From: Streptomyces sp. NBC_00536
GTDB taxonomy: Bacteria > Actinomycetota > Actinomycetes > Streptomycetales > Streptomycetaceae
Direction of reading: 5' to 3'
Assembly: GCF_036346295.1 (NCBI RefSeq)
Contig: NZ_CP107820.1
Span: 1 to 64,000, forward strand
Length of the DNA stretch: 64,000 nucleotides
Each line of letters begins with the position of its first letter. Position 1 is the stretch's first letter. This document shows positions 1 to 64,000 of this stretch, in pieces. Below the pieces are notes generated by a model. That model had not been told where the DNA came from and made no database searches. It worked only from the letters and a program-made list of their open reading frames with translations. The position numbers and the translations under genes are program-made.

Positions 1-330
1 CGCGCTCAGGAGAGAACCGCTCCGCTTCGCGGAGCAGAGCCGCCCTTTGGGCCGGGGTCCTACGCTTCGCTTCGGACTGTCCGGATTCCGCTGCGCTCCA
101 TCCGGACTGGCCCGCTGCGCGGGCCCAGAGAACTCCCTTGCTTCGCGCGGGAGCTGACCTCGTTTCACGGGGTGTAGACCTTCGGCTTGTTGGGGTGTTC
201 GCTTCGCTCCCACCCTGGTCCTTCCGGCTTCGCCTTCAGGACCATAGGGGCCCGCTTCGCGGTCCCCTGCTGGCAGCAGCGGGAAGGCCGCGGCCTCTCT
301 TCGGCTGACGGCCAGTGAGAGCCAACCGAG
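1..330. repeat. Telomere-like array of palindromes at the end of a linear replicon
   Basis: About nine inverted repeats are packed into 300 bases. Examples: 19-35 (7-bp stem, TTC loop), 42-52, 79-86 with 100-107, 109-125 (7-bp stem, TGC loop), 133-153, 193-215, 217-243, 247-267 (9 bp, one mismatch) and the perfect palindrome 285-296. Read on the bottom strand, the tips become GCGAAGC and GCGCAGC, the compact C-GNA-G hairpins described for the 3' overhangs of Streptomyces telomeres. At a left end the overhang would be the bottom strand, so the orientation fits. The array does not begin with the archetypal Streptomyces telomere sequence (CCCGCGGAGCGGG), so it would be a non-archetypal telomere, or the outermost bases are missing. 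No coding frame is convincing here. Confidence 0.6.
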
Positions 331-785
331 AGCAGGGACCTTGGATCCCCCACTCAGGTGCGTCCCCCCGGTAGGGCTCGTGGTTGGTTTTGGGATCCCG
401 CTACAGTCCATGACTCTTCCAGGCCCGAGAGGCCGTCCAACCGGCCCGGGCTTCGCTCTACCCCACCTGATTCATTATAGAGCCAGGATAGATATGGGAA
501 CGGATCCGTTGCAGCGCTCCGAGTGCAGCGGCCGGGTCCCCCGTGTGCGGCGAATGCGGACACGGCCCAGTAGTGCACGGTAGTTGGGCGAATTTCACCG
601 CATCGTGTGGATCGGCGCATCTGCGCCCCGCACCAATGGGTAGTCCCTTGGTGGCTCTTCATGGGGCCAATATGACCAGGTACCCAGGCCATCCATCGCC
701 CTCACGTCCCATCACCTTTACGTACGGGTCGACCGTCCCCGCCTCCTCGAAATCGACCGGCCCACCCAGGAGGAGACAGGCCAAA
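331..785. other. Non-coding spacer and leader between palindromes and first helicase
   Basis: I see no supportable gene. The helicase frame stays open upstream to 543, but the residues encoded there look like non-coding sequence and match no family. A relatively AT-rich patch at 470-500 is the likeliest promoter area. A purine-rich AGGAGGAG around 767-775 lies upstream of the ATG at 786 and is the best ribosome binding site for the helicase. Confidence 0.5.
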
Positions 786-3320
786 ATGCCGATCACAAAC
801 CGCGTCGACCAGCGCGAGGCCGCTCAGCGAGAAGCCATTGACGCAGTTCTCCGCGCCCTGGAACCGCCTACAAGAGCGCACGCGCCCGAGGGAGGGCTCC
901 GGACACAGGTGATCATGGCGACCGGATCGGGAAAGACCCGGGTGGCTATCCACAGCGCGGAAAAGCTCCATGCCAGCCGTGTACTGGTCCTCGTCCCCTC
1001 GCTGGACCTGCTCGCCCAGACCGAGGCCGCATGGCGCGAGGGCGGCCGTCGAGGACCCATGATCGGGATCTCCTCGCTACGCGGTGAGGAAGTCCCCTTC
1101 CCCAACACCACGGACGTGCACGAGCTGGTGGAGTGGACGCGAAGCCTGGACAAGGTCACCGTCTACGCCACGTACGCCTCCCTCGGCCTGGGCACCCTGG
1201 AGAAGGCCCACAACGCCGGCCTCTCAGCTTGGGACCTGATCGTCGTGGACGAGGCGCACCGGACGTCCGGGCGGATCGGAAAGCCGTGGGCGGTGATCCA
1301 CGACAACACCCGGATCCCGGCTTTGCGCCGACTGTACATGACGGCCACGCCGCGGATGTGGCAGCTCGGGGACGAGGAACAGGCCGGCTCGCCGGGCGAG
1401 CTGGTCGCAAGCATGGACGACGACCCGGACGGGCCCTTCGGCAGCCGCTGCTTCACCCTGACGCTCGCGGAAGCCATCGACAGGGGAATCTGCGCCCCCT
1501 ACCAGGTCGTATGCGTGGACATCACCGACCCCCAGCTCCAGGCCGCACAACTCCTGGGCGCCGAAGCCCGCTCCGAGGAGATCCGCGGGGCCCGGCTCGC
1601 CGCTCTGCAGACCGCCCTGGTGAAAGCATCCTCAGAAGAGGACTTCCGCAGAACGCTCGTCTTCCACCACGTCGTCAAAGAGGCCGAAGCCTTCGCCGCA
1701 GGCCTCCCCGACGTCACCGCGCAGCTGAACGACACGGACCCCAAGCTGTACCCGGCCACGATCTGGGCGGACTGGCTCTGCGGCGAGCACAGGCCACTCC
1801 ACCGGCGCCGCGTCCTCGCCGAGTTCGCGGACGGCACCGCCACGGACGGCACCGCCGTGGAGAAGGCCTACCTGTCCTCCGTAAAGGTCCTCGGGGAAGG
1901 CGTCGACACCCGCACCTGCGACTCCGTCTACTGGGCCGACGTCCGCGGCTCCATGCCCGACCTCGTCCAGGCCCTCGGCCGCGCCCTCCGCATGCAGCCC
2001 GACGAAGGGAAAGTCGCCTCCCTCGTCGTGCCGATCCTCCTCGGACCCGGCGAGACAGCGGACAACATGCTCACCAGCCGGGCGTACGACGGACTCGCCA
2101 AACTCCTCGAAGCACTCCGAGCCCACGACGCCCGGATCGTGGAGACCCTCGCCGAGCAGCAAGCGCCGAGCCGCTACAAGCCCGTCAGCGAACGCGGCAG
2201 CAGCAAGAACGGCAATGGGTCCGGCAGCGGCTCCGGGAGCGTCAGCGCCCCCGCCAAAACCCTGCTGAAGTTCTCCACACCGCGCGACCCGGCCGCGCTC
2301 GCAGCGTTCATCAACCTGCGCATCCTCAACCCCGAACACGAACACTGGCGCCGCGGGGTAGAAGCCACCGTCATCTACGCCCGCACCCACGGCAACCTCC
2401 GTGTCCCATCCACCTTCCGCGTTCCGGACGCGGACAACACGAAAGCGTCCGGTTGGCCAGCCTCGCTCGCCAACTTCCCCCTCGGGCAATGGACCGCCGA
2501 CGCCAGGAAGCGCTACACCCGCGGACACATGAACGCCGAGCGCGTCACCCAGCTGGAGAAACTCGGCATGATCTGGTCCCACCACGACGTCGCGTGGGAA
2601 GAAGGCCTGGCCGCCGCACGCGGCTGGGCCGCCGAACACGGCCACCTCCTGGCCCCGCGAGACGCCACCTACCAGGGCACGGCAGTGGGAATCTGGCTGA
2701 AGAACGCCCGAGTCGCCGCCCGCAGAACGGCGGAGAACGAGCAGCGGCACTCCGAGGGACTGCCCCTCCAGCCATCGGCCTGGACGATGACACAGGACCG
2801 CCGCAAGCAGCTGGAGGACATCGACCCCTCCTGGTGCCCGGACTGGCCCGTGACATGGCAGCGCTGCTTCCACCTCGTCCGACTCCACCTCAACACCGGC
2901 CAGGCACTACCAACCGCGGCAAGCAAGGTCATGCGCCAGGGCGAGGACCTCAGCCGGTGGGTCACCTCAGTCCGGCGCGGATGGAGCCAACTCACCAACG
3001 TGCAGCAGTGGATGTGCACGCAGATCCTCGGCATCACACCCGCGACCGAGAACAAGAAACCGAAACCCCGTACCAGCCAGGCCAACAAGTGGGCGATGCA
3101 CTACGAAGCCGCAACCCAGTTCTTCGAGCGCGAGGGGCACCTGGCTGTGCCCCGCAAGCACATCGAGACGATCACCATCGGCGGCGACAGCGAGGACCAG
3201 AAGCAACAAGACGTGGCGCTGAAGCTCGGCGCGTGGATCGCCAACCAACGCGCCCGGGCCGCCACCCTCGCACCGGAACGCGTCGAGCAGCTGTCCAAGG
3301 CCGGGATGCGGTGGGCGTAG
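786..3320 (+). CDS. DEAD/DEAH-box helicase with helicase-associated repeats, telomere-adjacent
   Basis: Superfamily 2 helicase, 844 aa from the ATG at 786; a longer in-frame start exists but the extra residues are not family-like. Seen: Walker A MATGSGKT (residues ~44-51), DEAH box VVDEAH (~153-158), motif III-like MTATPR, and a C-terminal motif VI-like QALGRALRM. A Gly/Ser-rich linker follows, then several helicase-associated repeats, each ending in a pattern such as LGMIW or AGMRW. The family (related to TtrA) is common next to the telomeres of Streptomyces chromosomes and linear plasmids, where a role in conjugal transfer or end maintenance has been proposed. Its place right after the palindrome array supports a telomere-linked helicase. 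The exact substrate cannot be read from sequence. It faces the second helicase across a 187-bp gap. Confidence 0.85.
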   Translation: MPITNRVDQREAAQREAIDAVLRALEPPTRAHAPEGGLRTQVIMATGSGKTRVAIHSAEKLHASRVLVLVPSLDLLAQTEAAWREGGRRGPMIGISSLRGEEVPFPNTTDVHELVEWTRSLDKVTVYATYASLGLGTLEKAHNAGLSAWDLIVVDEAHRTSGRIGKPWAVIHDNTRIPALRRLYMTATPRMWQLGDEEQAGSPGELVASMDDDPDGPFGSRCFTLTLAEAIDRGICAPYQVVCVDITDPQLQAAQLLGAEARSEEIRGARLAALQTALVKASSEEDFRRTLVFHHVVKEAEAFAAGLPDVTAQLNDTDPKLYPATIWADWLCGEHRPLHRRRVLAEFADGTATDGTAVEKAYLSSVKVLGEGVDTRTCDSVYWADVRGSMPDLVQALGRALRMQPDEGKVASLVVPILLGPGETADNMLTSRAYDGLAKLLEALRAHDARIVETLAEQQAPSRYKPVSERGSSKNGNGSGSGSGSVSAPAKTLLKFSTPRDPAALAAFINLRILNPEHEHWRRGVEATVIYARTHGNLRVPSTFRVPDADNTKASGWPASLANFPLGQWTADARKRYTRGHMNAERVTQLEKLGMIWSHHDVAWEEGLAAARGWAAEHGHLLAPRDATYQGTAVGIWLKNARVAARRTAENEQRHSEGLPLQPSAWTMTQDRRKQLEDIDPSWCPDWPVTWQRCFHLVRLHLNTGQALPTAASKVMRQGEDLSRWVTSVRRGWSQLTNVQQWMCTQILGITPATENKKPKPRTSQANKWAMHYEAATQFFEREGHLAVPRKHIETITIGGDSEDQKQQDVALKLGAWIANQRARAATLAPERVEQLSKAGMRWA

Positions 3321-3507
3321 CCGCGCGCAGTGGTGGATATCAGGGGGACCTCGGCCCGCAGCCAGACGCAGGGGTAGCTCAATAGCAGTTCTGTAAACAA
3401 CGGCCTGTCCGCATCGCCGACCGTACTGCCGCGCAACCCCAGCACGCTGGCATCCAGAACCCCGTTGCCCGCCACCGCGGGGCGTCACCCGGGGAACACA
3501 GGAGCCA

Positions 3508-5823
3508 TCAGCACCATCGCATGTCCAGGGCCTCCAGAGCGTTGATCTGCCGCAAAGTGAGCCGGGCGGGATCGCGGCGCCGTTCGCACAGCCAGCGGCG
3601 CAGCAGGAGCGGGTCGCCCGCATCGTCGCCGCGGTAGGCGGTGGGGACAGCGAGGTGCTGATGGGTGCGCCAGAACAGGTAGGCCTCGCGCAGCCCTCTG
3701 TGGAAGGCCCAGGCCGAGTATCCGCGAGGCCGGTCCAGCAGGTGGGCGAGGGGGTGGCGCAGAGGGATCTGGCCGAGGAGTTCGTGCTGGGTGGCGGTGA
3801 GGTGGGGCAGAGCGGCTATCTGATCGGCCAGCCAGTGGCTGTAGGGGTTGGTGGCCTGTTCGGGACCGAGGTCGGGGAAGGGAACCTTGTTCCGGCGTGC
3901 GGCACTGAGGACGGCCGCGTAGGTACGGCGCCACTGCCCGCCCGGGTCCCAAGGGCTGTTCCACCAGGGGTAGATCTCGTTGAGGGCGCGGTGATAGCAG
4001 TAGGGCAGGGTGTGGCGGTCTGCTTCGGCGCGGCGTCGGGAGAGCCACATACCCAGACGGACCCCGTGATGGGTTTCGGTGCGGGCGGGGGCAAGGTGGC
4101 CATGGCGGCCGGTGTAGTCGCGTGCGATGTCGAGAGTGAACTCGATGCTGGTGGGCGGGTGTTCCCACCGGATGCCGAGGCGTTCGAGGTCTTGGGCGCG
4201 CTGTGGCAGGAGCATGCCGTGCTGTTTCATGGAGCGCTGCCTGCCGACCCACCAGCCCAGGTAGAAGCCGTCCGGAGCCTGGTGGCGGCTGGGAACGTTC
4301 AGATGGTGGTGGGTGTCGTAGTAGGCCTGGGCGTGCTGGTAGGCGGTGTCCCAGATCTGGTTGGGAGCGGACACGTGCCGGGGGCGGAGCAGGCCGATGA
4401 GTTCGTCGGCCCGTAGCGGCCGGGCAAGGGTGTAGGGGCGCTGGGTGCGGTCGCCACTGTGGAAAATGACGCGGTCGAAGACGAGTTCGTCCCACATGCT
4501 GAGGCTGATGAGGATCTGGTGCAGCAGGTGGAAATTGGTGCCTTTGACTCCGTCTTCGATTTTCTGGTTCGGGCTGAGGTAGACGGGGACGATGATGCGG
4601 GCGATCTTGCCCTGTCCGGGGATCTGGCGAAGGGCTCGGCCGATGGCCTGGAGGATCTGGACGGGGCTGCTCTTGGGATCGGCGAACAGGACGGAGTCCA
4701 GAGCGGGGATGTCGACGCCCTCGGTGAAGCAGTTGCAGTTGCTGAGCACCGCTCTGCGCGGAAGATCCTCTCCCGCGGGGCCATGCGTGGGGGTGTCGAT
4801 GAACTCCTGGAGTGCCGTGCGGCGGGTGATGGCGCGAAGGTTGCTGTGGACCACGTTGCTGGAGAGACGGCAGCGCATGTACGGGGGCATGTACTGCGCG
4901 GTCTCGGCGAGGGTTTCGGCGAAGACAGAGGCATCGGCGATGTAGGTGTGGAAGGTAAGGGTCCGCCTGAGGTCGTAGAGGTGCTGGGCCTGCAGGAGGG
5001 CGACTTGTGCGGCTGCCAGGCGCAGTCCCTCACTGGTGGCGTCGGTTCGTCCGGGATGGCGCAGGGCTCGTCTGAGGTCCTCTTCTGTGACTTCGACGGC
5101 GACGATCTCGTAGTCGGCCAGAAGGCCTTCGGCGATCGATTCGGCCAGGGAGAGACGGCAGACGACCGGCCCGTACAGGCGTGGGTCATCCATGGAGGCG
5201 ATGACGTCGGTGCCCAGGGTGTCCCCGTCCGTGCCGGGGGCGAGGACGCGGGGTGTGGCGGTCATGTGCAGGCGCCTGCGGGCGGGAAAGAGGGCGTCGT
5301 CAAGGACACGGGCCCAGGGCCGGTTGCCGTCACCGGCGGTACGGTGGGCCTCGTCGCAGATGATGAGGTCCCAGCGGGCGAGGTGGTGGTCGCGGTGGGC
5401 CTCTTCGATCTTCTCCTGTGACTGGTAGGTGCAGAAGACATTCAGGGGGCCGAAGGCCGCAGCCCTGGCGGCGTGGTGGGCCAGTTCCGCGGATGATCCG
5501 ACCCGCAGGACACCGGCGGGCAGGGTGCTGCCAGCCTCCTCGTGGCAGATGATCAGGTAGAGGCCCCGGCGGCCTTCACTCTGCCAGGCCTGCGCGGTCT
5601 GGTAGAGCAGTTGGATGTTGGGGGCGAAGAGCACCACGTTGCCGTGCGGGGCGATCCGGTGGGCGATGTGGAGGGCGACGAGGGTTTTGCCGGTGCCGGT
5701 GGCCATCACGACGCTGATGCGGGCGTGATGGTCGAGGAACGCGGAGACGCTGTTGTCGACGGCGACGGCCTGGTGGCCGCGCAGCGGGGTGGCGAGCTGT
5801 TCTTCGGTGACGGTTCCGGGCAC
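3508..5823 (-). CDS. Second DEAD/DEAH-box helicase with helicase-associated repeats
   Basis: 771 aa, GTG start at 5823 with AAGGGAG six bases upstream. Motifs: Walker A MATGTGKT near residues 40-47, CDEAH, HMTATPR, and QAIGRALRQ. The C-terminal third has helicase-associated repeats with aromatic-rich ends (LGIRW, LDMRW). The architecture matches the first helicase, but the sequence is clearly divergent, so this is a paralogue rather than a recent duplicate. It converges on the first helicase and diverges from the Tn7-like operon that starts 200 bp away. It may be a subtelomeric gene or cargo of the transposon; the window does not settle this. Confidence 0.85.
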   Translation of the reverse strand: MPGTVTEEQLATPLRGHQAVAVDNSVSAFLDHHARISVVMATGTGKTLVALHIAHRIAPHGNVVLFAPNIQLLYQTAQAWQSEGRRGLYLIICHEEAGSTLPAGVLRVGSSAELAHHAARAAAFGPLNVFCTYQSQEKIEEAHRDHHLARWDLIICDEAHRTAGDGNRPWARVLDDALFPARRRLHMTATPRVLAPGTDGDTLGTDVIASMDDPRLYGPVVCRLSLAESIAEGLLADYEIVAVEVTEEDLRRALRHPGRTDATSEGLRLAAAQVALLQAQHLYDLRRTLTFHTYIADASVFAETLAETAQYMPPYMRCRLSSNVVHSNLRAITRRTALQEFIDTPTHGPAGEDLPRRAVLSNCNCFTEGVDIPALDSVLFADPKSSPVQILQAIGRALRQIPGQGKIARIIVPVYLSPNQKIEDGVKGTNFHLLHQILISLSMWDELVFDRVIFHSGDRTQRPYTLARPLRADELIGLLRPRHVSAPNQIWDTAYQHAQAYYDTHHHLNVPSRHQAPDGFYLGWWVGRQRSMKQHGMLLPQRAQDLERLGIRWEHPPTSIEFTLDIARDYTGRHGHLAPARTETHHGVRLGMWLSRRRAEADRHTLPYCYHRALNEIYPWWNSPWDPGGQWRRTYAAVLSAARRNKVPFPDLGPEQATNPYSHWLADQIAALPHLTATQHELLGQIPLRHPLAHLLDRPRGYSAWAFHRGLREAYLFWRTHQHLAVPTAYRGDDAGDPLLLRRWLCERRRDPARLTLRQINALEALDMRWC

Positions 5824-6025
5824 CGGTGGCTCCCTTGCGATCGCATGCCTGGAACCTCATGGTCCGCGCAGGAAACCGTGCCCAGTTTCCTTTTCGCCGA
5901 CCGGTTCACACTTTCGGGCATATCCGACGGGCAGGCAGGTTTCGGCGGCACGGTGCGGAGCAGCATGAGGCAGCCGTGCTCTCGACAGCGGTGTCGGCAG
6001 CGGGGCAGCTCCGGAGAGGGGAAAG

Positions 6026-7147
6026 GTGAACGGGCAGGGAGCGGTGCCCTGGCGGTTCGGCCCTCGCCGGCCGCTGCCGGTGCGGGTCGTGCCGGTAGAA
6101 GGCGAGTCGACGGGCAGTTTCGTCGGCCGGCTCGCACACGGCCAGGGCCTTCAGCTGGAAGAGCTGCTGGAGCGCGTGGGCTTCGGACAGGCCTCAACCG
6201 ATCCGGTGCGGGTTCGGGCCTATCCCTCCACCACCGAGATGTACGTCAACGAGCAGGGACTTGAGTACCTGGCGGTACTTGCCGGGAGCACCGTGCGGGC
6301 GCTGCAGGAGGCCCTGCCCAGCACGGCGGCCGCGCACCTGCTCAAGGCCGAAAGCACACCGGTGTGGAAGTGGCCGTGGCTGGTGCGCGAGGGTCACCTG
6401 GTGCCGCTGTGCGGGGCTTGCGCCGCCGACCGCGGGGTGCGGGAGAGGGTGTGGATGCTCAGTGCGGACCGCTGGCGGGTGTGCGGGGAACATGGGCGGT
6501 TCACCGACAACGACAGCACCGGGGGCGAGCGCGGGCTGTCGCTGAAACTGCTGCCGGAGACGGCACGGGCGCACCAGGAGCGGGAAGCCCTCCAGCGTCG
6601 GTACGGGCCAGCCGGCCGGGAGCTGTTCGCCGACGCCTTCCAGATCACGGTGCACTGGTGGACACACCTCCCCGGCACCCCACGCTGGATACAGCGGGCA
6701 CGGGAGGCGGACCTCACGGCGCGGGCGGTGTCTACCGCGCCGCTCGTGCTGATGCCGGAGGCCGCGGCCCTGGCGGAGCGGCTGGCCGCTTTCGAGCAGG
6801 CGGACCGGCGGGACGGGCAGGCCCGTACGCGATGGCTGGACAGGCTGCGGGACGAGATGGACCGGTGGGGCGTCGACTTCCCCGTCGGCCGGCTGGCGCT
6901 GATGGACTGGCTGCAACGACACAGCACCCCCACCGCCCGGGCGCCGGACACCACCGGCGGGCTTGCCGTGGAAACGGCACCGCCGGTGCGACCTGGTCGT
7001 GCCGGCGGACCGGCCGCCGGAGAACCACGGCAGGTGCCGGACCTGCGACTGCCAGCCGGACACACACGAGCGGCACAATCCACCGGGGTCCTTCAGGCGG
7101 CATCGTGCCTCCCCTGGCAACTGGGACAGCCCGCATGCGAGATGTGA
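6026..7147 (+). CDS. tniQ: TniQ-family transposition target-selection protein
   Basis: 373 aa from the GTG at 6026, with a strong GGAGAGGGG ribosome site. TniQ/TnsD proteins choose the target and recruit the TnsC ATPase in Tn7-like transposition. Visible features: an N-terminal segment of the TniQ type (ESTGSFVGRLA, residues ~26-36) and a zinc-finger-like CGAC...CGEH cluster around residues 130-160. A long, less conserved C-terminus follows, and its last ~60 residues (Ala/Gly/Pro-rich) look poorly constrained. It is the first gene of the operon tniQ-tnsA-tnsB-tnsC. Only one TniQ-type gene is present, so it is the only visible candidate for target choice. Confidence 0.8.
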   Translation: MNGQGAVPWRFGPRRPLPVRVVPVEGESTGSFVGRLAHGQGLQLEELLERVGFGQASTDPVRVRAYPSTTEMYVNEQGLEYLAVLAGSTVRALQEALPSTAAAHLLKAESTPVWKWPWLVREGHLVPLCGACAADRGVRERVWMLSADRWRVCGEHGRFTDNDSTGGERGLSLKLLPETARAHQEREALQRRYGPAGRELFADAFQITVHWWTHLPGTPRWIQRAREADLTARAVSTAPLVLMPEAAALAERLAAFEQADRRDGQARTRWLDRLRDEMDRWGVDFPVGRLALMDWLQRHSTPTARAPDTTGGLAVETAPPVRPGRAGGPAAGEPRQVPDLRLPAGHTRAAQSTGVLQAASCLPWQLGQPACEM

Positions 7148-7272
7148 AACCCGGCGGCGCGACGGCGTCCTCTGCGGGCGGCGATGCCGCGGAGGATACG
7201 GGAACGGGCAGTGGCGTTCCCCGGCGGTCTGGTGTGCGCAGCGGCGCGACACTTCTGCGGGAAACGGGCGGC

Positions 7273-8034
7273 ATGAGCGCGGTGGAGAGTCCCGGCGGCC
7301 TGCCGGAGAGTGAGACGGTCCGGGGCCTGGAGCGGGATGTCGTGGCCTGGTACCGCGAACCGTACGGACCGGCGCGCGTCTGCGACGCGGCGGGGCTTCG
7401 AGAAGTGGCGCTGGAAGAGTTCGGGCCGGTGAGCGAGCCGGTGCCCTACCGGGGCCGCAAAGGCATCATCACCTACTGGCCCCTCGCGAACGGGCGGACG
7501 GTGATATGCGGGTCGCTACGCATGTGGCACATCGCGCTCGCGCTGGACTTCGACGAGCACATCGATGCGTTCAGCTGCGAGCCACTGGAACTGCGCTGGC
7601 GAGCCGGTCAGCGGTCAATGCGGTGGCGGCCCCCGTTCGTAGCCCGTACCCGGGACGGGGAGCGCCAGGTCCTGCTCCTGTCGTTCCCTGCAGGGGCGCC
7701 GTCCGCGGTGCACACCGACCGGCTGCGCGTGCTCGGCGAGGTCGCCCAGGCAGCCGGGTGGCAGATCAGGCACGTGCCAGACCCCTCCACCTTTCAGACG
7801 CAGAACCTGCGATGGCTGGCCGGCTACCGCTTCCCCTCCCCGGCAGCAGCAGGTGAACGCGAGGCGCTGCTGGGCGCCTTCGGCCAGCCCATCGGGCTGC
7901 GGCAGGGATGTGCGGCCAGTGGTCTGCCTGCACTGGCCGCGCTGGACTTGGCGTACCGGATGATCTGGCAGCGAAGGCTGCACATCGACTGGCAGCGGCT
8001 GCTGTTGCCCGATTCACTCGCCTGGGCCGGCTGA
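7273..8034 (+). CDS. TnsA-like subunit, predicted nuclease-deficient
   Basis: 253 aa from the ATG at 7273; an in-frame ATG at 7135 would overlap tniQ. In Tn7-like elements TnsA cuts the 5' ends of the transposon while TnsB cuts the 3' ends. The C-terminal half matches the actinobacterial TnsA-like family (LRWLAGYRFP, then a LAYRMIWQRRLHIDW-like tail), and the core retains LALDFDEHIDAF. At the positions expected for the PD-(D/E)XK catalytic residues I see Met in SLRMW instead of Glu, PPF instead of PDF, and LLLSF instead of an acidic residue before K/R. Cleavage activity is therefore doubtful and the role may be structural. It sits 10 bp before tnsB, consistent with co-transcription. Confidence 0.65.
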   Translation: MSAVESPGGLPESETVRGLERDVVAWYREPYGPARVCDAAGLREVALEEFGPVSEPVPYRGRKGIITYWPLANGRTVICGSLRMWHIALALDFDEHIDAFSCEPLELRWRAGQRSMRWRPPFVARTRDGERQVLLLSFPAGAPSAVHTDRLRVLGEVAQAAGWQIRHVPDPSTFQTQNLRWLAGYRFPSPAAAGEREALLGAFGQPIGLRQGCAASGLPALAALDLAYRMIWQRRLHIDWQRLLLPDSLAWAG

Positions 8035-8044
8035 GGAGCACTCC

Positions 8045-10420
8045 ATGGCAAAGCGTGGAGCGGACCGAGGCACGGTCGCGGTCCTGCGTCTGGGGACGCG
8101 GGTTCGGTGGGAGGGTGAGCGCTGGACGGTGGTCACGTTGGCAGGGCCCTTGGTCACGCTTGAGCCGTTCCCTGGCGCCGGTCTGCCGCAGGCGGTGCTG
8201 TACCGATGGTTGACGGGCGCGGCTGACTTTGCGTTGCTCGACACCGAGAATGAGCCGATGTCTCCCAGCAAGGTCACAGCTCCGGGGGCGTTGGAGGGAC
8301 TGTCTCGTGCTGACCAGGAGCAGGCCCGGATCTGGCATGAGCGCCTGGTGGAGATCGATACCGGCTTCGCTCCGGGTGCGGCCCGGGCGCGGCCCGAGTT
8401 CGACCCGGGCACCACCAATCTGGGCCAGCGGTGCGCCGCCATGTCGGTGCGGCTTGGCGACGCCGGTGTCACCGTCTCTGCCCACACGCTGGCGGACAAG
8501 CGACGGGCCTGGAAGGCCGCCGGAGAGAACGCGGCGGTGCTGCTGCCGAAGAAACGCGGGCGCGTTCCGGGAGGCCGCACCGACCGCAGGGTCCTCGCAG
8601 CCATGCAGGAGGTGGTGAGCAGCTACGCGCGCAAGTCGGACGTGACCGAGGACGCCGTCTTCGAGAAGGTGATCCAGCTTCTGAAGGCTCGCTACCCCGG
8701 CGAAATGAAGGATCCCGTCCAGGCGAAGGCCCTGCTGGTTCCGCGCACGACTTTCTACGTGCGTATGAAGGACACCGGGCTCGCGGAGCAGCTACGCGAC
8801 ACCACCCGCCGGCGTACGGCGAGGGCGGCCAAGCCCGCCCTCCCCCACGGCAGCACTTTCATGCGCCCCCGACGGCCGGGCGAAGTGACGCAGATCGACA
8901 CCACGCCGCTGCGGATCGTGGCCCGGGGCGACGACGGGAAGCCGGTGAGCGTGGAAATGACCACGTTGGTCTGTGTCTCCACCCGCTCCATGTGCGCCCT
9001 GATGATCACTCCGACGGCGAGGAAGGGCGAAACCGGTGGCGGCCGGGCGACGCGAGCGGTCGATCTGACGCTGCTGCTGGCGCAGTGCTATGCGCCGTGG
9101 CCGGTGCTTCCCGGATGGGACCCTCTTTCCGCGGCCGCGCTCTCCCGCCTCCCGTTCGCCTCCCTCCAGGCCGCCGACCCCCGCTTCACCGAGGCGACCG
9201 CGGCACGCCCGGTCATCCACCCCGAGATGATCGTCTACGACCAGGGAAGCCCCTATGCGAGCAGTCACTTCCATGAGGTGTGCGCCCGCCGGCGGATCGC
9301 CCTTCGCCCTGCCCGCAAGGGCACCCCGACGGACAAGCCACTGGTGGAGCGCTTCTTCACTACCCTGGCCACCCGATTCAGCCAGCACGTGACGCACGGC
9401 TGGCAAGGCCGCAGCCATCACACCCGCGGCCGGGGAGTGGAACGCAAAGCGCTGTACACCATCGACGAGCTGCAGCACATGGCCCAGGAATGGGTCGCGT
9501 TGGAGTACCAGCAGTCCTTCCACCGGGGCCTGCGCAGCCCCTTCCTGCCCAGGGTGCACCTGTCCCCCAACGACATGTATGCGGTACAGGTCGCGCGCTG
9601 CGGCTATCGGCCGCTGCCGCTGGCACCAAGGGAGAGCCGCAAGTTCCTCCTGGCAGCCTGGGTCAAGCCCAGCACAGAGGGGTTCACGGTCGGCCACCGT
9701 ACTTACCAGCCCACACGGAAGGACCTGGCGCGCTACGAGGAGATCCTCCTGCGCGGCCCCTCCGGCCGCCCCGGCAAGAACGGCCGCTGGGAGTGCCGGT
9801 ACAACCCGTACCGGCCCGAGCGGGCCTGGCTGTATGACCACACACGTGACGGCTGGGTCGAGACCGACTTCATCCACCGGTCCTTGCTGACCTGCCAGTG
9901 GACAGCGGACATGTGGCAGGAGGCCGCTGAACGCCACACCGGGGCTGGCGGCGATCCAGGTGAGGAGGCCGCGATCGCCCTCGCGCTGGAGCAGCGGCGA
10001 CGGCGCACTCGCAAGCCGCCCCCTCAGCGCCGCACGTCCGACGAGCCGTTTCAGGGTCTGCCTCTCCAGGTCGACGATCACAGCCCTGGGGACCGGTACG
10101 TCGATCTACCCGTGATCGACCTGTCGACGCTCAGGCCGTACCCGTCCCTGCCCGTTTCCCCCGCCTCGCAGACCTCTTCGGTTCCCGCTCCATCGTCCGG
10201 CAAGGAGACCGGTGAGGGGGCGGGGGCCGACGCGCTCTCCATGCTGGATGCGCTGTTCGCCACCGAGGGGGCCGCGGACAGCGATCAGGAGGAAGCCAGC
10301 TCCCTGGATGCATCGCTCGGCTACGCCAGCGAGATCTTGGACCTGGAAGAACCGGAAGACACAGACGTGTGGGACGCCGACGTGTGGGAGGGCGAGGAGG
10401 AAACAGGAACGCCCAGCTGA
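8045..10420 (+). CDS. tnsB: TnsB-like DDE transposase
   Basis: 791 aa; ATG at 8045 behind GAGGAG. Catalyses 3'-end cleavage and strand transfer. The integrase-core triad is intact: Asp285 in QIDTTPL, Asp399 in YDQGSPY and Glu435 in PLVERFF, a DD(35)E spacing. The N-terminal ~280 residues are expected to bind the terminal repeats, and a Mu-transposase-type C-terminal domain follows the catalytic core. The last ~150 residues are acidic and low in complexity, and may contact TnsC. The spacing to tnsA (10 bp) and tnsC (88 bp) supports one operon. Confidence 0.88.
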   Translation: MAKRGADRGTVAVLRLGTRVRWEGERWTVVTLAGPLVTLEPFPGAGLPQAVLYRWLTGAADFALLDTENEPMSPSKVTAPGALEGLSRADQEQARIWHERLVEIDTGFAPGAARARPEFDPGTTNLGQRCAAMSVRLGDAGVTVSAHTLADKRRAWKAAGENAAVLLPKKRGRVPGGRTDRRVLAAMQEVVSSYARKSDVTEDAVFEKVIQLLKARYPGEMKDPVQAKALLVPRTTFYVRMKDTGLAEQLRDTTRRRTARAAKPALPHGSTFMRPRRPGEVTQIDTTPLRIVARGDDGKPVSVEMTTLVCVSTRSMCALMITPTARKGETGGGRATRAVDLTLLLAQCYAPWPVLPGWDPLSAAALSRLPFASLQAADPRFTEATAARPVIHPEMIVYDQGSPYASSHFHEVCARRRIALRPARKGTPTDKPLVERFFTTLATRFSQHVTHGWQGRSHHTRGRGVERKALYTIDELQHMAQEWVALEYQQSFHRGLRSPFLPRVHLSPNDMYAVQVARCGYRPLPLAPRESRKFLLAAWVKPSTEGFTVGHRTYQPTRKDLARYEEILLRGPSGRPGKNGRWECRYNPYRPERAWLYDHTRDGWVETDFIHRSLLTCQWTADMWQEAAERHTGAGGDPGEEAAIALALEQRRRRTRKPPPQRRTSDEPFQGLPLQVDDHSPGDRYVDLPVIDLSTLRPYPSLPVSPASQTSSVPAPSSGKETGEGAGADALSMLDALFATEGAADSDQEEASSLDASLGYASEILDLEEPEDTDVWDADVWEGEEETGTPS

Positions 10421-10508
10421 CCGCCCCGCCGCCACCGATCCCGCGCCGCATGCCCACCAGTGCTCGGCACGGCCGCCCCCTGCACGTGAACGCCCCGAAA
10501 GAGGAACC

Positions 10509-11633
10509 ATGAAGGCCACCGTGGAGTCGCAGAAGAACCGCGAGCAGCGACTGCAGATGCAGATGCGCGCCACCCCGATGCGCCCGCTCAATCTCCTCTA
10601 CCGCAGCGGGTGGGACGAGTTCGTCCGCGAAGAGGTCAACCGCCCGCACGACTCCCTGGCCCCTGGCGCTGACGCCCTGGCGGATTCCGAGGAAGTACGG
10701 GCAGCTCGGATCGCCTACCACCGGCACATGCGGATGGTCCTCACCACCCCAATGGAGAAGGTGATCAATGAAGTGGCACAGGCGGTCCACCTCAACAGCG
10801 GGCGCCGTGACGGACTGCTGGACCGTGTGATCGACGGCCCGCATGGGACAGGCAAGAGCGCGCTGCTTCGCGCGGTGGGCCGACGGGTGCAGCAGGACGT
10901 GGAGAAAGGCCAGCGCGGGCACGACGCGAACGTCGTTCCGGTGGTGCACATCACCGCTCCCGACGAGGCCGAGTCCAAGACGGCATGGGTCTGGGAGATC
11001 GCCTGCTTCCTCGGCCTGAACCCGGCCCCCAAGAACAAGACCGAGCTGCTCGACTGGCGCAAACACCCCGACCTGTCCCAACCGGTCAACTACGTACTGG
11101 AAGTTGTGCAGACACGGCTCCTTCTCGTCGACGGCCTGGACACCGCCACCCCCGACCAACTGATCTGCGTACTCCCGTACTTCGACTACCTGCGCAACAA
11201 GCTCGGCATCACCACGATCTTCTGCGGCACCGGTGCCAACGCCCGCATCCACCAGGCCCGCCACCGCGCCGACAACCAGGTCCGCGTCCACACAGCACCC
11301 CTGCGCGCGGCCGAAGCCCCCCGCGGCATGCCGGATACTGCGGCATACCGCTCCCCTGGCCTTCCTGTCGCGTGGATGCTCCCCCTCCCCCTGGACAAGG
11401 ACGATCCGGAGACCTTCCGCCGGGTCCTGGCCGGATTCCAGGAAGACCTCAGCCTGTACAAGCTCGACGACCACGCACTCACCCGCCATGCCACACAGCT
11501 CCACGCGATCACCGACGGCCACATCGCGCTCCTGTCCCAGCTCATCTGCACCGCCGCCGTCCAGGCGATCGTGTCGGGAACGGAGAACATCACCCTCGCC
11601 GACCTCAGGGCCATCAACATCAGGGCCCGGTAA
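10509..11633 (+). CDS. tnsC: TnsC/TniB-like AAA+ ATPase
   Basis: 374 aa; ATG at 10509 with GAGGAA upstream. AAA+ ATPase that links target selection by TniQ to the transposase. Walker A GPHGTGKS lies at residues 110-117, Walker B-like RLLLVDG follows about 90 residues later, and a sensor-like IFCGTGANARI comes after it. It is the last gene of the operon. The next gene is convergent and starts its stop codon 111 bp downstream. Length and order fit the TniB/TnsC group rather than IstB. Confidence 0.85.
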   Translation: MKATVESQKNREQRLQMQMRATPMRPLNLLYRSGWDEFVREEVNRPHDSLAPGADALADSEEVRAARIAYHRHMRMVLTTPMEKVINEVAQAVHLNSGRRDGLLDRVIDGPHGTGKSALLRAVGRRVQQDVEKGQRGHDANVVPVVHITAPDEAESKTAWVWEIACFLGLNPAPKNKTELLDWRKHPDLSQPVNYVLEVVQTRLLLVDGLDTATPDQLICVLPYFDYLRNKLGITTIFCGTGANARIHQARHRADNQVRVHTAPLRAAEAPRGMPDTAAYRSPGLPVAWMLPLPLDKDDPETFRRVLAGFQEDLSLYKLDDHALTRHATQLHAITDGHIALLSQLICTAAVQAIVSGTENITLADLRAINIRAR

Positions 11634-11744
11634 CCCGCCCAACCACCCCCGGCATGCCGCCGCCACGCGAACACAACGATCCGCGAGTCCCCCCGGACGC
11701 CGAACCGCACAAGCATCCCGCAGCGGACAGCACACGACCCGGGC

Positions 11745-12614
11745 TCAGTACAAAGCGATGGCATTCACCACAACGGCAGGTCCGCTGATGTAGGCGTTCA
11801 CATCGCCGCTCGGCAAAGCAATGCCCACATCGGCCCAGGCCCTGCGCAGCTCCGCCAAGACGTCGTCCACCTGCGTCATGACCGTCCGCCGGAACATGTA
11901 CTCCCAGCCCGACAGGAGCCACTCCTCCGCGCTCAAATACCCGTCCGGGGAACCATCGATGATCCGCGACACGGTACCGAGCACTCGCAGACCGCCCTCG
12001 ACACGATCCGCCGAGGCATCGTCAATGAAATGGTTCGGGTCCACGTTGACATACACCTTGCATGGCAGCCCGGAACGTTCCAGCTCAAGCAGGACCGGCA
12101 CAGGCGGAAGCTCGTTGTGCAGATACACCCGCTTCATCTGCTCCTGAAGACGGGGGTCCGTCCCACTGAGCGTGGCAGGCAGGTTGCCCAAGTCCTCCAG
12201 GTTCGCGTCCTCCAGGACCCGGCGCAGGATGAAAAACAGCTTCCCGAAGTGACTCGCAGCCGTGATCCTCGTGATCCCCTCGACCTCCACGAGGTCATCC
12301 CGGGCCAGAACACCGTCCGCTCCCGGCCGGGTCCTGACCGCGCCGTCCGCGATCAGAGTGTCGATGACTCTGCTGACCTTCGCCTTGAGGCTGGGATCAA
12401 GACTGTAGGTGCTCTGCCGCTCGACATCGCTTCCCCGCGAGGCATCGACACCGGCGGCCGCCGCTCCCACACCGAGCTTGAGCTTGCCCCCGCCCGAACG
12501 CCGCCGGGTCGTCTTCTCCACGATCTCCTCGCGCTGCGGCACATCGATCTCGTGGTAGTCCGCCTCAGCGAAGAGAGTATCCGTATCCAGGTAGATCGGT
12601 GTACGCAAGGCCAT
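11745..12614 (-). CDS. DUF6414-like protein, possible transposon cargo
   Basis: 289 aa, ATG at 12614. The N-terminus IYLDTDTLFAEADYH and the following charged segment with a Gly-rich stretch (KLKLGVGAAAAG) resemble the DUF6414 family, whose function is unknown. No transmembrane segment or catalytic motif is evident. The gene lies directly after tnsC on the opposite strand, so it could be cargo of the Tn7-like element. The family name is from memory and moderately sure; the gene itself is well supported by length and codon use. Confidence 0.6.
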   Translation of the reverse strand: MALRTPIYLDTDTLFAEADYHEIDVPQREEIVEKTTRRRSGGGKLKLGVGAAAAGVDASRGSDVERQSTYSLDPSLKAKVSRVIDTLIADGAVRTRPGADGVLARDDLVEVEGITRITAASHFGKLFFILRRVLEDANLEDLGNLPATLSGTDPRLQEQMKRVYLHNELPPVPVLLELERSGLPCKVYVNVDPNHFIDDASADRVEGGLRVLGTVSRIIDGSPDGYLSAEEWLLSGWEYMFRRTVMTQVDDVLAELRRAWADVGIALPSGDVNAYISGPAVVVNAIALY

Positions 12615-13085
12615 ATCCAGAGTGTCCCATCCCCCACTGACACCACACGCTCCTCCAGCCCAGGCCCCGCCCGTGCCGTCCCCGGGCGCTCCCACTTACC
12701 GCCCAAGGCCCGCGCCCACGACCCCTGTCAACCATCACCACCCAGCGACGGCGGACACCATCAAGCGCCGAGACGCCCACCGACAACCAGACGCCCCGTA
12801 CCCGCACAGCAAGATCCAACCCAGGCTCCCCGTCCGCGCTGCAGCCCCACGCAATAGGAATCCCGATATCTCCACAACTTTCCACACCCGCACCTACACC
12901 CACAGGCCAGAGCCACCCCTCCCCCAGAACCCCCAAACCACATAGCCCCTGACAGCGCACCAGCAATCCCGAGATCCCCACAACCTCAGCAGATCAGAGA
13001 CCTAGAAAGACAGCAGCAAACCCAGGAATCCACACAGTGCACCAGACCACCCTGTCCTGAGCCGACAACATGGAATGATCACGAG
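12615..13085. other. Intergenic stretch with a repeated 20-mer; no gene seen
   Basis: 470 bases without a convincing gene; open frames here are Pro/His-rich and unlike proteins. Composition is locally C-rich and G-poor on the top strand. It contains two 20-bp direct repeats (listed separately). If the transposon ends here, this would be the end distal to tniQ. Confidence 0.5.
12859..12984. repeat. Two 20-bp direct repeats, candidate transposase-binding sites
   Basis: AATCCCGATATCTCCACAAC at 12859-12878 and AATCCCGAGATCCCCACAAC at 12965-12984 agree at 18 of 20 positions and are 106 bp apart. A weaker third match (GGAATCCACACAG) begins near 13025. Tn7-like ends carry several ~20-bp TnsB sites in one orientation, so these are candidates. 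I found no clear inverted partner on the other side, which leaves this uncertain. Confidence 0.35.
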
Positions 13086-13517
13086 ATGACCGCAACGAGC
13101 AGTGCGGACGGCCGCTCCCAGACCGAGCTGGTCGTCAACGAGATCGCCCAGGAGATCCGAACCCTGGACGACGGAGTGGCCTGGTTCTCCGGTCTCTCCC
13201 CGGCGAGTCGGCGGGAAGTACTGCAGCAGGTCGGCGGCTACGCGATGCAGGCGCACATCACGGCCGCAGACGGCCGCGCGGGCGTGGCGCGGTCCAGGGT
13301 GAAACCCACCGCCAACCCCTCAGTGATGATCCGCATGGACCCACCCCGCTACGGGTTCTCAAGCCTCCCCGCCGACGAACACGTGACAGCGTTCCGTGTC
13401 CTCGTCTCGGTGTTCGCCGTCGCCGATACCCGCCGCAGGCAGACTCATTGCAAGAACGCCTGCGGACACCCATGGCACAACCTGCCCACAACACCAGTGG
13501 AAGCCGAACAGCCGTAG
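13086..13517 (+). CDS. DUF5958 family protein
   Basis: 143 aa, ATG at 13086. The opening VVNEIAQEIRTLDDGVAWF, the middle RREVLQQVGGYAMQAHITA and the end FAVADTRRRQTHCKNACGH match the DUF5958 family, common in Streptomyces and of unknown function. The C-terminal Cys/His cluster (THCKNACGHPWH) could bind a metal; that is inference. It stands alone, with no close neighbour on the same strand. Confidence 0.75.
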   Translation: MTATSSADGRSQTELVVNEIAQEIRTLDDGVAWFSGLSPASRREVLQQVGGYAMQAHITAADGRAGVARSRVKPTANPSVMIRMDPPRYGFSSLPADEHVTAFRVLVSVFAVADTRRRQTHCKNACGHPWHNLPTTPVEAEQP

Positions 13518-13739
13518 CAACAGCCACCCTCAGCCCTAGCCCGTACGACCACCGGGAACAGTCACCAACCGCCGTACCCGAGCACGGTCACCCGCTGACA
13601 ACCAACCACTGCCACCACACCACCCACTCACAACGGCCTCCGCCAGATCCAGTACCGCAGCGACATCATCGACGGATTTCTCACCGCGACCGGTCTCGCA
13701 GTGACGACACCACGGCTACAGCCTCAGTAGGCTCGGGGC

Positions 13740-14195
13740 ATGCGGATCTGCGTTTCCTCGGACATGGACGAACCCGTGGCTCGCGCCCTTGTCGGGCAAC
13801 TGCGCGACCGCGGGCACGACGTGGTGACGTACGGGGCTCTGAGCCCCGGGGACGATCCGCAGTGGGCCGCCTGCTCGGAAGCGGCGGCCCGCGAGGTCGC
13901 TGCCGGAAACGCCGATCAGGCCGTGGTGTGCTGCTGGACCGGTACGGGCGCGTCGATCGCCGCGAACAAGGTGCCCGGCGTGCGCGCGGCCCTGTGTACA
14001 GACGCCTACACCGCGGACGGTGCGCGCCGCTGGAACGACGCCAACGTACTCGCCCTCAGCCTGCGCCTGACCTCGGAACCGCTCCTCGAAGAGATCCTCG
14101 ACGCCTGGTTCGCCGCCGCGGCGGGAACGGACCCCGAGGACCGGGAAAACGTGGCGCGCATCGCACGGCTCGACAACGCCAGAACGACGCCCTGA
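13740..14195 (+). CDS. RpiB/LacA/LacB-family sugar-phosphate isomerase
   Basis: 151 aa, the usual length for the family, which interconverts aldose and ketose phosphates such as ribose and ribulose 5-phosphate. Seen: N-terminal MRICVSSDMDEPVARAL, the conserved loop GTGASIAANKVPGVRAALC with an adjacent Cys-Cys-Trp, and WNDANVLALSLR. The SSDMDE start differs from the usual GxDHAG of RpiB, as in an actinobacterial subgroup whose substrate may not be ribose 5-phosphate. It is preceded by 222 bp without a gene and followed by a decayed region on the other strand. Confidence 0.85.
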   Translation: MRICVSSDMDEPVARALVGQLRDRGHDVVTYGALSPGDDPQWAACSEAAAREVAAGNADQAVVCCWTGTGASIAANKVPGVRAALCTDAYTADGARRWNDANVLALSLRLTSEPLLEEILDAWFAAAAGTDPEDRENVARIARLDNARTTP

Positions 14196-14466
14196 GCGGA
14201 GGGCCCGCGATGATGACGGCGTGCCGGATCCAGGGATCACCGCCGTCGTCCTGTCCTCTACGCGTTCGTGAGTTCCCTGCGTTCCATGTCCAGTGGCCGG
14301 ATTGCGCCCGTACGGGGCCCGCTTCGGGGCGCGGCCCGCTGCCCATGTCACGGTCCGCCATGGGTGCGGACAACCCGACGGCTGCCGCCCATGTGCGCGC
14401 CCGTGCGGCGGCGGGAGCGAGGATGGTGCCGGGGCTGCCACGGGGTAGCGGGGGCCGCCGCGCCGG

Positions 14467-14868
14467 TCAGGGTTGCGGGGGAGCACCTCGGCGTCGCGCA
14501 GTACGTCCAGGCTTGCCGCGGCGAGGGAACATCACCTGGTAGAGGTTGCGTTCGGCCAGGGCGTTCTCGCGGTAGGCGCGGCCTAGGGCGGCCAGGCGTT
14601 CGGACGGACCGTCGTGCGCCGGGACTGCTTCCAGGCGGTGGCGGAGCCGCTCGAAGCCTTCGCGGTACAGGGCTTCGGCGATTCCGTCCTTCGCGCCGAA
14701 CTGGCGGTACAGGACCGTGGTCGAGCACCCGGCCGCTGCGGCGACGCGGCGCATGGTCAGCGCGCCGGGTCCCTCGGCGGCGAGCAGTTGTGCGGCCAGG
14801 TCGAGGAGGGCGGCGCGCAGGGCTTCCTGGCCCTGGGCCTGCGTACGGGTGTAGAGGTCGCCGCTCAT
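14467..14868 (-). CDS. TetR-family regulator, shortened C-terminus
   Basis: 133 aa from the ATG at 14868. The N-terminal TetR helix-turn-helix is clear (MRRVAAAAGCSTTVLYRQFG, residues ~41-60). TetR proteins are usually 180-220 aa. After RNLYQVMF the frame runs into a basic, Pro-rich tail and stops, while a neighbouring frame continues with more protein-like residues. This suggests a frameshift that removed most of the ligand-binding domain. The ATG overlaps the TGA of the upstream thioredoxin-like pseudogene (ATGA), so the two were once translationally coupled. Confidence 0.6.
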   Translation of the reverse strand: MSGDLYTRTQAQGQEALRAALLDLAAQLLAAEGPGALTMRRVAAAAGCSTTVLYRQFGAKDGIAEALYREGFERLRHRLEAVPAHDGPSERLAALGRAYRENALAERNLYQVMFPRRGKPGRTARRRGAPPQP

Positions 14869-15650
14869 GCGGACGGCTGCCAGTCGCCGAGGGGACGGTG
14901 GATCGGGATGCCGGCCTGCGTCAGCGCGTCGCGTTTGGCGAAGTACTCCTCGCCCATGGGGTCCGGGCCGCGGAGCGGCATGGTGCCGCGCCAGATCGTC
15001 AGGTCCTCGGGTGCGAGGCGCTCGGCGTACGCGAAGTGGCGTTCCGCGTCTGCCATGCGGCCGTTGCGGTGCAGCCACAGCCCCAGGGCCGCTTCGGTGC
15101 GGGCGGCCTGCTGGGTGGCCGTGGCCTTTCGGGTGTGCAGGGCCACGTCTTGCTCGGTCAGCCCGCTGTCGCCCGTAAGGACCCAGCGGTCCAGTGCGGC
15201 CAGTGCCGCCCCGGAGTCCAGGCCCGACAGTTCGCGGAACAGGGTCGGTCGCGAGCTGGGTGTCGTTGGGGCGGGCGACTTGTCCTTCCTCGTCGATCCA
15301 CAGCACGGTGGGGACGTTCAGCACGTCGTAGAGGTCGGCAACGGACCCGTCGGTGTCGATGAGCGCGGGGTGGGTGACCTCGGCCTCGGCGATCCATGGC
15401 GCCACGGGATCGAGCGGGGCGTCGTGTTCGGCCCCGGCCGCGGCGAACGACGGCACGCACAGTTCGCCGCGGCACCAGCCGTGGGGCTTGCGGCCCAGCC
15501 GAGCGCCGCCTCGACCGTTGGCGATGGGGCAAGAGGCTTCGGTCGCGGGAGGGGCGCCAACAGGGCGGTGGCTGTGGCGAGTTCGACGCTGCCGTGCCAG
15601 CGGCTGGGCTGTTCGGCGTCCTCCGCCTCCGCGGCCAGGAGGGGGCACTC
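14865..15650 (-). pseudogene. Frameshifted thioredoxin-like (ResA/TlpA-type) gene
   Basis: A thioredoxin-fold gene is split between two frames. The upstream part (about 15540 to 15250) reads CRGELCVPSFAAAG, then LYDVLNVPTVLWIDEEGQVA, typical of a thioredoxin-like fold. Near 15245 the homology jumps to the next frame, which continues FRELSGLDSG and ends with ALGLWLHRNGRMADAERHF, a TPR-like tail, stopping at 14865. A second switch may lie near 15545, where a third frame carries SVELATATALLAPL. Two disruptions argue for decay rather than a single reading error, but the first could be a sequencing artefact. The true start is not identifiable. Confidence 0.55.
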
Positions 15651-15972
15651 CTGGCCCGGCAGAGTCACGCCGGAGGTCCCTGCCCGGGAAATGCGCTGGG
15701 AAATGGGCCTCGGGCCCGGCTGGAAGCGTGCCCTGCGCGGCTCCTGTGGGGTGTTCGCGCTGCTCCGCTCGCGGCGGCGGGCCACCCGGAACGGAGGGGG
15801 CGGGAAGGCTGTGGATGTGGCCATCTGGGGCTTCATCGTATGTGGTCTGACCTGCGGATTTAGCTCTGGATACCTAGGATGGCAACGCACGGGCGACGGC
15901 GTGGAAGAGCGTCGGTCGGTTCGGTGACGTTTGGTCACAAGCATGCTCAGGACGGCCCAGGGAAGGTGCTTC

Positions 15973-17142
15973 ATGAGCGGGTTCGACAACCCCGGTCAGC
16001 CGGGGAACGTGAACGCATACACCGGCAGTCATATCCAGGTACTCGAGGGCTGTGAGGCGATACGCAGGCGCCCCGGCATGTTCGTGGGCTCGTCCGGCGA
16101 GCGCGGGCTGCATCAACTGGTGTACGAGGTCGTCTCGTACGCCGTGAACGAGCACGTTGGCGGCCATGCCGACACCATCGACGTCACGATCACGGCGGAC
16201 GGGGGCATTCGCGTCTCGGACAACGGGCGGGGCCTGTTCGTCGGGGTGGAGGAGTCCGACGGCACGTCGGCCGTCGAACGCGAGCTGACCGAGCTGTCCT
16301 TCGGCGGCAAGCCCCACACCCGCTACGGGGTCTCCGGCGGGCTGAGCGGCCTGGGGTTGTGCGTGGTCAACGCGTTGTCGAGCGGTCTCACGGTCGAGGT
16401 CCGCCGAGACGGGCACTGCTGGACCCAGGAGTATGAGAAGGGCACCCCGATCACTCCCTTGACGAGGAACGGGGAGACGAGCGAGCACGGCACCGCCATT
16501 GCGTTCCGGCCCGACGCCGACATCTTCGAGACCACCCGGTACTCGTTCGCCACGCTGTCGGAACGTTTCCAGGAACTGTCCTTCCTCAACCGGGGCCTGG
16601 CCGTCTCGCTCACCGACGAGCGGCCCGAGCGGCCGGTCCGTCACCACCACGTGGACGGCCTTCGGGCCTACGTCGCCCACCTCAACCCGTATCCCCCGAG
16701 TCTCGTCCACTCCCCCGCCATCGGCTTCGAGTCGGAGAACGAGGATGAGACGGTCTTCGTTCAGGTCGCCTTGCAGTGGAACACCTGGTCTACGGGAGGG
16801 TTCCGTTCCTTCGCGAACAGCACCCGTACCCATGAGGGCGGCACCCATGAACAGGGTTTCCGTACCGCGCTCACGGACGTCGTCAACGACTACGCCCGCC
16901 GTCAGCGGATGATTTCGGCGGACGATGAGGGCATCACGGCCGATGACGTCCACGAGGGTCTGACCGCGGTCGTCTCCGTAAAGCTCGCCCATCCCGTCTT
17001 CGAAGGCTCCACCAGGACCAGGCTCGGCAATCCCGAGGCGGGCGCCTACGTCCAAGGGGTTGTCCGCCGACACCTCACCGAGTGGCTTGACCAGCACCCG
17101 ACGGAAGCCGCGGCCATCGTCCGCCACGTCCTCAATCGGTAG
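15973..17142 (+). CDS. Stand-alone GyrB-like ATPase with altered active site, no Toprim
   Basis: 389 aa, ATG at 15973 behind GGAAGG. It covers only the GHKL ATPase and transducer domains of gyrase B and ends where Toprim would start, so it cannot form a normal DNA-gate subunit. Seen: RRRPGMFVGS, DNGRG (Asp83, adenine site), FGGKP, GGLSGLGLCVVNALSS and EGLTAVVSVK. The N-box reads EVVSYAVNE where gyrase has EVVDNAIDE: Glu52 is kept, but the Mg-binding Asn is Tyr56. The QTK loop reads STR, so its ATP-contacting Lys is Arg. ATP hydrolysis may be weak or lost. The neighbouring esterase converges on it 12 bp away. Confidence 0.8.
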   Translation: MSGFDNPGQPGNVNAYTGSHIQVLEGCEAIRRRPGMFVGSSGERGLHQLVYEVVSYAVNEHVGGHADTIDVTITADGGIRVSDNGRGLFVGVEESDGTSAVERELTELSFGGKPHTRYGVSGGLSGLGLCVVNALSSGLTVEVRRDGHCWTQEYEKGTPITPLTRNGETSEHGTAIAFRPDADIFETTRYSFATLSERFQELSFLNRGLAVSLTDERPERPVRHHHVDGLRAYVAHLNPYPPSLVHSPAIGFESENEDETVFVQVALQWNTWSTGGFRSFANSTRTHEGGTHEQGFRTALTDVVNDYARRQRMISADDEGITADDVHEGLTAVVSVKLAHPVFEGSTRTRLGNPEAGAYVQGVVRRHLTEWLDQHPTEAAAIVRHVLNR

Positions 17143-17154
17143 CGGTCGGGGTGG

Positions 17155-18156
17155 TTACTTGGTGGGGATCGGGGCGCGCATGCGGTCGCTCATCCATTTC
17201 AGGTCGCCGCCGGTGAAGAGGGTGTCCGTGTACTTGTAGCCGTCGTGGCCGCCCTCGAAGGAGGTCACCCGGGTCTCTATCGGGCCCTTCGTGATGTCCT
17301 TGCGGAGCTTCTCGACCGCCGCGGTTTCCTGCTTGCCCTCCTTCGTGCCCATGAGGAAGGAGATGTGGACCTTGGGGCCGCCCTTCTTGATCAGTTGCTC
17401 GGCCAGCCAGGACGGGCTGTTCTCCTGCTTCTCCTTCGCATGGCCGTTCCACAGCGGCGAATCGGGTGCCACGTCCGGGCCGCCCGCGATCGCCACGCTG
17501 AACCGGTCGGGGTACTGGAGCACCATCTTCATGCCCACGTATCCGCCGGAGGAGGAGCCGAAGAAACCCCAGCCCTTCGGGTCGGCGTAGGTGCGGAAGT
17601 TCTCGCGGACCAGGTCGGGGACGTCGTCCGAGATCCAGGTGCCCATCTTGGGCTGGCCCGGTATGTCGCTGCCGTCGTAGTAGGTGTCCTTGTTGGCGTT
17701 CAGGACCGGCATGATCACGATGAAGGGCAGGCTCTCACCCTTGTCGGCGGCTTCCCCGATCCGCTCCTGGAGGTGGAACTCCTTGGAGAAGAAGTAGTTG
17801 GTCGGGTAGCCCACGGCGCCCGGCAGGGCCATCAGGACGGGGAAGGCGCTGTTCTTGTACTCGGGCCGGTCGTACTGCTTCGGCACCCAGGCCCACACCC
17901 GGCCGGTGAAACCGGACTTCGCCCCCTTCAGGTCGACGTGCACCACCCGGGTCCCGTCCGCCAGCGTCCGCTGCGGGTCCCACGAACGCGGGTTGGTCGG
18001 CATCCGTACGTCGCCGGTGTTCGCCCCTGGCTTCGCCGACTGCCCGGAGTCCTTCGGCGCGAAGGAGACGGGATCGCCGTCGCTGGAGCAGCCGGACAGC
18101 GCCGCGACGGCGGACAGGACGAGGGCCGCGCAGAGCGTGGCGGGACGGTAATTCAC
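17155..18156 (-). CDS. Secreted lipoprotein esterase, alpha/beta hydrolase
   Basis: 333 aa from the GTG at 18156. The signal sequence ends in a lipobox (LSGC), so it is probably anchored to the outer face of the membrane. The body is an esterase D/antigen 85-like alpha/beta hydrolase: nucleophile elbow GSSSGG in GFFGSSSGGYVG, a partner His in FEGGHDGYKY, and an Asp between them, probably in the PDVAPD segment. The substrate is unknown. Four 11-bp repeats lie 50-95 bp upstream of the start (listed separately) and may control it. Confidence 0.75.
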   Translation of the reverse strand: MNYRPATLCAALVLSAVAALSGCSSDGDPVSFAPKDSGQSAKPGANTGDVRMPTNPRSWDPQRTLADGTRVVHVDLKGAKSGFTGRVWAWVPKQYDRPEYKNSAFPVLMALPGAVGYPTNYFFSKEFHLQERIGEAADKGESLPFIVIMPVLNANKDTYYDGSDIPGQPKMGTWISDDVPDLVRENFRTYADPKGWGFFGSSSGGYVGMKMVLQYPDRFSVAIAGGPDVAPDSPLWNGHAKEKQENSPSWLAEQLIKKGGPKVHISFLMGTKEGKQETAAVEKLRKDITKGPIETRVTSFEGGHDGYKYTDTLFTGGDLKWMSDRMRAPIPTK

Positions 18157-18205
18157 GGGGACTCCGGCGCAGACGGACAGACGAGAAAGCGGGCGGATCG
18201 CGGAC

Positions 18206-18256
18206 GGGGCCCGAACGGAACTCGAACGGAGTTTGAACGGAGCTTGAACGGATCTC
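18206..18256. promoter_or_regulatory. Four tandem 11-bp repeats, PHO-box-like
   Basis: GAAC begins at 18213, 18224, 18235 and 18246, exactly 11 bp apart. On the minus strand the units read GTTCAAGCTCC, GTTCAAACTCC, GTTCGAGTTCC, GTTCGGGCCCC. Streptomyces PhoP binds 11-nt direct repeat units that begin GTTCA, and SARP regulators also use 11-bp spacing. The repeats lie between the divergent esterase (minus) and MBL gene (plus). A TATAGA at 18262-18267 could be a -10 element on the plus strand. Confidence 0.5.
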
Positions 18257-18466
18257 GCAGGTATAGACCGATAAAGTGATATTTCGGTTCCCTTGGAGCG
18301 GGATGAAGGGGGCGAAGGCGGTCGGTCGGTCGGCCGCTCGGTCGGTCGAGAGAGCGGGTTGGGGGTGGAAGTACAAGATCGGCGGGGCCTACCGGTTGCG
18401 GTTGGGGGTGGGGTATCCCTGGAAGGCGGCCCCGATCGGGGTCGTGCCTCTGGGAGGAGACTTGCC

Positions 18467-19336
18467 GTGGACGGCTGGTACGTGGACGACCGGTGCTTCA
18501 ACTGCGATGTCGCCCGACAGCTCGCGCCCGATCTGATCGGCGAGGTGGACGGGAGGTCACGGATCCTGCGCCCGCCGCGCGATGACGGGGAGACGCGGCG
18601 GTTACACGCGGCCGTCTTCGCCTGCCCCACGCGCTCGATCCGCCCTGCCTCCGGGGTACCGGACCAGGGGCTCGATCCCTTTCCGATGGCCTTGGACAGC
18701 GGCGTCCTGCTGTGCGGGCACAACTCACCGCAGACCGCCGGGGCCAATTCGTACCTGCTTCTGCGGCCCTCCGGCACGGCCATGATGGTCGACACACCGC
18801 GCTGGAGCCGTGAACTCGCCGAGCGGTACGCGGCGTCGGGCCGGGTCACCGATGTGCTGCTCACCCACCGCGATCACGCCGCACACGGACGCCGTTACGC
18901 CGACCACTTCGGCGCCCGGCTCTGGATCCACGAGGGCGACCTCGACGCGGCGCCGGACGCGGACCGGGTGATCCGGGGGATCGAGCCCGTGGAGATCGGG
19001 GCGGGGGTCACCGCCCACCCCCTGCCCGGCCACACCGCGGGCAGTGTGCTCTACCTCGCGGATGACCGGTACTGCTTCAGCGGGGACAGCTTCTACTGGT
19101 CACGCGGCATGGGGGATCTGGCCGTCGCGGACAGCGTGACCTGGTACTCCATCGAGGAGTTGGCCGCCTCGCTGGCCAGGACGGCCGAACGGCTGCGGTT
19201 CGAATGGGTGCTGCCGGGCCATGGCGACCGCCGGAGGCTGCCCGCCGACGAGATGGCGCGGCGGGTGCGTGCGCTGGCGGAGCGCACCCGGCTGTTGCGG
19301 CCCCGGCCGGTCGACTTCACCGCCATTCGCTGGTGA
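18467..19336 (+). CDS. Ferredoxin-like/MBL-fold metallo-hydrolase
   Basis: 289 aa from the GTG at 18467, with GGGAGGAG upstream. The N-terminal ~60 residues have a ferredoxin-like Cys pattern (CFNC...CPTRSIRP), as in fused 4Fe-4S/MBL proteins. Only three cysteines are evident, so whether a full cluster forms is open. The metallo-beta-lactamase domain is complete: THRDHAAHG, PLPGHTAGS, FSGDSF and LPGHGD supply the usual metal ligands. A hydrolase or oxidoreductase role is likely; the substrate is unknown. A hairpin 85 bp after the stop probably terminates it. Confidence 0.8.
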   Translation: MDGWYVDDRCFNCDVARQLAPDLIGEVDGRSRILRPPRDDGETRRLHAAVFACPTRSIRPASGVPDQGLDPFPMALDSGVLLCGHNSPQTAGANSYLLLRPSGTAMMVDTPRWSRELAERYAASGRVTDVLLTHRDHAAHGRRYADHFGARLWIHEGDLDAAPDADRVIRGIEPVEIGAGVTAHPLPGHTAGSVLYLADDRYCFSGDSFYWSRGMGDLAVADSVTWYSIEELAASLARTAERLRFEWVLPGHGDRRRLPADEMARRVRALAERTRLLRPRPVDFTAIRW

Positions 19337-19420
19337 GGGGCCGGGGGCGGTGGGGATGCGTGTGGGGCTCCGGACTTGACCGAGATCGTCCGGAAGGGAT
19401 GGGTGGAGTAGCCTCCAGGC

Positions 19421-19455
19421 GGGCGGAGCCGGTTCGAATCCGGTCGGCTCCGCCC
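19421..19455. terminator. Bidirectional hairpin between convergent genes
   Basis: GGGCGGAGCC (19421-19430) pairs perfectly with GGCTCCGCCC (19446-19455), with an inner CCGG/CCGG pair. It lies between the MBL gene (plus) and a small secreted-protein gene (minus). There is no T-run, as is common in Streptomyces. Confidence 0.6.
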
Positions 19456-19465
19456 GTGGGTGGTG

Positions 19466-19702
19466 CTAGTTCGAGTGGTCGATCACGTTGCCGTTGGTGC
19501 AGTTGTTGGCGTGGTCGCCCACCCAGTCGCCGAGTACGGGGACCACCGCGACTTCCTGGAGGCATACGGCGGCGGCCGTGAAGTTCCAGTTGTTGGCGGC
19601 GTTGACGCCGCCGCCGAAGTTGGAGTCGTTGTCGGCGTGCGCGGGCGTGGCGAGGGCGGCGCCGGCGAGGAGCAGCACGGCCGTGGTCATGATCTTCTTC
19701 AT
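19466..19702 (-). CDS. Small secreted protein with one Cys pair
   Basis: 78 aa, ATG at 19702. Lys-rich N-terminus, hydrophobic core and an AHA signal-peptidase site near residues 21-24, leaving a mature protein of about 54 aa. The mature part has many Asn and Gly residues, and two cysteines (VCLQEVAVV and NNCTNG) that could form one disulfide. The pattern recalls small hydrophobic cell-surface proteins of Streptomyces such as rodlins and chaplins, but I see no clear match to either. Function is unknown. Confidence 0.65.
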   Translation of the reverse strand: MKKIMTTAVLLLAGAALATPAHADNDSNFGGGVNAANNWNFTAAAVCLQEVAVVPVLGDWVGDHANNCTNGNVIDHSN

Positions 19703-19762
19703 GGCCGGTGCAACGAGGGATGCGAGTTCAGGGCACGGTGCTGTGCTGCGTTGCTCCGCCAG

Positions 19763-20752
19763 TCAGCCGATGCCGTGGGGGCCGGGGGCATGGGTCCGGG
19801 AGCGAAAGGTGCGGCGGTAGGTGTCCGGGGGGACGCCCACCGTTCGGGCGAAGTGGCGGCGCAGGGTGGTGGCGGTGCCCATGCCGGTGGCGGTCGCGAT
19901 GGTGTCGACGGTGTTGTCGGTGGTCTCCAGGAGTTCCTGGGCGTGGCGGATGCGTTGGGTGTGGAGCCATTGGAGAGGGGAGGTGCCGGTCACTGATTTG
20001 AAGTGGCGGGCCAGGTGGCGTGAGCTCATACGGGCCTGGCTGGCCAGGTCTTCGACGGTGAGGGGTTCGTCGAGGCGTTGCAGGGCCCAGGGGAAGAGGT
20101 CGGCGAGCGGGTGGTTGCCGGGGGCGGGGACGGGGGTGGTGACGAACTGGGCCTGGCCGCCGTCGCGGTGTGGGGGGACGACGAGGCGGCGGGCGAGCTT
20201 GTTGGCGATGGCGGAGCCGTGGTCGAGGCGGACCAGGTGGAGGCAGAGGTCCATTGCGGCGGCCTTGCCCGCGGAGGTGAGTACGGCGCCGTTGTCGACG
20301 TAGAGGACGTCGGGGTCGACGGTGATCCCGGGGTGGCGTCGGGCCAGTTCCTGGGTGTGGCCCCAGTGGGTGGTGGCGCGTTTGCCGTCCAGCAGGCCGG
20401 CGGCGGCCAGGATGAAGGCGCCGGTGCAGAGGGAGGCGACGCGGGCGCCGGCGTCGTGGGCGGCGCGGACCGCCTCGACCAGTTCGGCGGGCGGGTCCCG
20501 GTCCACGTCGGCCCAGCCGGGGACGATCACGGTGTCGGCGCGGCGGAGGTGGTCGAGTCCGTGGTCGGGTTGCAGGTGGAAGCGGCCGACCTGGACGGGA
20601 CCGGGTCCGCAGAGTGCGAAGTCGTACCAGGGGTCCGCTATGTGGGTGAGGTCGGAGCCGAAGACCTCGATGGCCAGGGACAGTTCGAAGTGCAGCATAC
20701 CGTCGGTGACGGCCAGGGCGACAACGGTCATGTCCGGAAGTGTACGGGTCAT
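19763..20752 (-). CDS. GlxA-type transcriptional regulator (DJ-1/PfpI plus AraC HTH)
   Basis: 329 aa. The N-terminal ~180 residues form a DJ-1/PfpI-like domain with the nucleophile-elbow segment VASLCTGAFILAAAG. The C-terminal ~100 residues are an AraC double helix-turn-helix (VEDLASQARMSSRHLARHFK and a second HTH ending in DTYRRTF). Such proteins act as ligand-responsive regulators. It diverges from the saccharopine dehydrogenase-like gene 84 bp away, which is its likeliest target. Confidence 0.85.
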   Translation of the reverse strand: MTRTLPDMTVVALAVTDGMLHFELSLAIEVFGSDLTHIADPWYDFALCGPGPVQVGRFHLQPDHGLDHLRRADTVIVPGWADVDRDPPAELVEAVRAAHDAGARVASLCTGAFILAAAGLLDGKRATTHWGHTQELARRHPGITVDPDVLYVDNGAVLTSAGKAAAMDLCLHLVRLDHGSAIANKLARRLVVPPHRDGGQAQFVTTPVPAPGNHPLADLFPWALQRLDEPLTVEDLASQARMSSRHLARHFKSVTGTSPLQWLHTQRIRHAQELLETTDNTVDTIATATGMGTATTLRRHFARTVGVPPDTYRRTFRSRTHAPGPHGIG

Positions 20753-20836
20753 GTCGTTCCGGACACTCGTGTGGGATGCCGTTGCGCGACAGGATGTTCA
20801 CAACGGAGCACGGCGGGTCAGCAGAGGAGCGGGCGC

Positions 20837-21886
20837 ATGGAGTCAGGGCAGATCGTGGCGGGGCAGATCGTGGCGGTGTTCGGTGCTTACGGGCACACCG
20901 GGCGGTTCGTGGTGGCGGAGCTGGTGGAGCGCGGGTTCGTCCCGGTGCTGTCCGGTCGCGACAGCGAGAAGTTGAAGGCGCTGGCGGACGAGACCGGCCT
21001 GGAGGCGCGGCCGGCGACGGTGGACGATGCTGGCTCACTGGACCTCGCGCTGGCCGGTGCGGCCGCCGTGATCAACTGCGCGGGGCCCTTCGCCTCGACG
21101 ACCGCCCCGGTGATCGAGGCGGCGCTGCGGGCCCGGATCCCGTACCTGGACGTGGCCGCCGAACTGGAGGCCAACATCGACACCTTCGCGGACTTCACCG
21201 ACCGGGCGCGGGAGGCCGGTGCGGTGGTCGTTCCGGCGATGGCCTTCTTCGGCGGTCTGGGCGATCTGCTGGCCACGGCGGCGATGGGTGACTGGGCGGA
21301 GGCGGACGAGGCGCACATCGCGTACGCCCTGAGCAGCTGGCACCCGACCGCGGGGACGCGGCTTTCGGGAGCGGTGTCGCGGGAGCGGCGCGGTGAGCGG
21401 CGGATGCGCTTCACGGGCGGGCAGTGGGAGTACCGTACGGACGCCGCGCCGACCCTGGAGTGGCGGTTCCCGGAGCCGATGGGGGCCCGGTCGGTCATCG
21501 GGGAGTTCACCATGGCCGATGTGGTGACGGTGCCGAGCCACCTGGCCATCCCGGACGTGACGACGTACATGACGGTCGAGGCGGTGCGTGACATCGCGGC
21601 CCCCGGGACGCCCGCGCCGACCGCGGCCGATGAGAGCGGGCGGTCCGACCAGACCTTCCTCGTCGACGCGGTCGTACGGTCGGGCGGGGTCGAGCGCCGG
21701 GCGGTGGCCCGTGGGCAGGACATCTACGCGATCACCGCTCCGCTCGTGGTGGAGGCGCTCGACCGGGTCCTGTCCGGCCGGACCCGCGCGGTGGGTGTCG
21801 CCGCGGCGGGTGAGATCTTCGACGCCTCTGATTTCCTGCGGGCGCTGGCTCCGTACGTCACGGTGGAGCTGGTTCCGGAGCGGTAG
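20837..21886 (+). CDS. Saccharopine dehydrogenase-like NAD(P)-binding protein
   Basis: 349 aa from the ATG at 20837 with AGAGGAG upstream; the frame is open further upstream, but that part overlaps the GlxA-type gene. The Rossmann motif VFGAYGHTGRFV sits at residues ~13-24, followed by SGRD and an INCAGPF loop. It matches the saccharopine dehydrogenase NADP-binding family, which includes trans-acting enoyl reductases. The substrate cannot be inferred. The NDH-2-like gene converges on it 26 bp downstream. Confidence 0.8.
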   Translation: MESGQIVAGQIVAVFGAYGHTGRFVVAELVERGFVPVLSGRDSEKLKALADETGLEARPATVDDAGSLDLALAGAAAVINCAGPFASTTAPVIEAALRARIPYLDVAAELEANIDTFADFTDRAREAGAVVVPAMAFFGGLGDLLATAAMGDWAEADEAHIAYALSSWHPTAGTRLSGAVSRERRGERRMRFTGGQWEYRTDAAPTLEWRFPEPMGARSVIGEFTMADVVTVPSHLAIPDVTTYMTVEAVRDIAAPGTPAPTAADESGRSDQTFLVDAVVRSGGVERRAVARGQDIYAITAPLVVEALDRVLSGRTRAVGVAAAGEIFDASDFLRALAPYVTVELVPER

Positions 21887-21912
21887 GAGCGGACCGGGCG
21901 CCGAACCGGGCT

Positions 21913-23175
21913 TCAGTGGGCGGCCTTGGCCGGGGCCGGGGTGCGCTCGGCCTGCTTGGCCTGGAGGAGCTGCTGCTGGCGGGCGGCGCCGCCCGAGCCG
22001 CGGTGCAGACCGTAGCCGCCGGGCTTGCCCGCCTCGTCGGCGAGGTGCTTGACGACGACCTTGCACACGGTTTCCTTGAGCTTCGCGCCGAGGCGGCCGT
22101 TGATGTTGAACCACACCGCGACGTCCTGCCGGTTGGCGAACTGGAAGATGCCGCCGTCGCGACCCAGGCTGATGCACTGGGCGGCGAAGTTCTGGTTGAG
22201 GGTTTCGGGCTGCTCGCCCGCGAGCCGGCTGAGCACGGTGTCGGCGGCCCGCGCGCCCATCGGCATCGCGGACTGGCAGCTCATCCGCAGCGGCAGGCCC
22301 GACGGCGCCGCCGAGTCCCCGGCCGCGACGATGCGTGCGTCGTCGACGCTGGTGAGCGTCTCGTCCGTGAGCAGGCGGCCCAGGGCGTCGGTGCTCAGCC
22401 CGCTGCGCACGGCCAGGTCGGGGACGCCGAAGCCGACGGTCCAGATGGTCAGCGCGCTCGGCAGTTCGCGGCCGTCGGCGAGCCGTACGGCGTCACGGGT
22501 CACCGCGGTCACCTTCGTACCAGGGCCGTCGAGGACGGTCACGCCGAGCCGGGCCAGCCGTGCGGCGACCGAGCGGCGGCCATGGGCGTGGAGGTACGGG
22601 CCGAGCACTCTGCCGCAGACCAGGGTCACGGCGCGTCCCTGCTCCGCCAGTTCGGCGGCGGTCTCGATTCCGGTGGGTCCGGCGCCGACGACGGTCACCG
22701 CGGCCGCCTGCGGGGTGGCGTCGACGGCGTCGAGGGCCGGGCGCAGCCGCTGGGCGTCCTCCAGGGTGGCGATCGGGTAGGAGAACTCGGCGGCTCCGGG
22801 CACGCTCGGGTCGGCGCTGCCGCTGCCCACGGCGTAGATGAGGTGGTCGTAGTCGAGCGTGCCGCCCGATGCCAGGGCGAGGCTGCGGTCGTCCGCGTCG
22901 ATGCGCGTCACGGTGTCGACGACCAGGCGGACGCCCTCGGCCAGGACGTCCCGGTAGGCGACGACCGCCGGGTCGGAGCCGGCGACCAGCTGGTGCAGGC
23001 GGATGCGGTGGACGAAGTCCGGGCGCGGGTTGACCAGGGTCACCGTCACGTCGGCGCGCTGGGTCAGGCGGTTCGCGGCCATGACGCCGGCGTATCCGCC
23101 GCCGATGACGACCACGGTGGAGTTGGTGTGCGCGGCGGAGTTGTTGTGCGCGGTCTGGTTCGCGTTCTCGTTCAC
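21913..23175 (-). CDS. FAD-dependent pyridine nucleotide oxidoreductase, NDH-2-like
   Basis: 420 aa from the GTG at 23175, chosen because GGAGAG lies just upstream. FAD-binding GGGYAGVMAAN (residues ~24-34), NAD-binding VVGAGPTGIETAAELAEQG (~165-183) and the second FAD site AAGDSAAPSG are all present, in the order of type II NADH dehydrogenases. There is no transmembrane helix, but the last ~60 residues are basic and could contact the membrane. Electron acceptor unknown, possibly a quinone. Confidence 0.8.
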   Translation of the reverse strand: MNENANQTAHNNSAAHTNSTVVVIGGGYAGVMAANRLTQRADVTVTLVNPRPDFVHRIRLHQLVAGSDPAVVAYRDVLAEGVRLVVDTVTRIDADDRSLALASGGTLDYDHLIYAVGSGSADPSVPGAAEFSYPIATLEDAQRLRPALDAVDATPQAAAVTVVGAGPTGIETAAELAEQGRAVTLVCGRVLGPYLHAHGRRSVAARLARLGVTVLDGPGTKVTAVTRDAVRLADGRELPSALTIWTVGFGVPDLAVRSGLSTDALGRLLTDETLTSVDDARIVAAGDSAAPSGLPLRMSCQSAMPMGARAADTVLSRLAGEQPETLNQNFAAQCISLGRDGGIFQFANRQDVAVWFNINGRLGAKLKETVCKVVVKHLADEAGKPGGYGLHRGSGGAARQQQLLQAKQAERTPAPAKAAH

Positions 23176-23472
23176 GGTGTCTCTCCATTGCTTCAACGGG
23201 TTCCGGGCACAAGACACCGGCGGGCCCGTCGCTGTGACAGGTACGGCTGTGTGACCTGCACAACACGGAGCAGGGGTCACATCCATGCAGTCACTGCACT
23301 GACGACCCCGCGGCCCGCGTGGACACGCTCATAAGGACGCTGTTGAAGTACTCACCGGAGTCGCTCCCCCTGGGCCGCGCGCGCCTTGGTGGAGGCGGCG
23401 ATCAGGGAGCATGAAATGGGCGGCAACCCGGTCTCGTGATCTGCGTGATCCACGCGGTCTGATCTGCGCGGT

Positions 23473-23970
23473 CTACGGGAGTGGGACCGGGACTCCCGTT
23501 CGGAGGAAGAAGAGGCCTGTGAGCTGGCCGTTGTTGTTGAAAGTGACGCGGAATTCTCCGGGTTGCTTCGCCATCTGCAGCGGGACGCTGACGACGGTCT
23601 GATCACCGGACGTGACCTGAGTGGGGTCGCCGTGTGACTGGTAGGAGCCGAATGCCTGCTGGTAGTCCTGCCAGGACTTCGCGAGGAGCTCCGGGGGTGC
23701 CTGTGGCCGGAGCGGTTCCGTGAAGCGTGCCGAGACGGCGGTGAAGTTGCCTTGCACCACCTCGTCGAGGGTGTCGAGGGCGAGTTGTTTGTCGTCCTGG
23801 GGCTGGGCCGGGGCCGTCGCGGCGGGGTGGGCCTGGGTCTGGGTCTGCGGGGTCGCGTCCAGCGCGGAAGCGCTGGTCAGCAGCGGGGCCTGGGTGGCCA
23901 GTACGGCCGCCGGGACGAGGAGGACGAGGCGCCGCCAGGTCGTCCTGCGCGAGGTGTCCATGGTCTTCAT
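23473..23970 (-). CDS. Secreted DUF3887-like protein
   Basis: 165 aa, ATG at 23970. An Arg-rich start and hydrophobic segment form a signal peptide that ends near SASALDA. The mature protein has QLALDTLDEVVQGNFTAVSA and FRVTFNNNGQLTGLFFLRTG, typical of the DUF3887 fold often fused to secreted alpha/beta hydrolases. Here it stands alone. Function unknown. Confidence 0.7.
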   Translation of the reverse strand: MKTMDTSRRTTWRRLVLLVPAAVLATQAPLLTSASALDATPQTQTQAHPAATAPAQPQDDKQLALDTLDEVVQGNFTAVSARFTEPLRPQAPPELLAKSWQDYQQAFGSYQSHGDPTQVTSGDQTVVSVPLQMAKQPGEFRVTFNNNGQLTGLFFLRTGVPVPLP

Positions 23971-24101
23971 GCTAGGCCGCCACCGGGCTGCGGGCCTGGT
24001 GGCGGCCCGGTGGCGGGGTGGTGGGGGCGCGGGACGCTTGGGACGTGCGATGGCGGGGAGCCGGTGGGCGCCGCGCCGCCGAGTGGTGGTGACGGAGGGC
24101 G

Positions 24102-24944
24102 TCAGCGGGTTGCCGTGATGAGCCAGGAGGCGCTGCGCAGGCGGACCGCGCCGTTGTGGTGGTGGGGGCGCAGGGCGCTGGTCAGGGTCTGGTGGGCCGA
24201 CTCCTGGGCGTCGGGGCCGACTTGGTCGAGGAGGTGGCGTACGGGGCCGGCGGCGAGGAGGAACTCGGCCGTGGTCTCGGCGTCCTTGCCCCAGTCCGCG
24301 GCCACCTCCACGCGCTGCGCGCGGGGGTGTTCGTACCCGGCCTCGGACAGCAGGGCGAGGGTGTGGTCGGGGTCGGCGAGGGAGAACATGCCGGGGGCGC
24401 CGGGCTCGCCGAAGTCCCCGAGCGGGAGGATGCCGCGCAGGGAGGTCAGGGCCCGGAGCCATTCGTTGGCCGACGGTTCGGCGGCGCAGATGAAGGCGAG
24501 CCGACCGCCGGGGCGCAGGGCGCGGGCGATGTTGGCGAAGGCCGCGACGGGGTCGGCGAAGAACATCACGCCGTAGCGGCTGATGGCCGCGTCGAACGAT
24601 CCGGGCGCGAACGGGTGCACCTGGGCGTCGGCTTGTACGAACGAGGCGTTGCGCACCGCTTCGCGGCCGGTGCTCGCGCGGGCCGCTTCCAGCATGGGGG
24701 CGGAGAGGTCCAGGCCGAGGGCGTGGCCGCGGTGGGCGCGCTGGGCGGCCAGGCGGGTGGTGCGGCCGGCGCCGCAGCCGATGTCGAGCACGCGGTCGAG
24801 GTCACCGATGGCGGCGGCGCCCAGCAGCGGCTCGTTGAAGCCGTCGTTGATGGCGTCCCAGCGGTCCTGGCTGCGGGCCCATTGGGCGCCTTCGTAGCCG
24901 TTCCATGACTCTGCCTGTGCGGTGTTGGGGGTGGGCTGGTGCAT
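24102..24944 (-). CDS. SAM-dependent class I methyltransferase
   Basis: 280 aa, ATG at 24944. SAM-binding motif I VLDIGCGAGRTT (residues ~51-62), acidic residue in ALGLDLSAPML, and the motif FDAAISRYGVMFF. The substrate is unknown. The gene diverges from a TetR-type regulator, and two operator palindromes lie in the 85-bp intergenic gap, so it is very likely repressed by that regulator. Confidence 0.85.
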   Translation of the reverse strand: MHQPTPNTAQAESWNGYEGAQWARSQDRWDAINDGFNEPLLGAAAIGDLDRVLDIGCGAGRTTRLAAQRAHRGHALGLDLSAPMLEAARASTGREAVRNASFVQADAQVHPFAPGSFDAAISRYGVMFFADPVAAFANIARALRPGGRLAFICAAEPSANEWLRALTSLRGILPLGDFGEPGAPGMFSLADPDHTLALLSEAGYEHPRAQRVEVAADWGKDAETTAEFLLAAGPVRHLLDQVGPDAQESAHQTLTSALRPHHHNGAVRLRSASWLITATR

Positions 24945-24959
24945 GGGGGCTCCTGTTTA

Positions 24960-25000
24960 GTATGGGCAGGTGCCCAAACAGTATGGGCGAGCGCCCATAC
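24960..25000. promoter_or_regulatory. Tandem 20-bp operator palindromes
   Basis: GTATGGGCAGGTGCCCAAAC (24960-24979) and GTATGGGCGAGCGCCCATAC (24981-25000). Each has 9-bp arms around a 2-bp centre; the second is perfect and the first has one mismatch. They are spaced 21 bp, two helical turns, between the divergent methyltransferase and TetR genes. Confidence 0.75.
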
Positions 25001-25029
25001 TTGCAATGGGTTTGAGGGAAGGGGCAGTT

Positions 25030-25644
25030 GTGTCACCTCGTGGAGTGGCGATTCCCGATCTGCGTGAGCGGCTGTTCGCGGCGGCGGAACGGGTGGTGGC
25101 CCGCGACGGGTCGGCGGGCCTGACCAGCCGTGCGGTCACGGCGGAGGCGGACTGCGGGAAGGGGGTCCTCCACACGCATTTCGCCGGTCTGGACGAGTTC
25201 GTCGCCGAGCTGGTGCTGGACCGGTTCGCGCGCGGCGCCCGCCGGGCCGAGGGGCTGGGTGCCCTGGTGGGGCGGGGCAGCGTCGCGGGCAACCTCCAGG
25301 AGGTGGCTGACGCGCTGCTGGAGTCCCTTCCCCCGGCGGTCGTGCGGCTGGCGATGACCCGGCCCGCGGCCGCGATGCACACCCGGGACGGGCTTCGGTC
25401 CGGTGCGCCCGCGTTCGACGCGATCCAGGACGCGGTCACCGCGTACCTCGAAGCGGAGCGGCTCGCGGGGCGGGTCGCGGAGGGCGTTGACGTGGGCACG
25501 GTCGCGCTCGCGCTCGTCGGTACCGTGCACCACCTGCTGATGACGCGGGTTTCCTCCGGGGGTGAGGGTGGCGGCCCGGGGGTGGATACCGCTCGGCTGG
25601 TCGCCGTGCTGCTCGGTGCGGGGGTGCCGGGGGCGGGTGCCTGA
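25030..25644 (+). CDS. TetR-family repressor
   Basis: 204 aa from the GTG at 25030, preferred because GAGGGAAGGGG precedes it; upstream in-frame ATGs overlap or abut the operators. The N-terminal HTH reads LTSRAVTAEADCGKGVLHTHF (first part of the DNA-binding domain). The C-terminal domain binds an unknown effector. It probably represses itself and the methyltransferase through the twin palindromes. Confidence 0.8.
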   Translation: MSPRGVAIPDLRERLFAAAERVVARDGSAGLTSRAVTAEADCGKGVLHTHFAGLDEFVAELVLDRFARGARRAEGLGALVGRGSVAGNLQEVADALLESLPPAVVRLAMTRPAAAMHTRDGLRSGAPAFDAIQDAVTAYLEAERLAGRVAEGVDVGTVALALVGTVHHLLMTRVSSGGEGGGPGVDTARLVAVLLGAGVPGAGA

Positions 25645-25671
25645 CCTGCGCGGCGGGGGCCCGTACGTGCG

Positions 25672-25710
25672 TGAGTGAGTACGTACGCACGCACGCACGC
25701 ACGCACGCCG
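25672..25710. repeat. Short tandem tetranucleotide repeat
   Basis: A run of GTAC/GCAC units, about seven copies of ACGC, after the TetR stop. It is a slippage-type microsatellite in an intergenic gap, of no evident function. Confidence 0.7.
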
Positions 25711-25805
25711 GAATACTGGGCTGCGGGTGGGGCGGGGCGCGCCTAGGCTGCCCGGTTGTCGGCAGTGTCCGTCGGCAGTGGTCAGTGGTCAGTGGTGGAT
25801 CGGAG

Positions 25806-26549
25806 ATGCCGGGGATGACTTCTCGATTGCTTGCGGTCTGCTTCGATGCGGGGCAGCCGCTGCGGCTCGCGCGGTTCTGGGGTGGGGTCCTCGGGTGGGA
25901 GGTGGCCGCCGATACGGGTGGCGGTGTGGTGCTCGTGCCCGGCGATGACACCGGGTTCGGGGTTCGGTTCGTCGCGAGTCAGGAGCCGAAGGCCGAGCAG
26001 AACCGGATGCACTTCGATCTGACGAGTACGTCCCTGGAGGACCAGCGGCGGACGGTGGACGGGGCGCTGGGGCTGGGCGGACGGCACATCGATGTCGGGC
26101 AACGGCCGGAGGAGGGTCACGTGGTGCTCGCCGACCCCGAGGGCAACGAGTTCTGTGTGATCGAGCCGGGCAACAACTTCCTCGCGGACTGCGGCTTCGT
26201 CGGGGCGCTGGCCTGCGACGGATCGCAGGAGGTCGGGTACTTCTGGAGCGAGGCGCTGGGGTGGCCGCTGGTCTGGGACCAGGACCAGGAGACCGCGATC
26301 CGCTCACCGCACGGCGGGCCGAAGATCACGTGGGGCGGCCCGCCGGTGGCGCCGCGGGTGGGCAGGGTCAGGGTGCGGTTCGAGCTGGACGTGCCGGTCG
26401 GCGGTGACCCGGAGGCCGAGGTCGACCGGCTGCTCTCCCTCGGGGCCACGCGGCTCGGTACCGGTCCGGGTGAGGGGGAGGGTGAGTGCGGCCGGGTGGT
26501 GCTGGCCGATCCCGACGGGAACGAGTTCTCCGTGCTGACGTCCTGCTAG
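25806..26549 (+). CDS. VOC-family protein with two domains
   Basis: 247 aa from the ATG at 25806; the ATG at 25815 is equally possible. Two glyoxalase/VOC modules in tandem, each ending in a similar motif: VVLADPEGNEFCVIEPGN and VVLADPDGNEFSVLTSC. Members include glyoxalases, dioxygenases and antibiotic-binding proteins, so the substrate is open. The NlpC/P60 gene converges 3 bp away. Confidence 0.85.
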   Translation: MPGMTSRLLAVCFDAGQPLRLARFWGGVLGWEVAADTGGGVVLVPGDDTGFGVRFVASQEPKAEQNRMHFDLTSTSLEDQRRTVDGALGLGGRHIDVGQRPEEGHVVLADPEGNEFCVIEPGNNFLADCGFVGALACDGSQEVGYFWSEALGWPLVWDQDQETAIRSPHGGPKITWGGPPVAPRVGRVRVRFELDVPVGGDPEAEVDRLLSLGATRLGTGPGEGEGECGRVVLADPDGNEFSVLTSC

Positions 26550-26552
26550 ACG

Positions 26553-27665
26553 TCAGGAGCCGATGAAGCGGGTGGCGCCCACGAACGGGCGGTTCGTCAG
26601 GGGCTCCTCCCGCACCTTCTCCCCGGTCTTGGGCGAGTTGATCATCATCGGTTCACCCTGGTCGTTGCGGCCGACGTAGATGCCGATGTGGGTGACGTTC
26701 GAGGTGCTGGTGCCGAAGCCCACGACGTCGCCGGGGCGGAGGTCGGCCGGGGACGTGATCCGCTCGCCCATGGCCGAGCCGGCGGGCGCCGCGCCGCCGC
26801 CCGCGTCGAACTGCGGCTGGCTGTCGCGCGGGATGGTGATGCCGAGGGCGGAGTACACCTGGCTCGTCAGGCCGGAGCAGTCGTAGCCGAACCCGGCCGT
26901 GCCGGACCACAGGTACTCCAGGCCCAGGAACTTGCGCGCTTCGGCGACCACGTCGTCGCCGCTCACCCCGGAGGTCGGGACCTTCGCGAGATCACCGCTC
27001 CGGAAGTAGATCGGGCTGCCGTCATTGGCCCGGGCCTCCAGGATGAACGGGGCGCCCGGGACCGGCTTCACGGCGAACTCCGTGTTGAACGAGTACTCGG
27101 TGACGACGCCCCCCTTGGACTGCGCCCCCGCCGCCGCCCCGGCCGCCAGCGCCTGACGAGAGCCGTAGCCCCGGGCCGTCGGGCTGGTGACGCGCTCCGC
27201 GGTCGTGCCGGACGGGGCCTTCTTGCGGAACTTCGTCAGCTGCCGGTCGGGCAACCAGCCGGGGTAACCGGCCTCGTTCCTGGGCGTGGGCTGGCCGTGG
27301 ACCACCACCTTGTCCCAGAGCACGCCGTCCTTGGTCATCGTGTCCACCACGGTGACCCGGCCCCCGTACAGGGCCTGCGTCTCCCCCGCGACGTCGCGAC
27401 GCAGGTTGATGTCGGGCGCCATGGCGGCGAACCAGCCCCGGATGTCGACCGGGTTGGTGAGCGCCTTCGCGTCCACCGCCCGCACCTTCTCGGGGCTCTC
27501 CCAGAGCTGGGCGACGGACACGTCCACGTAGCAGGTACCGGCGCCCGCGCAGGCCGCCGAGGGCTTCGCGCTGGACGCGTCCGCGGCGGAGACGGGATGG
27601 GCGAGGGGAACCACGGCCATGACGGCGCCGACGGCAACGGGAAGCGCGATGCGTGAAAGGGGCAT
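26553..27665 (-). CDS. Secreted NlpC/P60 peptidoglycan peptidase
   Basis: 370 aa from the ATG at 27665; an ATG at 27716 is in frame but the shorter start gives a normal signal peptide. Signal sequence to about SAADA, then SH3-like regions, then a C-terminal NlpC/P60 domain with the catalytic Cys in GYDCSGLTSQVY, the His in VTHIGIYVG and a further polar residue downstream. It likely cleaves cell-wall stem peptides outside the membrane. The catalytic order is that of gamma-D-glutamyl-diamino acid peptidases. Confidence 0.85.
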   Translation of the reverse strand: MPLSRIALPVAVGAVMAVVPLAHPVSAADASSAKPSAACAGAGTCYVDVSVAQLWESPEKVRAVDAKALTNPVDIRGWFAAMAPDINLRRDVAGETQALYGGRVTVVDTMTKDGVLWDKVVVHGQPTPRNEAGYPGWLPDRQLTKFRKKAPSGTTAERVTSPTARGYGSRQALAAGAAAGAQSKGGVVTEYSFNTEFAVKPVPGAPFILEARANDGSPIYFRSGDLAKVPTSGVSGDDVVAEARKFLGLEYLWSGTAGFGYDCSGLTSQVYSALGITIPRDSQPQFDAGGGAAPAGSAMGERITSPADLRPGDVVGFGTSTSNVTHIGIYVGRNDQGEPMMINSPKTGEKVREEPLTNRPFVGATRFIGS

Positions 27666-27724
27666 ACGCAGATTGTCCTGTGCGGGCGGCAGTTGGACCA
27701 GGGATCGACCGGCCATGGGCCGGG

Positions 27725-28471
27725 TCAGCGGGTGGCGGTTTCGCCCAACGGGTGGAGGGTGTTCGGGCGGATGACCGGGGGGCGGGTGGGGGTGTGGGGG
27801 CGGGGGGTGAGGAGGGTGCGGATGCGCGTGGCGAAGTCGGGGCCGGGCATGGGGAGGTCCATCTCGGGTTCGCGGAGGTAGCCGGTGGCGACCGCGGTGG
27901 GCATGAAGGTCATCAGTTCGGTCACCGCGGGCGAGCGGTGGCGGGTCATGTGTGCGGCGAGGCGGTGCAGGACGCGCAGGATCGTGGTGGTGGAGGGGCT
28001 GGTGATCCGTTCCTCGGCTTCGGCCCCGGTGGTGGGGGGCGGCTGGACGTCGTCGGTCTGGCGGTGCCACCACTGGGCCGCGTCGGTCTCGCCGAGGGAC
28101 AGGTGGTGGAGGTAGAGGCAGTAGGCGGCGGTGGCCTGGCCGGCCCCGGCGGCGTACTGCCACCAGAAGCGGGCGCCGTCGTCGGCTTCCGTGAGCTGGA
28201 GTACGCAGGCCAGGACGAGGGCGCTGCGGGGCTCGGGGACCTGGTCGGTGACGAACTTGGTGATGGTCACGGCCGGGGTGTGGGTGACCAGGGTCTCGCA
28301 CAGGGCGCGCAGGTGCTCGGCGGCCGTGGTGGTCATGGTGGTCGCCGTGGCGGTGCGAGCCGTGGCCGTGGGGTCGGTCGGGGGCAGGGGGTCGGGGCGG
28401 ACTATGTCCCGGGGGACGGCACGGTCGCGGACCAGCAGTGCCCGTGCCAGGATCGCTTCGACGGCTGTCAT
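27725..28471 (-). CDS. Hypothetical protein, third gene of the HTH-sigma operon
   Basis: 248 aa, ATG at 28471 overlapping the TGA of the sigma-like gene (ATGA), so translation is coupled. Ala/Thr-rich N-terminal third, then an alpha-helical part (FWWQYAAGAGQATAAYCLYL). No recognised catalytic motif, signal peptide or clear membrane helix. The helical middle section resembles proteins encoded beside Streptomyces regulator operons. Function unknown; it may act with the upstream sigma-like protein. Confidence 0.65.
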   Translation of the reverse strand: MTAVEAILARALLVRDRAVPRDIVRPDPLPPTDPTATARTATATTMTTTAAEHLRALCETLVTHTPAVTITKFVTDQVPEPRSALVLACVLQLTEADDGARFWWQYAAGAGQATAAYCLYLHHLSLGETDAAQWWHRQTDDVQPPPTTGAEAEERITSPSTTTILRVLHRLAAHMTRHRSPAVTELMTFMPTAVATGYLREPEMDLPMPGPDFATRIRTLLTPRPHTPTRPPVIRPNTLHPLGETATR

Positions 28472-29361
28472 TCGATGGGGCCTTCGCTCTCGGGCGGCGG
28501 GAAGATGACACGGACGGCGTGGCGTTCGTCGGAGCGCACCGTGGGCGGCGGTACGCCCAGCAGGGCGGAGGTCTTCTCGACGGTGTTGCCGCACAGGTGG
28601 CGCAGCACCATCACGTCCTGGAGGTTGTCGGGCAGCCGGCCGATGGCCCGGAACAGGCACAGGCTCTCGGTCATCTGCTCGGCACGCTCGGCCAGACCGG
28701 TCAGCCTGCTGATGGCGACGGTGTCGAAGACGGCGGAACCCAGTTCGGGCCGGCCGTCGAGGTGCGGGGTCTTGGCCATGACCGTGGCGCGCAGGATCTT
28801 CCACGCGTAGCGGCGTATGTCGGGGCTGGCCAGGGCACTGTTCCAGGACAGCCAGAGGATGTCGAAGGTGTCGTCCACGGCCGCGTCGCGCGAGGCGTCG
28901 GTGAGGAACGCCTGGGCGTAGCGCCGGTAGTCGCCCTCCACGGTCCGGCGGAACGGTTCGTGGGCGACGGGCGGGTGGGAGTGGGGGGTGGCCAGGGCCG
29001 CCTTGTCGCTGGAGCGCTGGACCCATTCGTACGTCTTCTGCGCGTCCAGGGCCGCTTGGCGCCAGAGCCGGTACAGGGGGGAGACCGGCATCTTGAGCTC
29101 GACGGAGAGGCGGTGGATGACCTCCCACCGGGGGTACCGGCCCAGGCCGCGCAGTAACTCGGAGAGCTTGGACTTGGCGAGCAGGACCCGCAGGCCGAGT
29201 TCGTTGAGGGTCAGGCCGCTGGCGAGGTAGCTGTCGCGCGCGTGCTCCAGCCAGGCCCGGTGGGAGCTGCCGACGGTGTCCGCGATCGGGCCGAGCTTGC
29301 GGCCGGGGCGGGCGTGGGCCGGCTGCGGGGCCGGTACCTGGGATTCGAAGGGCATGGTCAC
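28468..29361 (-). CDS. XRE-type HTH fused to an ECF-like sigma factor
   Basis: 297 aa from a GTG at 29361 that overlaps the stop of the small membrane gene (GTGA); an ATG two codons later is an alternative. The N-terminal ~100 residues contain an XRE-like HTH (LTLNELGLRVLLAKSKLSEL). The middle looks like sigma region 2 (YRRYAQAFLTD, then FDILWLSWNSALASPDIRRY) and the end like region 4 (LPDNLQDVMVLRHLCGNTVE, then LLGVPPPTVRSDE). This would be an unusual domain fusion. The operon order is small membrane protein, this gene, hypothetical. The membrane protein may act in control; that is inference. Confidence 0.65.
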   Translation of the reverse strand: MTMPFESQVPAPQPAHARPGRKLGPIADTVGSSHRAWLEHARDSYLASGLTLNELGLRVLLAKSKLSELLRGLGRYPRWEVIHRLSVELKMPVSPLYRLWRQAALDAQKTYEWVQRSSDKAALATPHSHPPVAHEPFRRTVEGDYRRYAQAFLTDASRDAAVDDTFDILWLSWNSALASPDIRRYAWKILRATVMAKTPHLDGRPELGSAVFDTVAISRLTGLAERAEQMTESLCLFRAIGRLPDNLQDVMVLRHLCGNTVEKTSALLGVPPPTVRSDERHAVRVIFPPPESEGPIE

Positions 29362-29576
29362 GGGGTGCCGTCCTCCCCGTCGGGTACCGATGCCACACGG
29401 TGACCGGACGCGGCGGTGGTCCGTGACCGGGCCGCCTGGAAGATCTGCTGGACGGTCAGTCCCAGCGCCGGTGCGAGGGTGGCGATCGCGGCGCTCTGGC
29501 CCATCGCGGTCATCGCCACGCTCCAGCCGAGCACCATCAGCAGCGCGATGATGAACACTATGTACTTCTTTGGCAT
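29358..29576 (-). CDS. Small single-pass membrane protein
   Basis: 72 aa, ATG at 29576 with GAGGAACG just upstream. Residues ~5-25 form a hydrophobic helix (YIVFIIALLMVLGWSVAMTA), followed by a second mildly hydrophobic stretch and a short hydrophilic tail. Its stop overlaps the GTG of the HTH-sigma gene (GTGA). It may anchor or regulate that protein; no family is recognised. Confidence 0.6.
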   Translation of the reverse strand: MPKKYIVFIIALLMVLGWSVAMTAMGQSAAIATLAPALGLTVQQIFQAARSRTTAASGHRVASVPDGEDGTP

Positions 29577-30016
29577 GGTCGTTCCTCGACTTCGTTGGGG
29601 TCGGCCTCGCTGCCCGTCCGGCCATCCGGGGGCCGGGTGACGGGAGTCCTCAACGCCCGGGTGCCGGCCGGTTGTTGGGGAGGGACAGCATGGACCGCCG
29701 ACCCTCCGTTACGCCACGTGATCATGGATTCGCGGAACAATGCCGATCACTGAGTGTCGTGCGGTTGAACACGGATGACCGTTCCGGTGCTGGTCGAGGG
29801 CACAAACGCCCACCCATGGCGGAAGTTCCCGGTTTTCCTTGCAATCGCGGCGCCGACCCCCGTCAATGGGTGCAGGGCACCGTTGGTGTCGGCCTTCCAT
29901 CCGGAAGCGGCCCGCTCCCGTGCCGAGAACTACAGGGGGCGGGCGAGCGCTCGACCGTTCCCGCCCGGCCACTGTTGGGGGCCGGGCGGGAATGTGGTCG
30001 TGTTGGCGGTCGCGGC
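29577..30016. other. Intergenic region; no supported gene
   Basis: About 440 bases between two small membrane-protein genes on the minus strand. Open frames here have weak codon bias and no recognisable residues. It probably holds the promoter of the three-gene HTH-sigma operon. Confidence 0.4.
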
Positions 30017-30223
30017 TCAGCCGATGAGCGAGCGCAGTACGGGGATGCTCGGGCCGGCCGCGCCCAGGCCCACGAGGACGCAGACCGGGGGCGGGTTGCC
30101 CGCCAGGAGCGTGAGTCCGCCCGCCACCAGGCCGAAGACGGCGGCGACGAGCAGCACGACCGCCGTGTGCAGCGGCACGAAGGGCGTCGGCGGCGGGGTG
30201 GGTTCGGTGGGCGGCGGACTCAC
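30017..30223 (-). CDS. Small membrane protein with two helices
   Basis: 68 aa. A Pro-rich N-terminus is followed by two hydrophobic segments (AVVLLVAAVFGLVAGG and VCVLVGLGAAGPSIPVL). It lies 58 bp downstream of the phospholipase gene on the same strand. No family is recognised; its smallness leaves it uncertain. Confidence 0.5.
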   Translation of the reverse strand: MSPPPTEPTPPPTPFVPLHTAVVLLVAAVFGLVAGGLTLLAGNPPPVCVLVGLGAAGPSIPVLRSLIG

Positions 30224-30281
30224 AGCGGCTCCCGGGCGGTGTCAGGCTGTGCCGGTCAGACCGTGCCGGTCGGACTGCCGG

Positions 30282-30812
30282 TCAGGCCACGTACTGGTTC
30301 ATGGAGATCCTGATGTCGTGCAGCTTCCAGGGGATCTCGCCGAAGACGCGCACGCCCCGGTAGTACAGCTCGGCGCGGGCGTCGCACGCCGCGTTGGACT
30401 TCATGGCGGTGCACGAGGCGTGCATGTCGTTGCGGAACCACTGGTCGCAGGTGGCCCGGTCGGCCCAGCGGTACTTGTAGCAGCCGTCGTGGTGCATGCA
30501 GGCGTGGTGGAAGTCGTAGCGCCCGGCGAGGTATCCGTACGCGGTGAAGGGCGGCTTGCCGTACTGGACCCAGGCGTGGTGCACGCCGGAGTCGGGGACG
30601 TCCGTACAACCGTCGGTGGTCCACCATTCGCCGCCCTGGTTGTACGGGGTGGCGTTGGTGCCGGGGGTGGTGGTCGCCGAGACCGGGGACGCGGGGCCGA
30701 GCAGCAGGGCCGCGCTGCCCGCGAGGACCGTGGCGGCGGTGGCCGCCTTGCGGAGGAGACGGCTGCCGGTCCGGGCGTTCCTGGGGCGGCGGTGCGGGTG
30801 CGGAGTGGTCAT
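30282..30812 (-). CDS. Secreted prokaryotic phospholipase A2
   Basis: 176 aa, ATG at 30812. Signal peptide ends near SPVSAT. The mature part matches the Streptomyces-type phospholipase A2: the catalytic His-Asp pair in HHACMHHDGCYKY, then a Cys-rich helix (CDQWFRNDMHASC), with several cysteines for disulfides. It hydrolyses the sn-2 ester of phospholipids outside the cell; calcium dependence is usual for the family. Confidence 0.85.
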   Translation of the reverse strand: MTTPHPHRRPRNARTGSRLLRKAATAATVLAGSAALLLGPASPVSATTTPGTNATPYNQGGEWWTTDGCTDVPDSGVHHAWVQYGKPPFTAYGYLAGRYDFHHACMHHDGCYKYRWADRATCDQWFRNDMHASCTAMKSNAACDARAELYYRGVRVFGEIPWKLHDIRISMNQYVA

Positions 30813-31012
30813 GGCGCCTTCCTGGTGGCGGGGCGGGCGGGGAGAACCGGCCGGGCGACCCGTTCTCGGCGTCAACGCTACGGAGGGGGAACCCTGTTGG
30901 GCGTCATGCGACCGACCGACAGCACGGGGTCCGGCCGACCGGCAGAATCGGCGACGAGGGACAGAGGGACAGAGGGACACGGGGCCGAGGGCGCGGATGA
31001 AGGGGTGGGCTC

Positions 31013-32164
31013 ATGCCGGTTGCCGACAGCGCGGTCACCCACCTGTACGTGCTCGGCCGCCGCTATGTGGCGGTGATCCGGGTCGTGACGGGCGTACCGA
31101 CGCTCCTCGTCGCCGCCCTGGCCGCGCCCGCGGCGCCCTCCGTGACGGTGACGTTCGCGGTGCTGTCGCTGGTGACGGGGTGGAGCGTCGTGTACGTACG
31201 GGCCCTGCTGCGGGGGCCGGGGACCGCGGCGACCCTGGCCGACGCCGTCGTACTGGCCACGCTGGCCGCGAGCGCGCCGTGGACGGCGCCGCTGGACTGG
31301 CTGGAGCACGGCAGGTCCTGGCTGCTGCCGTTCCTGTCGTTCGCGTGCGTGGGCTACCAGTACTACGCGAGCCCGCGGCTCGGCGGGGTGGCGGCGCTGC
31401 TGGTGCTGTCCGGGGCCATCGTCGGCACGGCCGCGGCGCTCCCCGAACACAGCTCGCTCGACAGCCTGGTGACGGCGCTCTGGTCGCTCGTCGTCGCCTC
31501 GCTCGGGCGGATGCTGTGGACGCTGATGCTGCGCGGGGGCAGGCTGGCCGACGAGGCCGCGGCGGACGCCGAGGCGGCGCGCGCCGAGCAGGCGGCGAAG
31601 GCGCGGATCCGGGCCGCGAAGCGGGCCCACAACCGGACCCTGCACGACACCGCGGCCACGACCCTGCTGTGGGTCGGCGCGGGCGGCGGGAGCATCCCGG
31701 CCGGGTTGCTGGCCGCGCAGGCGGAGCGCGATCTGGACCGGCTGCTGTCCTGGGAGCCCGGACCCGCCGTGGAGGTGCGGGTGGCGGTGGAGGCGGATCT
31801 GATCCAGCTGCTCCGGGAGGCCATCGGGCTCGCGGCCGTGCGGGTGGAGCTGCGGGGGCCGCCGGCGCTGTGGCTGCCCTCGCAGGTCACGGTGGCGCTG
31901 GCCGATGCCGCCGGGGAGGCGCTCGTGAACGTGAACCGGCACGCCGAGGTGGACCACTGCTCGGTCACGGTCGGCGGATCGGACGGGGACGTGCGCGTGG
32001 AGGTGGTCGACGAAGGGTCCGGCTTCGACCCGGCGGCCATCGCGTCCGCCCGGCGCGGGGTACGGGCTTCGATCTTCGAACGCGTCGAGGAGGTCGGCGG
32101 GCGGGCCCTGATCCGTTCGCAGCCGGGCAGGGGAACCACCGTCAGTCTGGAGTGGCGACGATGA
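31013..32164 (+). CDS. Sensor histidine kinase, NarL-type
   Basis: 383 aa. Five or so N-terminal membrane helices (to about residue 165), an Ala-rich linker, then a HisKA_3-type phosphoacceptor segment with His in RTLHDTAATTLLW (residues ~203-215). A GHKL ATPase follows (EALVNVNRHAEVDH, VVDEGSGFDP and GRGTTVSLEW). It autophosphorylates and passes phosphate to the response regulator encoded two genes downstream. The stop overlaps the next start by ATGA. Confidence 0.85.
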   Translation: MPVADSAVTHLYVLGRRYVAVIRVVTGVPTLLVAALAAPAAPSVTVTFAVLSLVTGWSVVYVRALLRGPGTAATLADAVVLATLAASAPWTAPLDWLEHGRSWLLPFLSFACVGYQYYASPRLGGVAALLVLSGAIVGTAAALPEHSSLDSLVTALWSLVVASLGRMLWTLMLRGGRLADEAAADAEAARAEQAAKARIRAAKRAHNRTLHDTAATTLLWVGAGGGSIPAGLLAAQAERDLDRLLSWEPGPAVEVRVAVEADLIQLLREAIGLAAVRVELRGPPALWLPSQVTVALADAAGEALVNVNRHAEVDHCSVTVGGSDGDVRVEVVDEGSGFDPAAIASARRGVRASIFERVEEVGGRALIRSQPGRGTTVSLEWRR

Positions 32165-33309
32165 GGGACTTTCACCGCGTGGGCGAGCCGGCCATAGCCG
32201 CCGAGTTCCTGTACCACCTGCGCATCGCCGTGCTGGGCATCTCCGGCATCGTGCTGCTGTCCATGAGCTGGCTGCGCAGCGTCGGCGCGTACCGGCCGCT
32301 GTGGATGCAACTGGTCGCGTACGGACTGCTGTTGGGCATCGCCGTGGTCGAGGGGGTGCTGACGCTGCGCCGCCGGTCGTGGGGCGGCGCGCGGTGGGCC
32401 GGTGTCGCCCTCGCCCTCGCGGCGTCGGTCCTGTCCTGCCTGTCGCTGCCCACCGGGACGCCCACGACCGCCGCGGACTGGGCCTTCGGCAGCGTCGGCT
32501 GGATCGGGGTCGTGCTGCTCCTGGACCGGCCGATGGTCCAACTGGTCCTGTTCCTGGGCGCGCACTGGGCGATCACCGCGGTGAACCTGGTCCTGTCCGG
32601 GCCGGTGGACGAGGGAGCCGTACTGAACTTCGTCAGCGGCTCCCTCGGCACGATCGGCTTCCCGCTGGCCTGCGGGGTGGCCGCGACCGCGCTGCGCGCC
32701 ACGGCGGGCGACGCGGAGGCGGCCCGCCGCCAGACCGAGGACATCCGGCACTCCGAACGGGTCGCCGCGCGGACCGCGCAGGCGCTCCAGGACAGTTACG
32801 CGGGCCTGGCCGGCAGCGCGGGCCCGCTGCTGCGCGGGCTCGCGGACGGCAGCCTCGACAGCAATGACCCGGACGTCCGGCGGGACTGCTGGATCGAGGC
32901 CGCCCGGATGCGTCGGCTCTTCGTCGAGACCGACGACGTACCGAACCAGCTGGTGCACGAGTTGCGGCAGTACGTGGACACCGCGGAGCGCCGCCGGGTC
33001 AGGGCGGAGATGTCCAGCTACGGCACGGCGGTCGATCCGCCGCCGGAGGTCCGCCTCGCCCTCGGGAACTTCCCGCTGCCCGTGCTGGCCGGGGCCCGGA
33101 GCTGGGCCCGGGTCACCGTGGTCTTCACCTCCGAGTTCGTCTCGGTGCAGGTGATCGGTGACTGCGGGGCCATCGACCTGCCGCGCCCCGGTGACACCGC
33201 GGCCACCGGGGCCGCCGCCGGGATCGAGATCGGCAGTTTTCTGGACGCGGACGACGACACACTCTTGATGGAGGCGAAATGGCGGAGGACCGGCCGATCA
33301 CCGTCGTGA
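32161..33309 (+). CDS. Membrane protein resembling a histidine kinase without active site
   Basis: 382 aa, ATG at 32161 overlapping the kinase stop. About six N-terminal hydrophobic segments (to residue ~180), then a cytosolic half with helices and an end that looks like a GHKL fold (VSVQVIGDCGAIDLPRPG). I find neither the phosphoacceptor His motif nor a usual N-box or Asp-x-Gly-x-Gly box. It could heterodimerise with the upstream kinase as a pseudokinase or sensor. Its 3' end overlaps the regulator gene by 31 bases, which is unusually long. Confidence 0.65.
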   Translation: MRDFHRVGEPAIAAEFLYHLRIAVLGISGIVLLSMSWLRSVGAYRPLWMQLVAYGLLLGIAVVEGVLTLRRRSWGGARWAGVALALAASVLSCLSLPTGTPTTAADWAFGSVGWIGVVLLLDRPMVQLVLFLGAHWAITAVNLVLSGPVDEGAVLNFVSGSLGTIGFPLACGVAATALRATAGDAEAARRQTEDIRHSERVAARTAQALQDSYAGLAGSAGPLLRGLADGSLDSNDPDVRRDCWIEAARMRRLFVETDDVPNQLVHELRQYVDTAERRRVRAEMSSYGTAVDPPPEVRLALGNFPLPVLAGARSWARVTVVFTSEFVSVQVIGDCGAIDLPRPGDTAATGAAAGIEIGSFLDADDDTLLMEAKWRRTGRSPS

Positions 33310-33974
33310 TCGTGGAGAACCACGGCGTGGTCATCAACGGCGTGCGCGAATGGTGCGCGCGGGCCGACCCCCCGATCCGGCTCATCTCGGCGGGCCAGCA
33401 GCTGGGCCGGGTGTGGACCGGCGAGGGCGCCGCGGCCGACGTGGTCGTCTTCGACCTGGGGCTGGTGAAGCAGGAGGTGTACGAGTTCCACTCGCTGCGC
33501 CAGCTGGTCAGCAACAAGCGCAACGTGGTCGTCTTCTCCGGCGAGGAGTCCCCGGCCGTGATCCTGGAGTGCGGGCGCCTGGGCGTGAAGTCGTACGTGA
33601 CCAAGGTGGAGGGTGACGAACACCTGATCCCCGCCATCCGGGCGGCGGCGGACGGCCTGACGTACACCACGCCGAAGCATGCCGGGATGATCGTCGCGGA
33701 CTCCTCCCCCGACAAGCCGGACCTCTCCGAGAAGCAGGTCGAGGTGCTGCTCAACTGGTGCAGCGGGCTGTCGAAACCGGCGGTCGGCCGGAAGCTCTTC
33801 ATGGCGCCCACCACGGTCGCCACCCACATCGAGCGGGCCCGCAAGCACTACGACCGGGTCGGCAGGCCGGCCCCGGACAAGGTCAGCATGACGAACAGGC
33901 TGATCCAGGACGGGCTGCTGGCGCCGAGCCAGGCCGACCCGCTCGCGTCGGATCCGTGGGACCCGTCGTCGTGA
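33279..33974 (+). CDS. LuxR-type response regulator
   Basis: 231 aa. Receiver domain with Asp in VVFDLGL (phosphorylation site, residue ~58), Lys in SYVTKVEG, and a start ITVVIVENHG in place of the usual acidic pair (Glu only). The C-terminal LuxR HTH (LSEKQVEVLLNWCSGLS, then TVATHIERARKHY) binds DNA. It forms an operon with the kinase and the pseudokinase, sharing a 31-base overlap. The target genes are unknown. Confidence 0.8.
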   Translation: MAEDRPITVVIVENHGVVINGVREWCARADPPIRLISAGQQLGRVWTGEGAAADVVVFDLGLVKQEVYEFHSLRQLVSNKRNVVVFSGEESPAVILECGRLGVKSYVTKVEGDEHLIPAIRAAADGLTYTTPKHAGMIVADSSPDKPDLSEKQVEVLLNWCSGLSKPAVGRKLFMAPTTVATHIERARKHYDRVGRPAPDKVSMTNRLIQDGLLAPSQADPLASDPWDPSS

Positions 33975-33997
33975 GCCTCCGGTCGATCCCTGACGCG

Positions 33998-35296
33998 TCA
34001 CAGCCTGGGCAGCAGGGAACGGCAGAAACCGTGCGGGAGCCAGGGGGCGGTGGGTGAGGCGAAGGCCGTCGTGGCGGTGGCGAGGGCGCCCGGGGTGTGT
34101 TCCCGGACCCGGCCCGCCGCGGCCAGTTCGGTCAGGGTGGTGCCGCCGAGGTAGGCCGAGCCGAGGGCGCAGGCGTCCAGGGAGAGGTCGGGGGCGTCGT
34201 ACGTACGGGCGCACACCGCTCCGGAGGCGTCGCCGGTGAGCCGCCAGCGGCCCCGGTTCCAGGGGGCCTGGGCGTCGTCGAGGTCCAGGACGACGTCGAG
34301 CGGGGCCGCGTAGCCGCGGGCCGTCAGGGCGATCGGGGCGTCGACGACGCGTACGTAGAGGCTGTCCAGCACGGTCGGGGCGCAGCGCCGCACGTCGGAG
34401 ACGAGGTGCAGCAGGGCGTCGTCGACGGGGCGGTTCGGGGCCACGACCCGGGAGGTGAGGTCGGTTTCGAGGAGGAAGCGCCACAGGGCGGCGTAGGCGC
34501 GCGGGTCGGTGGCCTCGATGTCGCGGACGCGGACGGTGCCCTCGGCGGTGTTCGCGGCCGACCAGGCGATGGTCACGGCGTAACGGGCGTAGCCGACGGG
34601 GCGGCCGTCGATCCGCGCGACGACGCACTCCAGGGGGCGGGCGCCGGCGCGGGCGGCGGGCGGGTCGAGCAGCGGGAGGTGTTCCCAGCCGGGGGCGCGG
34701 GCCAGCATGCCGGGGCGGGCGGGGACCTGGCGCGCGTACAGCTCCTCGGTGATTTCCAGGGCCTCGTACGGGTCTTCGAGGGTGAGGGTGATCTCGTCGG
34801 TGCGTTCCCCGGTGGCGGCGGGCGTGCGCAGCGAGACGCGGCGGGACTGGATGTCGAGGGAGAGCCGGCGGGCGGCCGCGCCGTAGCCGAACCGTTCGTG
34901 GATGGGCGCCTCGGAGGCGGTCAGGACGGCGAGGGGTTCGCCCTGGCGCTGGAGGGACTCCAGTTGGTGGCGCATCAGGTCGGCGAGGATGCCGCGGCGC
35001 CGGTGCGTGGGCCGTACGCCGACCATGCTCACGCCCGCGGTCGGCACGAGGTGCCCGCCGGGGACGCTCATGCGGAAGGTGAAGATCCCGGCGGCGGCGA
35101 CGAGTTGGGCGCCGTCGCGCACGACCACGCAGCGCTCGGGCTCGGCCAGGCGGCGCCACAGGGCGGTCGCCTCGGCGGGTTCGCTCTCGTGGAAGGCGTC
35201 GAGGACGGTGGCGTAGAAGGCGTCCCACTGGCCGGGGAGCAGGGCTCGTACGTCCCGGGCGGGTGCGGTGGTGGTGTGCGTGGTGGACGGGGTCAT
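33998..35296 (-). CDS. Eis-like GNAT N-acetyltransferase
   Basis: 432 aa, the length of Eis-type proteins. The N-terminal GNAT domain has VSMVGVRPTHRRRGILADLM (the acetyl-CoA-binding loop), a second GNAT-like half follows (ARYAVTIAWSAA), and the C-terminal sterol-carrier-like domain ends in LPRL, as in Eis, where the terminal carboxylate is catalytic. Members acetylate amines on aminoglycosides or peptides; the natural substrate here is unknown. Confidence 0.85.
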   Translation of the reverse strand: MTPSTTHTTTAPARDVRALLPGQWDAFYATVLDAFHESEPAEATALWRRLAEPERCVVVRDGAQLVAAAGIFTFRMSVPGGHLVPTAGVSMVGVRPTHRRRGILADLMRHQLESLQRQGEPLAVLTASEAPIHERFGYGAAARRLSLDIQSRRVSLRTPAATGERTDEITLTLEDPYEALEITEELYARQVPARPGMLARAPGWEHLPLLDPPAARAGARPLECVVARIDGRPVGYARYAVTIAWSAANTAEGTVRVRDIEATDPRAYAALWRFLLETDLTSRVVAPNRPVDDALLHLVSDVRRCAPTVLDSLYVRVVDAPIALTARGYAAPLDVVLDLDDAQAPWNRGRWRLTGDASGAVCARTYDAPDLSLDACALGSAYLGGTTLTELAAAGRVREHTPGALATATTAFASPTAPWLPHGFCRSLLPRL

Positions 35297-35442
35297 CGTG
35301 GGCGCCTCTCCGGGGAGCTGGTGGTCGGTCAGCGACCATCTCTAGCAACCGGAGCCGAATGTTCACAGAGGGTGAGGCTGCTTCACGCCACGAACCCGCC
35401 TCCTTCGAATTCGGGAGGTGTGTCCCGGTTTCTTTGGCCTGT

Positions 35443-36294
35443 TCATGCGGCGGTGCCGTCCGGCTCCATGGTCATGCGGGCCACGTGGAGTGCCAGGTAG
35501 GAGACCTCGTCCTCGCTCAGGTGCTGGCCCAGGCGCAGCTCGACGATCGTCGCCAGCTGCTGCGCGGTGTGGGTCGCCTCCGGGTAGTGCCGGCGGATGC
35601 CCTCGCCGATCGTGGACTCGTGCCCCTTCAGCTGCCGGTGCTGCTGGATCCGGACGAAGAGGTAGCGCACGTGGGTGATGAAGCGCGCCGCGCTCATGGA
35701 CTCCTGGGAGACGGAGAGCCCGTACCGCTCCCGCACGACGGCGAGCATCTGCTGGATGACCCCGGTCATCGTGTACGTGAAGGACAGGTCGCCCGTGGCG
35801 AAGCCCGCGTTGACCAGGTGCAGCGCGAGCGCGATCGCCTCGGAGGACTCCAGTCGCGGGTCCACGTGCTGGTTGATGGCTTCCAGCAGGCGCTGCGCCT
35901 GGGCGTACTCGGTGGCGTAGAGGGTCTGGACCTCCGCGCGCAACGGGTACTCGATGACGATGCCCCGCGCGGCCCGGTCCAGGGCTCCGGCGACGTGGTC
36001 GGCGACGGCGATGGCGAGGGTCGGCCGGGTGGACTCGCGCCCCTCGACCCCGGTCTCGTCCAGGGCGATCACGACGGCCCGCAGGACCTCCTCGTCGATG
36101 AGGGCGAGGACCTCGCTCAGGTGGTCGGGGTCGCGGCCGTCCGCCGGGACGAAGACGCGCACGATCAGCGCGGGGTCGACGGGCTTGCCCTGGCGGGAGC
36201 TGAAACCGATGCCGCGCCCGGTGAGGATGACCTCCTGGCCCTTGTCGTCGCGCGCGAGGACCACGTTGTTGTTGAGGACACGCAGCGCCTTCAA
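35443..36294 (-). CDS. BglG/LicT-family transcriptional antiterminator
   Basis: 283 aa. N-terminal RNA-binding domain (MKALRVLNNNVVLARDDKGQ) followed by two PRD modules with conserved His residues (ADHVAGALDRAA, ALALHLVNAG, RRHYPEATHTA and LALHVARM). It binds the RAT hairpin in the leader of the PTS gene to prevent termination when beta-glucosides are present; PTS-dependent phosphorylation of the PRDs would control it. It is on the same strand, 200 bp downstream of the PTS gene, beyond a terminator. Confidence 0.9.
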   Translation of the reverse strand: MKALRVLNNNVVLARDDKGQEVILTGRGIGFSSRQGKPVDPALIVRVFVPADGRDPDHLSEVLALIDEEVLRAVVIALDETGVEGRESTRPTLAIAVADHVAGALDRAARGIVIEYPLRAEVQTLYATEYAQAQRLLEAINQHVDPRLESSEAIALALHLVNAGFATGDLSFTYTMTGVIQQMLAVVRERYGLSVSQESMSAARFITHVRYLFVRIQQHRQLKGHESTIGEGIRRHYPEATHTAQQLATIVELRLGQHLSEDEVSYLALHVARMTMEPDGTAA

Positions 36295-36422
36295 CTGCTG
36301 CTCTCCTTCTCGTTCGCGGTCCGGTCCGGTCCTGCCCGGTCCAGTCCAGTCCTGTCCGGTTCTGCCAATGATCCCGTATTGTCCGGCGCCCGTGCGCCAG
36401 CCTCGCCCCGGAGCGACGCGGC

Positions 36423-36460
36423 GCGGGCACGCGCCCCACGAGGTGGGGGCGCGTGCCCGC
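36423..36460 (-). terminator. Strong hairpin after the PTS gene
   Basis: A perfect 15-bp inverted repeat: GCGGGCACGCGCCCC (36423-36437) and GGGGCGCGTGCCCGC (36446-36460) with an 8-base loop. It follows the PTS stop (36495) on the minus strand. Between it and the stop lie three copies of ACCGGTT at 36465-36484. Confidence 0.75.
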
Positions 36461-36494
36461 GTCGTACCGGTTACCGGTTACCGGTGGCGGGTCG

Positions 36495-38624
<2,130 letters not shown>

Positions 38625-38671
38625 GATGCGTCCTTGCACCTTGGGGCTCTTGCCGTGCTGCTGCGGGCAAC

Positions 38672-38710
38672 AAAAAAGGCCCGGGTCGCGCACATGGCGC
38701 AACCCAGGCC
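38672..38710 (-). terminator. Leader terminator of the PTS gene
   Basis: On the minus strand, GGCCTGGGTTGCGC and the opposing GTGCGCGACCCGGGCC form a long GC-rich hairpin (38678-38710), then a run of six T (38672-38677). It lies 48 bases upstream of the PTS start. The 5' arm shares GGCC (38707-38710) with the RAT, so only one structure can form. Confidence 0.85.
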
Positions 38711-38785
38711 TTGCCTCCCCTCAGGCGGCACACCGCCTTGGCGTCGCGGGGCGACGAAGGTGGTGTCCTCGGGGAGTAACAATCC
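38707..38785 (-). promoter_or_regulatory. Ribonucleic antiterminator (RAT) for BglG/LicT
   Basis: The minus strand reads GGATTGTTACTCCCC (38785-38771) and, after an internal hairpin, GGGGAGGCAAGGCC (38720-38707). These are the two conserved halves of the LicT/BglG RAT (GGATTGTTACT ... GGCAAAACC). The 3' half overlaps the terminator arm by four bases. Protein binding would stabilise the RAT and let transcription into the PTS gene. Confidence 0.88.
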
Positions 38786-38941
38786 TGTGATCGAGGTCGA
38801 GATCAAGATCTAGATCGATCAGACAAAACCTTAACACCGGGACATGGCCGCGGCGGGCGGCGCCGATGTGGTGCCGCGCACAGTGCGTCAGGACGCCTTG
38901 GTCCGACCCTGACCCGCCCTGACCCCCTGACCTGACCTGAC

Positions 38942-39619
38942 CTACAGGCTGCGGGCGGTGATGTCGCCGTAGGTGGTGGTGGCGTGGATGGTCAGGGCCG
39001 CGCCGGCGCCTTCGGCGTTGCGGAGCGCGTTGTGGATCCGGCCGTAGCCGGTGCCGCCGTCGAGGGAGGCGGAGACGCCGCGGGCGGCGCCGACCTCCAC
39101 ATTGCCGGCCTCCGTGCGCAGGGTGACCGTGCCGTACACGGCCTCGGTGATGCGGAGGTCGCCCTTCTGGGTGCTGATCTCGGCCGGGCCGCCCAGGCGG
39201 CCGACCGCGATGTCACCGGCGAGGAGGGTCAGCCGGGCGCCCGCGGTCTCGTCGAGCTTGACCGAGCCCTGCGCGCCCTCGAAGACGACCTCGCCGAGGC
39301 GTCCGACGCCGCGGAGTTCGGCGCTGGCCGCCTTCGCGGCGACGTGGGAACCGGCGGGCAGCTGGACCGTGATCTCGACGGAGCCGGAAGGCCCGAGGAT
39401 CTGGTTCTTCGCCTCCGGCGCCGTGATCCGCAGGACGCCGTCGCTCTCGGCGTACACGACCTGGGTCTGCTCGGCCGCCTTCACGTCGCGGCTTTTGGAG
39501 GCGTTGGCGGGGAGGACCTCGACGGTGGTGTCGGCCCGGTCGGCGGCGATGAACCGGATGTGGCCGGCGGGGATGTCGATGACGGTGGAGATCGGGGCGG
39601 TGGTGACGAACTTCTGCAT
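38942..39619 (-). CDS. DUF4097 beta-strand repeat protein
   Basis: 225 aa, ATG at 39619. Repeated beta motifs such as VRITAPEAK- and GDLRITEAVYGTVTLRTEAG-like strands, ending in TTYGDITARS, fit the DUF4097 beta-helix family. No signal peptide or active site is evident. It diverges from a GbsR/MarR-like regulator gene, with a pair of inverted operator candidates between them. Probably a stress- or envelope-linked protein; function unknown. Confidence 0.8.
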   Translation of the reverse strand: MQKFVTTAPISTVIDIPAGHIRFIAADRADTTVEVLPANASKSRDVKAAEQTQVVYAESDGVLRITAPEAKNQILGPSGSVEITVQLPAGSHVAAKAASAELRGVGRLGEVVFEGAQGSVKLDETAGARLTLLAGDIAVGRLGGPAEISTQKGDLRITEAVYGTVTLRTEAGNVEVGAARGVSASLDGGTGYGRIHNALRNAEGAGAALTIHATTTYGDITARSL

Positions 39620-39732
39620 GGCGGCTTTCCTTCGACTCGTTGTTTCCGATGAGGGAAAAGCTACGTTGCGTTTCTGAATTGGGCAACGCTTTCGTTGCGC
39701 ATGATGCACATCACCGCAGGTCAGAGTAGATA

Positions 39733-39792
39733 TTTCATTGCAATGGCTTTGAACCTAACGCAACAAACCCTCCCTCGCCCGTTGCAATGAAA
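39733..39792. promoter_or_regulatory. Pair of inverted 14-bp operator candidates
   Basis: TTTCATTGCAATGG at 39733-39746 and, on the opposite strand, TTTCATTGCAACGG at 39779-39792 differ in one base. The region is unusually AT-rich for this genome, so it also holds the divergent promoters. More GTTGCG/CAACG motifs lie at 39662-39695. The likely binder is the adjacent regulator. Confidence 0.6.
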
Positions 39793-39843
39793 CAAGAATG
39801 AACGCTATGCTGGGAGACATCACGAGCCACGAAGGAGACCGCG

Positions 39844-40587
39844 ATGCCGGGAGGCAGACTCACCCAGCAGGAACGTCAGCAGATCGCGCTGGGACTGGCC
39901 GACGGGCTCGCCTACGCGGAGGTCGCCAGGCGCCTGGAGCGGCCCACCTCGACGGTCACGCGCGAGGTGATGCGCAACGGCGGCCCCGCCGCCTACCGCG
40001 CCGACCTGGCCCACCGCGCCACCGAACGCCGTGCGCACCGGCGCAGGCAGCCCGCACCGCGCGGGCCGCAGGCGGCGTCGCAGGCGCACGGGCGCGATGA
40101 CGAGGCCGTGCGCGAGTACGAGGAGGTGTTCGCCGGCGTCTTCATGCAGTCGGGTCTGCCCACGATGACGGCCCGGGTGCTGGCGGCCCTCTACACCACC
40201 GACGTCGGCAGGCTCACCGCCGCCGAACTCGCCGGGCGCCTCCAGGTCAGCCCCGCGTCCGTCTCCAAGGCGATCGCGTTCCTCGAAAGCCAGGGCCTGA
40301 TCCGCCGCGAACGCGACGAACGCCGCCGCGAGCGGTACATCGTCGACGACGACGTCCTCTACCAGTCGACGATGGCCAGCGCCCGCGCCACCGCCCACCT
40401 CGGCGAGATCGCCCGCCAGGGCGTCGGCGTCCTCGGCCCCGGCACCCCGGCCGCCGCCCGCCTGGAGAACATCGCCCGCTTCGTGGACTTCATCTCGGAG
40501 AGCATCGCCCGCGCCGCGGACCAGGCCCGCGAGATCCTCCACACGAAACCGGAGCGACCGGAGGCACCCCCGGCCACCGCGCCGTAG
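39844..40587 (+). CDS. HTH_38 plus GbsR/MarR-type regulator
   Basis: 247 aa. The N-terminus is an IS30-transposase-like HTH (RLTQQERQQIALGLADGLAY, then STVTREVMRNGG). The central part is a GbsR/MarR winged helix (LTAAELAGRLQVSPASVSKA, then IRRERDERRRERYIV). Two DNA-binding modules in one protein may explain the paired operators. It faces the DUF4097 gene and probably controls both; that is inference from the arrangement. Confidence 0.8.
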   Translation: MPGGRLTQQERQQIALGLADGLAYAEVARRLERPTSTVTREVMRNGGPAAYRADLAHRATERRAHRRRQPAPRGPQAASQAHGRDDEAVREYEEVFAGVFMQSGLPTMTARVLAALYTTDVGRLTAAELAGRLQVSPASVSKAIAFLESQGLIRRERDERRRERYIVDDDVLYQSTMASARATAHLGEIARQGVGVLGPGTPAAARLENIARFVDFISESIARAADQAREILHTKPERPEAPPATAP

Positions 40588-40709
40588 CTTCTTTTCGTTC
40601 TGACACGTTGTCGAAAAACCGGCTCCCACCTGGGACGACACCCGGGTTCTTATCAAGAGGGCACTATCGGGAGTTCCGATCGGCGACGCTCCACTGGCAC
40701 AGTCCCCGC

Positions 40710-41849
40710 ATGCGCATTTCCTCCAGGCCCTCCCTCTCTCTCATCGGAAGCTTCCGGCAGCACTACCGCGAAGTCCGCGCGGCCGCCCGGACGTTCACGG
40801 ACTCCGGGCTGACCGTGACGAGCCCGCCGATCTGCCGGATCGTCAGCCAAGGGCCCGAGTTCGTGCGGTTCGAGTCCGACCCTCCGGAGTCCTCGGACCA
40901 CGACCTCCAGGCCGCGACCCTGGCGAAGATCTTCACCTCGGACCTGGTGTACGTCGTGAATCCCGGCGGATACATCGGTCGCACCACCGCGTACGAACTG
41001 GGGCGCGTCCACGAACGCGGCATGGCCGTTTACTACGCCGAGCCGCCCAAAGACCTGCCCATCGCCGTCCCGGAGGGAACCGTCGTCGATGCGCGCCGCT
41101 TGGTGGAGATCATCACCGGGGGCGGTCGGGGGCCCGCTCCGGTCAGGCGGCCGCGGGTCTCGGCACAGCCGACGGCCGACATCGTGATCTTCACGATCCG
41201 CTCGGAGCAGCTACGGACGCTGCTCGTGCGGCGCGGCAACGAGCCGTACCGCGGGAGGCTGGCCCTGCCCGGCGGGTTCGTCCGGGCGGGAGAGTCTCTG
41301 GAGGACACGGCGAAGCGGGAGCTCCAGGAGGAGACGGGGCTGACCGGCTCCGGAATCCGGCTGGAACAGCTGCACACGTACTCGCGCCCGGATCGCGACC
41401 CCCGGGGCCGGGTCATCTCGACCGCCTTCCTCGCGGTCATGCCGGATCCGCCGGAGGTGACCGGTGCGAGCGACGCCCACGAGGCCGACTGGGTCGAGGT
41501 CGAGGAATCACTGTGGGGCCCCAACAGCAGCCTCGCCTTCGACCACGGCGAGATCCTCCGGTACGGGCTCGAACGCGCCCGGACCCGGCTGGAGCACACC
41601 ACCGTCGCGACCGCCTTCTGCGACGACCTCTTCACCATCACCGATCTGCGCAAGGTCTACGAGGCCGTGTGGGGCCACGAGCTCAACCCGGGGAACTTCC
41701 ACCGCAAGGTCGTGGAGGAGAGGTCGGGTTTCGTGCTCAAGACCAACAAGGTGCGCAGGTCAGGGCAGGGGAAACCGCCCGTCCTGTTCCGCCGGGGCAC
41801 GGCGGATCTGCTGTATCCGCCGATGCTGCGCGGCCGCCGCACCCCGTAG
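40710..41849 (+). CDS. Deoxyribosyltransferase-like, NUDIX and NrtR-like winged-helix fusion
   Basis: 379 aa from the ATG at 40710. The first ~130 residues resemble nucleoside 2-deoxyribosyltransferase folds (SLIGSFRQHYREVRAAA, then TSDLVYVVNPGGYIGR and TAYELGRVHERGM). Next is a NUDIX domain with a complete box GFVRAGESLEDTAKREL followed by QEETGL. The last ~80 residues (FTITDLRKVYEAVWGHELNP) match the winged helix of NrtR, the ADP-ribose-responsive NAD regulator. So it may sense or process NAD-derived nucleotides. No candidate target gene is adjacent. Confidence 0.7.
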   Translation: MRISSRPSLSLIGSFRQHYREVRAAARTFTDSGLTVTSPPICRIVSQGPEFVRFESDPPESSDHDLQAATLAKIFTSDLVYVVNPGGYIGRTTAYELGRVHERGMAVYYAEPPKDLPIAVPEGTVVDARRLVEIITGGGRGPAPVRRPRVSAQPTADIVIFTIRSEQLRTLLVRRGNEPYRGRLALPGGFVRAGESLEDTAKRELQEETGLTGSGIRLEQLHTYSRPDRDPRGRVISTAFLAVMPDPPEVTGASDAHEADWVEVEESLWGPNSSLAFDHGEILRYGLERARTRLEHTTVATAFCDDLFTITDLRKVYEAVWGHELNPGNFHRKVVEERSGFVLKTNKVRRSGQGKPPVLFRRGTADLLYPPMLRGRRTP

Positions 41850-41877
41850 TGCTGCCATGACCGAGAAGGACGACACC

Positions 41878-42417
41878 ATGCTGTCCCTTTTTTCTGCCGC
41901 CGCTTCTGCCGCCGCTTCTGCCGGCTCTTCTTCCGGTGCTTCCTCCGGTGCTGGTGATTTCACCTCTTCATGGACCTGGGGGGCGGTGATCGCTCTCGTC
42001 GCCCTGGTCGTCAGCACCTGGCTCGTCGTCGACAACCGCCGCCGCGACCGGGCCGTCCGGTGGCACCAGCCCGACTACGACACCTCCAGCGGTGCGCTCC
42101 TCGTGTTGAACCGGCTGTCGCTCACGACGGCCGTCGAGGGTGTCACGCCCGAGCTGCGCGAGCTGGTCGACGTGGTCAGCAGGCTCAGGATCGCCGAACA
42201 GCACTCCCCGGACCTGCCGTTCGGCGTGATCGTCGCGGAGTTGGAGGCCTACCGGGTGAACGTGCTGCCGGAGCGGCACGCCGACCGGCTCGCCGCGGAC
42301 GGGCGCCTGTTCGACGACTACCTCGCGCTCGCCCGCGCGCAGGGCATCAGGCTCGAAGCCGCGCGCACCGGGATCGCCCACGTACAGCGCAAGATCGAGA
42401 AGCGGACGCGCAAATAG
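41878..42417 (+). CDS. Membrane-anchored hypothetical protein
   Basis: 179 aa from the ATG at 41878, behind AGAAGGA; an ATG at 41857 lacks a ribosome site. An Ala/Ser-rich start, one transmembrane helix (WGAVIALVALVVSTWLVVD), then a helical cytosolic part ending in basic residues. No family recognised. It runs 28 bp behind the NUDIX gene, so possibly in one transcript. Confidence 0.6.
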   Translation: MLSLFSAAASAAASAGSSSGASSGAGDFTSSWTWGAVIALVALVVSTWLVVDNRRRDRAVRWHQPDYDTSSGALLVLNRLSLTTAVEGVTPELRELVDVVSRLRIAEQHSPDLPFGVIVAELEAYRVNVLPERHADRLAADGRLFDDYLALARAQGIRLEAARTGIAHVQRKIEKRTRK

Positions 42418-42432
42418 CGCGCTCCGGTTCTG

Positions 42433-43845
42433 TCACGCGGGGGCGGACGCCTCGTGCGGGGTGGCGAAGCCGGGGAGCCAGCGGAGGGCTTCGGCGCGGA
42501 ACGGCAGCTCGCACTCCAGCTGGCACAGGACGGCCGTCGCGGCGCCGACGACGCGGTTCACCAGTACGTACGAGGGCGGCAGGTTGAAGCGGCGCAGCAG
42601 ACTGCCCGGGCCCCGGTCCACGGCCTGGACCACCTCCTCGCGCAGCCACTGCCGGGTGAACCGGTAGGTGTCCTCCCGTGACGGGGTCGCGATGGGCAGG
42701 AGGAACGAGGCGAGGGCGGTGTCGTCGGGCTCGGATCCCGGGCGCATGAACCCCTCCGCGACGAGGAGTTCGTGGGCGGCGCCCCAGTCGCCGAGTTGCG
42801 CGAGCCGGTTCAGGGTGCCCAGGGCGGCCGGGAACCCGTCGGGCAGGTGTTTGACCGCCCCGAAGTCGATGACGCCGAGCCGACCGTCCGCGAGCATCCG
42901 GAAGTTTCCCGGGTGGGGGTCGGCGTGCAGGTATCCGGCGCGTTCGGGGCCGGAGAAGAGGAACCGGGCGTACTTGAGCCCGGCCTCGTCGCGCTGCTGC
43001 TGCGTTCCGTCGCGGATGACGGCCGACAGCGGGGTGCCCTCCATCCACGCGGTGACGAGGACCCGCTCGCTGAAGGCGATCACCTCGGGTACGAGGACCT
43101 CCTCGTCGTCGCGGAAGGCGTCGGCGAAGGCCCGCTGGGCGGCCGCCTCCAGGCGGTAGTCCAGTTCCTCGGTGACCCGTTCGCGCAGTTCGTCGAGCAT
43201 CGGCTCGACGTCGAGGCCGGGCGTGACGAGGGAGAACAGCTTCATCAGGCGGCCGAGCTGCCGGTAGTCGCCGAGCAGGGCCTCCCCCGCGCCCGGGTAC
43301 TGGACCTTCACCGCGACCGGGCGGCCGTCCTTCCACACGGCGCGGTGCACCTGGCCGATGGAGGCGGCGGCGGCCGGTTCGTCGTCGAAGGAGGTGAACC
43401 GCTCGCGCCAGTCGGCGCCCAGTTCGGCGGCGAGCACGGCGTGGATCCGCGGGGCGGGCAGGGCTGGTGCGGCCTCCTGGAGGACGGTGAGGGCGGCTCG
43501 ATAGGGGCCGATGACCTCCGGGGGCAGGGCCGCCTCGAACACGGAGAGCATCTGCCCGAACTTCATCGCTCCGCCCTTGAGTTCGCCCAGGACGCGGAAG
43601 AGCTGCTCGCCGGTGCGGCGCTGGAGTTCGCCGGTGAGCCGCTCGACCGGCTGGCCGAGCAGCCGCTTGCCCATGCGCAGGGCGCTGCGGCCCGCGAAGC
43701 CGAGGGGGAGGGAGGCCAGGCGGGCGTTGCGGGTGAGCGGGGAGCGGGGGATGTCCCGCGCCGGACGGCGCGTGGGGGTGGGGGTGGGGGTGGGCTGGGC
43801 GTCGTCCACGGTCCGGTCCTTCTCGTCCTTCGGGTGGGTGGTCAT
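42433..43845 (-). CDS. ABC1/ADCK (UbiB-like) atypical kinase
   Basis: 470 aa from the ATG at 43845, overlapping the anthranilate synthase stop (ATGA). It has the ADCK signature: [36 protein letters not shown], the metal-binding HADPHPGNF and VIDFG. The N-terminus carries a Thr/Pro repeat. Such proteins are linked to quinone or lipid metabolism; their presence at the end of a biosynthetic operon is unusual. A role in handling a hydrophobic intermediate is speculation. Confidence 0.85.
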
Positions 43846-46124
43846 CTCGGGCTCCCGGCGCCGATGCGGGGCGCGGCGGCGCGGGTGAGCCCGGCGACGG
43901 CGTTCGCGATCAGGGTGTGGCCGGCCCGGCCGTCCGTGGTCATGATCGATTCGGGGTGGAACTGGACTGCCGCGACGGGCAGTTCGCGGTGCTCGATGCC
44001 CATCACGATCCCGTCGGGGGTACGGGCGGTCACGTCGAACACCTCGGGCAGCGTGCCCGTTTCGGCGTACAGGGAGTGGTAGCGGCCCGCGGGGAACCGG
44101 GCGGGCAGGTTCTTGAACACCGTGCCGCCGCCGTCGAGCACGTCCACGGGCGAGGGCTTGCCGTGGACCGGGTGCGGCAGGACGCCGAGGGTGCCGCCGA
44201 AGTGCTCCACCAGGCCCTGGAGGCCCAGGCAGACCCCGAACACGGGCAGGTGCCGGGCCAGGGCCTCCTCGATCAGGGCGGACATCCCGAAGTCCGCGGG
44301 GCGGCCGGGGCCGGGCGAGAGCACCAGCAGGTCGGGGGCGAGCGCGTCGAGCAGCGCCGGCGGGAAACCCGCCCGGTAGGTGAGGACCTCGGCGCCGGTC
44401 TGGCGGACGTAGTCGGCCAGGGTGTGCACGAAGGAGTCCTGGTGGTCGACGAGCAGCACGCGAGGGGGCCGCCCGCTGCCCACCGCGCCCGGGCCCGCGG
44501 TCAGTGGCAGGGCTCGGGCCGGAGTGCGGGGCGCGGGGTTCTCCACCGCGTCGATGAGGGCGAACGCCTTCAGGATCGTCTCGCTCTCCTCCGCCTCCGG
44601 GTCGGAGTCGAAGAGCAGGGTGGCGCCCGCCCGTACGGTGGCCACCCCGTCGCGGATCTGGATGGTGCGCAGGGTCAGGGCCGTGTCCAGGCCTCCGTCG
44701 AAGCCGATGCGGCCGACGGCGCCCCCGTACCAGCGGCGGGGGCTGCGTTCGTGCTCCTCGATGAAGGCGACGGCGGCGCGCTTGGGCGCCCCGGTGACGG
44801 TGACGGCCCACATGTGGGTGAGGAACGCGTCGAGGGCGTCGCGGTCGCCGCGCAGCCGTCCGCGTACGTGGTCGACGGTGTGGATGAGGGTGGAGTACAG
44901 CTCGATCTGGCGGCGGGCGAGCACTTCCACGCTGCCCGGCTCGCACACGCGGGCCTTGTCGTTGCGGTCCACGTCGGTGCACATGGTCAGCTCGGACTCC
45001 TCCTTGCGGGAGTCGAGCAGGGTGCGGATCCGCTCGGCGTCCTCCAGGGGGCCGGCGCCGCGCGCGATGGTGCCGCTGATCGGGCAGGACTCCACCGTGC
45101 GGGCGTCCGGGTCGACCCGGACGAACATCTCGGGCGAGGCCCCGACCAGGTGCTCCCCCGCGGCGAGGTTCATCAGCAGGCCGTAGGGGGCGGGGTTGCG
45201 GGCGCGGAGCCGGCGGAACACCTCCGAGGGGGCGTCGGGGCTGGGGCGGTGGAAGCTCTGGCCGGGTACGGCCTCGAACATCTCCCCGGCCCGGAAGCGC
45301 TGTTGGGCCTTGCGGACCAGCTGCGCGTACTCGCCGGGCGCGTGGTCGCGGTAGGCGGCGGGTTCGGCCGGGGGGCCGTGGGGGGCGGCGGGCGTGGCGC
45401 GGTCGAGGCCGGTGGTGGAGCGGCCCGCGTACGCGAACTCGTAGGTGTGCCGGGTCGCGGCGCCGCGCGTCCGGTCGATCTCCAGGAGGGTGTCCGGCAG
45501 GTGCAGGACGACCGTGCGGTCCCGCGGGTCCCGGTCCTGGTGGAGCGGTACGGGGTCGAAGCCGAGGACCAGGTCGTAGCCGAACGCGCCGTACAGGCCC
45601 CACACCGGGTCCTGCGGACTGGCGAGGGCGGCGACGGCGGCGCGCAGGACGGTGAGGACGGAGCGGCGGCGGGTCCGGTCCTCCTCCTGGCCGACGGGAC
45701 CGGGCTCCGCGCCGACGGCGACGGCGAAAGCGCCCTCCCCGCTGTACGTGCCGTCCGCGGCGTCGTGGAGCGCGCCGTGCGGACGCAGGGCGTCGGCCAG
45801 GGCGGGCAGCAGGACGCGCCCGCGGGCGTTGAGGGCCCGCACGTGGAGGCGGTCGCCGACGGCGGTCAGTTCCACCGGCGGGTCGGCGTATCCCAGGTCG
45901 TACGGGCGGTACCGGCCGGGCTGCTCCGAGCGGCCGGACATGAGCAGGCCGCGCCGGGTGTCGAGGGCCTCCTCCAGGCGGGCCAGTTCCGCCTCGGCCC
46001 CGGCCGGGTCCAGGGGTTCGGAGAGCCGCGTGACCTGTACTCCGGCCGGAGTCGTCCAGTGCCGGGTGGTGGCCGCCGACGCCGAAATCGTGGTGCTTGC
46101 CGTGCTTGCCGTGCTTGCCGTCAT
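43842..46124 (-). CDS. Fused anthranilate synthase (TrpE-TrpG type, PhzE-like)
   Basis: 760 aa, ATG at 46124. The N-terminal TrpE-like part has CTDVDRNDKARVCEPGSVEV, VTVTGAPKRAAVAF and AGATLLFDSDPEAEESET. The C-terminal glutamine amidotransferase has the Cys nucleophile in VFGVCLGLQG and QFHPES. Such one-chain fusions serve secondary metabolism. It gives anthranilate, or 2-amino-2-deoxyisochorismate if PhzE-like; no PhzD-like isochorismatase is present in the window, which favours anthranilate. An AST repeat opens the protein. DAHP synthase in the same operon supplies precursor. Confidence 0.88.
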   Translation of the reverse strand: MTASTASTASTTISASAATTRHWTTPAGVQVTRLSEPLDPAGAEAELARLEEALDTRRGLLMSGRSEQPGRYRPYDLGYADPPVELTAVGDRLHVRALNARGRVLLPALADALRPHGALHDAADGTYSGEGAFAVAVGAEPGPVGQEEDRTRRRSVLTVLRAAVAALASPQDPVWGLYGAFGYDLVLGFDPVPLHQDRDPRDRTVVLHLPDTLLEIDRTRGAATRHTYEFAYAGRSTTGLDRATPAAPHGPPAEPAAYRDHAPGEYAQLVRKAQQRFRAGEMFEAVPGQSFHRPSPDAPSEVFRRLRARNPAPYGLLMNLAAGEHLVGASPEMFVRVDPDARTVESCPISGTIARGAGPLEDAERIRTLLDSRKEESELTMCTDVDRNDKARVCEPGSVEVLARRQIELYSTLIHTVDHVRGRLRGDRDALDAFLTHMWAVTVTGAPKRAAVAFIEEHERSPRRWYGGAVGRIGFDGGLDTALTLRTIQIRDGVATVRAGATLLFDSDPEAEESETILKAFALIDAVENPAPRTPARALPLTAGPGAVGSGRPPRVLLVDHQDSFVHTLADYVRQTGAEVLTYRAGFPPALLDALAPDLLVLSPGPGRPADFGMSALIEEALARHLPVFGVCLGLQGLVEHFGGTLGVLPHPVHGKPSPVDVLDGGGTVFKNLPARFPAGRYHSLYAETGTLPEVFDVTARTPDGIVMGIEHRELPVAAVQFHPESIMTTDGRAGHTLIANAVAGLTRAAAPRIGAGSPR

Positions 46125-46160
46125 CGTGTGGTCGTCCTTCTCGTCGTCGTCGGAGGGCCG

Positions 46161-50077
<3,917 letters not shown>

Positions 50078-50132
50078 GTACGTTCTCCGTTCCGGCGGGC
50101 GGTTGAAAAGTGGGTGGGCAGTGGGGGTGGGG

Positions 50133-51275
50133 CTAGACGCCGAGGTCGCGGCCGATGAGTTCCTTCATGACCTCGTTGGTGCCGCCGTAGATCGCGTGCA
50201 CCCGGTTGTCGACGAAGGCCCTGGCCACGGGGGTCTCGCGCATGAAGCCGTAGCCGCCGTGCAGTTGCACGCAGCGGTCCAGCACGCGGCGCTGGACGTC
50301 GGTGGCCCACCACTTGGCCTTCGCGGCGGCGACGGCGTCGAGGCGTCCCGCGTTGTGCTCTGCGACGGCCCGGTCCACGTACGTGCGGGCCACGTCCAAC
50401 TCGGTTGCCATTTCGGCGAGTTCGAAGCGGACGTGCTGGAAGGAACCGATGGCCTGCCCGAACTGGCTGCGGGACTTGCAGTGGGCGAGCGTCTGCGCGA
50501 AGGCGGTCTCGGCGGCGGCCACGGCGTAGGCGGCGATGCCGAGGCGTTCCTGGGGAAGGTTGTTCGCCAGGTGGAGGAAGGCGCGTCCGGCCCGGCCGAG
50601 CAGGTTCGCGACCGGCACCCGCACCTCGTCGAAGAACAGCTCGGCCGTGTCCTGCGCGGCCATGCCGATCTTCTCCAGCTTGCGGCCGCGCTCGAAGCCG
50701 GGCATGCCGCGCTCGACGACCAGCAGGCTCAGTCCCCGCGAGCCGCTGCCCGGCTCGGTCCGGGCCACCACGATCACGAGGTCCGCGTGGATGCCGTTGG
50801 TGATGAAGGTCTTCGCGCCGCTCAGCACGTAGTGGTCGCCGTCGCGGCGGGCGCTGGTGCGGATGGCCTGCAGGTCGCTGCCGGCCTCGGGTTCGGTCAT
50901 GGCGATGGCCGTGATCAGCTCGCCCGAGCAGAAGCCGGGCAGCCAGCGGCGCTTCTGTTCCTCGGTGGCGAGGTCCAGCAGGTACGGGGCGACGACGTCG
51001 TTGTGGAGGGCGAAGCCGACGCCGGTGGCGCCGACCCGCATGATCTCCTCGCTGATGATCGCCTGGTAGCGGAAGTCGCGCACGCCCCCGCCGCCGTACT
51101 CCTCGGGCACGTCGATGCCGAGCAGTCCGAGCTTTCCGGCGGAGCGCCACACCTGCCGGTCGACCAGCCCGGCCCGTTCCCAGTCGGCGTGGAAGGGGGC
51201 GATCTCCCGGTCCACGAACTCGCGCACCATGTCCCGGAAGTCGAGGTGTTCCCGGTCCAGTTCGCTCTCACGCAC
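50133..51275 (-). CDS. Acyl-CoA (or acyl-carrier) dehydrogenase
   Basis: 380 aa, GTG at 51275. Typical FAD-dependent dehydrogenase: AIAMTEPEAGSDLQAIRTSA, FITNGIHADLVIVVARTEPG, RSQFGQAIGSFQHVRF and the C-terminal YGGTNEVMKELIGRDLG with the catalytic Glu. It would introduce a C=C bond alpha-beta to a thioester, on CoA or on one of the operon's carrier proteins. It overlaps the thioesterase gene by 8 bp. Confidence 0.88.
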   Translation of the reverse strand: MRESELDREHLDFRDMVREFVDREIAPFHADWERAGLVDRQVWRSAGKLGLLGIDVPEEYGGGGVRDFRYQAIISEEIMRVGATGVGFALHNDVVAPYLLDLATEEQKRRWLPGFCSGELITAIAMTEPEAGSDLQAIRTSARRDGDHYVLSGAKTFITNGIHADLVIVVARTEPGSGSRGLSLLVVERGMPGFERGRKLEKIGMAAQDTAELFFDEVRVPVANLLGRAGRAFLHLANNLPQERLGIAAYAVAAAETAFAQTLAHCKSRSQFGQAIGSFQHVRFELAEMATELDVARTYVDRAVAEHNAGRLDAVAAAKAKWWATDVQRRVLDRCVQLHGGYGFMRETPVARAFVDNRVHAIYGGTNEVMKELIGRDLGV

Positions 51276-51768
51276 GGTTGCTCCCGGCCCGGTGGATGAT
51301 CTGCTCGACCGTCCCGGTACAGGCGGGCCGCCCGTCCTGGAGGAAACGCACCTCGGCGACCGCGCGCCGGGTCGAGCAGCTGGTCAGTACGGCTTCCACG
51401 GTCACCGGACCCGGCAGCAGCGGCGCGTGGTAGGCGACGGACAGCCCGGCGGTCAGGAAGCCCGACCCGTCGGGGATCGCCGACAGCATCACCAGGCCCG
51501 CGAAGTGGTCGACGAGGCAGGCGATCCAGCCGCCGAAGACGACCCCGGGGGTCAGCGTCAGGTTCGCGTCGAACTCCGTCTCGCAGGTGACCAGGCCGGG
51601 CAGCCAGGAGGTGGCCGGCGGCAGGGCGAGGGTGTGCGCGGCGGGCGGGTCGGGCACGGTTCCGTCGGCCAGCCCGGTCAGGGTCCGCCGCCCGCTGGTG
51701 TCGGCGTCGGGGGCGGCGAGGCCGCGCATGCGGCCGGGCCGGTCGGGGGGCAGGGTGACTTCGAGCAT
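51268..51768 (-). CDS. Hotdog-fold thioesterase (PaaI-like)
   Basis: 166 aa, ATG at 51768. A hotdog-fold pattern: TPGVVFGGWIACLVDHFAGL (the helix and its nearby acidic residue), then FLTAGLSVAYHAPLLPGPV. Such enzymes hydrolyse acyl-CoA or acyl-carrier thioesters. The overlap with the dehydrogenase gene suggests action on the same acyl chain, either for release or for editing. Confidence 0.8.
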   Translation of the reverse strand: MLEVTLPPDRPGRMRGLAAPDADTSGRRTLTGLADGTVPDPPAAHTLALPPATSWLPGLVTCETEFDANLTLTPGVVFGGWIACLVDHFAGLVMLSAIPDGSGFLTAGLSVAYHAPLLPGPVTVEAVLTSCSTRRAVAEVRFLQDGRPACTGTVEQIIHRAGSNRA

Positions 51769-51851
51769 GTCGGTCTCTCCGCTGGTCCAGGGGCGGGACG
51801 GGGGCGTGGTCCCGCGCGGTGCGGGACGGGCGGGGGGCGGGCGGAGCCCGG

Positions 51852-52979
51852 TCAGGAGGCGGCGGGTGCGCCGTCCGCGGCGAGGGAGCCGAGGTCGACG
51901 ACGGAGGCGATGTCGCGGCGGCGGAAGTCCATCTCGCGCCGCGTCAGCTCGTCCACGGCCGCCTTGTCGTCCAGTTCGCGCAGCGCGGCCTCGTCCACGG
52001 AGTGGAAGCCGAGGACGCCCATCTTCTGGAGCGCCTCCTGCACCCGCGGGCCGAACATGCCGATCTCCTTGAGGCCCGGCACGATCCGCATGAAGACCAG
52101 GCGGCGGAACTCCCGCTTGGCGGGCGAGCGGCGCGAGGCCTTGATGGCCTCCTCGCCGTAGCCGAGGGTGTTCCAGATGTCGTCGTCGACGTACCGGTCG
52201 CGCAGCGCCCAGCAGCCCTCGACGACGAAGTCCTCGCGCTCCTTCAGCTCCGCCTCGCCGAGCTGCGGGTAGTACTCGCGCAGCAGCAGCCGGCCGAAGG
52301 CGACGTGGCGGGCCTCGTCGCGGGCGACGTAGGCGCTGAACGCCCGGGCCAGCGGGTCCTTGAGCCGCTCGCGGTGCACGCCGAAGGTGGCCAGGCCCAT
52401 GTTCTCCACGAGGATGTGCGCCGCGAGCACGCCGAAGTCCCAGCGCGGTTCGCGCATCGCGTGCTCGAACATCGCGGCGATGGACGGGGAGAGCCCGTAC
52501 CGCAGGCCGATCTTGGTGTGCAGGAAGCGGTTGAAGCCCTCGACGTGCCGGGCCTCGTCCATCAGCTGGGTGGCCGCGTACAGCTTGGAGTCCAGGTCGT
52601 TGACGGTGAGCAGGATCTTGCCCACCGCGATCAGGGCGGCCTGCTCGGAGTGCAGGAACTGCGAGTAGAGCCAGCCGCTGCTGTGCTTGCGCACGACCGT
52701 CCGCTCGCTCTCGGGCATCCGGTCCCACAGCGTGGAGCCCGAGATGGAGATGAAGTCGTCCGGGAGGCCGAGCGGGTCGTCGGGGTCCACCTCGTGGTCC
52801 CAGTCGAGGCGTTCGTCCATGTCCCACTGGCGCTGCTTGCCCTGCTGGTAGAGCCGGACCATCTTGTCGTTGCGCTGGTCGTAGTCCCACTGGATGACGG
52901 CGTTGCCCTGCACCGGGACGGCCCATTCGCCGGCCAGCGCCGTCAGGATCTCCGGGCGCGTGTAGTCGGTGGTGGTCAC
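51852..52979 (-). CDS. Ferritin-like di-iron protein
   Basis: 375 aa from the GTG at 52979 (GTGA overlap with AMP ligase 1). Two typical metal-binding helices: LMDEARHVEGFNRF and VARDEARHVAFGRLLL (EARH twice), with further acidic residues in SEQAALIAVGKI and LVENMGLATFG. It resembles ribonucleotide reductase R2-like and AurF-type oxygenases. In this operon it could desaturate a carrier-bound chain or oxidise an amine. The oxidised substrate cannot be told from sequence. Confidence 0.75.
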   Translation of the reverse strand: MTTTDYTRPEILTALAGEWAVPVQGNAVIQWDYDQRNDKMVRLYQQGKQRQWDMDERLDWDHEVDPDDPLGLPDDFISISGSTLWDRMPESERTVVRKHSSGWLYSQFLHSEQAALIAVGKILLTVNDLDSKLYAATQLMDEARHVEGFNRFLHTKIGLRYGLSPSIAAMFEHAMREPRWDFGVLAAHILVENMGLATFGVHRERLKDPLARAFSAYVARDEARHVAFGRLLLREYYPQLGEAELKEREDFVVEGCWALRDRYVDDDIWNTLGYGEEAIKASRRSPAKREFRRLVFMRIVPGLKEIGMFGPRVQEALQKMGVLGFHSVDEAALRELDDKAAVDELTRREMDFRRRDIASVVDLGSLAADGAPAAS

Positions 52980-54535
52980 GGGGTGTTCTCGCTTTCGATG
53001 ACGAGGCGGTGGGCCAGCTCCCGCAGCCGGGGCCGCAGTGCCTTTCCGGCGGGGTTGCGCGGGACGGTCTCCAGCGGCAGGAAGTGGCTGGGCCGCTTGT
53101 AGGCGGCCAGTCCCTCGATGCACAGCCCGAGCAGTTCGGCGGCGTCGAAGGCCTCGGGGGTCCGGGGCTGGACGAAGGCCACGGGGATCTGGCCCCACAC
53201 CGGTGATTCCACCGGAACCACGACGACGTCGGCGACGTTCGGTGACTGCCGCAGGACGTGCTCGATCTCGGCCGGGTAGACGTTCTGGCCGCCGCGCAGG
53301 ATCAGGTCGTTGCGGCGGTCGACGATCCAGACCAGGCCGTCCGCGTCGACGCACCCCATGTCGTGGGTGTTGAGCCAGCCATCGCGCAGTACCTCGGCGG
53401 TGGCCTCGGGGCGCTTCCAGTAGCCCTGCATCAGGCCGGCGCCGGCCACCTGGACCTCGCCGAGGGTGCCCTGTCCGACCTCCCGGCCGTCGCTGTCGGT
53501 GATCCGCAGCGCGGTGCCGAGCATGGGGCGTCCGACGCAGACCGCGCCGGGAACCGGGGGTGCGCCGACCTCGGTGTGCGGGGCGAGCGAGACGACCGGT
53601 CCGCCGCCCTCCGTGATGCCGAAGACGGTCTGGAGCTCGACGCCGAGCCGCCCGCGCGCCTCGACGGCCAGCTCGGCGGGCATCGGGGCCGCGCCGTGCA
53701 GGAGCAGCCGCAGCGCACCGAGGTCGGTGCTGGGCAGCGCCCGCGCGTCGAGGGTGAGGCGGACCATGGACGGCACGAGGAAGGCGTGTTCGACCTGCCA
53801 GCGCTCCAGGGCGGCGAGGCAGCCCTGCGGGGTGAACCGGTCCAGGACGCAGACCGTGCCGCCCGCCGCGAGGTGGTCGAGCGCGATCACCACGCTGCCG
53901 TGGAAGAGCGGACCGGCGTTGAGGAAGACGGTGCCGGGCCGCGGCCCCACGTCGGCCAGCCACGACAGCGCGTTCAGCTGGAGGGAGCGCTGGTCGACGA
54001 CGACGCCCTTGGCGGTGCCGGTGGTGGCGGAGGTGTGCAGGATCATCACCGGGTCGGCGAGGCCGGCGCCCTCGTGGGGCGTCGGCTCCGGCCCGGCGTC
54101 CGGGAGGCCGGCGTCCGGGAGGCCGGCGTCCGGGAGGCCGGCGTCCGGGAGGCCGGCGACGGCGGTGATGTCCGTTAGCGGCAGCCCGGGGTACAGGGCG
54201 GCGAGCCGGGCGAGGCCCTCGGCGTCGGCCACCGCGGCGGCCGGTTCCACGGATCCGGCGATCGCCTCGATCTCGCGGTCGGTGAGGGCCGGGTTGACCG
54301 GTACGGCCACCACCGCGGCGGACGCGCAGGCCAGGTAGGTCTCGATGACCTCGACCCGGTTGCCGCTGAGGACCAGGACGCGGCTGCCGCGCGGGACGTC
54401 CCGGCGCAGCCGGGCGGCCAGCGCCTCCACGTCGCGGTGCAGGCGGCGCCAGCTGACGTCACGGCCGGCGTCGCGCAGGGCGAGGGCGTCGGGGGTGCGG
54501 TCGAGTCCGCGGCGCACCACGTGGTTGAGCCACAT
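52976..54535 (-). CDS. AMP-dependent acyl/aryl ligase 1
   Basis: 519 aa, ATG at 54535. Adenylate-forming enzyme: P-loop-like TSATTGTAKGVVVD, FGITEGGGPV, then NTHDMGCVDADGLVWIVDR and the hinge region ILRGGQNVYPAEIEH; the C-terminal Lys in RNPAGKALRP. Substrate may be anthranilate or a fatty or aryl acid. Close by lies carrier protein 1. GLPDA is repeated four times at residues ~128-147, encoded by a 15-bp repeat. Confidence 0.85.
   Translation of the reverse strand: MWLNHVVRRGLDRTPDALALRDAGRDVSWRRLHRDVEALAARLRRDVPRGSRVLVLSGNRVEVIETYLACASAAVVAVPVNPALTDREIEAIAGSVEPAAAVADAEGLARLAALYPGLPLTDITAVAGLPDAGLPDAGLPDAGLPDAGPEPTPHEGAGLADPVMILHTSATTGTAKGVVVDQRSLQLNALSWLADVGPRPGTVFLNAGPLFHGSVVIALDHLAAGGTVCVLDRFTPQGCLAALERWQVEHAFLVPSMVRLTLDARALPSTDLGALRLLLHGAAPMPAELAVEARGRLGVELQTVFGITEGGGPVVSLAPHTEVGAPPVPGAVCVGRPMLGTALRITDSDGREVGQGTLGEVQVAGAGLMQGYWKRPEATAEVLRDGWLNTHDMGCVDADGLVWIVDRRNDLILRGGQNVYPAEIEHVLRQSPNVADVVVVPVESPVWGQIPVAFVQPRTPEAFDAAELLGLCIEGLAAYKRPSHFLPLETVPRNPAGKALRPRLRELAHRLVIESENTP
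54095..54154. repeat. Four perfect 15-bp tandem repeats within AMP ligase 1
   Basis: GGCGTCCGGGAGGCC repeated four times (54095-54154), giving GLPDA units in a loop between the N-terminal part and the nucleotide-binding motif. In frame and probably tolerated. Confidence 0.85.
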
Positions 54536-54536
54536 C

Positions 54537-54764
54537 TCAGGCCGCCCCGTTCCCGACCAGCAGGGCGACGGCGTGGACGGAGGTCAGCTCCAGCAGCTCC
54601 TCGTCCTCCAGCGGCCGGCCGAGGTGGTCCTCGATGTTCAGGGCGAGCCGGATGAGTTCGCCGGAGTTGACGCCCGCTCCGGCGAGCGGGGCCCCGTCGG
54701 TGATCCGGTCGAGCAGGGCCGGGTGGTCCAGGCTCTGCCGTACGAGGGTGCGTGCCAGGCTCAT
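54537..54764 (-). CDS. Stand-alone acyl carrier protein 1
   Basis: 75 aa, ATG at 54764 overlapping the transglutaminase-like stop. The Ser for phosphopantetheine lies in AGVNSGELIRLALNIED (residue ~34); the following helix EDEELLELTSVHAVALL is typical. Ligase 1 begins two bases downstream, so it is the likely loading enzyme. The PPTase at the other end of the operon would activate it. Confidence 0.8.
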   Translation of the reverse strand: MSLARTLVRQSLDHPALLDRITDGAPLAGAGVNSGELIRLALNIEDHLGRPLEDEELLELTSVHAVALLVGNGAA

Positions 54765-55798
54765 GCGTTCCTCCGGGGGCGGGCGCTGACGCCGACCATC
54801 GCCCAGTAGGGGGCGGGTGCGCCGTCGAAGTAGACGAGGGGTTCGGCGCTGTCCGTGCGGCACGGCAGCAGCCGGTTGAAGCGGCTGCCGAAGCAGGCGG
54901 CGGCGAACTCCGGGGACTCGGCGACCCCGCGTTCGTCGCCGACGGTGGCGACGAAGGCGAAGACCGGGTCGAGGGATTTGTGCACCCCGTCCTCGACGAC
55001 GTCGCACCAGGCGTGGTCGCTGCCGAAGAGGCCGAGGAGGTAGCCGCGCCGTGCGGTGGCTTCCAGGCCGGCCGCGCGCAGCCGGTCGGCCAGCAGCCGG
55101 GAGGCGACGACGCAGTCGGCGATGCCCATCTCCCAGGCCCGGTGGTGGTCGGCGCGCAGCGCCTCCGGCACCGTCTGGTAGGTGACCCGGCGGGAGGCGA
55201 GGCCCTCGACGACCTCGTTCCACGCCGCGTGGATGCGCGGGTCGCGCACGCTCTGGTCGGCGCCGGTCAGGCGGACGGTGGCCGTGTAGCCGCCGACGCG
55301 CAAGGGGTCCTCGAAGGGGTGTTCCGAGAGGAGTTCCACCCCGGGCGCCGACAGGTCGGGCACCCGTACGGTCACGTCGGGCAGCCGGCCCGCGGGGGCG
55401 GGCGCGCCCGCATCCTCACCGCCCGCGGTCCGGGCGGGGTGGACGCCGATCTCCCAGTCCCGGGGCGCGTACCAGCTGTCACGGGAGGAGGCGGCGAACC
55501 GCATGAGGAAGCGCAGGCCCAGCTCCGGCACGGTCTGTCCGGTCCCGCAGAACATGCCGACGTTCATCAGGTCGTCGTAGTCGAACAGGGGGCCGCGCGC
55601 GGAGTCGGTGACGTGCGGCAGTCCTTCGGCGGCCAGCCGGGCCACCTGCTCCGGGGCGGCGCGCAGGGCCTGCGCCGCGGTCCGGGCGTCGGTGTCGTAG
55701 CGCCCGATGTCCCGGGGCACCGCGGTGAACCGGCCGAGGGCGCCGAGCAGCGCTTCGGGCGCCGCGCTCTCCACGGTCATCGCGCTCTTCACGGTCAT
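54761..55798 (-). CDS. Transglutaminase-like protein, possible amide-forming enzyme
   Basis: 345 aa, ATG at 55798. A transglutaminase-core triad: Cys in MGIADCVVASRLLADRL, His in GSDHAWCDVVEDG, Asp in KSLDPVFAF. In some pathways (AdmF) such domains join a carrier-bound acyl group to an amine. It sits between the two carrier-protein genes with ATGA overlaps on both sides, so it may condense the two bound units. Some members merely hydrolyse or deamidate, so the role is inferred from context. Confidence 0.7.
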   Translation of the reverse strand: MTVKSAMTVESAAPEALLGALGRFTAVPRDIGRYDTDARTAAQALRAAPEQVARLAAEGLPHVTDSARGPLFDYDDLMNVGMFCGTGQTVPELGLRFLMRFAASSRDSWYAPRDWEIGVHPARTAGGEDAGAPAPAGRLPDVTVRVPDLSAPGVELLSEHPFEDPLRVGGYTATVRLTGADQSVRDPRIHAAWNEVVEGLASRRVTYQTVPEALRADHHRAWEMGIADCVVASRLLADRLRAAGLEATARRGYLLGLFGSDHAWCDVVEDGVHKSLDPVFAFVATVGDERGVAESPEFAAACFGSRFNRLLPCRTDSAEPLVYFDGAPAPYWAMVGVSARPRRNA

Positions 55799-56052
55799 AC
55801 GGAGCTGCCCTCCGGGATGAGGGAGGCGACGAAGGCGGCCAGTTCGCCGACGGTCGCCGTCTCGAAGAGGAAGTCGTCGGGGATGACGACGTCGTAGGCG
55901 TCCTCGATGTCGGTGATCGCGCGCAGCGCCTTGACGGATTCGATGCCGGGTACGGCCGTGAGCGGCTTGTCCGGGTCGATCGAGGTCGCGGGGACGTTGG
56001 CCTGGTGGGCCAGGGCGCTTACGACGGTGTCCAGGGTCTTCTCGGCGCTCAC
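55795..56052 (-). CDS. Stand-alone acyl carrier protein 2
   Basis: 85 aa. Phosphopantetheine Ser in AVPGIESVKALRAITDIED (residue ~39), then IPDDFLFETATVGELAAFV as in fatty-acyl-type carrier proteins. The fatty acyl-AMP ligase gene overlaps its start (ATGA), so it is the probable acceptor of the fatty chain. Confidence 0.85.
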   Translation of the reverse strand: MSAEKTLDTVVSALAHQANVPATSIDPDKPLTAVPGIESVKALRAITDIEDAYDVVIPDDFLFETATVGELAAFVASLIPEGSSV

Positions 56053-57734
56053 TGGGAGTGTCCTTCCGGTGCGGTGGTCAGGGTGGTGGTCAGGGCCGCG
56101 GTCTGCTGCCGGTAGAGGTCGGCCGCGCCGGAGCGCTTGACCTTGCCGGAGCTGGTGAAGGGCAGGCTCTGCGGGGAGACGGCGAGGGTCTCCACGGCGC
56201 CCAGGCCCAGGTGTTCCAGGAGGCGCGCGCGGATGGCCTCGCCGACGGCGGCGGCGCTGTCGCCGTCGAGCCGGGTCTCCCAGATGACGACCATGCGTTC
56301 CTCGCCCTCGACGTCCCAGGCGAACGCGGCACAGTGCCTGCGGTCGACCCCGGGGGTGGCTTTGACGATCTCTTCGACGTCCTCGGCGTAGTAGTTCTGG
56401 CCCCGGACGACGGCCATCGCCTTCATCCGGCCGATGACGTACAGCTCGCGGTCGTGCAGGAATCCGATGTCGCCGGTACGGAGCAACCCGTCGGCGGTGA
56501 AGGGCTGCTCGGCGGCGGGCAGGCCGAGGTAGCCGGTGGTGACGGGCGCTCCGCCGATCTGCACCTCGCCCACGGTGCCCTCGGGCAGCGGTGTGCCCTC
56601 GGCGTCACCGATGCGGACCTCGATGCCGGCGACGGCGGGGCCGCAGGAGACGACGGTGCGCACGGTCGGTCCGGCCTCGGGGCTCTCGGTGACCCGGTCG
56701 CCGACGGACAGGTCGGCGCGGTCCACCAGCAGGCTGCGGTAGTCCGTGCGCGGGATGCCGCTGCTGACGATGAGGGTGGCCTCGGCGAGGCCGTAGTTCG
56801 GCTGGACGACCTGCGGCCGCAGCCCGTAGGGGGCGAAGGTCCGCTGGAAGGCTTCCAGGCTGCTCAGCCTGACCGGTTCGGAGCCGTTGCCGCCGTAGCG
56901 CCAGGCGGAGAGGTCCAGGTCGTCGGGGATGCCCTTGGCGGCGGCCGCGACGAGGTAGTCGTAGAAGAAGTTGGGCGCGGGCAGGATCGTGGACCGGGAC
57001 GCGGCGAACTCGCCGAGCCACTGCATGGGGCGGCGCACGAAGTCGCCGGGCTGCCACAGCGAGGTCTTGGTGCCGTGGCGCAGCGAGGCGAGCATGGTGA
57101 ACAGGCCCATGTCGTGGAAGAGCGGCAGCCATTGGCCGAGCGCGTCCTCGGGTCCCCAGCGGGTGCCGTCCCCGATGGCGTCGAGTCCGGCGTCGATGTT
57201 GTCGTGGGTGACCACGACCCCCTTGGGCGCCGAGGTGCTGCCCGAGGTGTACTGGATGACGGCCGCGGCGTCGCCGCCGCCGCGCACCGGCGGGAGGTCC
57301 ACGGCGTCCCGGGGCGGTTCGGCGATGTCGATGACCGGCAGGTGCGGTACGGCGGCCGCGACGCGGGAGACGATGCGGCTGCCGAGGCTCCCGTCGACGA
57401 GCAGGGCGTCGAGGGAGGCGTCGGCCGCGATCCGCTGGATGTGCGCGGCGTAGGCGTCGGCCCCGCCGAAGGCGACCGGCAGCGCGAGCGGGACGGCCGC
57501 GGCGTCGAGCCGCAGCAGGGCCAGCAGGCCGCGCACCCAGGGCTCGCCGTTGGCCATGAGCAGTCCGGCGCGGCGCGGGAGGCGGCCGTCGCAGGCGGCC
57601 AGGATGCCGCCCGCGGTGCGCTCGGCGCGGGCGAACAGGGCGGGTCCGCTGACGGGTTCCTCCTGGCGGGAGGGGGTGTGGAGCATCGTCGCGTCGTGTA
57701 CGGACGCGGAGAGCAGGTTCCAGAGCTGGACCAT
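56049..57734 (-). CDS. Fatty acyl-AMP ligase (FAAL)
   Basis: 561 aa, ATG at 57734. FAAL pattern: YTSGSTSAPKGVVVTHDNI, WLPLFHDMGLFTML, GGNGSEPVRLSSLEAF, NYGLAEATLIVSS, RTGDIGFLHDRELYVIGRMK and a C-terminal LPFTSSGKVKRS. FAALs activate a fatty acid as the adenylate and hand it to a carrier protein; carrier protein 2 follows at once. Chain length unknown. Confidence 0.88.
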   Translation of the reverse strand: MVQLWNLLSASVHDATMLHTPSRQEEPVSGPALFARAERTAGGILAACDGRLPRRAGLLMANGEPWVRGLLALLRLDAAAVPLALPVAFGGADAYAAHIQRIAADASLDALLVDGSLGSRIVSRVAAAVPHLPVIDIAEPPRDAVDLPPVRGGGDAAAVIQYTSGSTSAPKGVVVTHDNIDAGLDAIGDGTRWGPEDALGQWLPLFHDMGLFTMLASLRHGTKTSLWQPGDFVRRPMQWLGEFAASRSTILPAPNFFYDYLVAAAAKGIPDDLDLSAWRYGGNGSEPVRLSSLEAFQRTFAPYGLRPQVVQPNYGLAEATLIVSSGIPRTDYRSLLVDRADLSVGDRVTESPEAGPTVRTVVSCGPAVAGIEVRIGDAEGTPLPEGTVGEVQIGGAPVTTGYLGLPAAEQPFTADGLLRTGDIGFLHDRELYVIGRMKAMAVVRGQNYYAEDVEEIVKATPGVDRRHCAAFAWDVEGEERMVVIWETRLDGDSAAAVGEAIRARLLEHLGLGAVETLAVSPQSLPFTSSGKVKRSGAADLYRQQTAALTTTLTTAPEGHSQ

Positions 57735-57739
57735 TTCGG

Positions 57740-59359
57740 TCAGGACTCCTTCGCGGGTGTGGTGGTGCGCTGTGTGGTGGTGCGCTGGATGCGGCGGGCG
57801 AGCTTGCGGCGGAGCACGGAGCGGCGGACCTTGTACGAACCGGTGATGGGCATCGCCTCCCACTCCCAAAAGCGCACCTGGAGGTCGGGCAGCCCGGCCT
57901 CGGCGGCGACGGCGCGGAAGCGCTCGGGGTCGGGGACGGTGCCGGGGCGGGGGCAGGCGACGGCGAACACCGCGCTGTCCTCCGTGTCCTCGGCCTTCAC
58001 CAGGACCAGTTCGACCAGCTCGGGCAGGGCCTCCAGGAGGTGGTCCTCCTTCTCCAGGAGGCTGCCGACGCCGTCGACGTGCTCGACGATGCGGTCGAGC
58101 AGTTCGAGGGAGCCGTCGTCGAGTTGACGCCCGATGTCGCCCATCGGCCACCAGGAGTCCTGCGGGGGCATCGGGTCGCCGCCGACGTAGCCGCGCATGC
58201 GACCGGGCGAGCGGGTCTCGATGATGCCGGGGGTGTTGGCGGGCTGCGGGTTGCCCCGCTCGTCGACGATGCGGATCTCCATGCCGCCGCCGGCGTGACC
58301 GACGTTGCGCGGCGAGTAGTCCGCGGACTCCTCGCGGGTCACGATGCGCAGGCAGATCGGGCCGGACTCGGTCTGGCCGTACGCCTGGAAGTAGTGGGCG
58401 TCGGGGTGCTCGGAGGCGTTCAGCAGGGCCCGTACGGTGCGCGGGTGCATCGCGTCGAAGGTGCTGATGAACCGCTCGACGTGCTGGAAGGGGCGGTCCG
58501 GGTCGTCGGCCAGCGACTCCCACTGGATGTAGACGTTGGGGTGCGTCTCCAGGGAGGTCGGGCGGTGTTCGAGCATCAGGCGCTTGACGTTGGCCGGGTC
58601 CGGGTCGGCGATGGCCAGGGCGGGCATCGCGGTTTCGAGCGAGGCGAGGGTGCCGGCGCAGGTGCGGGCGTGGACGAAGGACAGGTGCTTGGCGTTCAGG
58701 TCGTCCGTCGAGTACTGGTCCCGGAAGATCATGATCATCGGGGCGACCATGCCGAACAGCGAACGGGTCGAGTGGGCCGCCATCTTCGGAGCGCCGGTGG
58801 TCCCCGAGGAGTGGGTGATGACGAACCACTCGTCCTCGTCGCGCGGGTTCGCCACGTGCGGCAGCCGGTCCTGGACCGGGACGACCCAGTTCTGCTCGGT
58901 CGGCTCCAGGCACAGCACGTTGCGCACCAGGAGCCGCAGGGCGCGGCGGGCATCGCCGAACAGGGAGAGCCCGAGGGAGTCGACGAGCAGGTACGGGTTG
59001 TCCAGCCGGGCGAAACATTCGAGCAGCTCGCCGACCTCCATGCCGGAGGACAGCAGGGCGGGCAGGGCGCCGATCTTGCCGAGGGCGCACATGACGGCCT
59101 CGACCTCGATGTGGTTGCGCTGGACCACGGCGACCACGTCGCCCTTGCGGATCCCGGCGGCCCACAGCCGGTCGGCGTAGTCGTCGATGGCCCGCGCGAA
59201 CTCGGCGAAGGTGCGGACCGGGCCGTCGTAAGTGCGCCAGGCCGTGTCGGACAGGAAGGGGGTGTCGGGGTGCTTCTCCGCGGCGACGGTGGGGAGCACC
59301 CCGAGGGATGCGGTGGGCTGGGGGATCACGTCGAGGTTGAGTGCGGATATGTCGGGCAT
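57740..59359 (-). CDS. AMP-dependent ligase 2, unusual subgroup
   Basis: 539 aa from the ATG at 59359, which has GAGGGA six bases upstream; an ATG at 59365 is in frame. Adenylate-forming motifs: THSSGTTGAPKMAAHSTRS, YGQTESGPICLR and MPITGSYKVRRS, with SWWPMGDIGRQLDDGSL. It differs from both neighbouring ligases. In CreM/Tri17-type pathways an AMP-ligase homologue uses nitrite to build the N-N bond, so this or ligase 1 is a candidate. That assignment is an inference from the nitrite-type genes nearby. Confidence 0.7.
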   Translation of the reverse strand: MPDISALNLDVIPQPTASLGVLPTVAAEKHPDTPFLSDTAWRTYDGPVRTFAEFARAIDDYADRLWAAGIRKGDVVAVVQRNHIEVEAVMCALGKIGALPALLSSGMEVGELLECFARLDNPYLLVDSLGLSLFGDARRALRLLVRNVLCLEPTEQNWVVPVQDRLPHVANPRDEDEWFVITHSSGTTGAPKMAAHSTRSLFGMVAPMIMIFRDQYSTDDLNAKHLSFVHARTCAGTLASLETAMPALAIADPDPANVKRLMLEHRPTSLETHPNVYIQWESLADDPDRPFQHVERFISTFDAMHPRTVRALLNASEHPDAHYFQAYGQTESGPICLRIVTREESADYSPRNVGHAGGGMEIRIVDERGNPQPANTPGIIETRSPGRMRGYVGGDPMPPQDSWWPMGDIGRQLDDGSLELLDRIVEHVDGVGSLLEKEDHLLEALPELVELVLVKAEDTEDSAVFAVACPRPGTVPDPERFRAVAAEAGLPDLQVRFWEWEAMPITGSYKVRRSVLRRKLARRIQRTTTQRTTTPAKES

Positions 59360-59718
59360 GGTCATCCCTCTGCTCGGCCTGGCTGGTGCTTTCGGGCAGC
59401 GCTGATTCCGCCCTGGGGCGGTCGTGGGGCGCTGGGGTTTCGTGGTCTTGCGGCAAGCGGCTCGAAGCGGCCGACACCAGATAAGAGAGGGGGAGGGGCC
59501 GTCACACTCCACCGAGATTCGAATATTTTTCCGGAGCCTCTCGCTCCGGCCGTGCGGGCCTAATATCCGCGCTGCGTACGGGAGTTGCAGGGGTTGCGTA
59601 CGGGACGTGCAGGGGGCGTGTACGGGCCCCCGCGCCGTCCGCGCGAACGCGTCCGGCCCGGCCCGCGCCCCCCGGGAGGGGGCGAGGACCGGGCCGGACG
59701 CGGAACGGCGGCGGGGTT
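59360..59718. promoter_or_regulatory. Intergenic region with AT-rich patch and inverted repeat, possible promoter
   Basis: 359 bases between the epoxide-hydrolase-like gene and AMP ligase 2. An AT-rich patch (59517-59530, with the palindrome ATTCGAAT) abuts a 7-bp inverted repeat CCGGAGC/GCTCCGG at 59531-59549. On the minus strand A residues follow the hairpin, so it is not a classical terminator; a promoter or operator for the long ligase operon is likelier. No gene seen. Confidence 0.4.
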
Positions 59719-60615
59719 TCAGTCGCCCCTGGGGAAGTCGGAGAAGAGCGTGCGGGCGGTCTCGGCGACCAGGTCGGGGCGCTCCTCGTGCAGGTAGTGC
59801 CCGCAGTCGGCGAGCACCTCCACCCGCAGGTCGTCGGCGTGCCGGCCGGCGCCCGACAGCACGCTCGGCGGCAGCATGAAGTCGTGGGCCCCCGCCATGA
59901 TCACGGTCGGTGTGGTCAGCCGGTGCTTCTTGAAGCTGCCCAGCAGCAGCTTCGCGATGTCCCGCAGCGCGAAGGCCCGGTGCAGCGCCTCGCCGGCCCG
60001 CGCCCGGTCCGGCTCCCGGCTCGACGTGACGAACCCGTCCAGCACGGCGGGCTCCCAGACGGCCGGGTCGGTGACCCCCTTGCGCATCAGGTAGCGGGTG
60101 AAGGCCGGGCGGTTGCGCAGGACCCAGCGGCCCAGCAGCGGTTGTTCGAGCAGCGCCGTGTACCAGAACCGCCAGGCCTGCGGCATCAGCCGGTGGTGCA
60201 GCGGCCACGGGTGGAGCATGTTCAGCGCGAGGAAGTGGCTGAACCGCTCCGGGGCCCGCAGACAGAGGTGGAAGCCGGTCCACGCACCCCAGTCGTGGCC
60301 GATGAGCGCGGCCCGCTCCAGCCCGAGCCCGTCCATCAGCGCGAGGACGTCGGCCACCCGGCTGTCGGTGTCGTACCCCCCGGCGGGTGCTTCGGACCAG
60401 CCGAAGCCGCGCAGGTCCACGCAGATCAGCCGGTGGTCGCCGGCCAGCAGCGGGATCAGCCGCCGCCATCCGTACCAGTGCTGCGGGAAGCCGTGCAGCA
60501 GTACCACGGGCGTGCCCCGGCCCGCCTCCGCGACGTGCAGCCGCACCCCCCGCACGTCGACGTAGTGGTGCTGGACGCCTTCCAGCTCGGGCATCGGCGG
60601 TGTCCGGTCCTGCAT
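59719..60615 (-). CDS. Epoxide hydrolase/dehalogenase-type alpha/beta hydrolase
   Basis: 298 aa, ATG at 60615. Motifs: LLHGFPQHWYGWRR (oxyanion HGxP), nucleophile Asp in LIGHDWGAWTGF rather than Ser, and the His in CGHYLHEERP. An Asp nucleophile is typical of epoxide hydrolases and haloalkane dehalogenases. It lies within the biosynthetic locus on the same strand and may modify a product with an epoxide or halide; its part in the pathway is unknown. Confidence 0.82.
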   Translation of the reverse strand: MQDRTPPMPELEGVQHHYVDVRGVRLHVAEAGRGTPVVLLHGFPQHWYGWRRLIPLLAGDHRLICVDLRGFGWSEAPAGGYDTDSRVADVLALMDGLGLERAALIGHDWGAWTGFHLCLRAPERFSHFLALNMLHPWPLHHRLMPQAWRFWYTALLEQPLLGRWVLRNRPAFTRYLMRKGVTDPAVWEPAVLDGFVTSSREPDRARAGEALHRAFALRDIAKLLLGSFKKHRLTTPTVIMAGAHDFMLPPSVLSGAGRHADDLRVEVLADCGHYLHEERPDLVAETARTLFSDFPRGD

Positions 60616-60800
60616 GGCAACTCCCAGGGGGCGAGGGGCGATCGGTCGGCCGACCGGGCCCGTGCGGGCCGGTCACCCCGTCAGGAGGTGGCGACGGCGC
60701 CGGACGTTCCGGCCGGAAATGCGACGAACCTCACCGGAACCCTTCCGGGCCCGGCGGCCTCGCGACGCGACCTGCGACCTGCGACCCGCGAGCGGTCGGG

Positions 60801-62051
60801 TCAGGGCGTGGCGCACAACTCCGCGACGAGTTCCGCCAGTCGGGCGGTCTGCGCGCCGTTCAGCCGGGGGTCGCAGGCCGTCTCGTACCGCAGCGGGAGG
60901 TCCCGCTCCGCCACCGCGGGCGCGCCGCCCACGCATTCGGTGACATCGGCCGGGGTGGCCTCCAGATGGATGCCGCCGGGCCAGCCGCGGGCCGCGCGCA
61001 CCGCGGCGAAGAACCCGCGGATCTCCTCGCCCACCACGTCCACGTGGCGGGTCTTGTGGCCCGTACCGCTGGTGTACGTGTTCCCGTGGACCGGGTCGCA
61101 CACCCAGACCACGGGGTGGCCGAGCCGGGCGACCCGCTCCACCAGGGGAGGCAGCGCGGAGCGCACCGCGTCCGCGCCCATCCGCGAGATGAGCACCAGC
61201 CGGCCCGGCCGGCGGTCCGGGTCGAGCCGCGCGCACAGCTCGGCCAGGCGCTCCGGATCCGTGCCCGGGCCGACCTTCACCCCGACCGGGTTGGCCACCC
61301 CGGCCAGGAACCGGACGTGCGCGCCGTCGGGTTCACCGGTGCGCGCGCCGATCCAGGGCAGGTGGGTGGAGGTCAGGAACCAGCCGCCGGTCACCGGGTC
61401 GCGCCGCACCAGCGGCTCCTCGTAGTCGAGCAGCAGGGCCTCGTGGCTGGTCCACACGGCGGGGGCGCCGTCCATCGCGGGGTCCTGCACGGTCATCCCG
61501 GACGCGGCGAGTTCGCGCAGCAGGGCGAGCACGTCACGGGCGTGGGCGTGGCCGCGCAGCAGCCGCGTCGCGTCGGGGACGCGGGCGGCGGGCGTGGGGG
61601 CGGGATCGTTGACCAAGTGGCCGCGGAACGAGGGCAGTACGAGGTCACCGACGCGCTCGGTGGGCGAGGAGCGCGGTTTGGCGTACTGGCCCGCGATCCG
61701 CCCGATCGGGATCACCGGTCGGCGCAGGGCGCGTCCCAGCGTCCGGGCGGTGGTGTGGAGCAGTTCCACCCGGGCGGCGGTGCCCGCGAAGGTGGGTGTC
61801 TCGAAGGTCTCCGCGCAGTCGCCCAGTTGCACCACGAAGGCCTCCGCGCGGGCGGCCCGGGCGAGCCCCCGGCGCAGTTCCAGGATCTCGCCGGGGCGGA
61901 CGAGGGGTGCGGTGCCCGCGAGCCGGGCGCGCACCCGGCGCAGCAGGGCGTGGTCGGGCCATTCGGGCTGCTGGGCGGCCGGGTGCCGACGCCAGGCGGC
62001 GGGCGTCCAGTCCGCCGGACGGGGCGGGGCGAGCAGGGTGGGTGCGTCCAT
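60801..62051 (-). CDS. Class II DAHP synthase, PhzC-like
   Basis: 416 aa from the ATG at 62051 with GGAGGT upstream. Signatures of the class II family: VVQLGDCAETFETPTF, GQYAKPRSSPTERVGD, STHLPWIGARTGEPDGAH, VANPVGVKVGPGTDPE, and CDPVHGNTYTSGTGHKTR. It makes 3-deoxy-arabino-heptulosonate 7-phosphate, the first shikimate intermediate. It is a short copy relative to the primary-metabolism type (~450 aa), as in secondary-metabolite clusters. It supplies chorismate for anthranilate. Confidence 0.9.
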   Translation of the reverse strand: MDAPTLLAPPRPADWTPAAWRRHPAAQQPEWPDHALLRRVRARLAGTAPLVRPGEILELRRGLARAARAEAFVVQLGDCAETFETPTFAGTAARVELLHTTARTLGRALRRPVIPIGRIAGQYAKPRSSPTERVGDLVLPSFRGHLVNDPAPTPAARVPDATRLLRGHAHARDVLALLRELAASGMTVQDPAMDGAPAVWTSHEALLLDYEEPLVRRDPVTGGWFLTSTHLPWIGARTGEPDGAHVRFLAGVANPVGVKVGPGTDPERLAELCARLDPDRRPGRLVLISRMGADAVRSALPPLVERVARLGHPVVWVCDPVHGNTYTSGTGHKTRHVDVVGEEIRGFFAAVRAARGWPGGIHLEATPADVTECVGGAPAVAERDLPLRYETACDPRLNGAQTARLAELVAELCATP

Positions 62052-62248
62052 GACGGCATGACCTCCGTGAGGGTGGTGTGGTCCGTGAGGGTGATCGCGT
62101 ACGGATGTGAGCGCGTGCGGGATGGGAGCGCGTGCGGGTGGGGGCCCGTACGCGTGATCACGTGCGGGTGCGGGCCCGTACGGACGAACGGCCGGAGCCG
62201 GGGCCGCGGGCCGGTGAGGACGGGGCCGTGGCCCGGGAGGCGGGCCGG

Positions 62249-63001
62249 TCAGGATGCGGTCGGGGTGCCCAGCGGGAGGGCCCAGCACAGGACGCCCCGC
62301 GGGAGCTTGCGGACGCTCACCCGCAGCCGCAGGGCGGGGCGGCTCGGGGCATGGGCCAGGAATCCGTCGGCGTCCGCGGTGAGCAACAGGTCGCGCAGGC
62401 CCCGCAGTTCGGGGCCGAGGTGCGGGCTGAGGGCCTTGTACGCGGCCTCCTTGGCGGAGTACATCGCGAGCAGCCGCTGCTCCGCCGCGTCCCCCGCCTC
62501 GTGCAGCGCGGCCGTCTCGGCCCCGCGCAGCACCAGGTGGGCCGCCCGCAGGGGCGGGCCGGTCAGCTCCAGGTCGACGCCCAGCGAGGAGAACCGCTCC
62601 GAGGGCCCGGCCACGGCCACGGCGACCCCGTCGGAGTGGCTGATCGACGCCGAGATCCCGGCGGGCAGGAGCGGGCGCGACCCCTCGAACAGCACCGCGT
62701 CGGCGGTCAGTCCCGCCGCGCGCAGCGCACGGTGCAGTGCGCCACGGCCGATCAGGAAGTCGGCCCGGCGCCGGGGCGGCATGTCCTTCGCCATCCGGCG
62801 CTCGGCCTCGCGCACCGCCACGGGCGGCCCCTCGTGGACGGAACAGGTGCCGAAGCCGAGCCCCGGTTCGCGCGGCCTGGAGTCCGCCAGGGCGCGCGGC
62901 AGTGTCAGTCGGGTCCTCAGCGGGGTCCCCATGGTCAGCACGACTGCCTTCCCCGTTCCTGTCGTTCCCGCATTGCGCTCCGGCAACTGGGCGAACCGCA
63001 T
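62249..63001 (-). CDS. Sfp-type 4'-phosphopantetheinyl transferase
   Basis: 250 aa. Sfp signatures: ISASISHSDGVAVAVAG, SSLGVDLELTG (metal-binding Asp and Glu) and LLAMYSAKEAAYKALSP. It converts apo carrier proteins to the holo form, here presumably the two stand-alone carriers of the operon. It is the first gene on the minus strand of the locus and diverges from the SRPBCC-like gene. Confidence 0.88.
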   Translation of the reverse strand: MRFAQLPERNAGTTGTGKAVVLTMGTPLRTRLTLPRALADSRPREPGLGFGTCSVHEGPPVAVREAERRMAKDMPPRRRADFLIGRGALHRALRAAGLTADAVLFEGSRPLLPAGISASISHSDGVAVAVAGPSERFSSLGVDLELTGPPLRAAHLVLRGAETAALHEAGDAAEQRLLAMYSAKEAAYKALSPHLGPELRGLRDLLLTADADGFLAHAPSRPALRLRVSVRKLPRGVLCWALPLGTPTAS

Positions 63002-63246
63002 GCCGCTGCTCCCCTTGTACGATGCTCGGGTAACCGTGTTCCTTCGAGGAGGAAGAGGCCGCGCGGCGCGGATGCACTCCCGCGGGACCGAATTTCTTTT
63101 CCCGGAGGGGGCGGGGCGAGCCGTATCGGGGCTGGCTCGATACGCTATTGCGCCCGGTCGCTCCGATCGGGTAATCCGAAGTGCTTGACCAGGCAGGGGG
63201 ATGCTGCGAGCCTCTCTCCCATACGAATCAGAGGGGGCGGTTTCCA

Positions 63247-63753
63247 GTGACTGGTCCGCTGCACAGCGACTGGCCGGCAGTCGAAATCGATCCGCTCCGC
63301 CGCCTGAAGGTCATCGCCTCCGCATCGAAGTACCCGAGTTACGGCGAGCGTCTTTTCGACGCTCCTCTCGATGCCCTGTGGGCCGTCGCGTCCGATCTGG
63401 AACGGGAACTCCCGCATATCGTCCCGGGGCTGCGTTCCTTTGCCGTCACCGGATCCGAAGGATCCGGAAAGGACCGGCTGACGGGGCGGGCCGTCAGCGT
63501 TCTGGGCCACGGCGAGCACTTCGACATCGTGCTGCGACCGGGCTGGTGCCTCATGCAGAGCAAGGTGCTGGTCGGCGGCATGGCCGCCGTGGCCGAGGGC
63601 GAGCGCACCCGCTTCGCCTTCTACAGCAGCCTGCGCTTCCCCGGGGGCCGGTTCGTCGACCGCGTGCGCCAGCCGCGGGCGGAACAACGGACCGGCATGC
63701 TCTTCGACCGCTTGCAGCGGCGCCTGGACGCCCGCTCACCGGACGCCCGCTGA
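63247..63753 (+). CDS. SRPBCC-like protein
   Basis: 168 aa from the GTG at 63247 with GAGGGGGCGG upstream. A pattern compatible with the START/SRPBCC fold: ERLFDAPLDALWAVASDLE, FDIVLRPGWCLMQSK, and AFYSSLRFPGGRFVDRVRQ. Such proteins bind hydrophobic ligands or act as aromatase/cyclases. It diverges from the PPTase across a ~245-bp gap. Its relation to the biosynthetic operon is unknown. The terminal coding bases contain three near-identical 15-bp GGACGCCCGCTCAC-type repeats that run past the stop. Confidence 0.6.
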   Translation: MTGPLHSDWPAVEIDPLRRLKVIASASKYPSYGERLFDAPLDALWAVASDLERELPHIVPGLRSFAVTGSEGSGKDRLTGRAVSVLGHGEHFDIVLRPGWCLMQSKVLVGGMAAVAEGERTRFAFYSSLRFPGGRFVDRVRQPRAEQRTGMLFDRLQRRLDARSPDAR

Positions 63754-63765
63754 CTGGACGCCCGC

Positions 63766-64000
63766 TCACTCCCAAGCGGAACGGAATGACCGGCGTGCCC
63801 GGAACAGCCGGGACCTGACCGTCCCCACCGGTACCACGAGGATCCTCGCGACCTCCTGTTCGTCCAGGCCGTCGATGTGCCGCAGGGTCAGCACCACCCG
63901 GTGTTCGGGTGCGAGGCGCCCCATCACGTCGGCGATGTCCGAGGCGAGCTGGAGGTCTTCCAGCGCCGGCTTCTCGTCCCAGTCCGCGGGCTGGGGGCCC
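63766..64000 (-). CDS. ECF sigma factor, C-terminal part
   Basis: Runs off the window; the last ~78 codons are visible and stop at 63766. The residues include DVMGRLAPEHRVVLTLRHID, EVARILVVPVGTVRSRLFRARR, the sigma region 4 HTH. It starts 12 bp after the SRPBCC-like stop on the other strand. It could regulate the biosynthetic locus; not determinable here. Confidence 0.75.
   Translation of the reverse strand, partial: GPQPADWDEKPALEDLQLASDIADVMGRLAPEHRVVLTLRHIDGLDEQEVARILVVPVGTVRSRLFRARRSFRSAWE

Follow-up and report, generated by a model that had tools for sequence, protein, structure and literature searches.

A conserved Streptomyces gene cluster that may link nitrite-dependent N–N chemistry to fatty-acid activation and transglutaminase-type coupling

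INTRODUCTION

In the triacsin cluster (tri), CreD and CreE homologues and a CreM-like ligase serve a lipid product that contains an N–N bond. The cluster is named in excerpts of two reports (PMC11429834, PMC13061610; citations here and below refer to such excerpts), and its hydrazone arises via lysine and glycine machinery (PMC13061610), which separates it from the locus described here, where a domain search reported no lysine N-hydroxylase family (PF13434) for the cluster genes. The penzonemycin cluster (pzm) of Streptomyces sp. SCSIO 40020 has in common with our locus a DAHP synthase, an anthranilate-synthase-like enzyme, CreD, CreE and AMP-forming ligases, which in pzm serve a proposed aromatic diazo intermediate (PMC9323291). 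It differs in using 3-hydroxyanthranilate, with an isochorismatase and a dehydrogenase present, and acetolactate synthase, and the excerpt's account of pzm1 to pzm17 gives no fatty acyl-AMP ligase (FAAL), paired carriers, transglutaminase-like (TGase-like) or AurF-like gene (PMC9323291).

The ava/cma clusters likewise combine an aspartate-nitrosuccinate (ANS) nitrite pair, an aromatic-starter ligase with its carrier and an AMP-forming diazotase, but they employ a 3,4-AHBA starter and a type II PKS and remove the diazo group; about half of ava-type clusters are described as being without their own nitrite genes (PMC10777205). Their diazotase is of the AvaA6 type (PMC10777205), from which Lig1, the candidate diazotase of our cluster, is distant. 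In the spinamycin cluster (spi; PMC11705231), an aromatic amine is likewise diazotised with nitrite, there on the way to a hydrazide; the cluster differs in building a polyketide chain on the aromatic. The dob cluster of Nocardia ninae, as here, has an AurF-family diiron protein in an N–N pathway, but it is PKS-based and uses hydrazone oxidation, with no CreDE-based diazotisation in the excerpted description (PMC13061610).

Here, we analyse a 64,000-nt window, positions 1..64,000 of the forward strand of NZ_CP107820.1 (Streptomyces sp. NBC_00536), for which an earlier note had proposed an N–N biosynthetic system joining lipid and aromatic units. That note knew of no described cluster with this gene set, and we likewise found none in searches of an open-licence library.

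RESULTS AND DISCUSSION

Between 42433 and 63001, the window carries 16 genes, all on the minus strand (Table 1). They are tightly packed: neighbours overlap by 4 bp at six junctions and by 8 bp at one, and the gaps at the others measure 1 to 359 bp. Every gene class that the earlier note had listed is present on this strand and within these limits. Its list was short in two respects: it had counted two AMP-forming ligases where there are three, overlooking Lig1, and it had left out the phosphopantetheinyl transferase (PPTase), the alpha/beta-hydrolase, the hot-dog thioesterase and the ABC1-type kinase. The set is more than a chance assembly, because the order Lig1-FAAL-ACP1-TGase-ACP2-ligase 2-AurF recurs in every one of the 10 related loci that a search with the TGase protein located.

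Table 1. Features of the cluster and its right flank, in order of position in the window
Feature	Coordinates	Strand	Length (aa)	Evidence
ABC1/UbiB-type atypical kinase	42433..43845	-	470	PF03109 E 1.5e-55
Fused anthranilate synthase TrpE-TrpG	43842..46124	-	760	TIGR01815, PRK13566
Nitrosuccinate lyase, CreD type	46161..48071	-	636	NF052556 650.9 bits, cut-off 650
In-frame hexanucleotide repeat array within lyase gene	46943..47415	-		period 6, about 79 copies
L-aspartate N-hydroxylase / nitrosuccinate synthase, CreE type	48068..50077	-	669	8CP2 E 3.5e-219
Acyl-CoA (perhaps acyl-ACP) dehydrogenase	50133..51275	-	380	PF02771/PF02770/PF00441
Hot-dog fold thioesterase	51268..51768	-	166	PF03061 E 5.2e-10 in longer reading frame
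AurF-family ferritin-like diiron protein	51852..52979	-	375	PF11583 61.7 bits, cut-off 29.6
AMP-forming ligase 2	52976..54535	-	519	PF00501, PF13193
Carrier protein ACP2	54537..54764	-	75	PF00550 28.3 bits, cut-off 20.8
Putative transglutaminase/NAT-fold protein	54761..55798	-	345	Cys229-His262-Asp277
Carrier protein ACP1	55795..56052	-	85	PF00550 42.8 bits
Fatty acyl-AMP ligase-like protein	56049..57734	-	561	best NCBIfam family is fatty acyl-AMP ligase
Lig1, AMP-forming ligase, candidate nitrite-dependent diazotase	57740..59359	-	539	linkage, trees, 9XB8
Alpha/beta hydrolase	59719..60615	-	298	PF00561 E 3.4e-34
Class II DAHP synthase	60801..62051	-	416	PF01474 E 5e-138 in longer reading frame
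Sfp-type phosphopantetheinyl transferase	62249..63001	-	250	PF17837, PF01648
Conserved flanking protein	63181..63753	+		no Pfam hit at E<=1; convergent with ECF sigma gene
ECF-type sigma factor gene, cut by window end	63766..64000	-		tblastn matches

The core order is shared with ten other Streptomyces and Kitasatospora loci, which we call type A. All ten keep the symmetric arrangement FAAL-ACP1-TGase-ACP2-ligase 2 and the AurF-like gene, and eight keep the acyl-CoA dehydrogenase. We know of no pairing of a FAAL with a TGase in spi. In three of the nine type-A loci that are not cut short, CreE is missing beside the cluster; their genomes carry narG or CreE/CreD elsewhere, and it is possible that each genome without cluster CreDE has another source of nitrite. 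In S. lucensis, one of these three, neither CreE nor CreD was found genome-wide at the thresholds used. In the genome of locus L029 (G300), CreE lies in the cluster and CreD gave no hit; the contig ends there.

A second arrangement, type B (G031, G154 and G159), has Lig1 together with the TGase, ligase 2, anthranilate synthase and the CreE/CreD pair; in the stretches read, neither a FAAL-like nor an AurF-like gene was called. Its Lig1 abuts a carrier-like gene, and ligase 2 is called about 110 residues longer in G031 and G154. We considered ACP2 as a part common to all type-B clusters and rejected it, since tblastn detects ACP2 in G159 alone among these three genomes. A further genome (G174) contains TGase-ACP2-ligase 2, gave no CreE or CreD hit and is not among the at least 103 genomes with a Lig1-family match.

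The anthranilate synthase exceeds its equivalog cut-off (TrpE clade 3; TIGR01815, 930.3 bits against 739.15) and that of PRK13566 (994 bits against 645), and the DAHP synthase stays under the TIGR01358 cut-off (460 bits against 615). CreE matches 8CP2, a characterised L-aspartate N-hydroxylase (PMC10404684), along its whole length; counted by eye in that alignment, the positions of Trp51 and Asn413 are kept and those of Arg593 and Arg597 are not. CreD matches the CreD structure 5XNY (E 5.8e-148) and keeps a 10-residue loop. Judged by these matches, CreE and CreD should form a predicted ANS pathway from aspartate to nitrite.

Within the lyase gene lies an in-frame insert of repeats, about 160 codons long (about residues 220-383), that encodes a Gly/Thr/Ala/Pro-rich stretch and is missing from all eight aligned homologues. 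The homologues (120 among the matches listed) measure 430-529 aa, and the protein here passes the NF052556 cut-off despite the insert.

The FAAL-like ligase reaches the cut-off of none of the best 25 families listed; with the best FAAL model, PRK09192, it scores 323 bits against a cut-off of 600. Because the curated cut-off is not reached, 'FAAL-like' is the safe name: of the FAAL and carrier proposed earlier, a fatty-acid-type ligase with a carrier stands, and the formal FAAL assignment does not. The second carrier, its AMP ligase and the TGase-like protein do occur together in the conserved cluster, as had been proposed. ACP2 retains its G-x-(N/G)-S-G motif in the orthologues listed. Relatives of ligase 2 (42%) adjoin anthranilate synthase in type B, and ligase 2 probably loads anthranilate onto ACP2. 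The triad of the TGase-like protein is invariant in 37 of 37 sequences, and its AlphaFold model (pLDDT 93) has fold matches, some of them weak, with arylamine N-acyltransferases and an amide synthase among them. From the gene order, it may join two carrier-bound units in the manner of AdmF/GdmF.

Lig1 is the likely nitrite-using enzyme of the cluster, judged by its relatives and their genomic neighbours. Matches to its family occur in at least 103 of the 295 genomes sampled from the genus and in 5 of the 396 sampled from the phylum. We searched for CreD in 80 of the at least 103 genomes and found, among the matches listed and with the window's own pair left out, that of 116 loci of the Lig1 family, 43 have CreD no more than 30 kb away, and 20 of these no more than 3.6 kb away. 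About 0.67 pairs would be expected, so the linkage is about 60 times chance, a value that assumes even placement on a 9-Mb genome. The count used 58 CreD rows of at least 600 bits; the 51 excluded rows at 513-591 bits lie near none of 43 Lig1-family loci checked against them. In two genomes (G068 and G108), the Lig1-CreD pair is present twice, close to both chromosome ends.

Lig1 falls far below the AvaA6 diazotase equivalog NF058622 (53.8 bits against a cut-off of 975) and is not filed as AvaA6. In a tree with AvaA6-like diazotases and seven other ligases as comparators, a set without CreM, the Lig1 family and the AvaA6-like diazotases group together (support 100/99, long branches), and a second sampling returned the same grouping, again at 100/99. 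Among PDB entries, 9XB8 matches Lig1 best by sequence. This entry was deposited as a FadD ligase, and the AvaA6-like diazotase of the same genome likewise has it as its closest PDB relative. From the tree grouping and the CreD linkage, Lig1 is a probable CreM-like, nitrite-using ANL ligase in the broad sense.

Gene identities, conservation, the nitrite pair and the linkage of Lig1 to nitrite genes come directly from sequence and comparison, and they place nitrite biosynthesis, anthranilate supply and fatty-acid-type activation on a carrier in one conserved cluster, as the earlier note had held. In the reading we favour, with a probability of about 0.45, the cluster makes a conjugate of a fatty acyl group with anthranilate, and nitrite produced by the cluster acts on the aromatic nitrogen. 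Anthranilate would come from the action of DAHP synthase and anthranilate synthase, CreE and CreD would convert L-aspartate to nitrite, ligase 2 would charge ACP2 with anthranilate, and the FAAL-like ligase would charge ACP1 with a fatty acid that the acyl-CoA dehydrogenase might desaturate. Lig1 would activate nitrite in an ATP-dependent manner and diazotise (N-nitrosate) the free arylamine. Between both carrier genes lies that of the putative TGase/NAT-fold protein, which would form an amide-type bond between the two carrier-bound units; this could be an amide, or a hydrazide if reduction of the diazo group comes first. Oxidation at a nitrogen or a carbon by the AurF-like diiron protein may follow, and release of the product would fall to the thioesterase or the hydrolase. 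Here, we infer the substrates of all steps, the step order and the final functional group. Several points count against this reading: none of the cluster genes was assigned as a diazo-reducing enzyme, an arylamine that is acylated first can give no diazonium, Lig1 misses the AvaA6 cut-off widely and has relatives in a subclade away from CreD, some related loci or genomes yielded no CreE or CreD, ACP2 is patchy in type B, and the FAAL-like ligase misses the FAAL cut-off.

Diazotisation could instead lead to deamination, with the diazo group lost and an acylated aromatic without an N–N bond as the product. ANS genes and an AMP-ligase diazotase have this outcome in avenalumic/p-coumaric acid biosynthesis, where 72 of 134 ava-type clusters are described as being without their own nitrite genes, like three loci here (PMC10777205). 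Against this, the AurF-like oxidase is conserved in all ten loci, and the domain and family searches of the 16 genes reported no NAD(P)H-dependent reductase family other than those of CreE, a flavoprotein, and of the acyl-CoA dehydrogenase; we consider deamination unlikely. Its precedent, together with the three clusters without adjacent CreDE, nevertheless limits what can be kept of the earlier N–N proposal: the linkage of the Lig1 family to the nitrosuccinate lyase and the sharing of Lig1, TGase and CreDE by type B speak for an N–N system, and the product may or may not retain the N–N bond.

A second alternative, of similarly low probability, makes Lig1 an ordinary aryl-acid or fatty-acid ligase and the product a plain N-acyl anthranilate lipid, with the CreDE nitrite destined for another step or pathway. 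General acyl-CoA ligase models outscore the AvaA6 diazotase model on Lig1, and the genome holds another CreDE set, accompanied by an AvaA6-like ligase. Moreover, a large, 18-row Lig1 subclade has no CreD nearby in any of its 13 genomes that were searched; five of its rows, and five tree rows labelled 'not near' (L162, L167, L172, L174 and L181), come from genomes outside the CreD search. In the two stretches read, members of this subclade adjoin anthranilate-synthase-like and FAD-hydroxylase genes, and some Lig1-family members may therefore be plain aryl-acid ligases. The loci without adjacent CreE and the carrier-like neighbour of type-B Lig1 also fit this alternative. It is opposed by the linkage to CreD and by the layout of type A, where one carrier gene adjoins the FAAL-like ligase and the other adjoins ligase 2, with none left for Lig1. 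Six of the seven cluster CreE proteins also form one group in a tree, with support of just 82/97 and an unsettled placement of L033, and the loci without CreE sit in genomes with the other nitrite-related genes noted above.

The AurF-like protein bears on the weakest alternative, in which it would N-hydroxylate the aromatic amine and nitrite would add, giving an N-nitrosohydroxylamine (diazeniumdiolate) or azoxy lipid metallophore. AurF has as its seventh iron ligand a His that lies four residues ahead of the glutamate in the second EXXH motif. This position holds Val in the window protein and no His in the eight aligned orthologues, and it holds His in some distant homologues (L089, L090 and one of two L091 proteins). 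The PF11583 match, CmlI as best fold match (E 2.3e-3) and an AurF-like gene that the fragin N–N pathway reportedly includes all argue for N-hydroxylation. Dob3 is also described as oxidising hydrazones (PMC13061610), but the window clade is without the extra His ligand, the diiron model is poor (pLDDT 69), and type B has Lig1, TGase and CreDE with no AurF-like gene called in the stretches read, so that we regard this alternative as very improbable.

If the favoured reading is true, nitrite-dependent N–N chemistry would be tied to fatty-acid activation and transglutaminase-type coupling, a combination that we did not find described, and part of the Lig1 family, uncaught by the AvaA6 model, would be probable nitrite-using enzymes and a marker for N–N clusters. 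From its gene content, this conserved and apparently undescribed set should produce nitrite, apply it to an aromatic amine and link the aromatic unit with a fatty acid, which makes the cluster a promising place to look for a novel type of N–N natural product. A bolder version, which we consider unlikely, proposes a new class of N–N lipids: a new AMP-ligase clade would diazotise the anthraniloyl carrier with nitrite of the cluster's own making, and a TGase-fold enzyme, rather than an NRPS or PKS, would couple it to the fatty acyl unit, yielding an acylhydrazide or azo lipid tuned by the diiron protein. The reuse of the ligase-TGase core with other partners in type B is the reason for envisaging a modular N–N coupling system.

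The hot-dog thioesterase, one candidate for product release, lies under the TIGR00369 cut-off (23.7 bits against 36.6). At the left edge, relatives of the ABC1 kinase (76-78%) come after anthranilate synthase in L030, L031 (on a contig shared with L094) and L096. The proposed limit at 42433 looks right, in that four genes further left have no match in the other loci, several of which stop before the corresponding point. The right limit at 63001 was drawn too short. The protein encoded at 63181-63753 has tblastn matches in seven of ten type-A loci (L025, L026 and L029-L033) and in L094 and L097; the ECF sigma gene has them in six (L025 and L029-L033) and, again, in L094 and L097. The L031 homologue of the sigma gene carries PF08281/PF04542.

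A conserved minus-strand gene cluster

The coupled single-strand gene set described in the earlier note is borne out: 16 minus-strand genes occupy 42433–63001, their junctions being six 4-bp overlaps, one 8-bp overlap and otherwise gaps of 1–359 bp, and their core recurs in related loci. In transcription order, they encode a PPTase, a class II DAHP synthase, an α/β-hydrolase, Lig1 (an AMP-forming ligase), a FAAL-like ligase, the carrier ACP1, a transglutaminase-like (TGase-like) protein, the carrier ACP2, ligase 2 (also AMP-forming), an AurF-like diiron protein, a hot-dog thioesterase, an acyl-CoA dehydrogenase, CreE, CreD, a fused anthranilate synthase and an ABC1-type kinase. The cluster is real and conserved.

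We scanned GTDB genomes with the TGase-like protein as the query and obtained 10 loci, named type A (L024–L033). Lig1, the FAAL-like ligase, ACP1, TGase, ACP2, ligase 2 and the AurF-like protein were each present in all 10, the thioesterase in nine and the acyl-CoA dehydrogenase in eight (it was not matched in L033, and the L028 contig ends after the AurF-like gene). Anthranilate synthase was found in 7/10 and unseen in L028, L029 and L033, stretches ending near that point. Close TGase relatives (E < 1e-180) are rare, with only three besides the window's own genome in a sample of 295 genus genomes.

The window is the first 64 kb of a 267,650-base contig (C2) in a 9.15-Mb genome of four contigs; its cluster genes have their nearest named relatives in Streptomyces. 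Relatives of the UbiB (ABC1-type) kinase come after anthranilate synthase in L030, L031 and L096, and the four genes left of the UbiB gene had no counterpart in other loci (some of these stop before that point); 42433 is therefore a fair left edge, as proposed earlier. The proposed right edge, 63001, looks too short. On that flank, a Pfam-less protein recurs in 7/10 type-A loci and an ECF sigma gene in 6/10, and a second such pair lies ~3 kb further on in the source genome; the cluster may thus extend as far as ~67.5 kb on the contig. Both ECF sigma genes adjoin a small Pfam-less protein; such pairs recur around type-A clusters, sometimes convergent and overlapping, and are possibly sigma/anti-sigma-like regulators. 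An MMPL exporter is present in L026 (also L097), L027, L032, L033 and S. lucensis (L095), is partial in L029 and L031, and was unmatched in the window, L024 and L025.

Coordinates of individual features (window positions unless stated)
Feature	Position	Detail
In-frame hexanucleotide microsatellite expansion, CreD gene	46943-47415	~79 copies
Val-Pro run close to CreE C-terminus	48104-48151	
GLPDA unit, ligase 2	54095-54154	x4
TGase-like protein	54764-55798	
Pfam-less protein and ECF sigma gene	63181-64000	
Second Pfam-less protein and ECF sigma gene	L099 3492-4513	source genome
Second nitrite cluster	C1:5083001-5103000	L092, source genome

The nitrite pair and its probable losses

The assignment of a nitrite-type oxygenase/lyase pair is solid at the level of sequence. 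CreE matches 8CP2, an L-aspartate N-hydroxylase that has been characterised and whose crystal structure is solved (PMC10404684), with an E-value of 3.5e-219; by manual count on this alignment, the residues at Trp51 and Asn413 of 8CP2 are kept, unlike its peripheral Arg593 and Arg597. CreD clears the nitrosuccinate lyase equivalog by a small margin (650.9 bits versus a cut-off of 650); an insert splits the protein, and the halves on both sides of it match CreD 5XNY. The insert, residues ~220–383, is a Gly/Thr/Ala/Pro-rich stretch encoded by the hexanucleotide array. All 8 aligned homologues lack it (two show a few Gly-rich residues there), and CreD has 636 residues versus 430–529 in the best 120 homologues. 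The array may be either real hypervariability or an assembly fault. Smaller repeat expansions occur in CreE and ligase 2 of this strain (see table).

CreE occurs in 6/10 type-A loci. CreD is immediately 3′ of it in three (L024–L026), ~17 kb away in L032 and at the opposite end of the stretch in L033; the L029 contig stops within CreE, and that genome has no CreD match. In L027, L030 and L031, the dehydrogenase adjoins anthranilate synthase directly, without CreDE between, and a genome-wide search of S. lucensis (L031; G302, the contig being the one in G164; completeness 100) matched neither CreE at E<=1e-20 nor CreD at E<=1e-60. Of the seven cluster CreE proteins, six form one group (82/97) and that of L033 is unresolved, so the simpler history is that CreDE was present and later lost.

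Each of the three genomes whose type-A cluster lacks CreDE has another possible nitrite source, judging by gene content. S. lucensis has two narG; S. flaveolus has one and also carries distant CreE-like and CreD-like genes, which lie on separate contigs; S. gossypii has two other CreE sites, one with an adjoining CreD, and no narG above the cut-off. As narG is common, these finds are consistent with such a source but do not prove it. In the ava (avenalumic acid) family, 72 of 134 clusters are reported to lack their own nitrite genes (PMC10777205). The source genome's second nitrite cluster holds CreE, CreD, AvaA6-like diazotase, prephenate dehydrogenase-like, anthranilate-synthase-like and DAHP synthase genes.

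Lig1 as a candidate nitrite-using enzyme

Linkage and phylogeny suggest, with a probability of roughly 0.6, that Lig1 uses nitrite. Among the matches listed for 80 genomes, 43 of 116 Lig1-family loci lie <=30 kb from CreD (20 of them within 3.6 kb), where ~0.67 pairs would be expected assuming even placing on a 9-Mb genome; conversely, 36/58 CreD loci have a Lig1-family gene <=30 kb away. For this count, CreD was searched in 80 of the 103 Lig1-family genomes; CreD rows of >=600 bits were kept, and the window's own pair was excluded. In one stretch (L192), Lig1 immediately precedes CreE and CreD. A 65-row tree places the Lig1 family and AvaA6-like diazotases together versus seven other ligases (100/99), on long branches, and a 70-row tree gives the same grouping. 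The best PDB sequence match of Lig1, 9XB8 (E 2.6e-20), was deposited as a FadD ligase and matches the source genome's own AvaA6-like diazotase at E 1.8e-223. Two observations count against this reading. On the AvaA6 model, Lig1 scores 53.8 bits versus a cut-off of 975, and it scores higher on general ligase models.

The second is an 18-row Lig1 subclade that is not near CreD in 13/13 genomes searched; it seemingly marks a common orphan cluster within the genus. In the two stretches read (L190, L191), anthranilate-synthase-like, ligase and FAD-hydroxylase genes adjoin, the hydroxylase being profiled in one.

A related cluster type and the shared core

A related cluster, type B, occurs in three genomes (G031, G154 and G159). 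It encodes α/β-hydrolase-like, thioester-reductase-like and carrier-like proteins, Lig1 (35–36%), TGase (33–38%), an MMPL exporter, ligase 2 (42%), an FAD hydroxylase resembling salicylyl-CoA 5-hydroxylase, anthranilate synthase (57–59%), CreE (58–59%) and CreD (56–60%); certain roles rest on profiles from a single cluster and were extended to the other two by size and place. The carrier-like protein (93–95 aa) was recognised by eye, the one tested having no Pfam match; tblastn of the three clusters found ACP2 in G159 only. The type-B stretches read gave neither a FAAL-like nor an AurF-like gene call. Since they recur in both types, Lig1, TGase, ligase 2, anthranilate synthase, CreE and CreD form the shared core. 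Genome G174 has TGase-ACP2-ligase 2, is absent from the at least 103 genomes with a Lig1-family match, and had neither CreE nor CreD matched.

The predicted N-N outcome is likely. The nitrite/diazotase kind is already known, and what is unusual here is the lipid arm and the coupling enzyme. The earlier note knew of no described cluster with this combination; we likewise found none in the open-licence literature, and an account in a subscription journal is possible. Among the matches listed there, nitrosuccinate and transglutaminase never shared a paper, and the main text of an N-N review (PMC11705231) lacks the words 'anthranilate', 'fatty acyl' and 'transglutaminase'.

The diiron and TGase-like proteins

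The AurF-like protein passes PF11583, and its best fold match, a weak one, is CmlI. Residues E142, H145, E192, E222 and H225 are invariant in 13/13 sequences. The protein has Val where some distant homologues (L089, L090 and one of two L091 proteins) have His. In AurF, this position holds the seventh ligand, a His. The N-oxygenase label was not adopted.

Residues 30–85 of the TGase-like protein resemble a BldC-type winged helix in fold comparison, and this N-terminal part is perhaps a carrier-docking domain. Distant TGase-like genes lie <=2 kb from an AurF-like gene in 10 loci (L011, L012, L015–L017 and L019–L023); the TGase-diiron pairing apparently extends more widely, outside the cluster.
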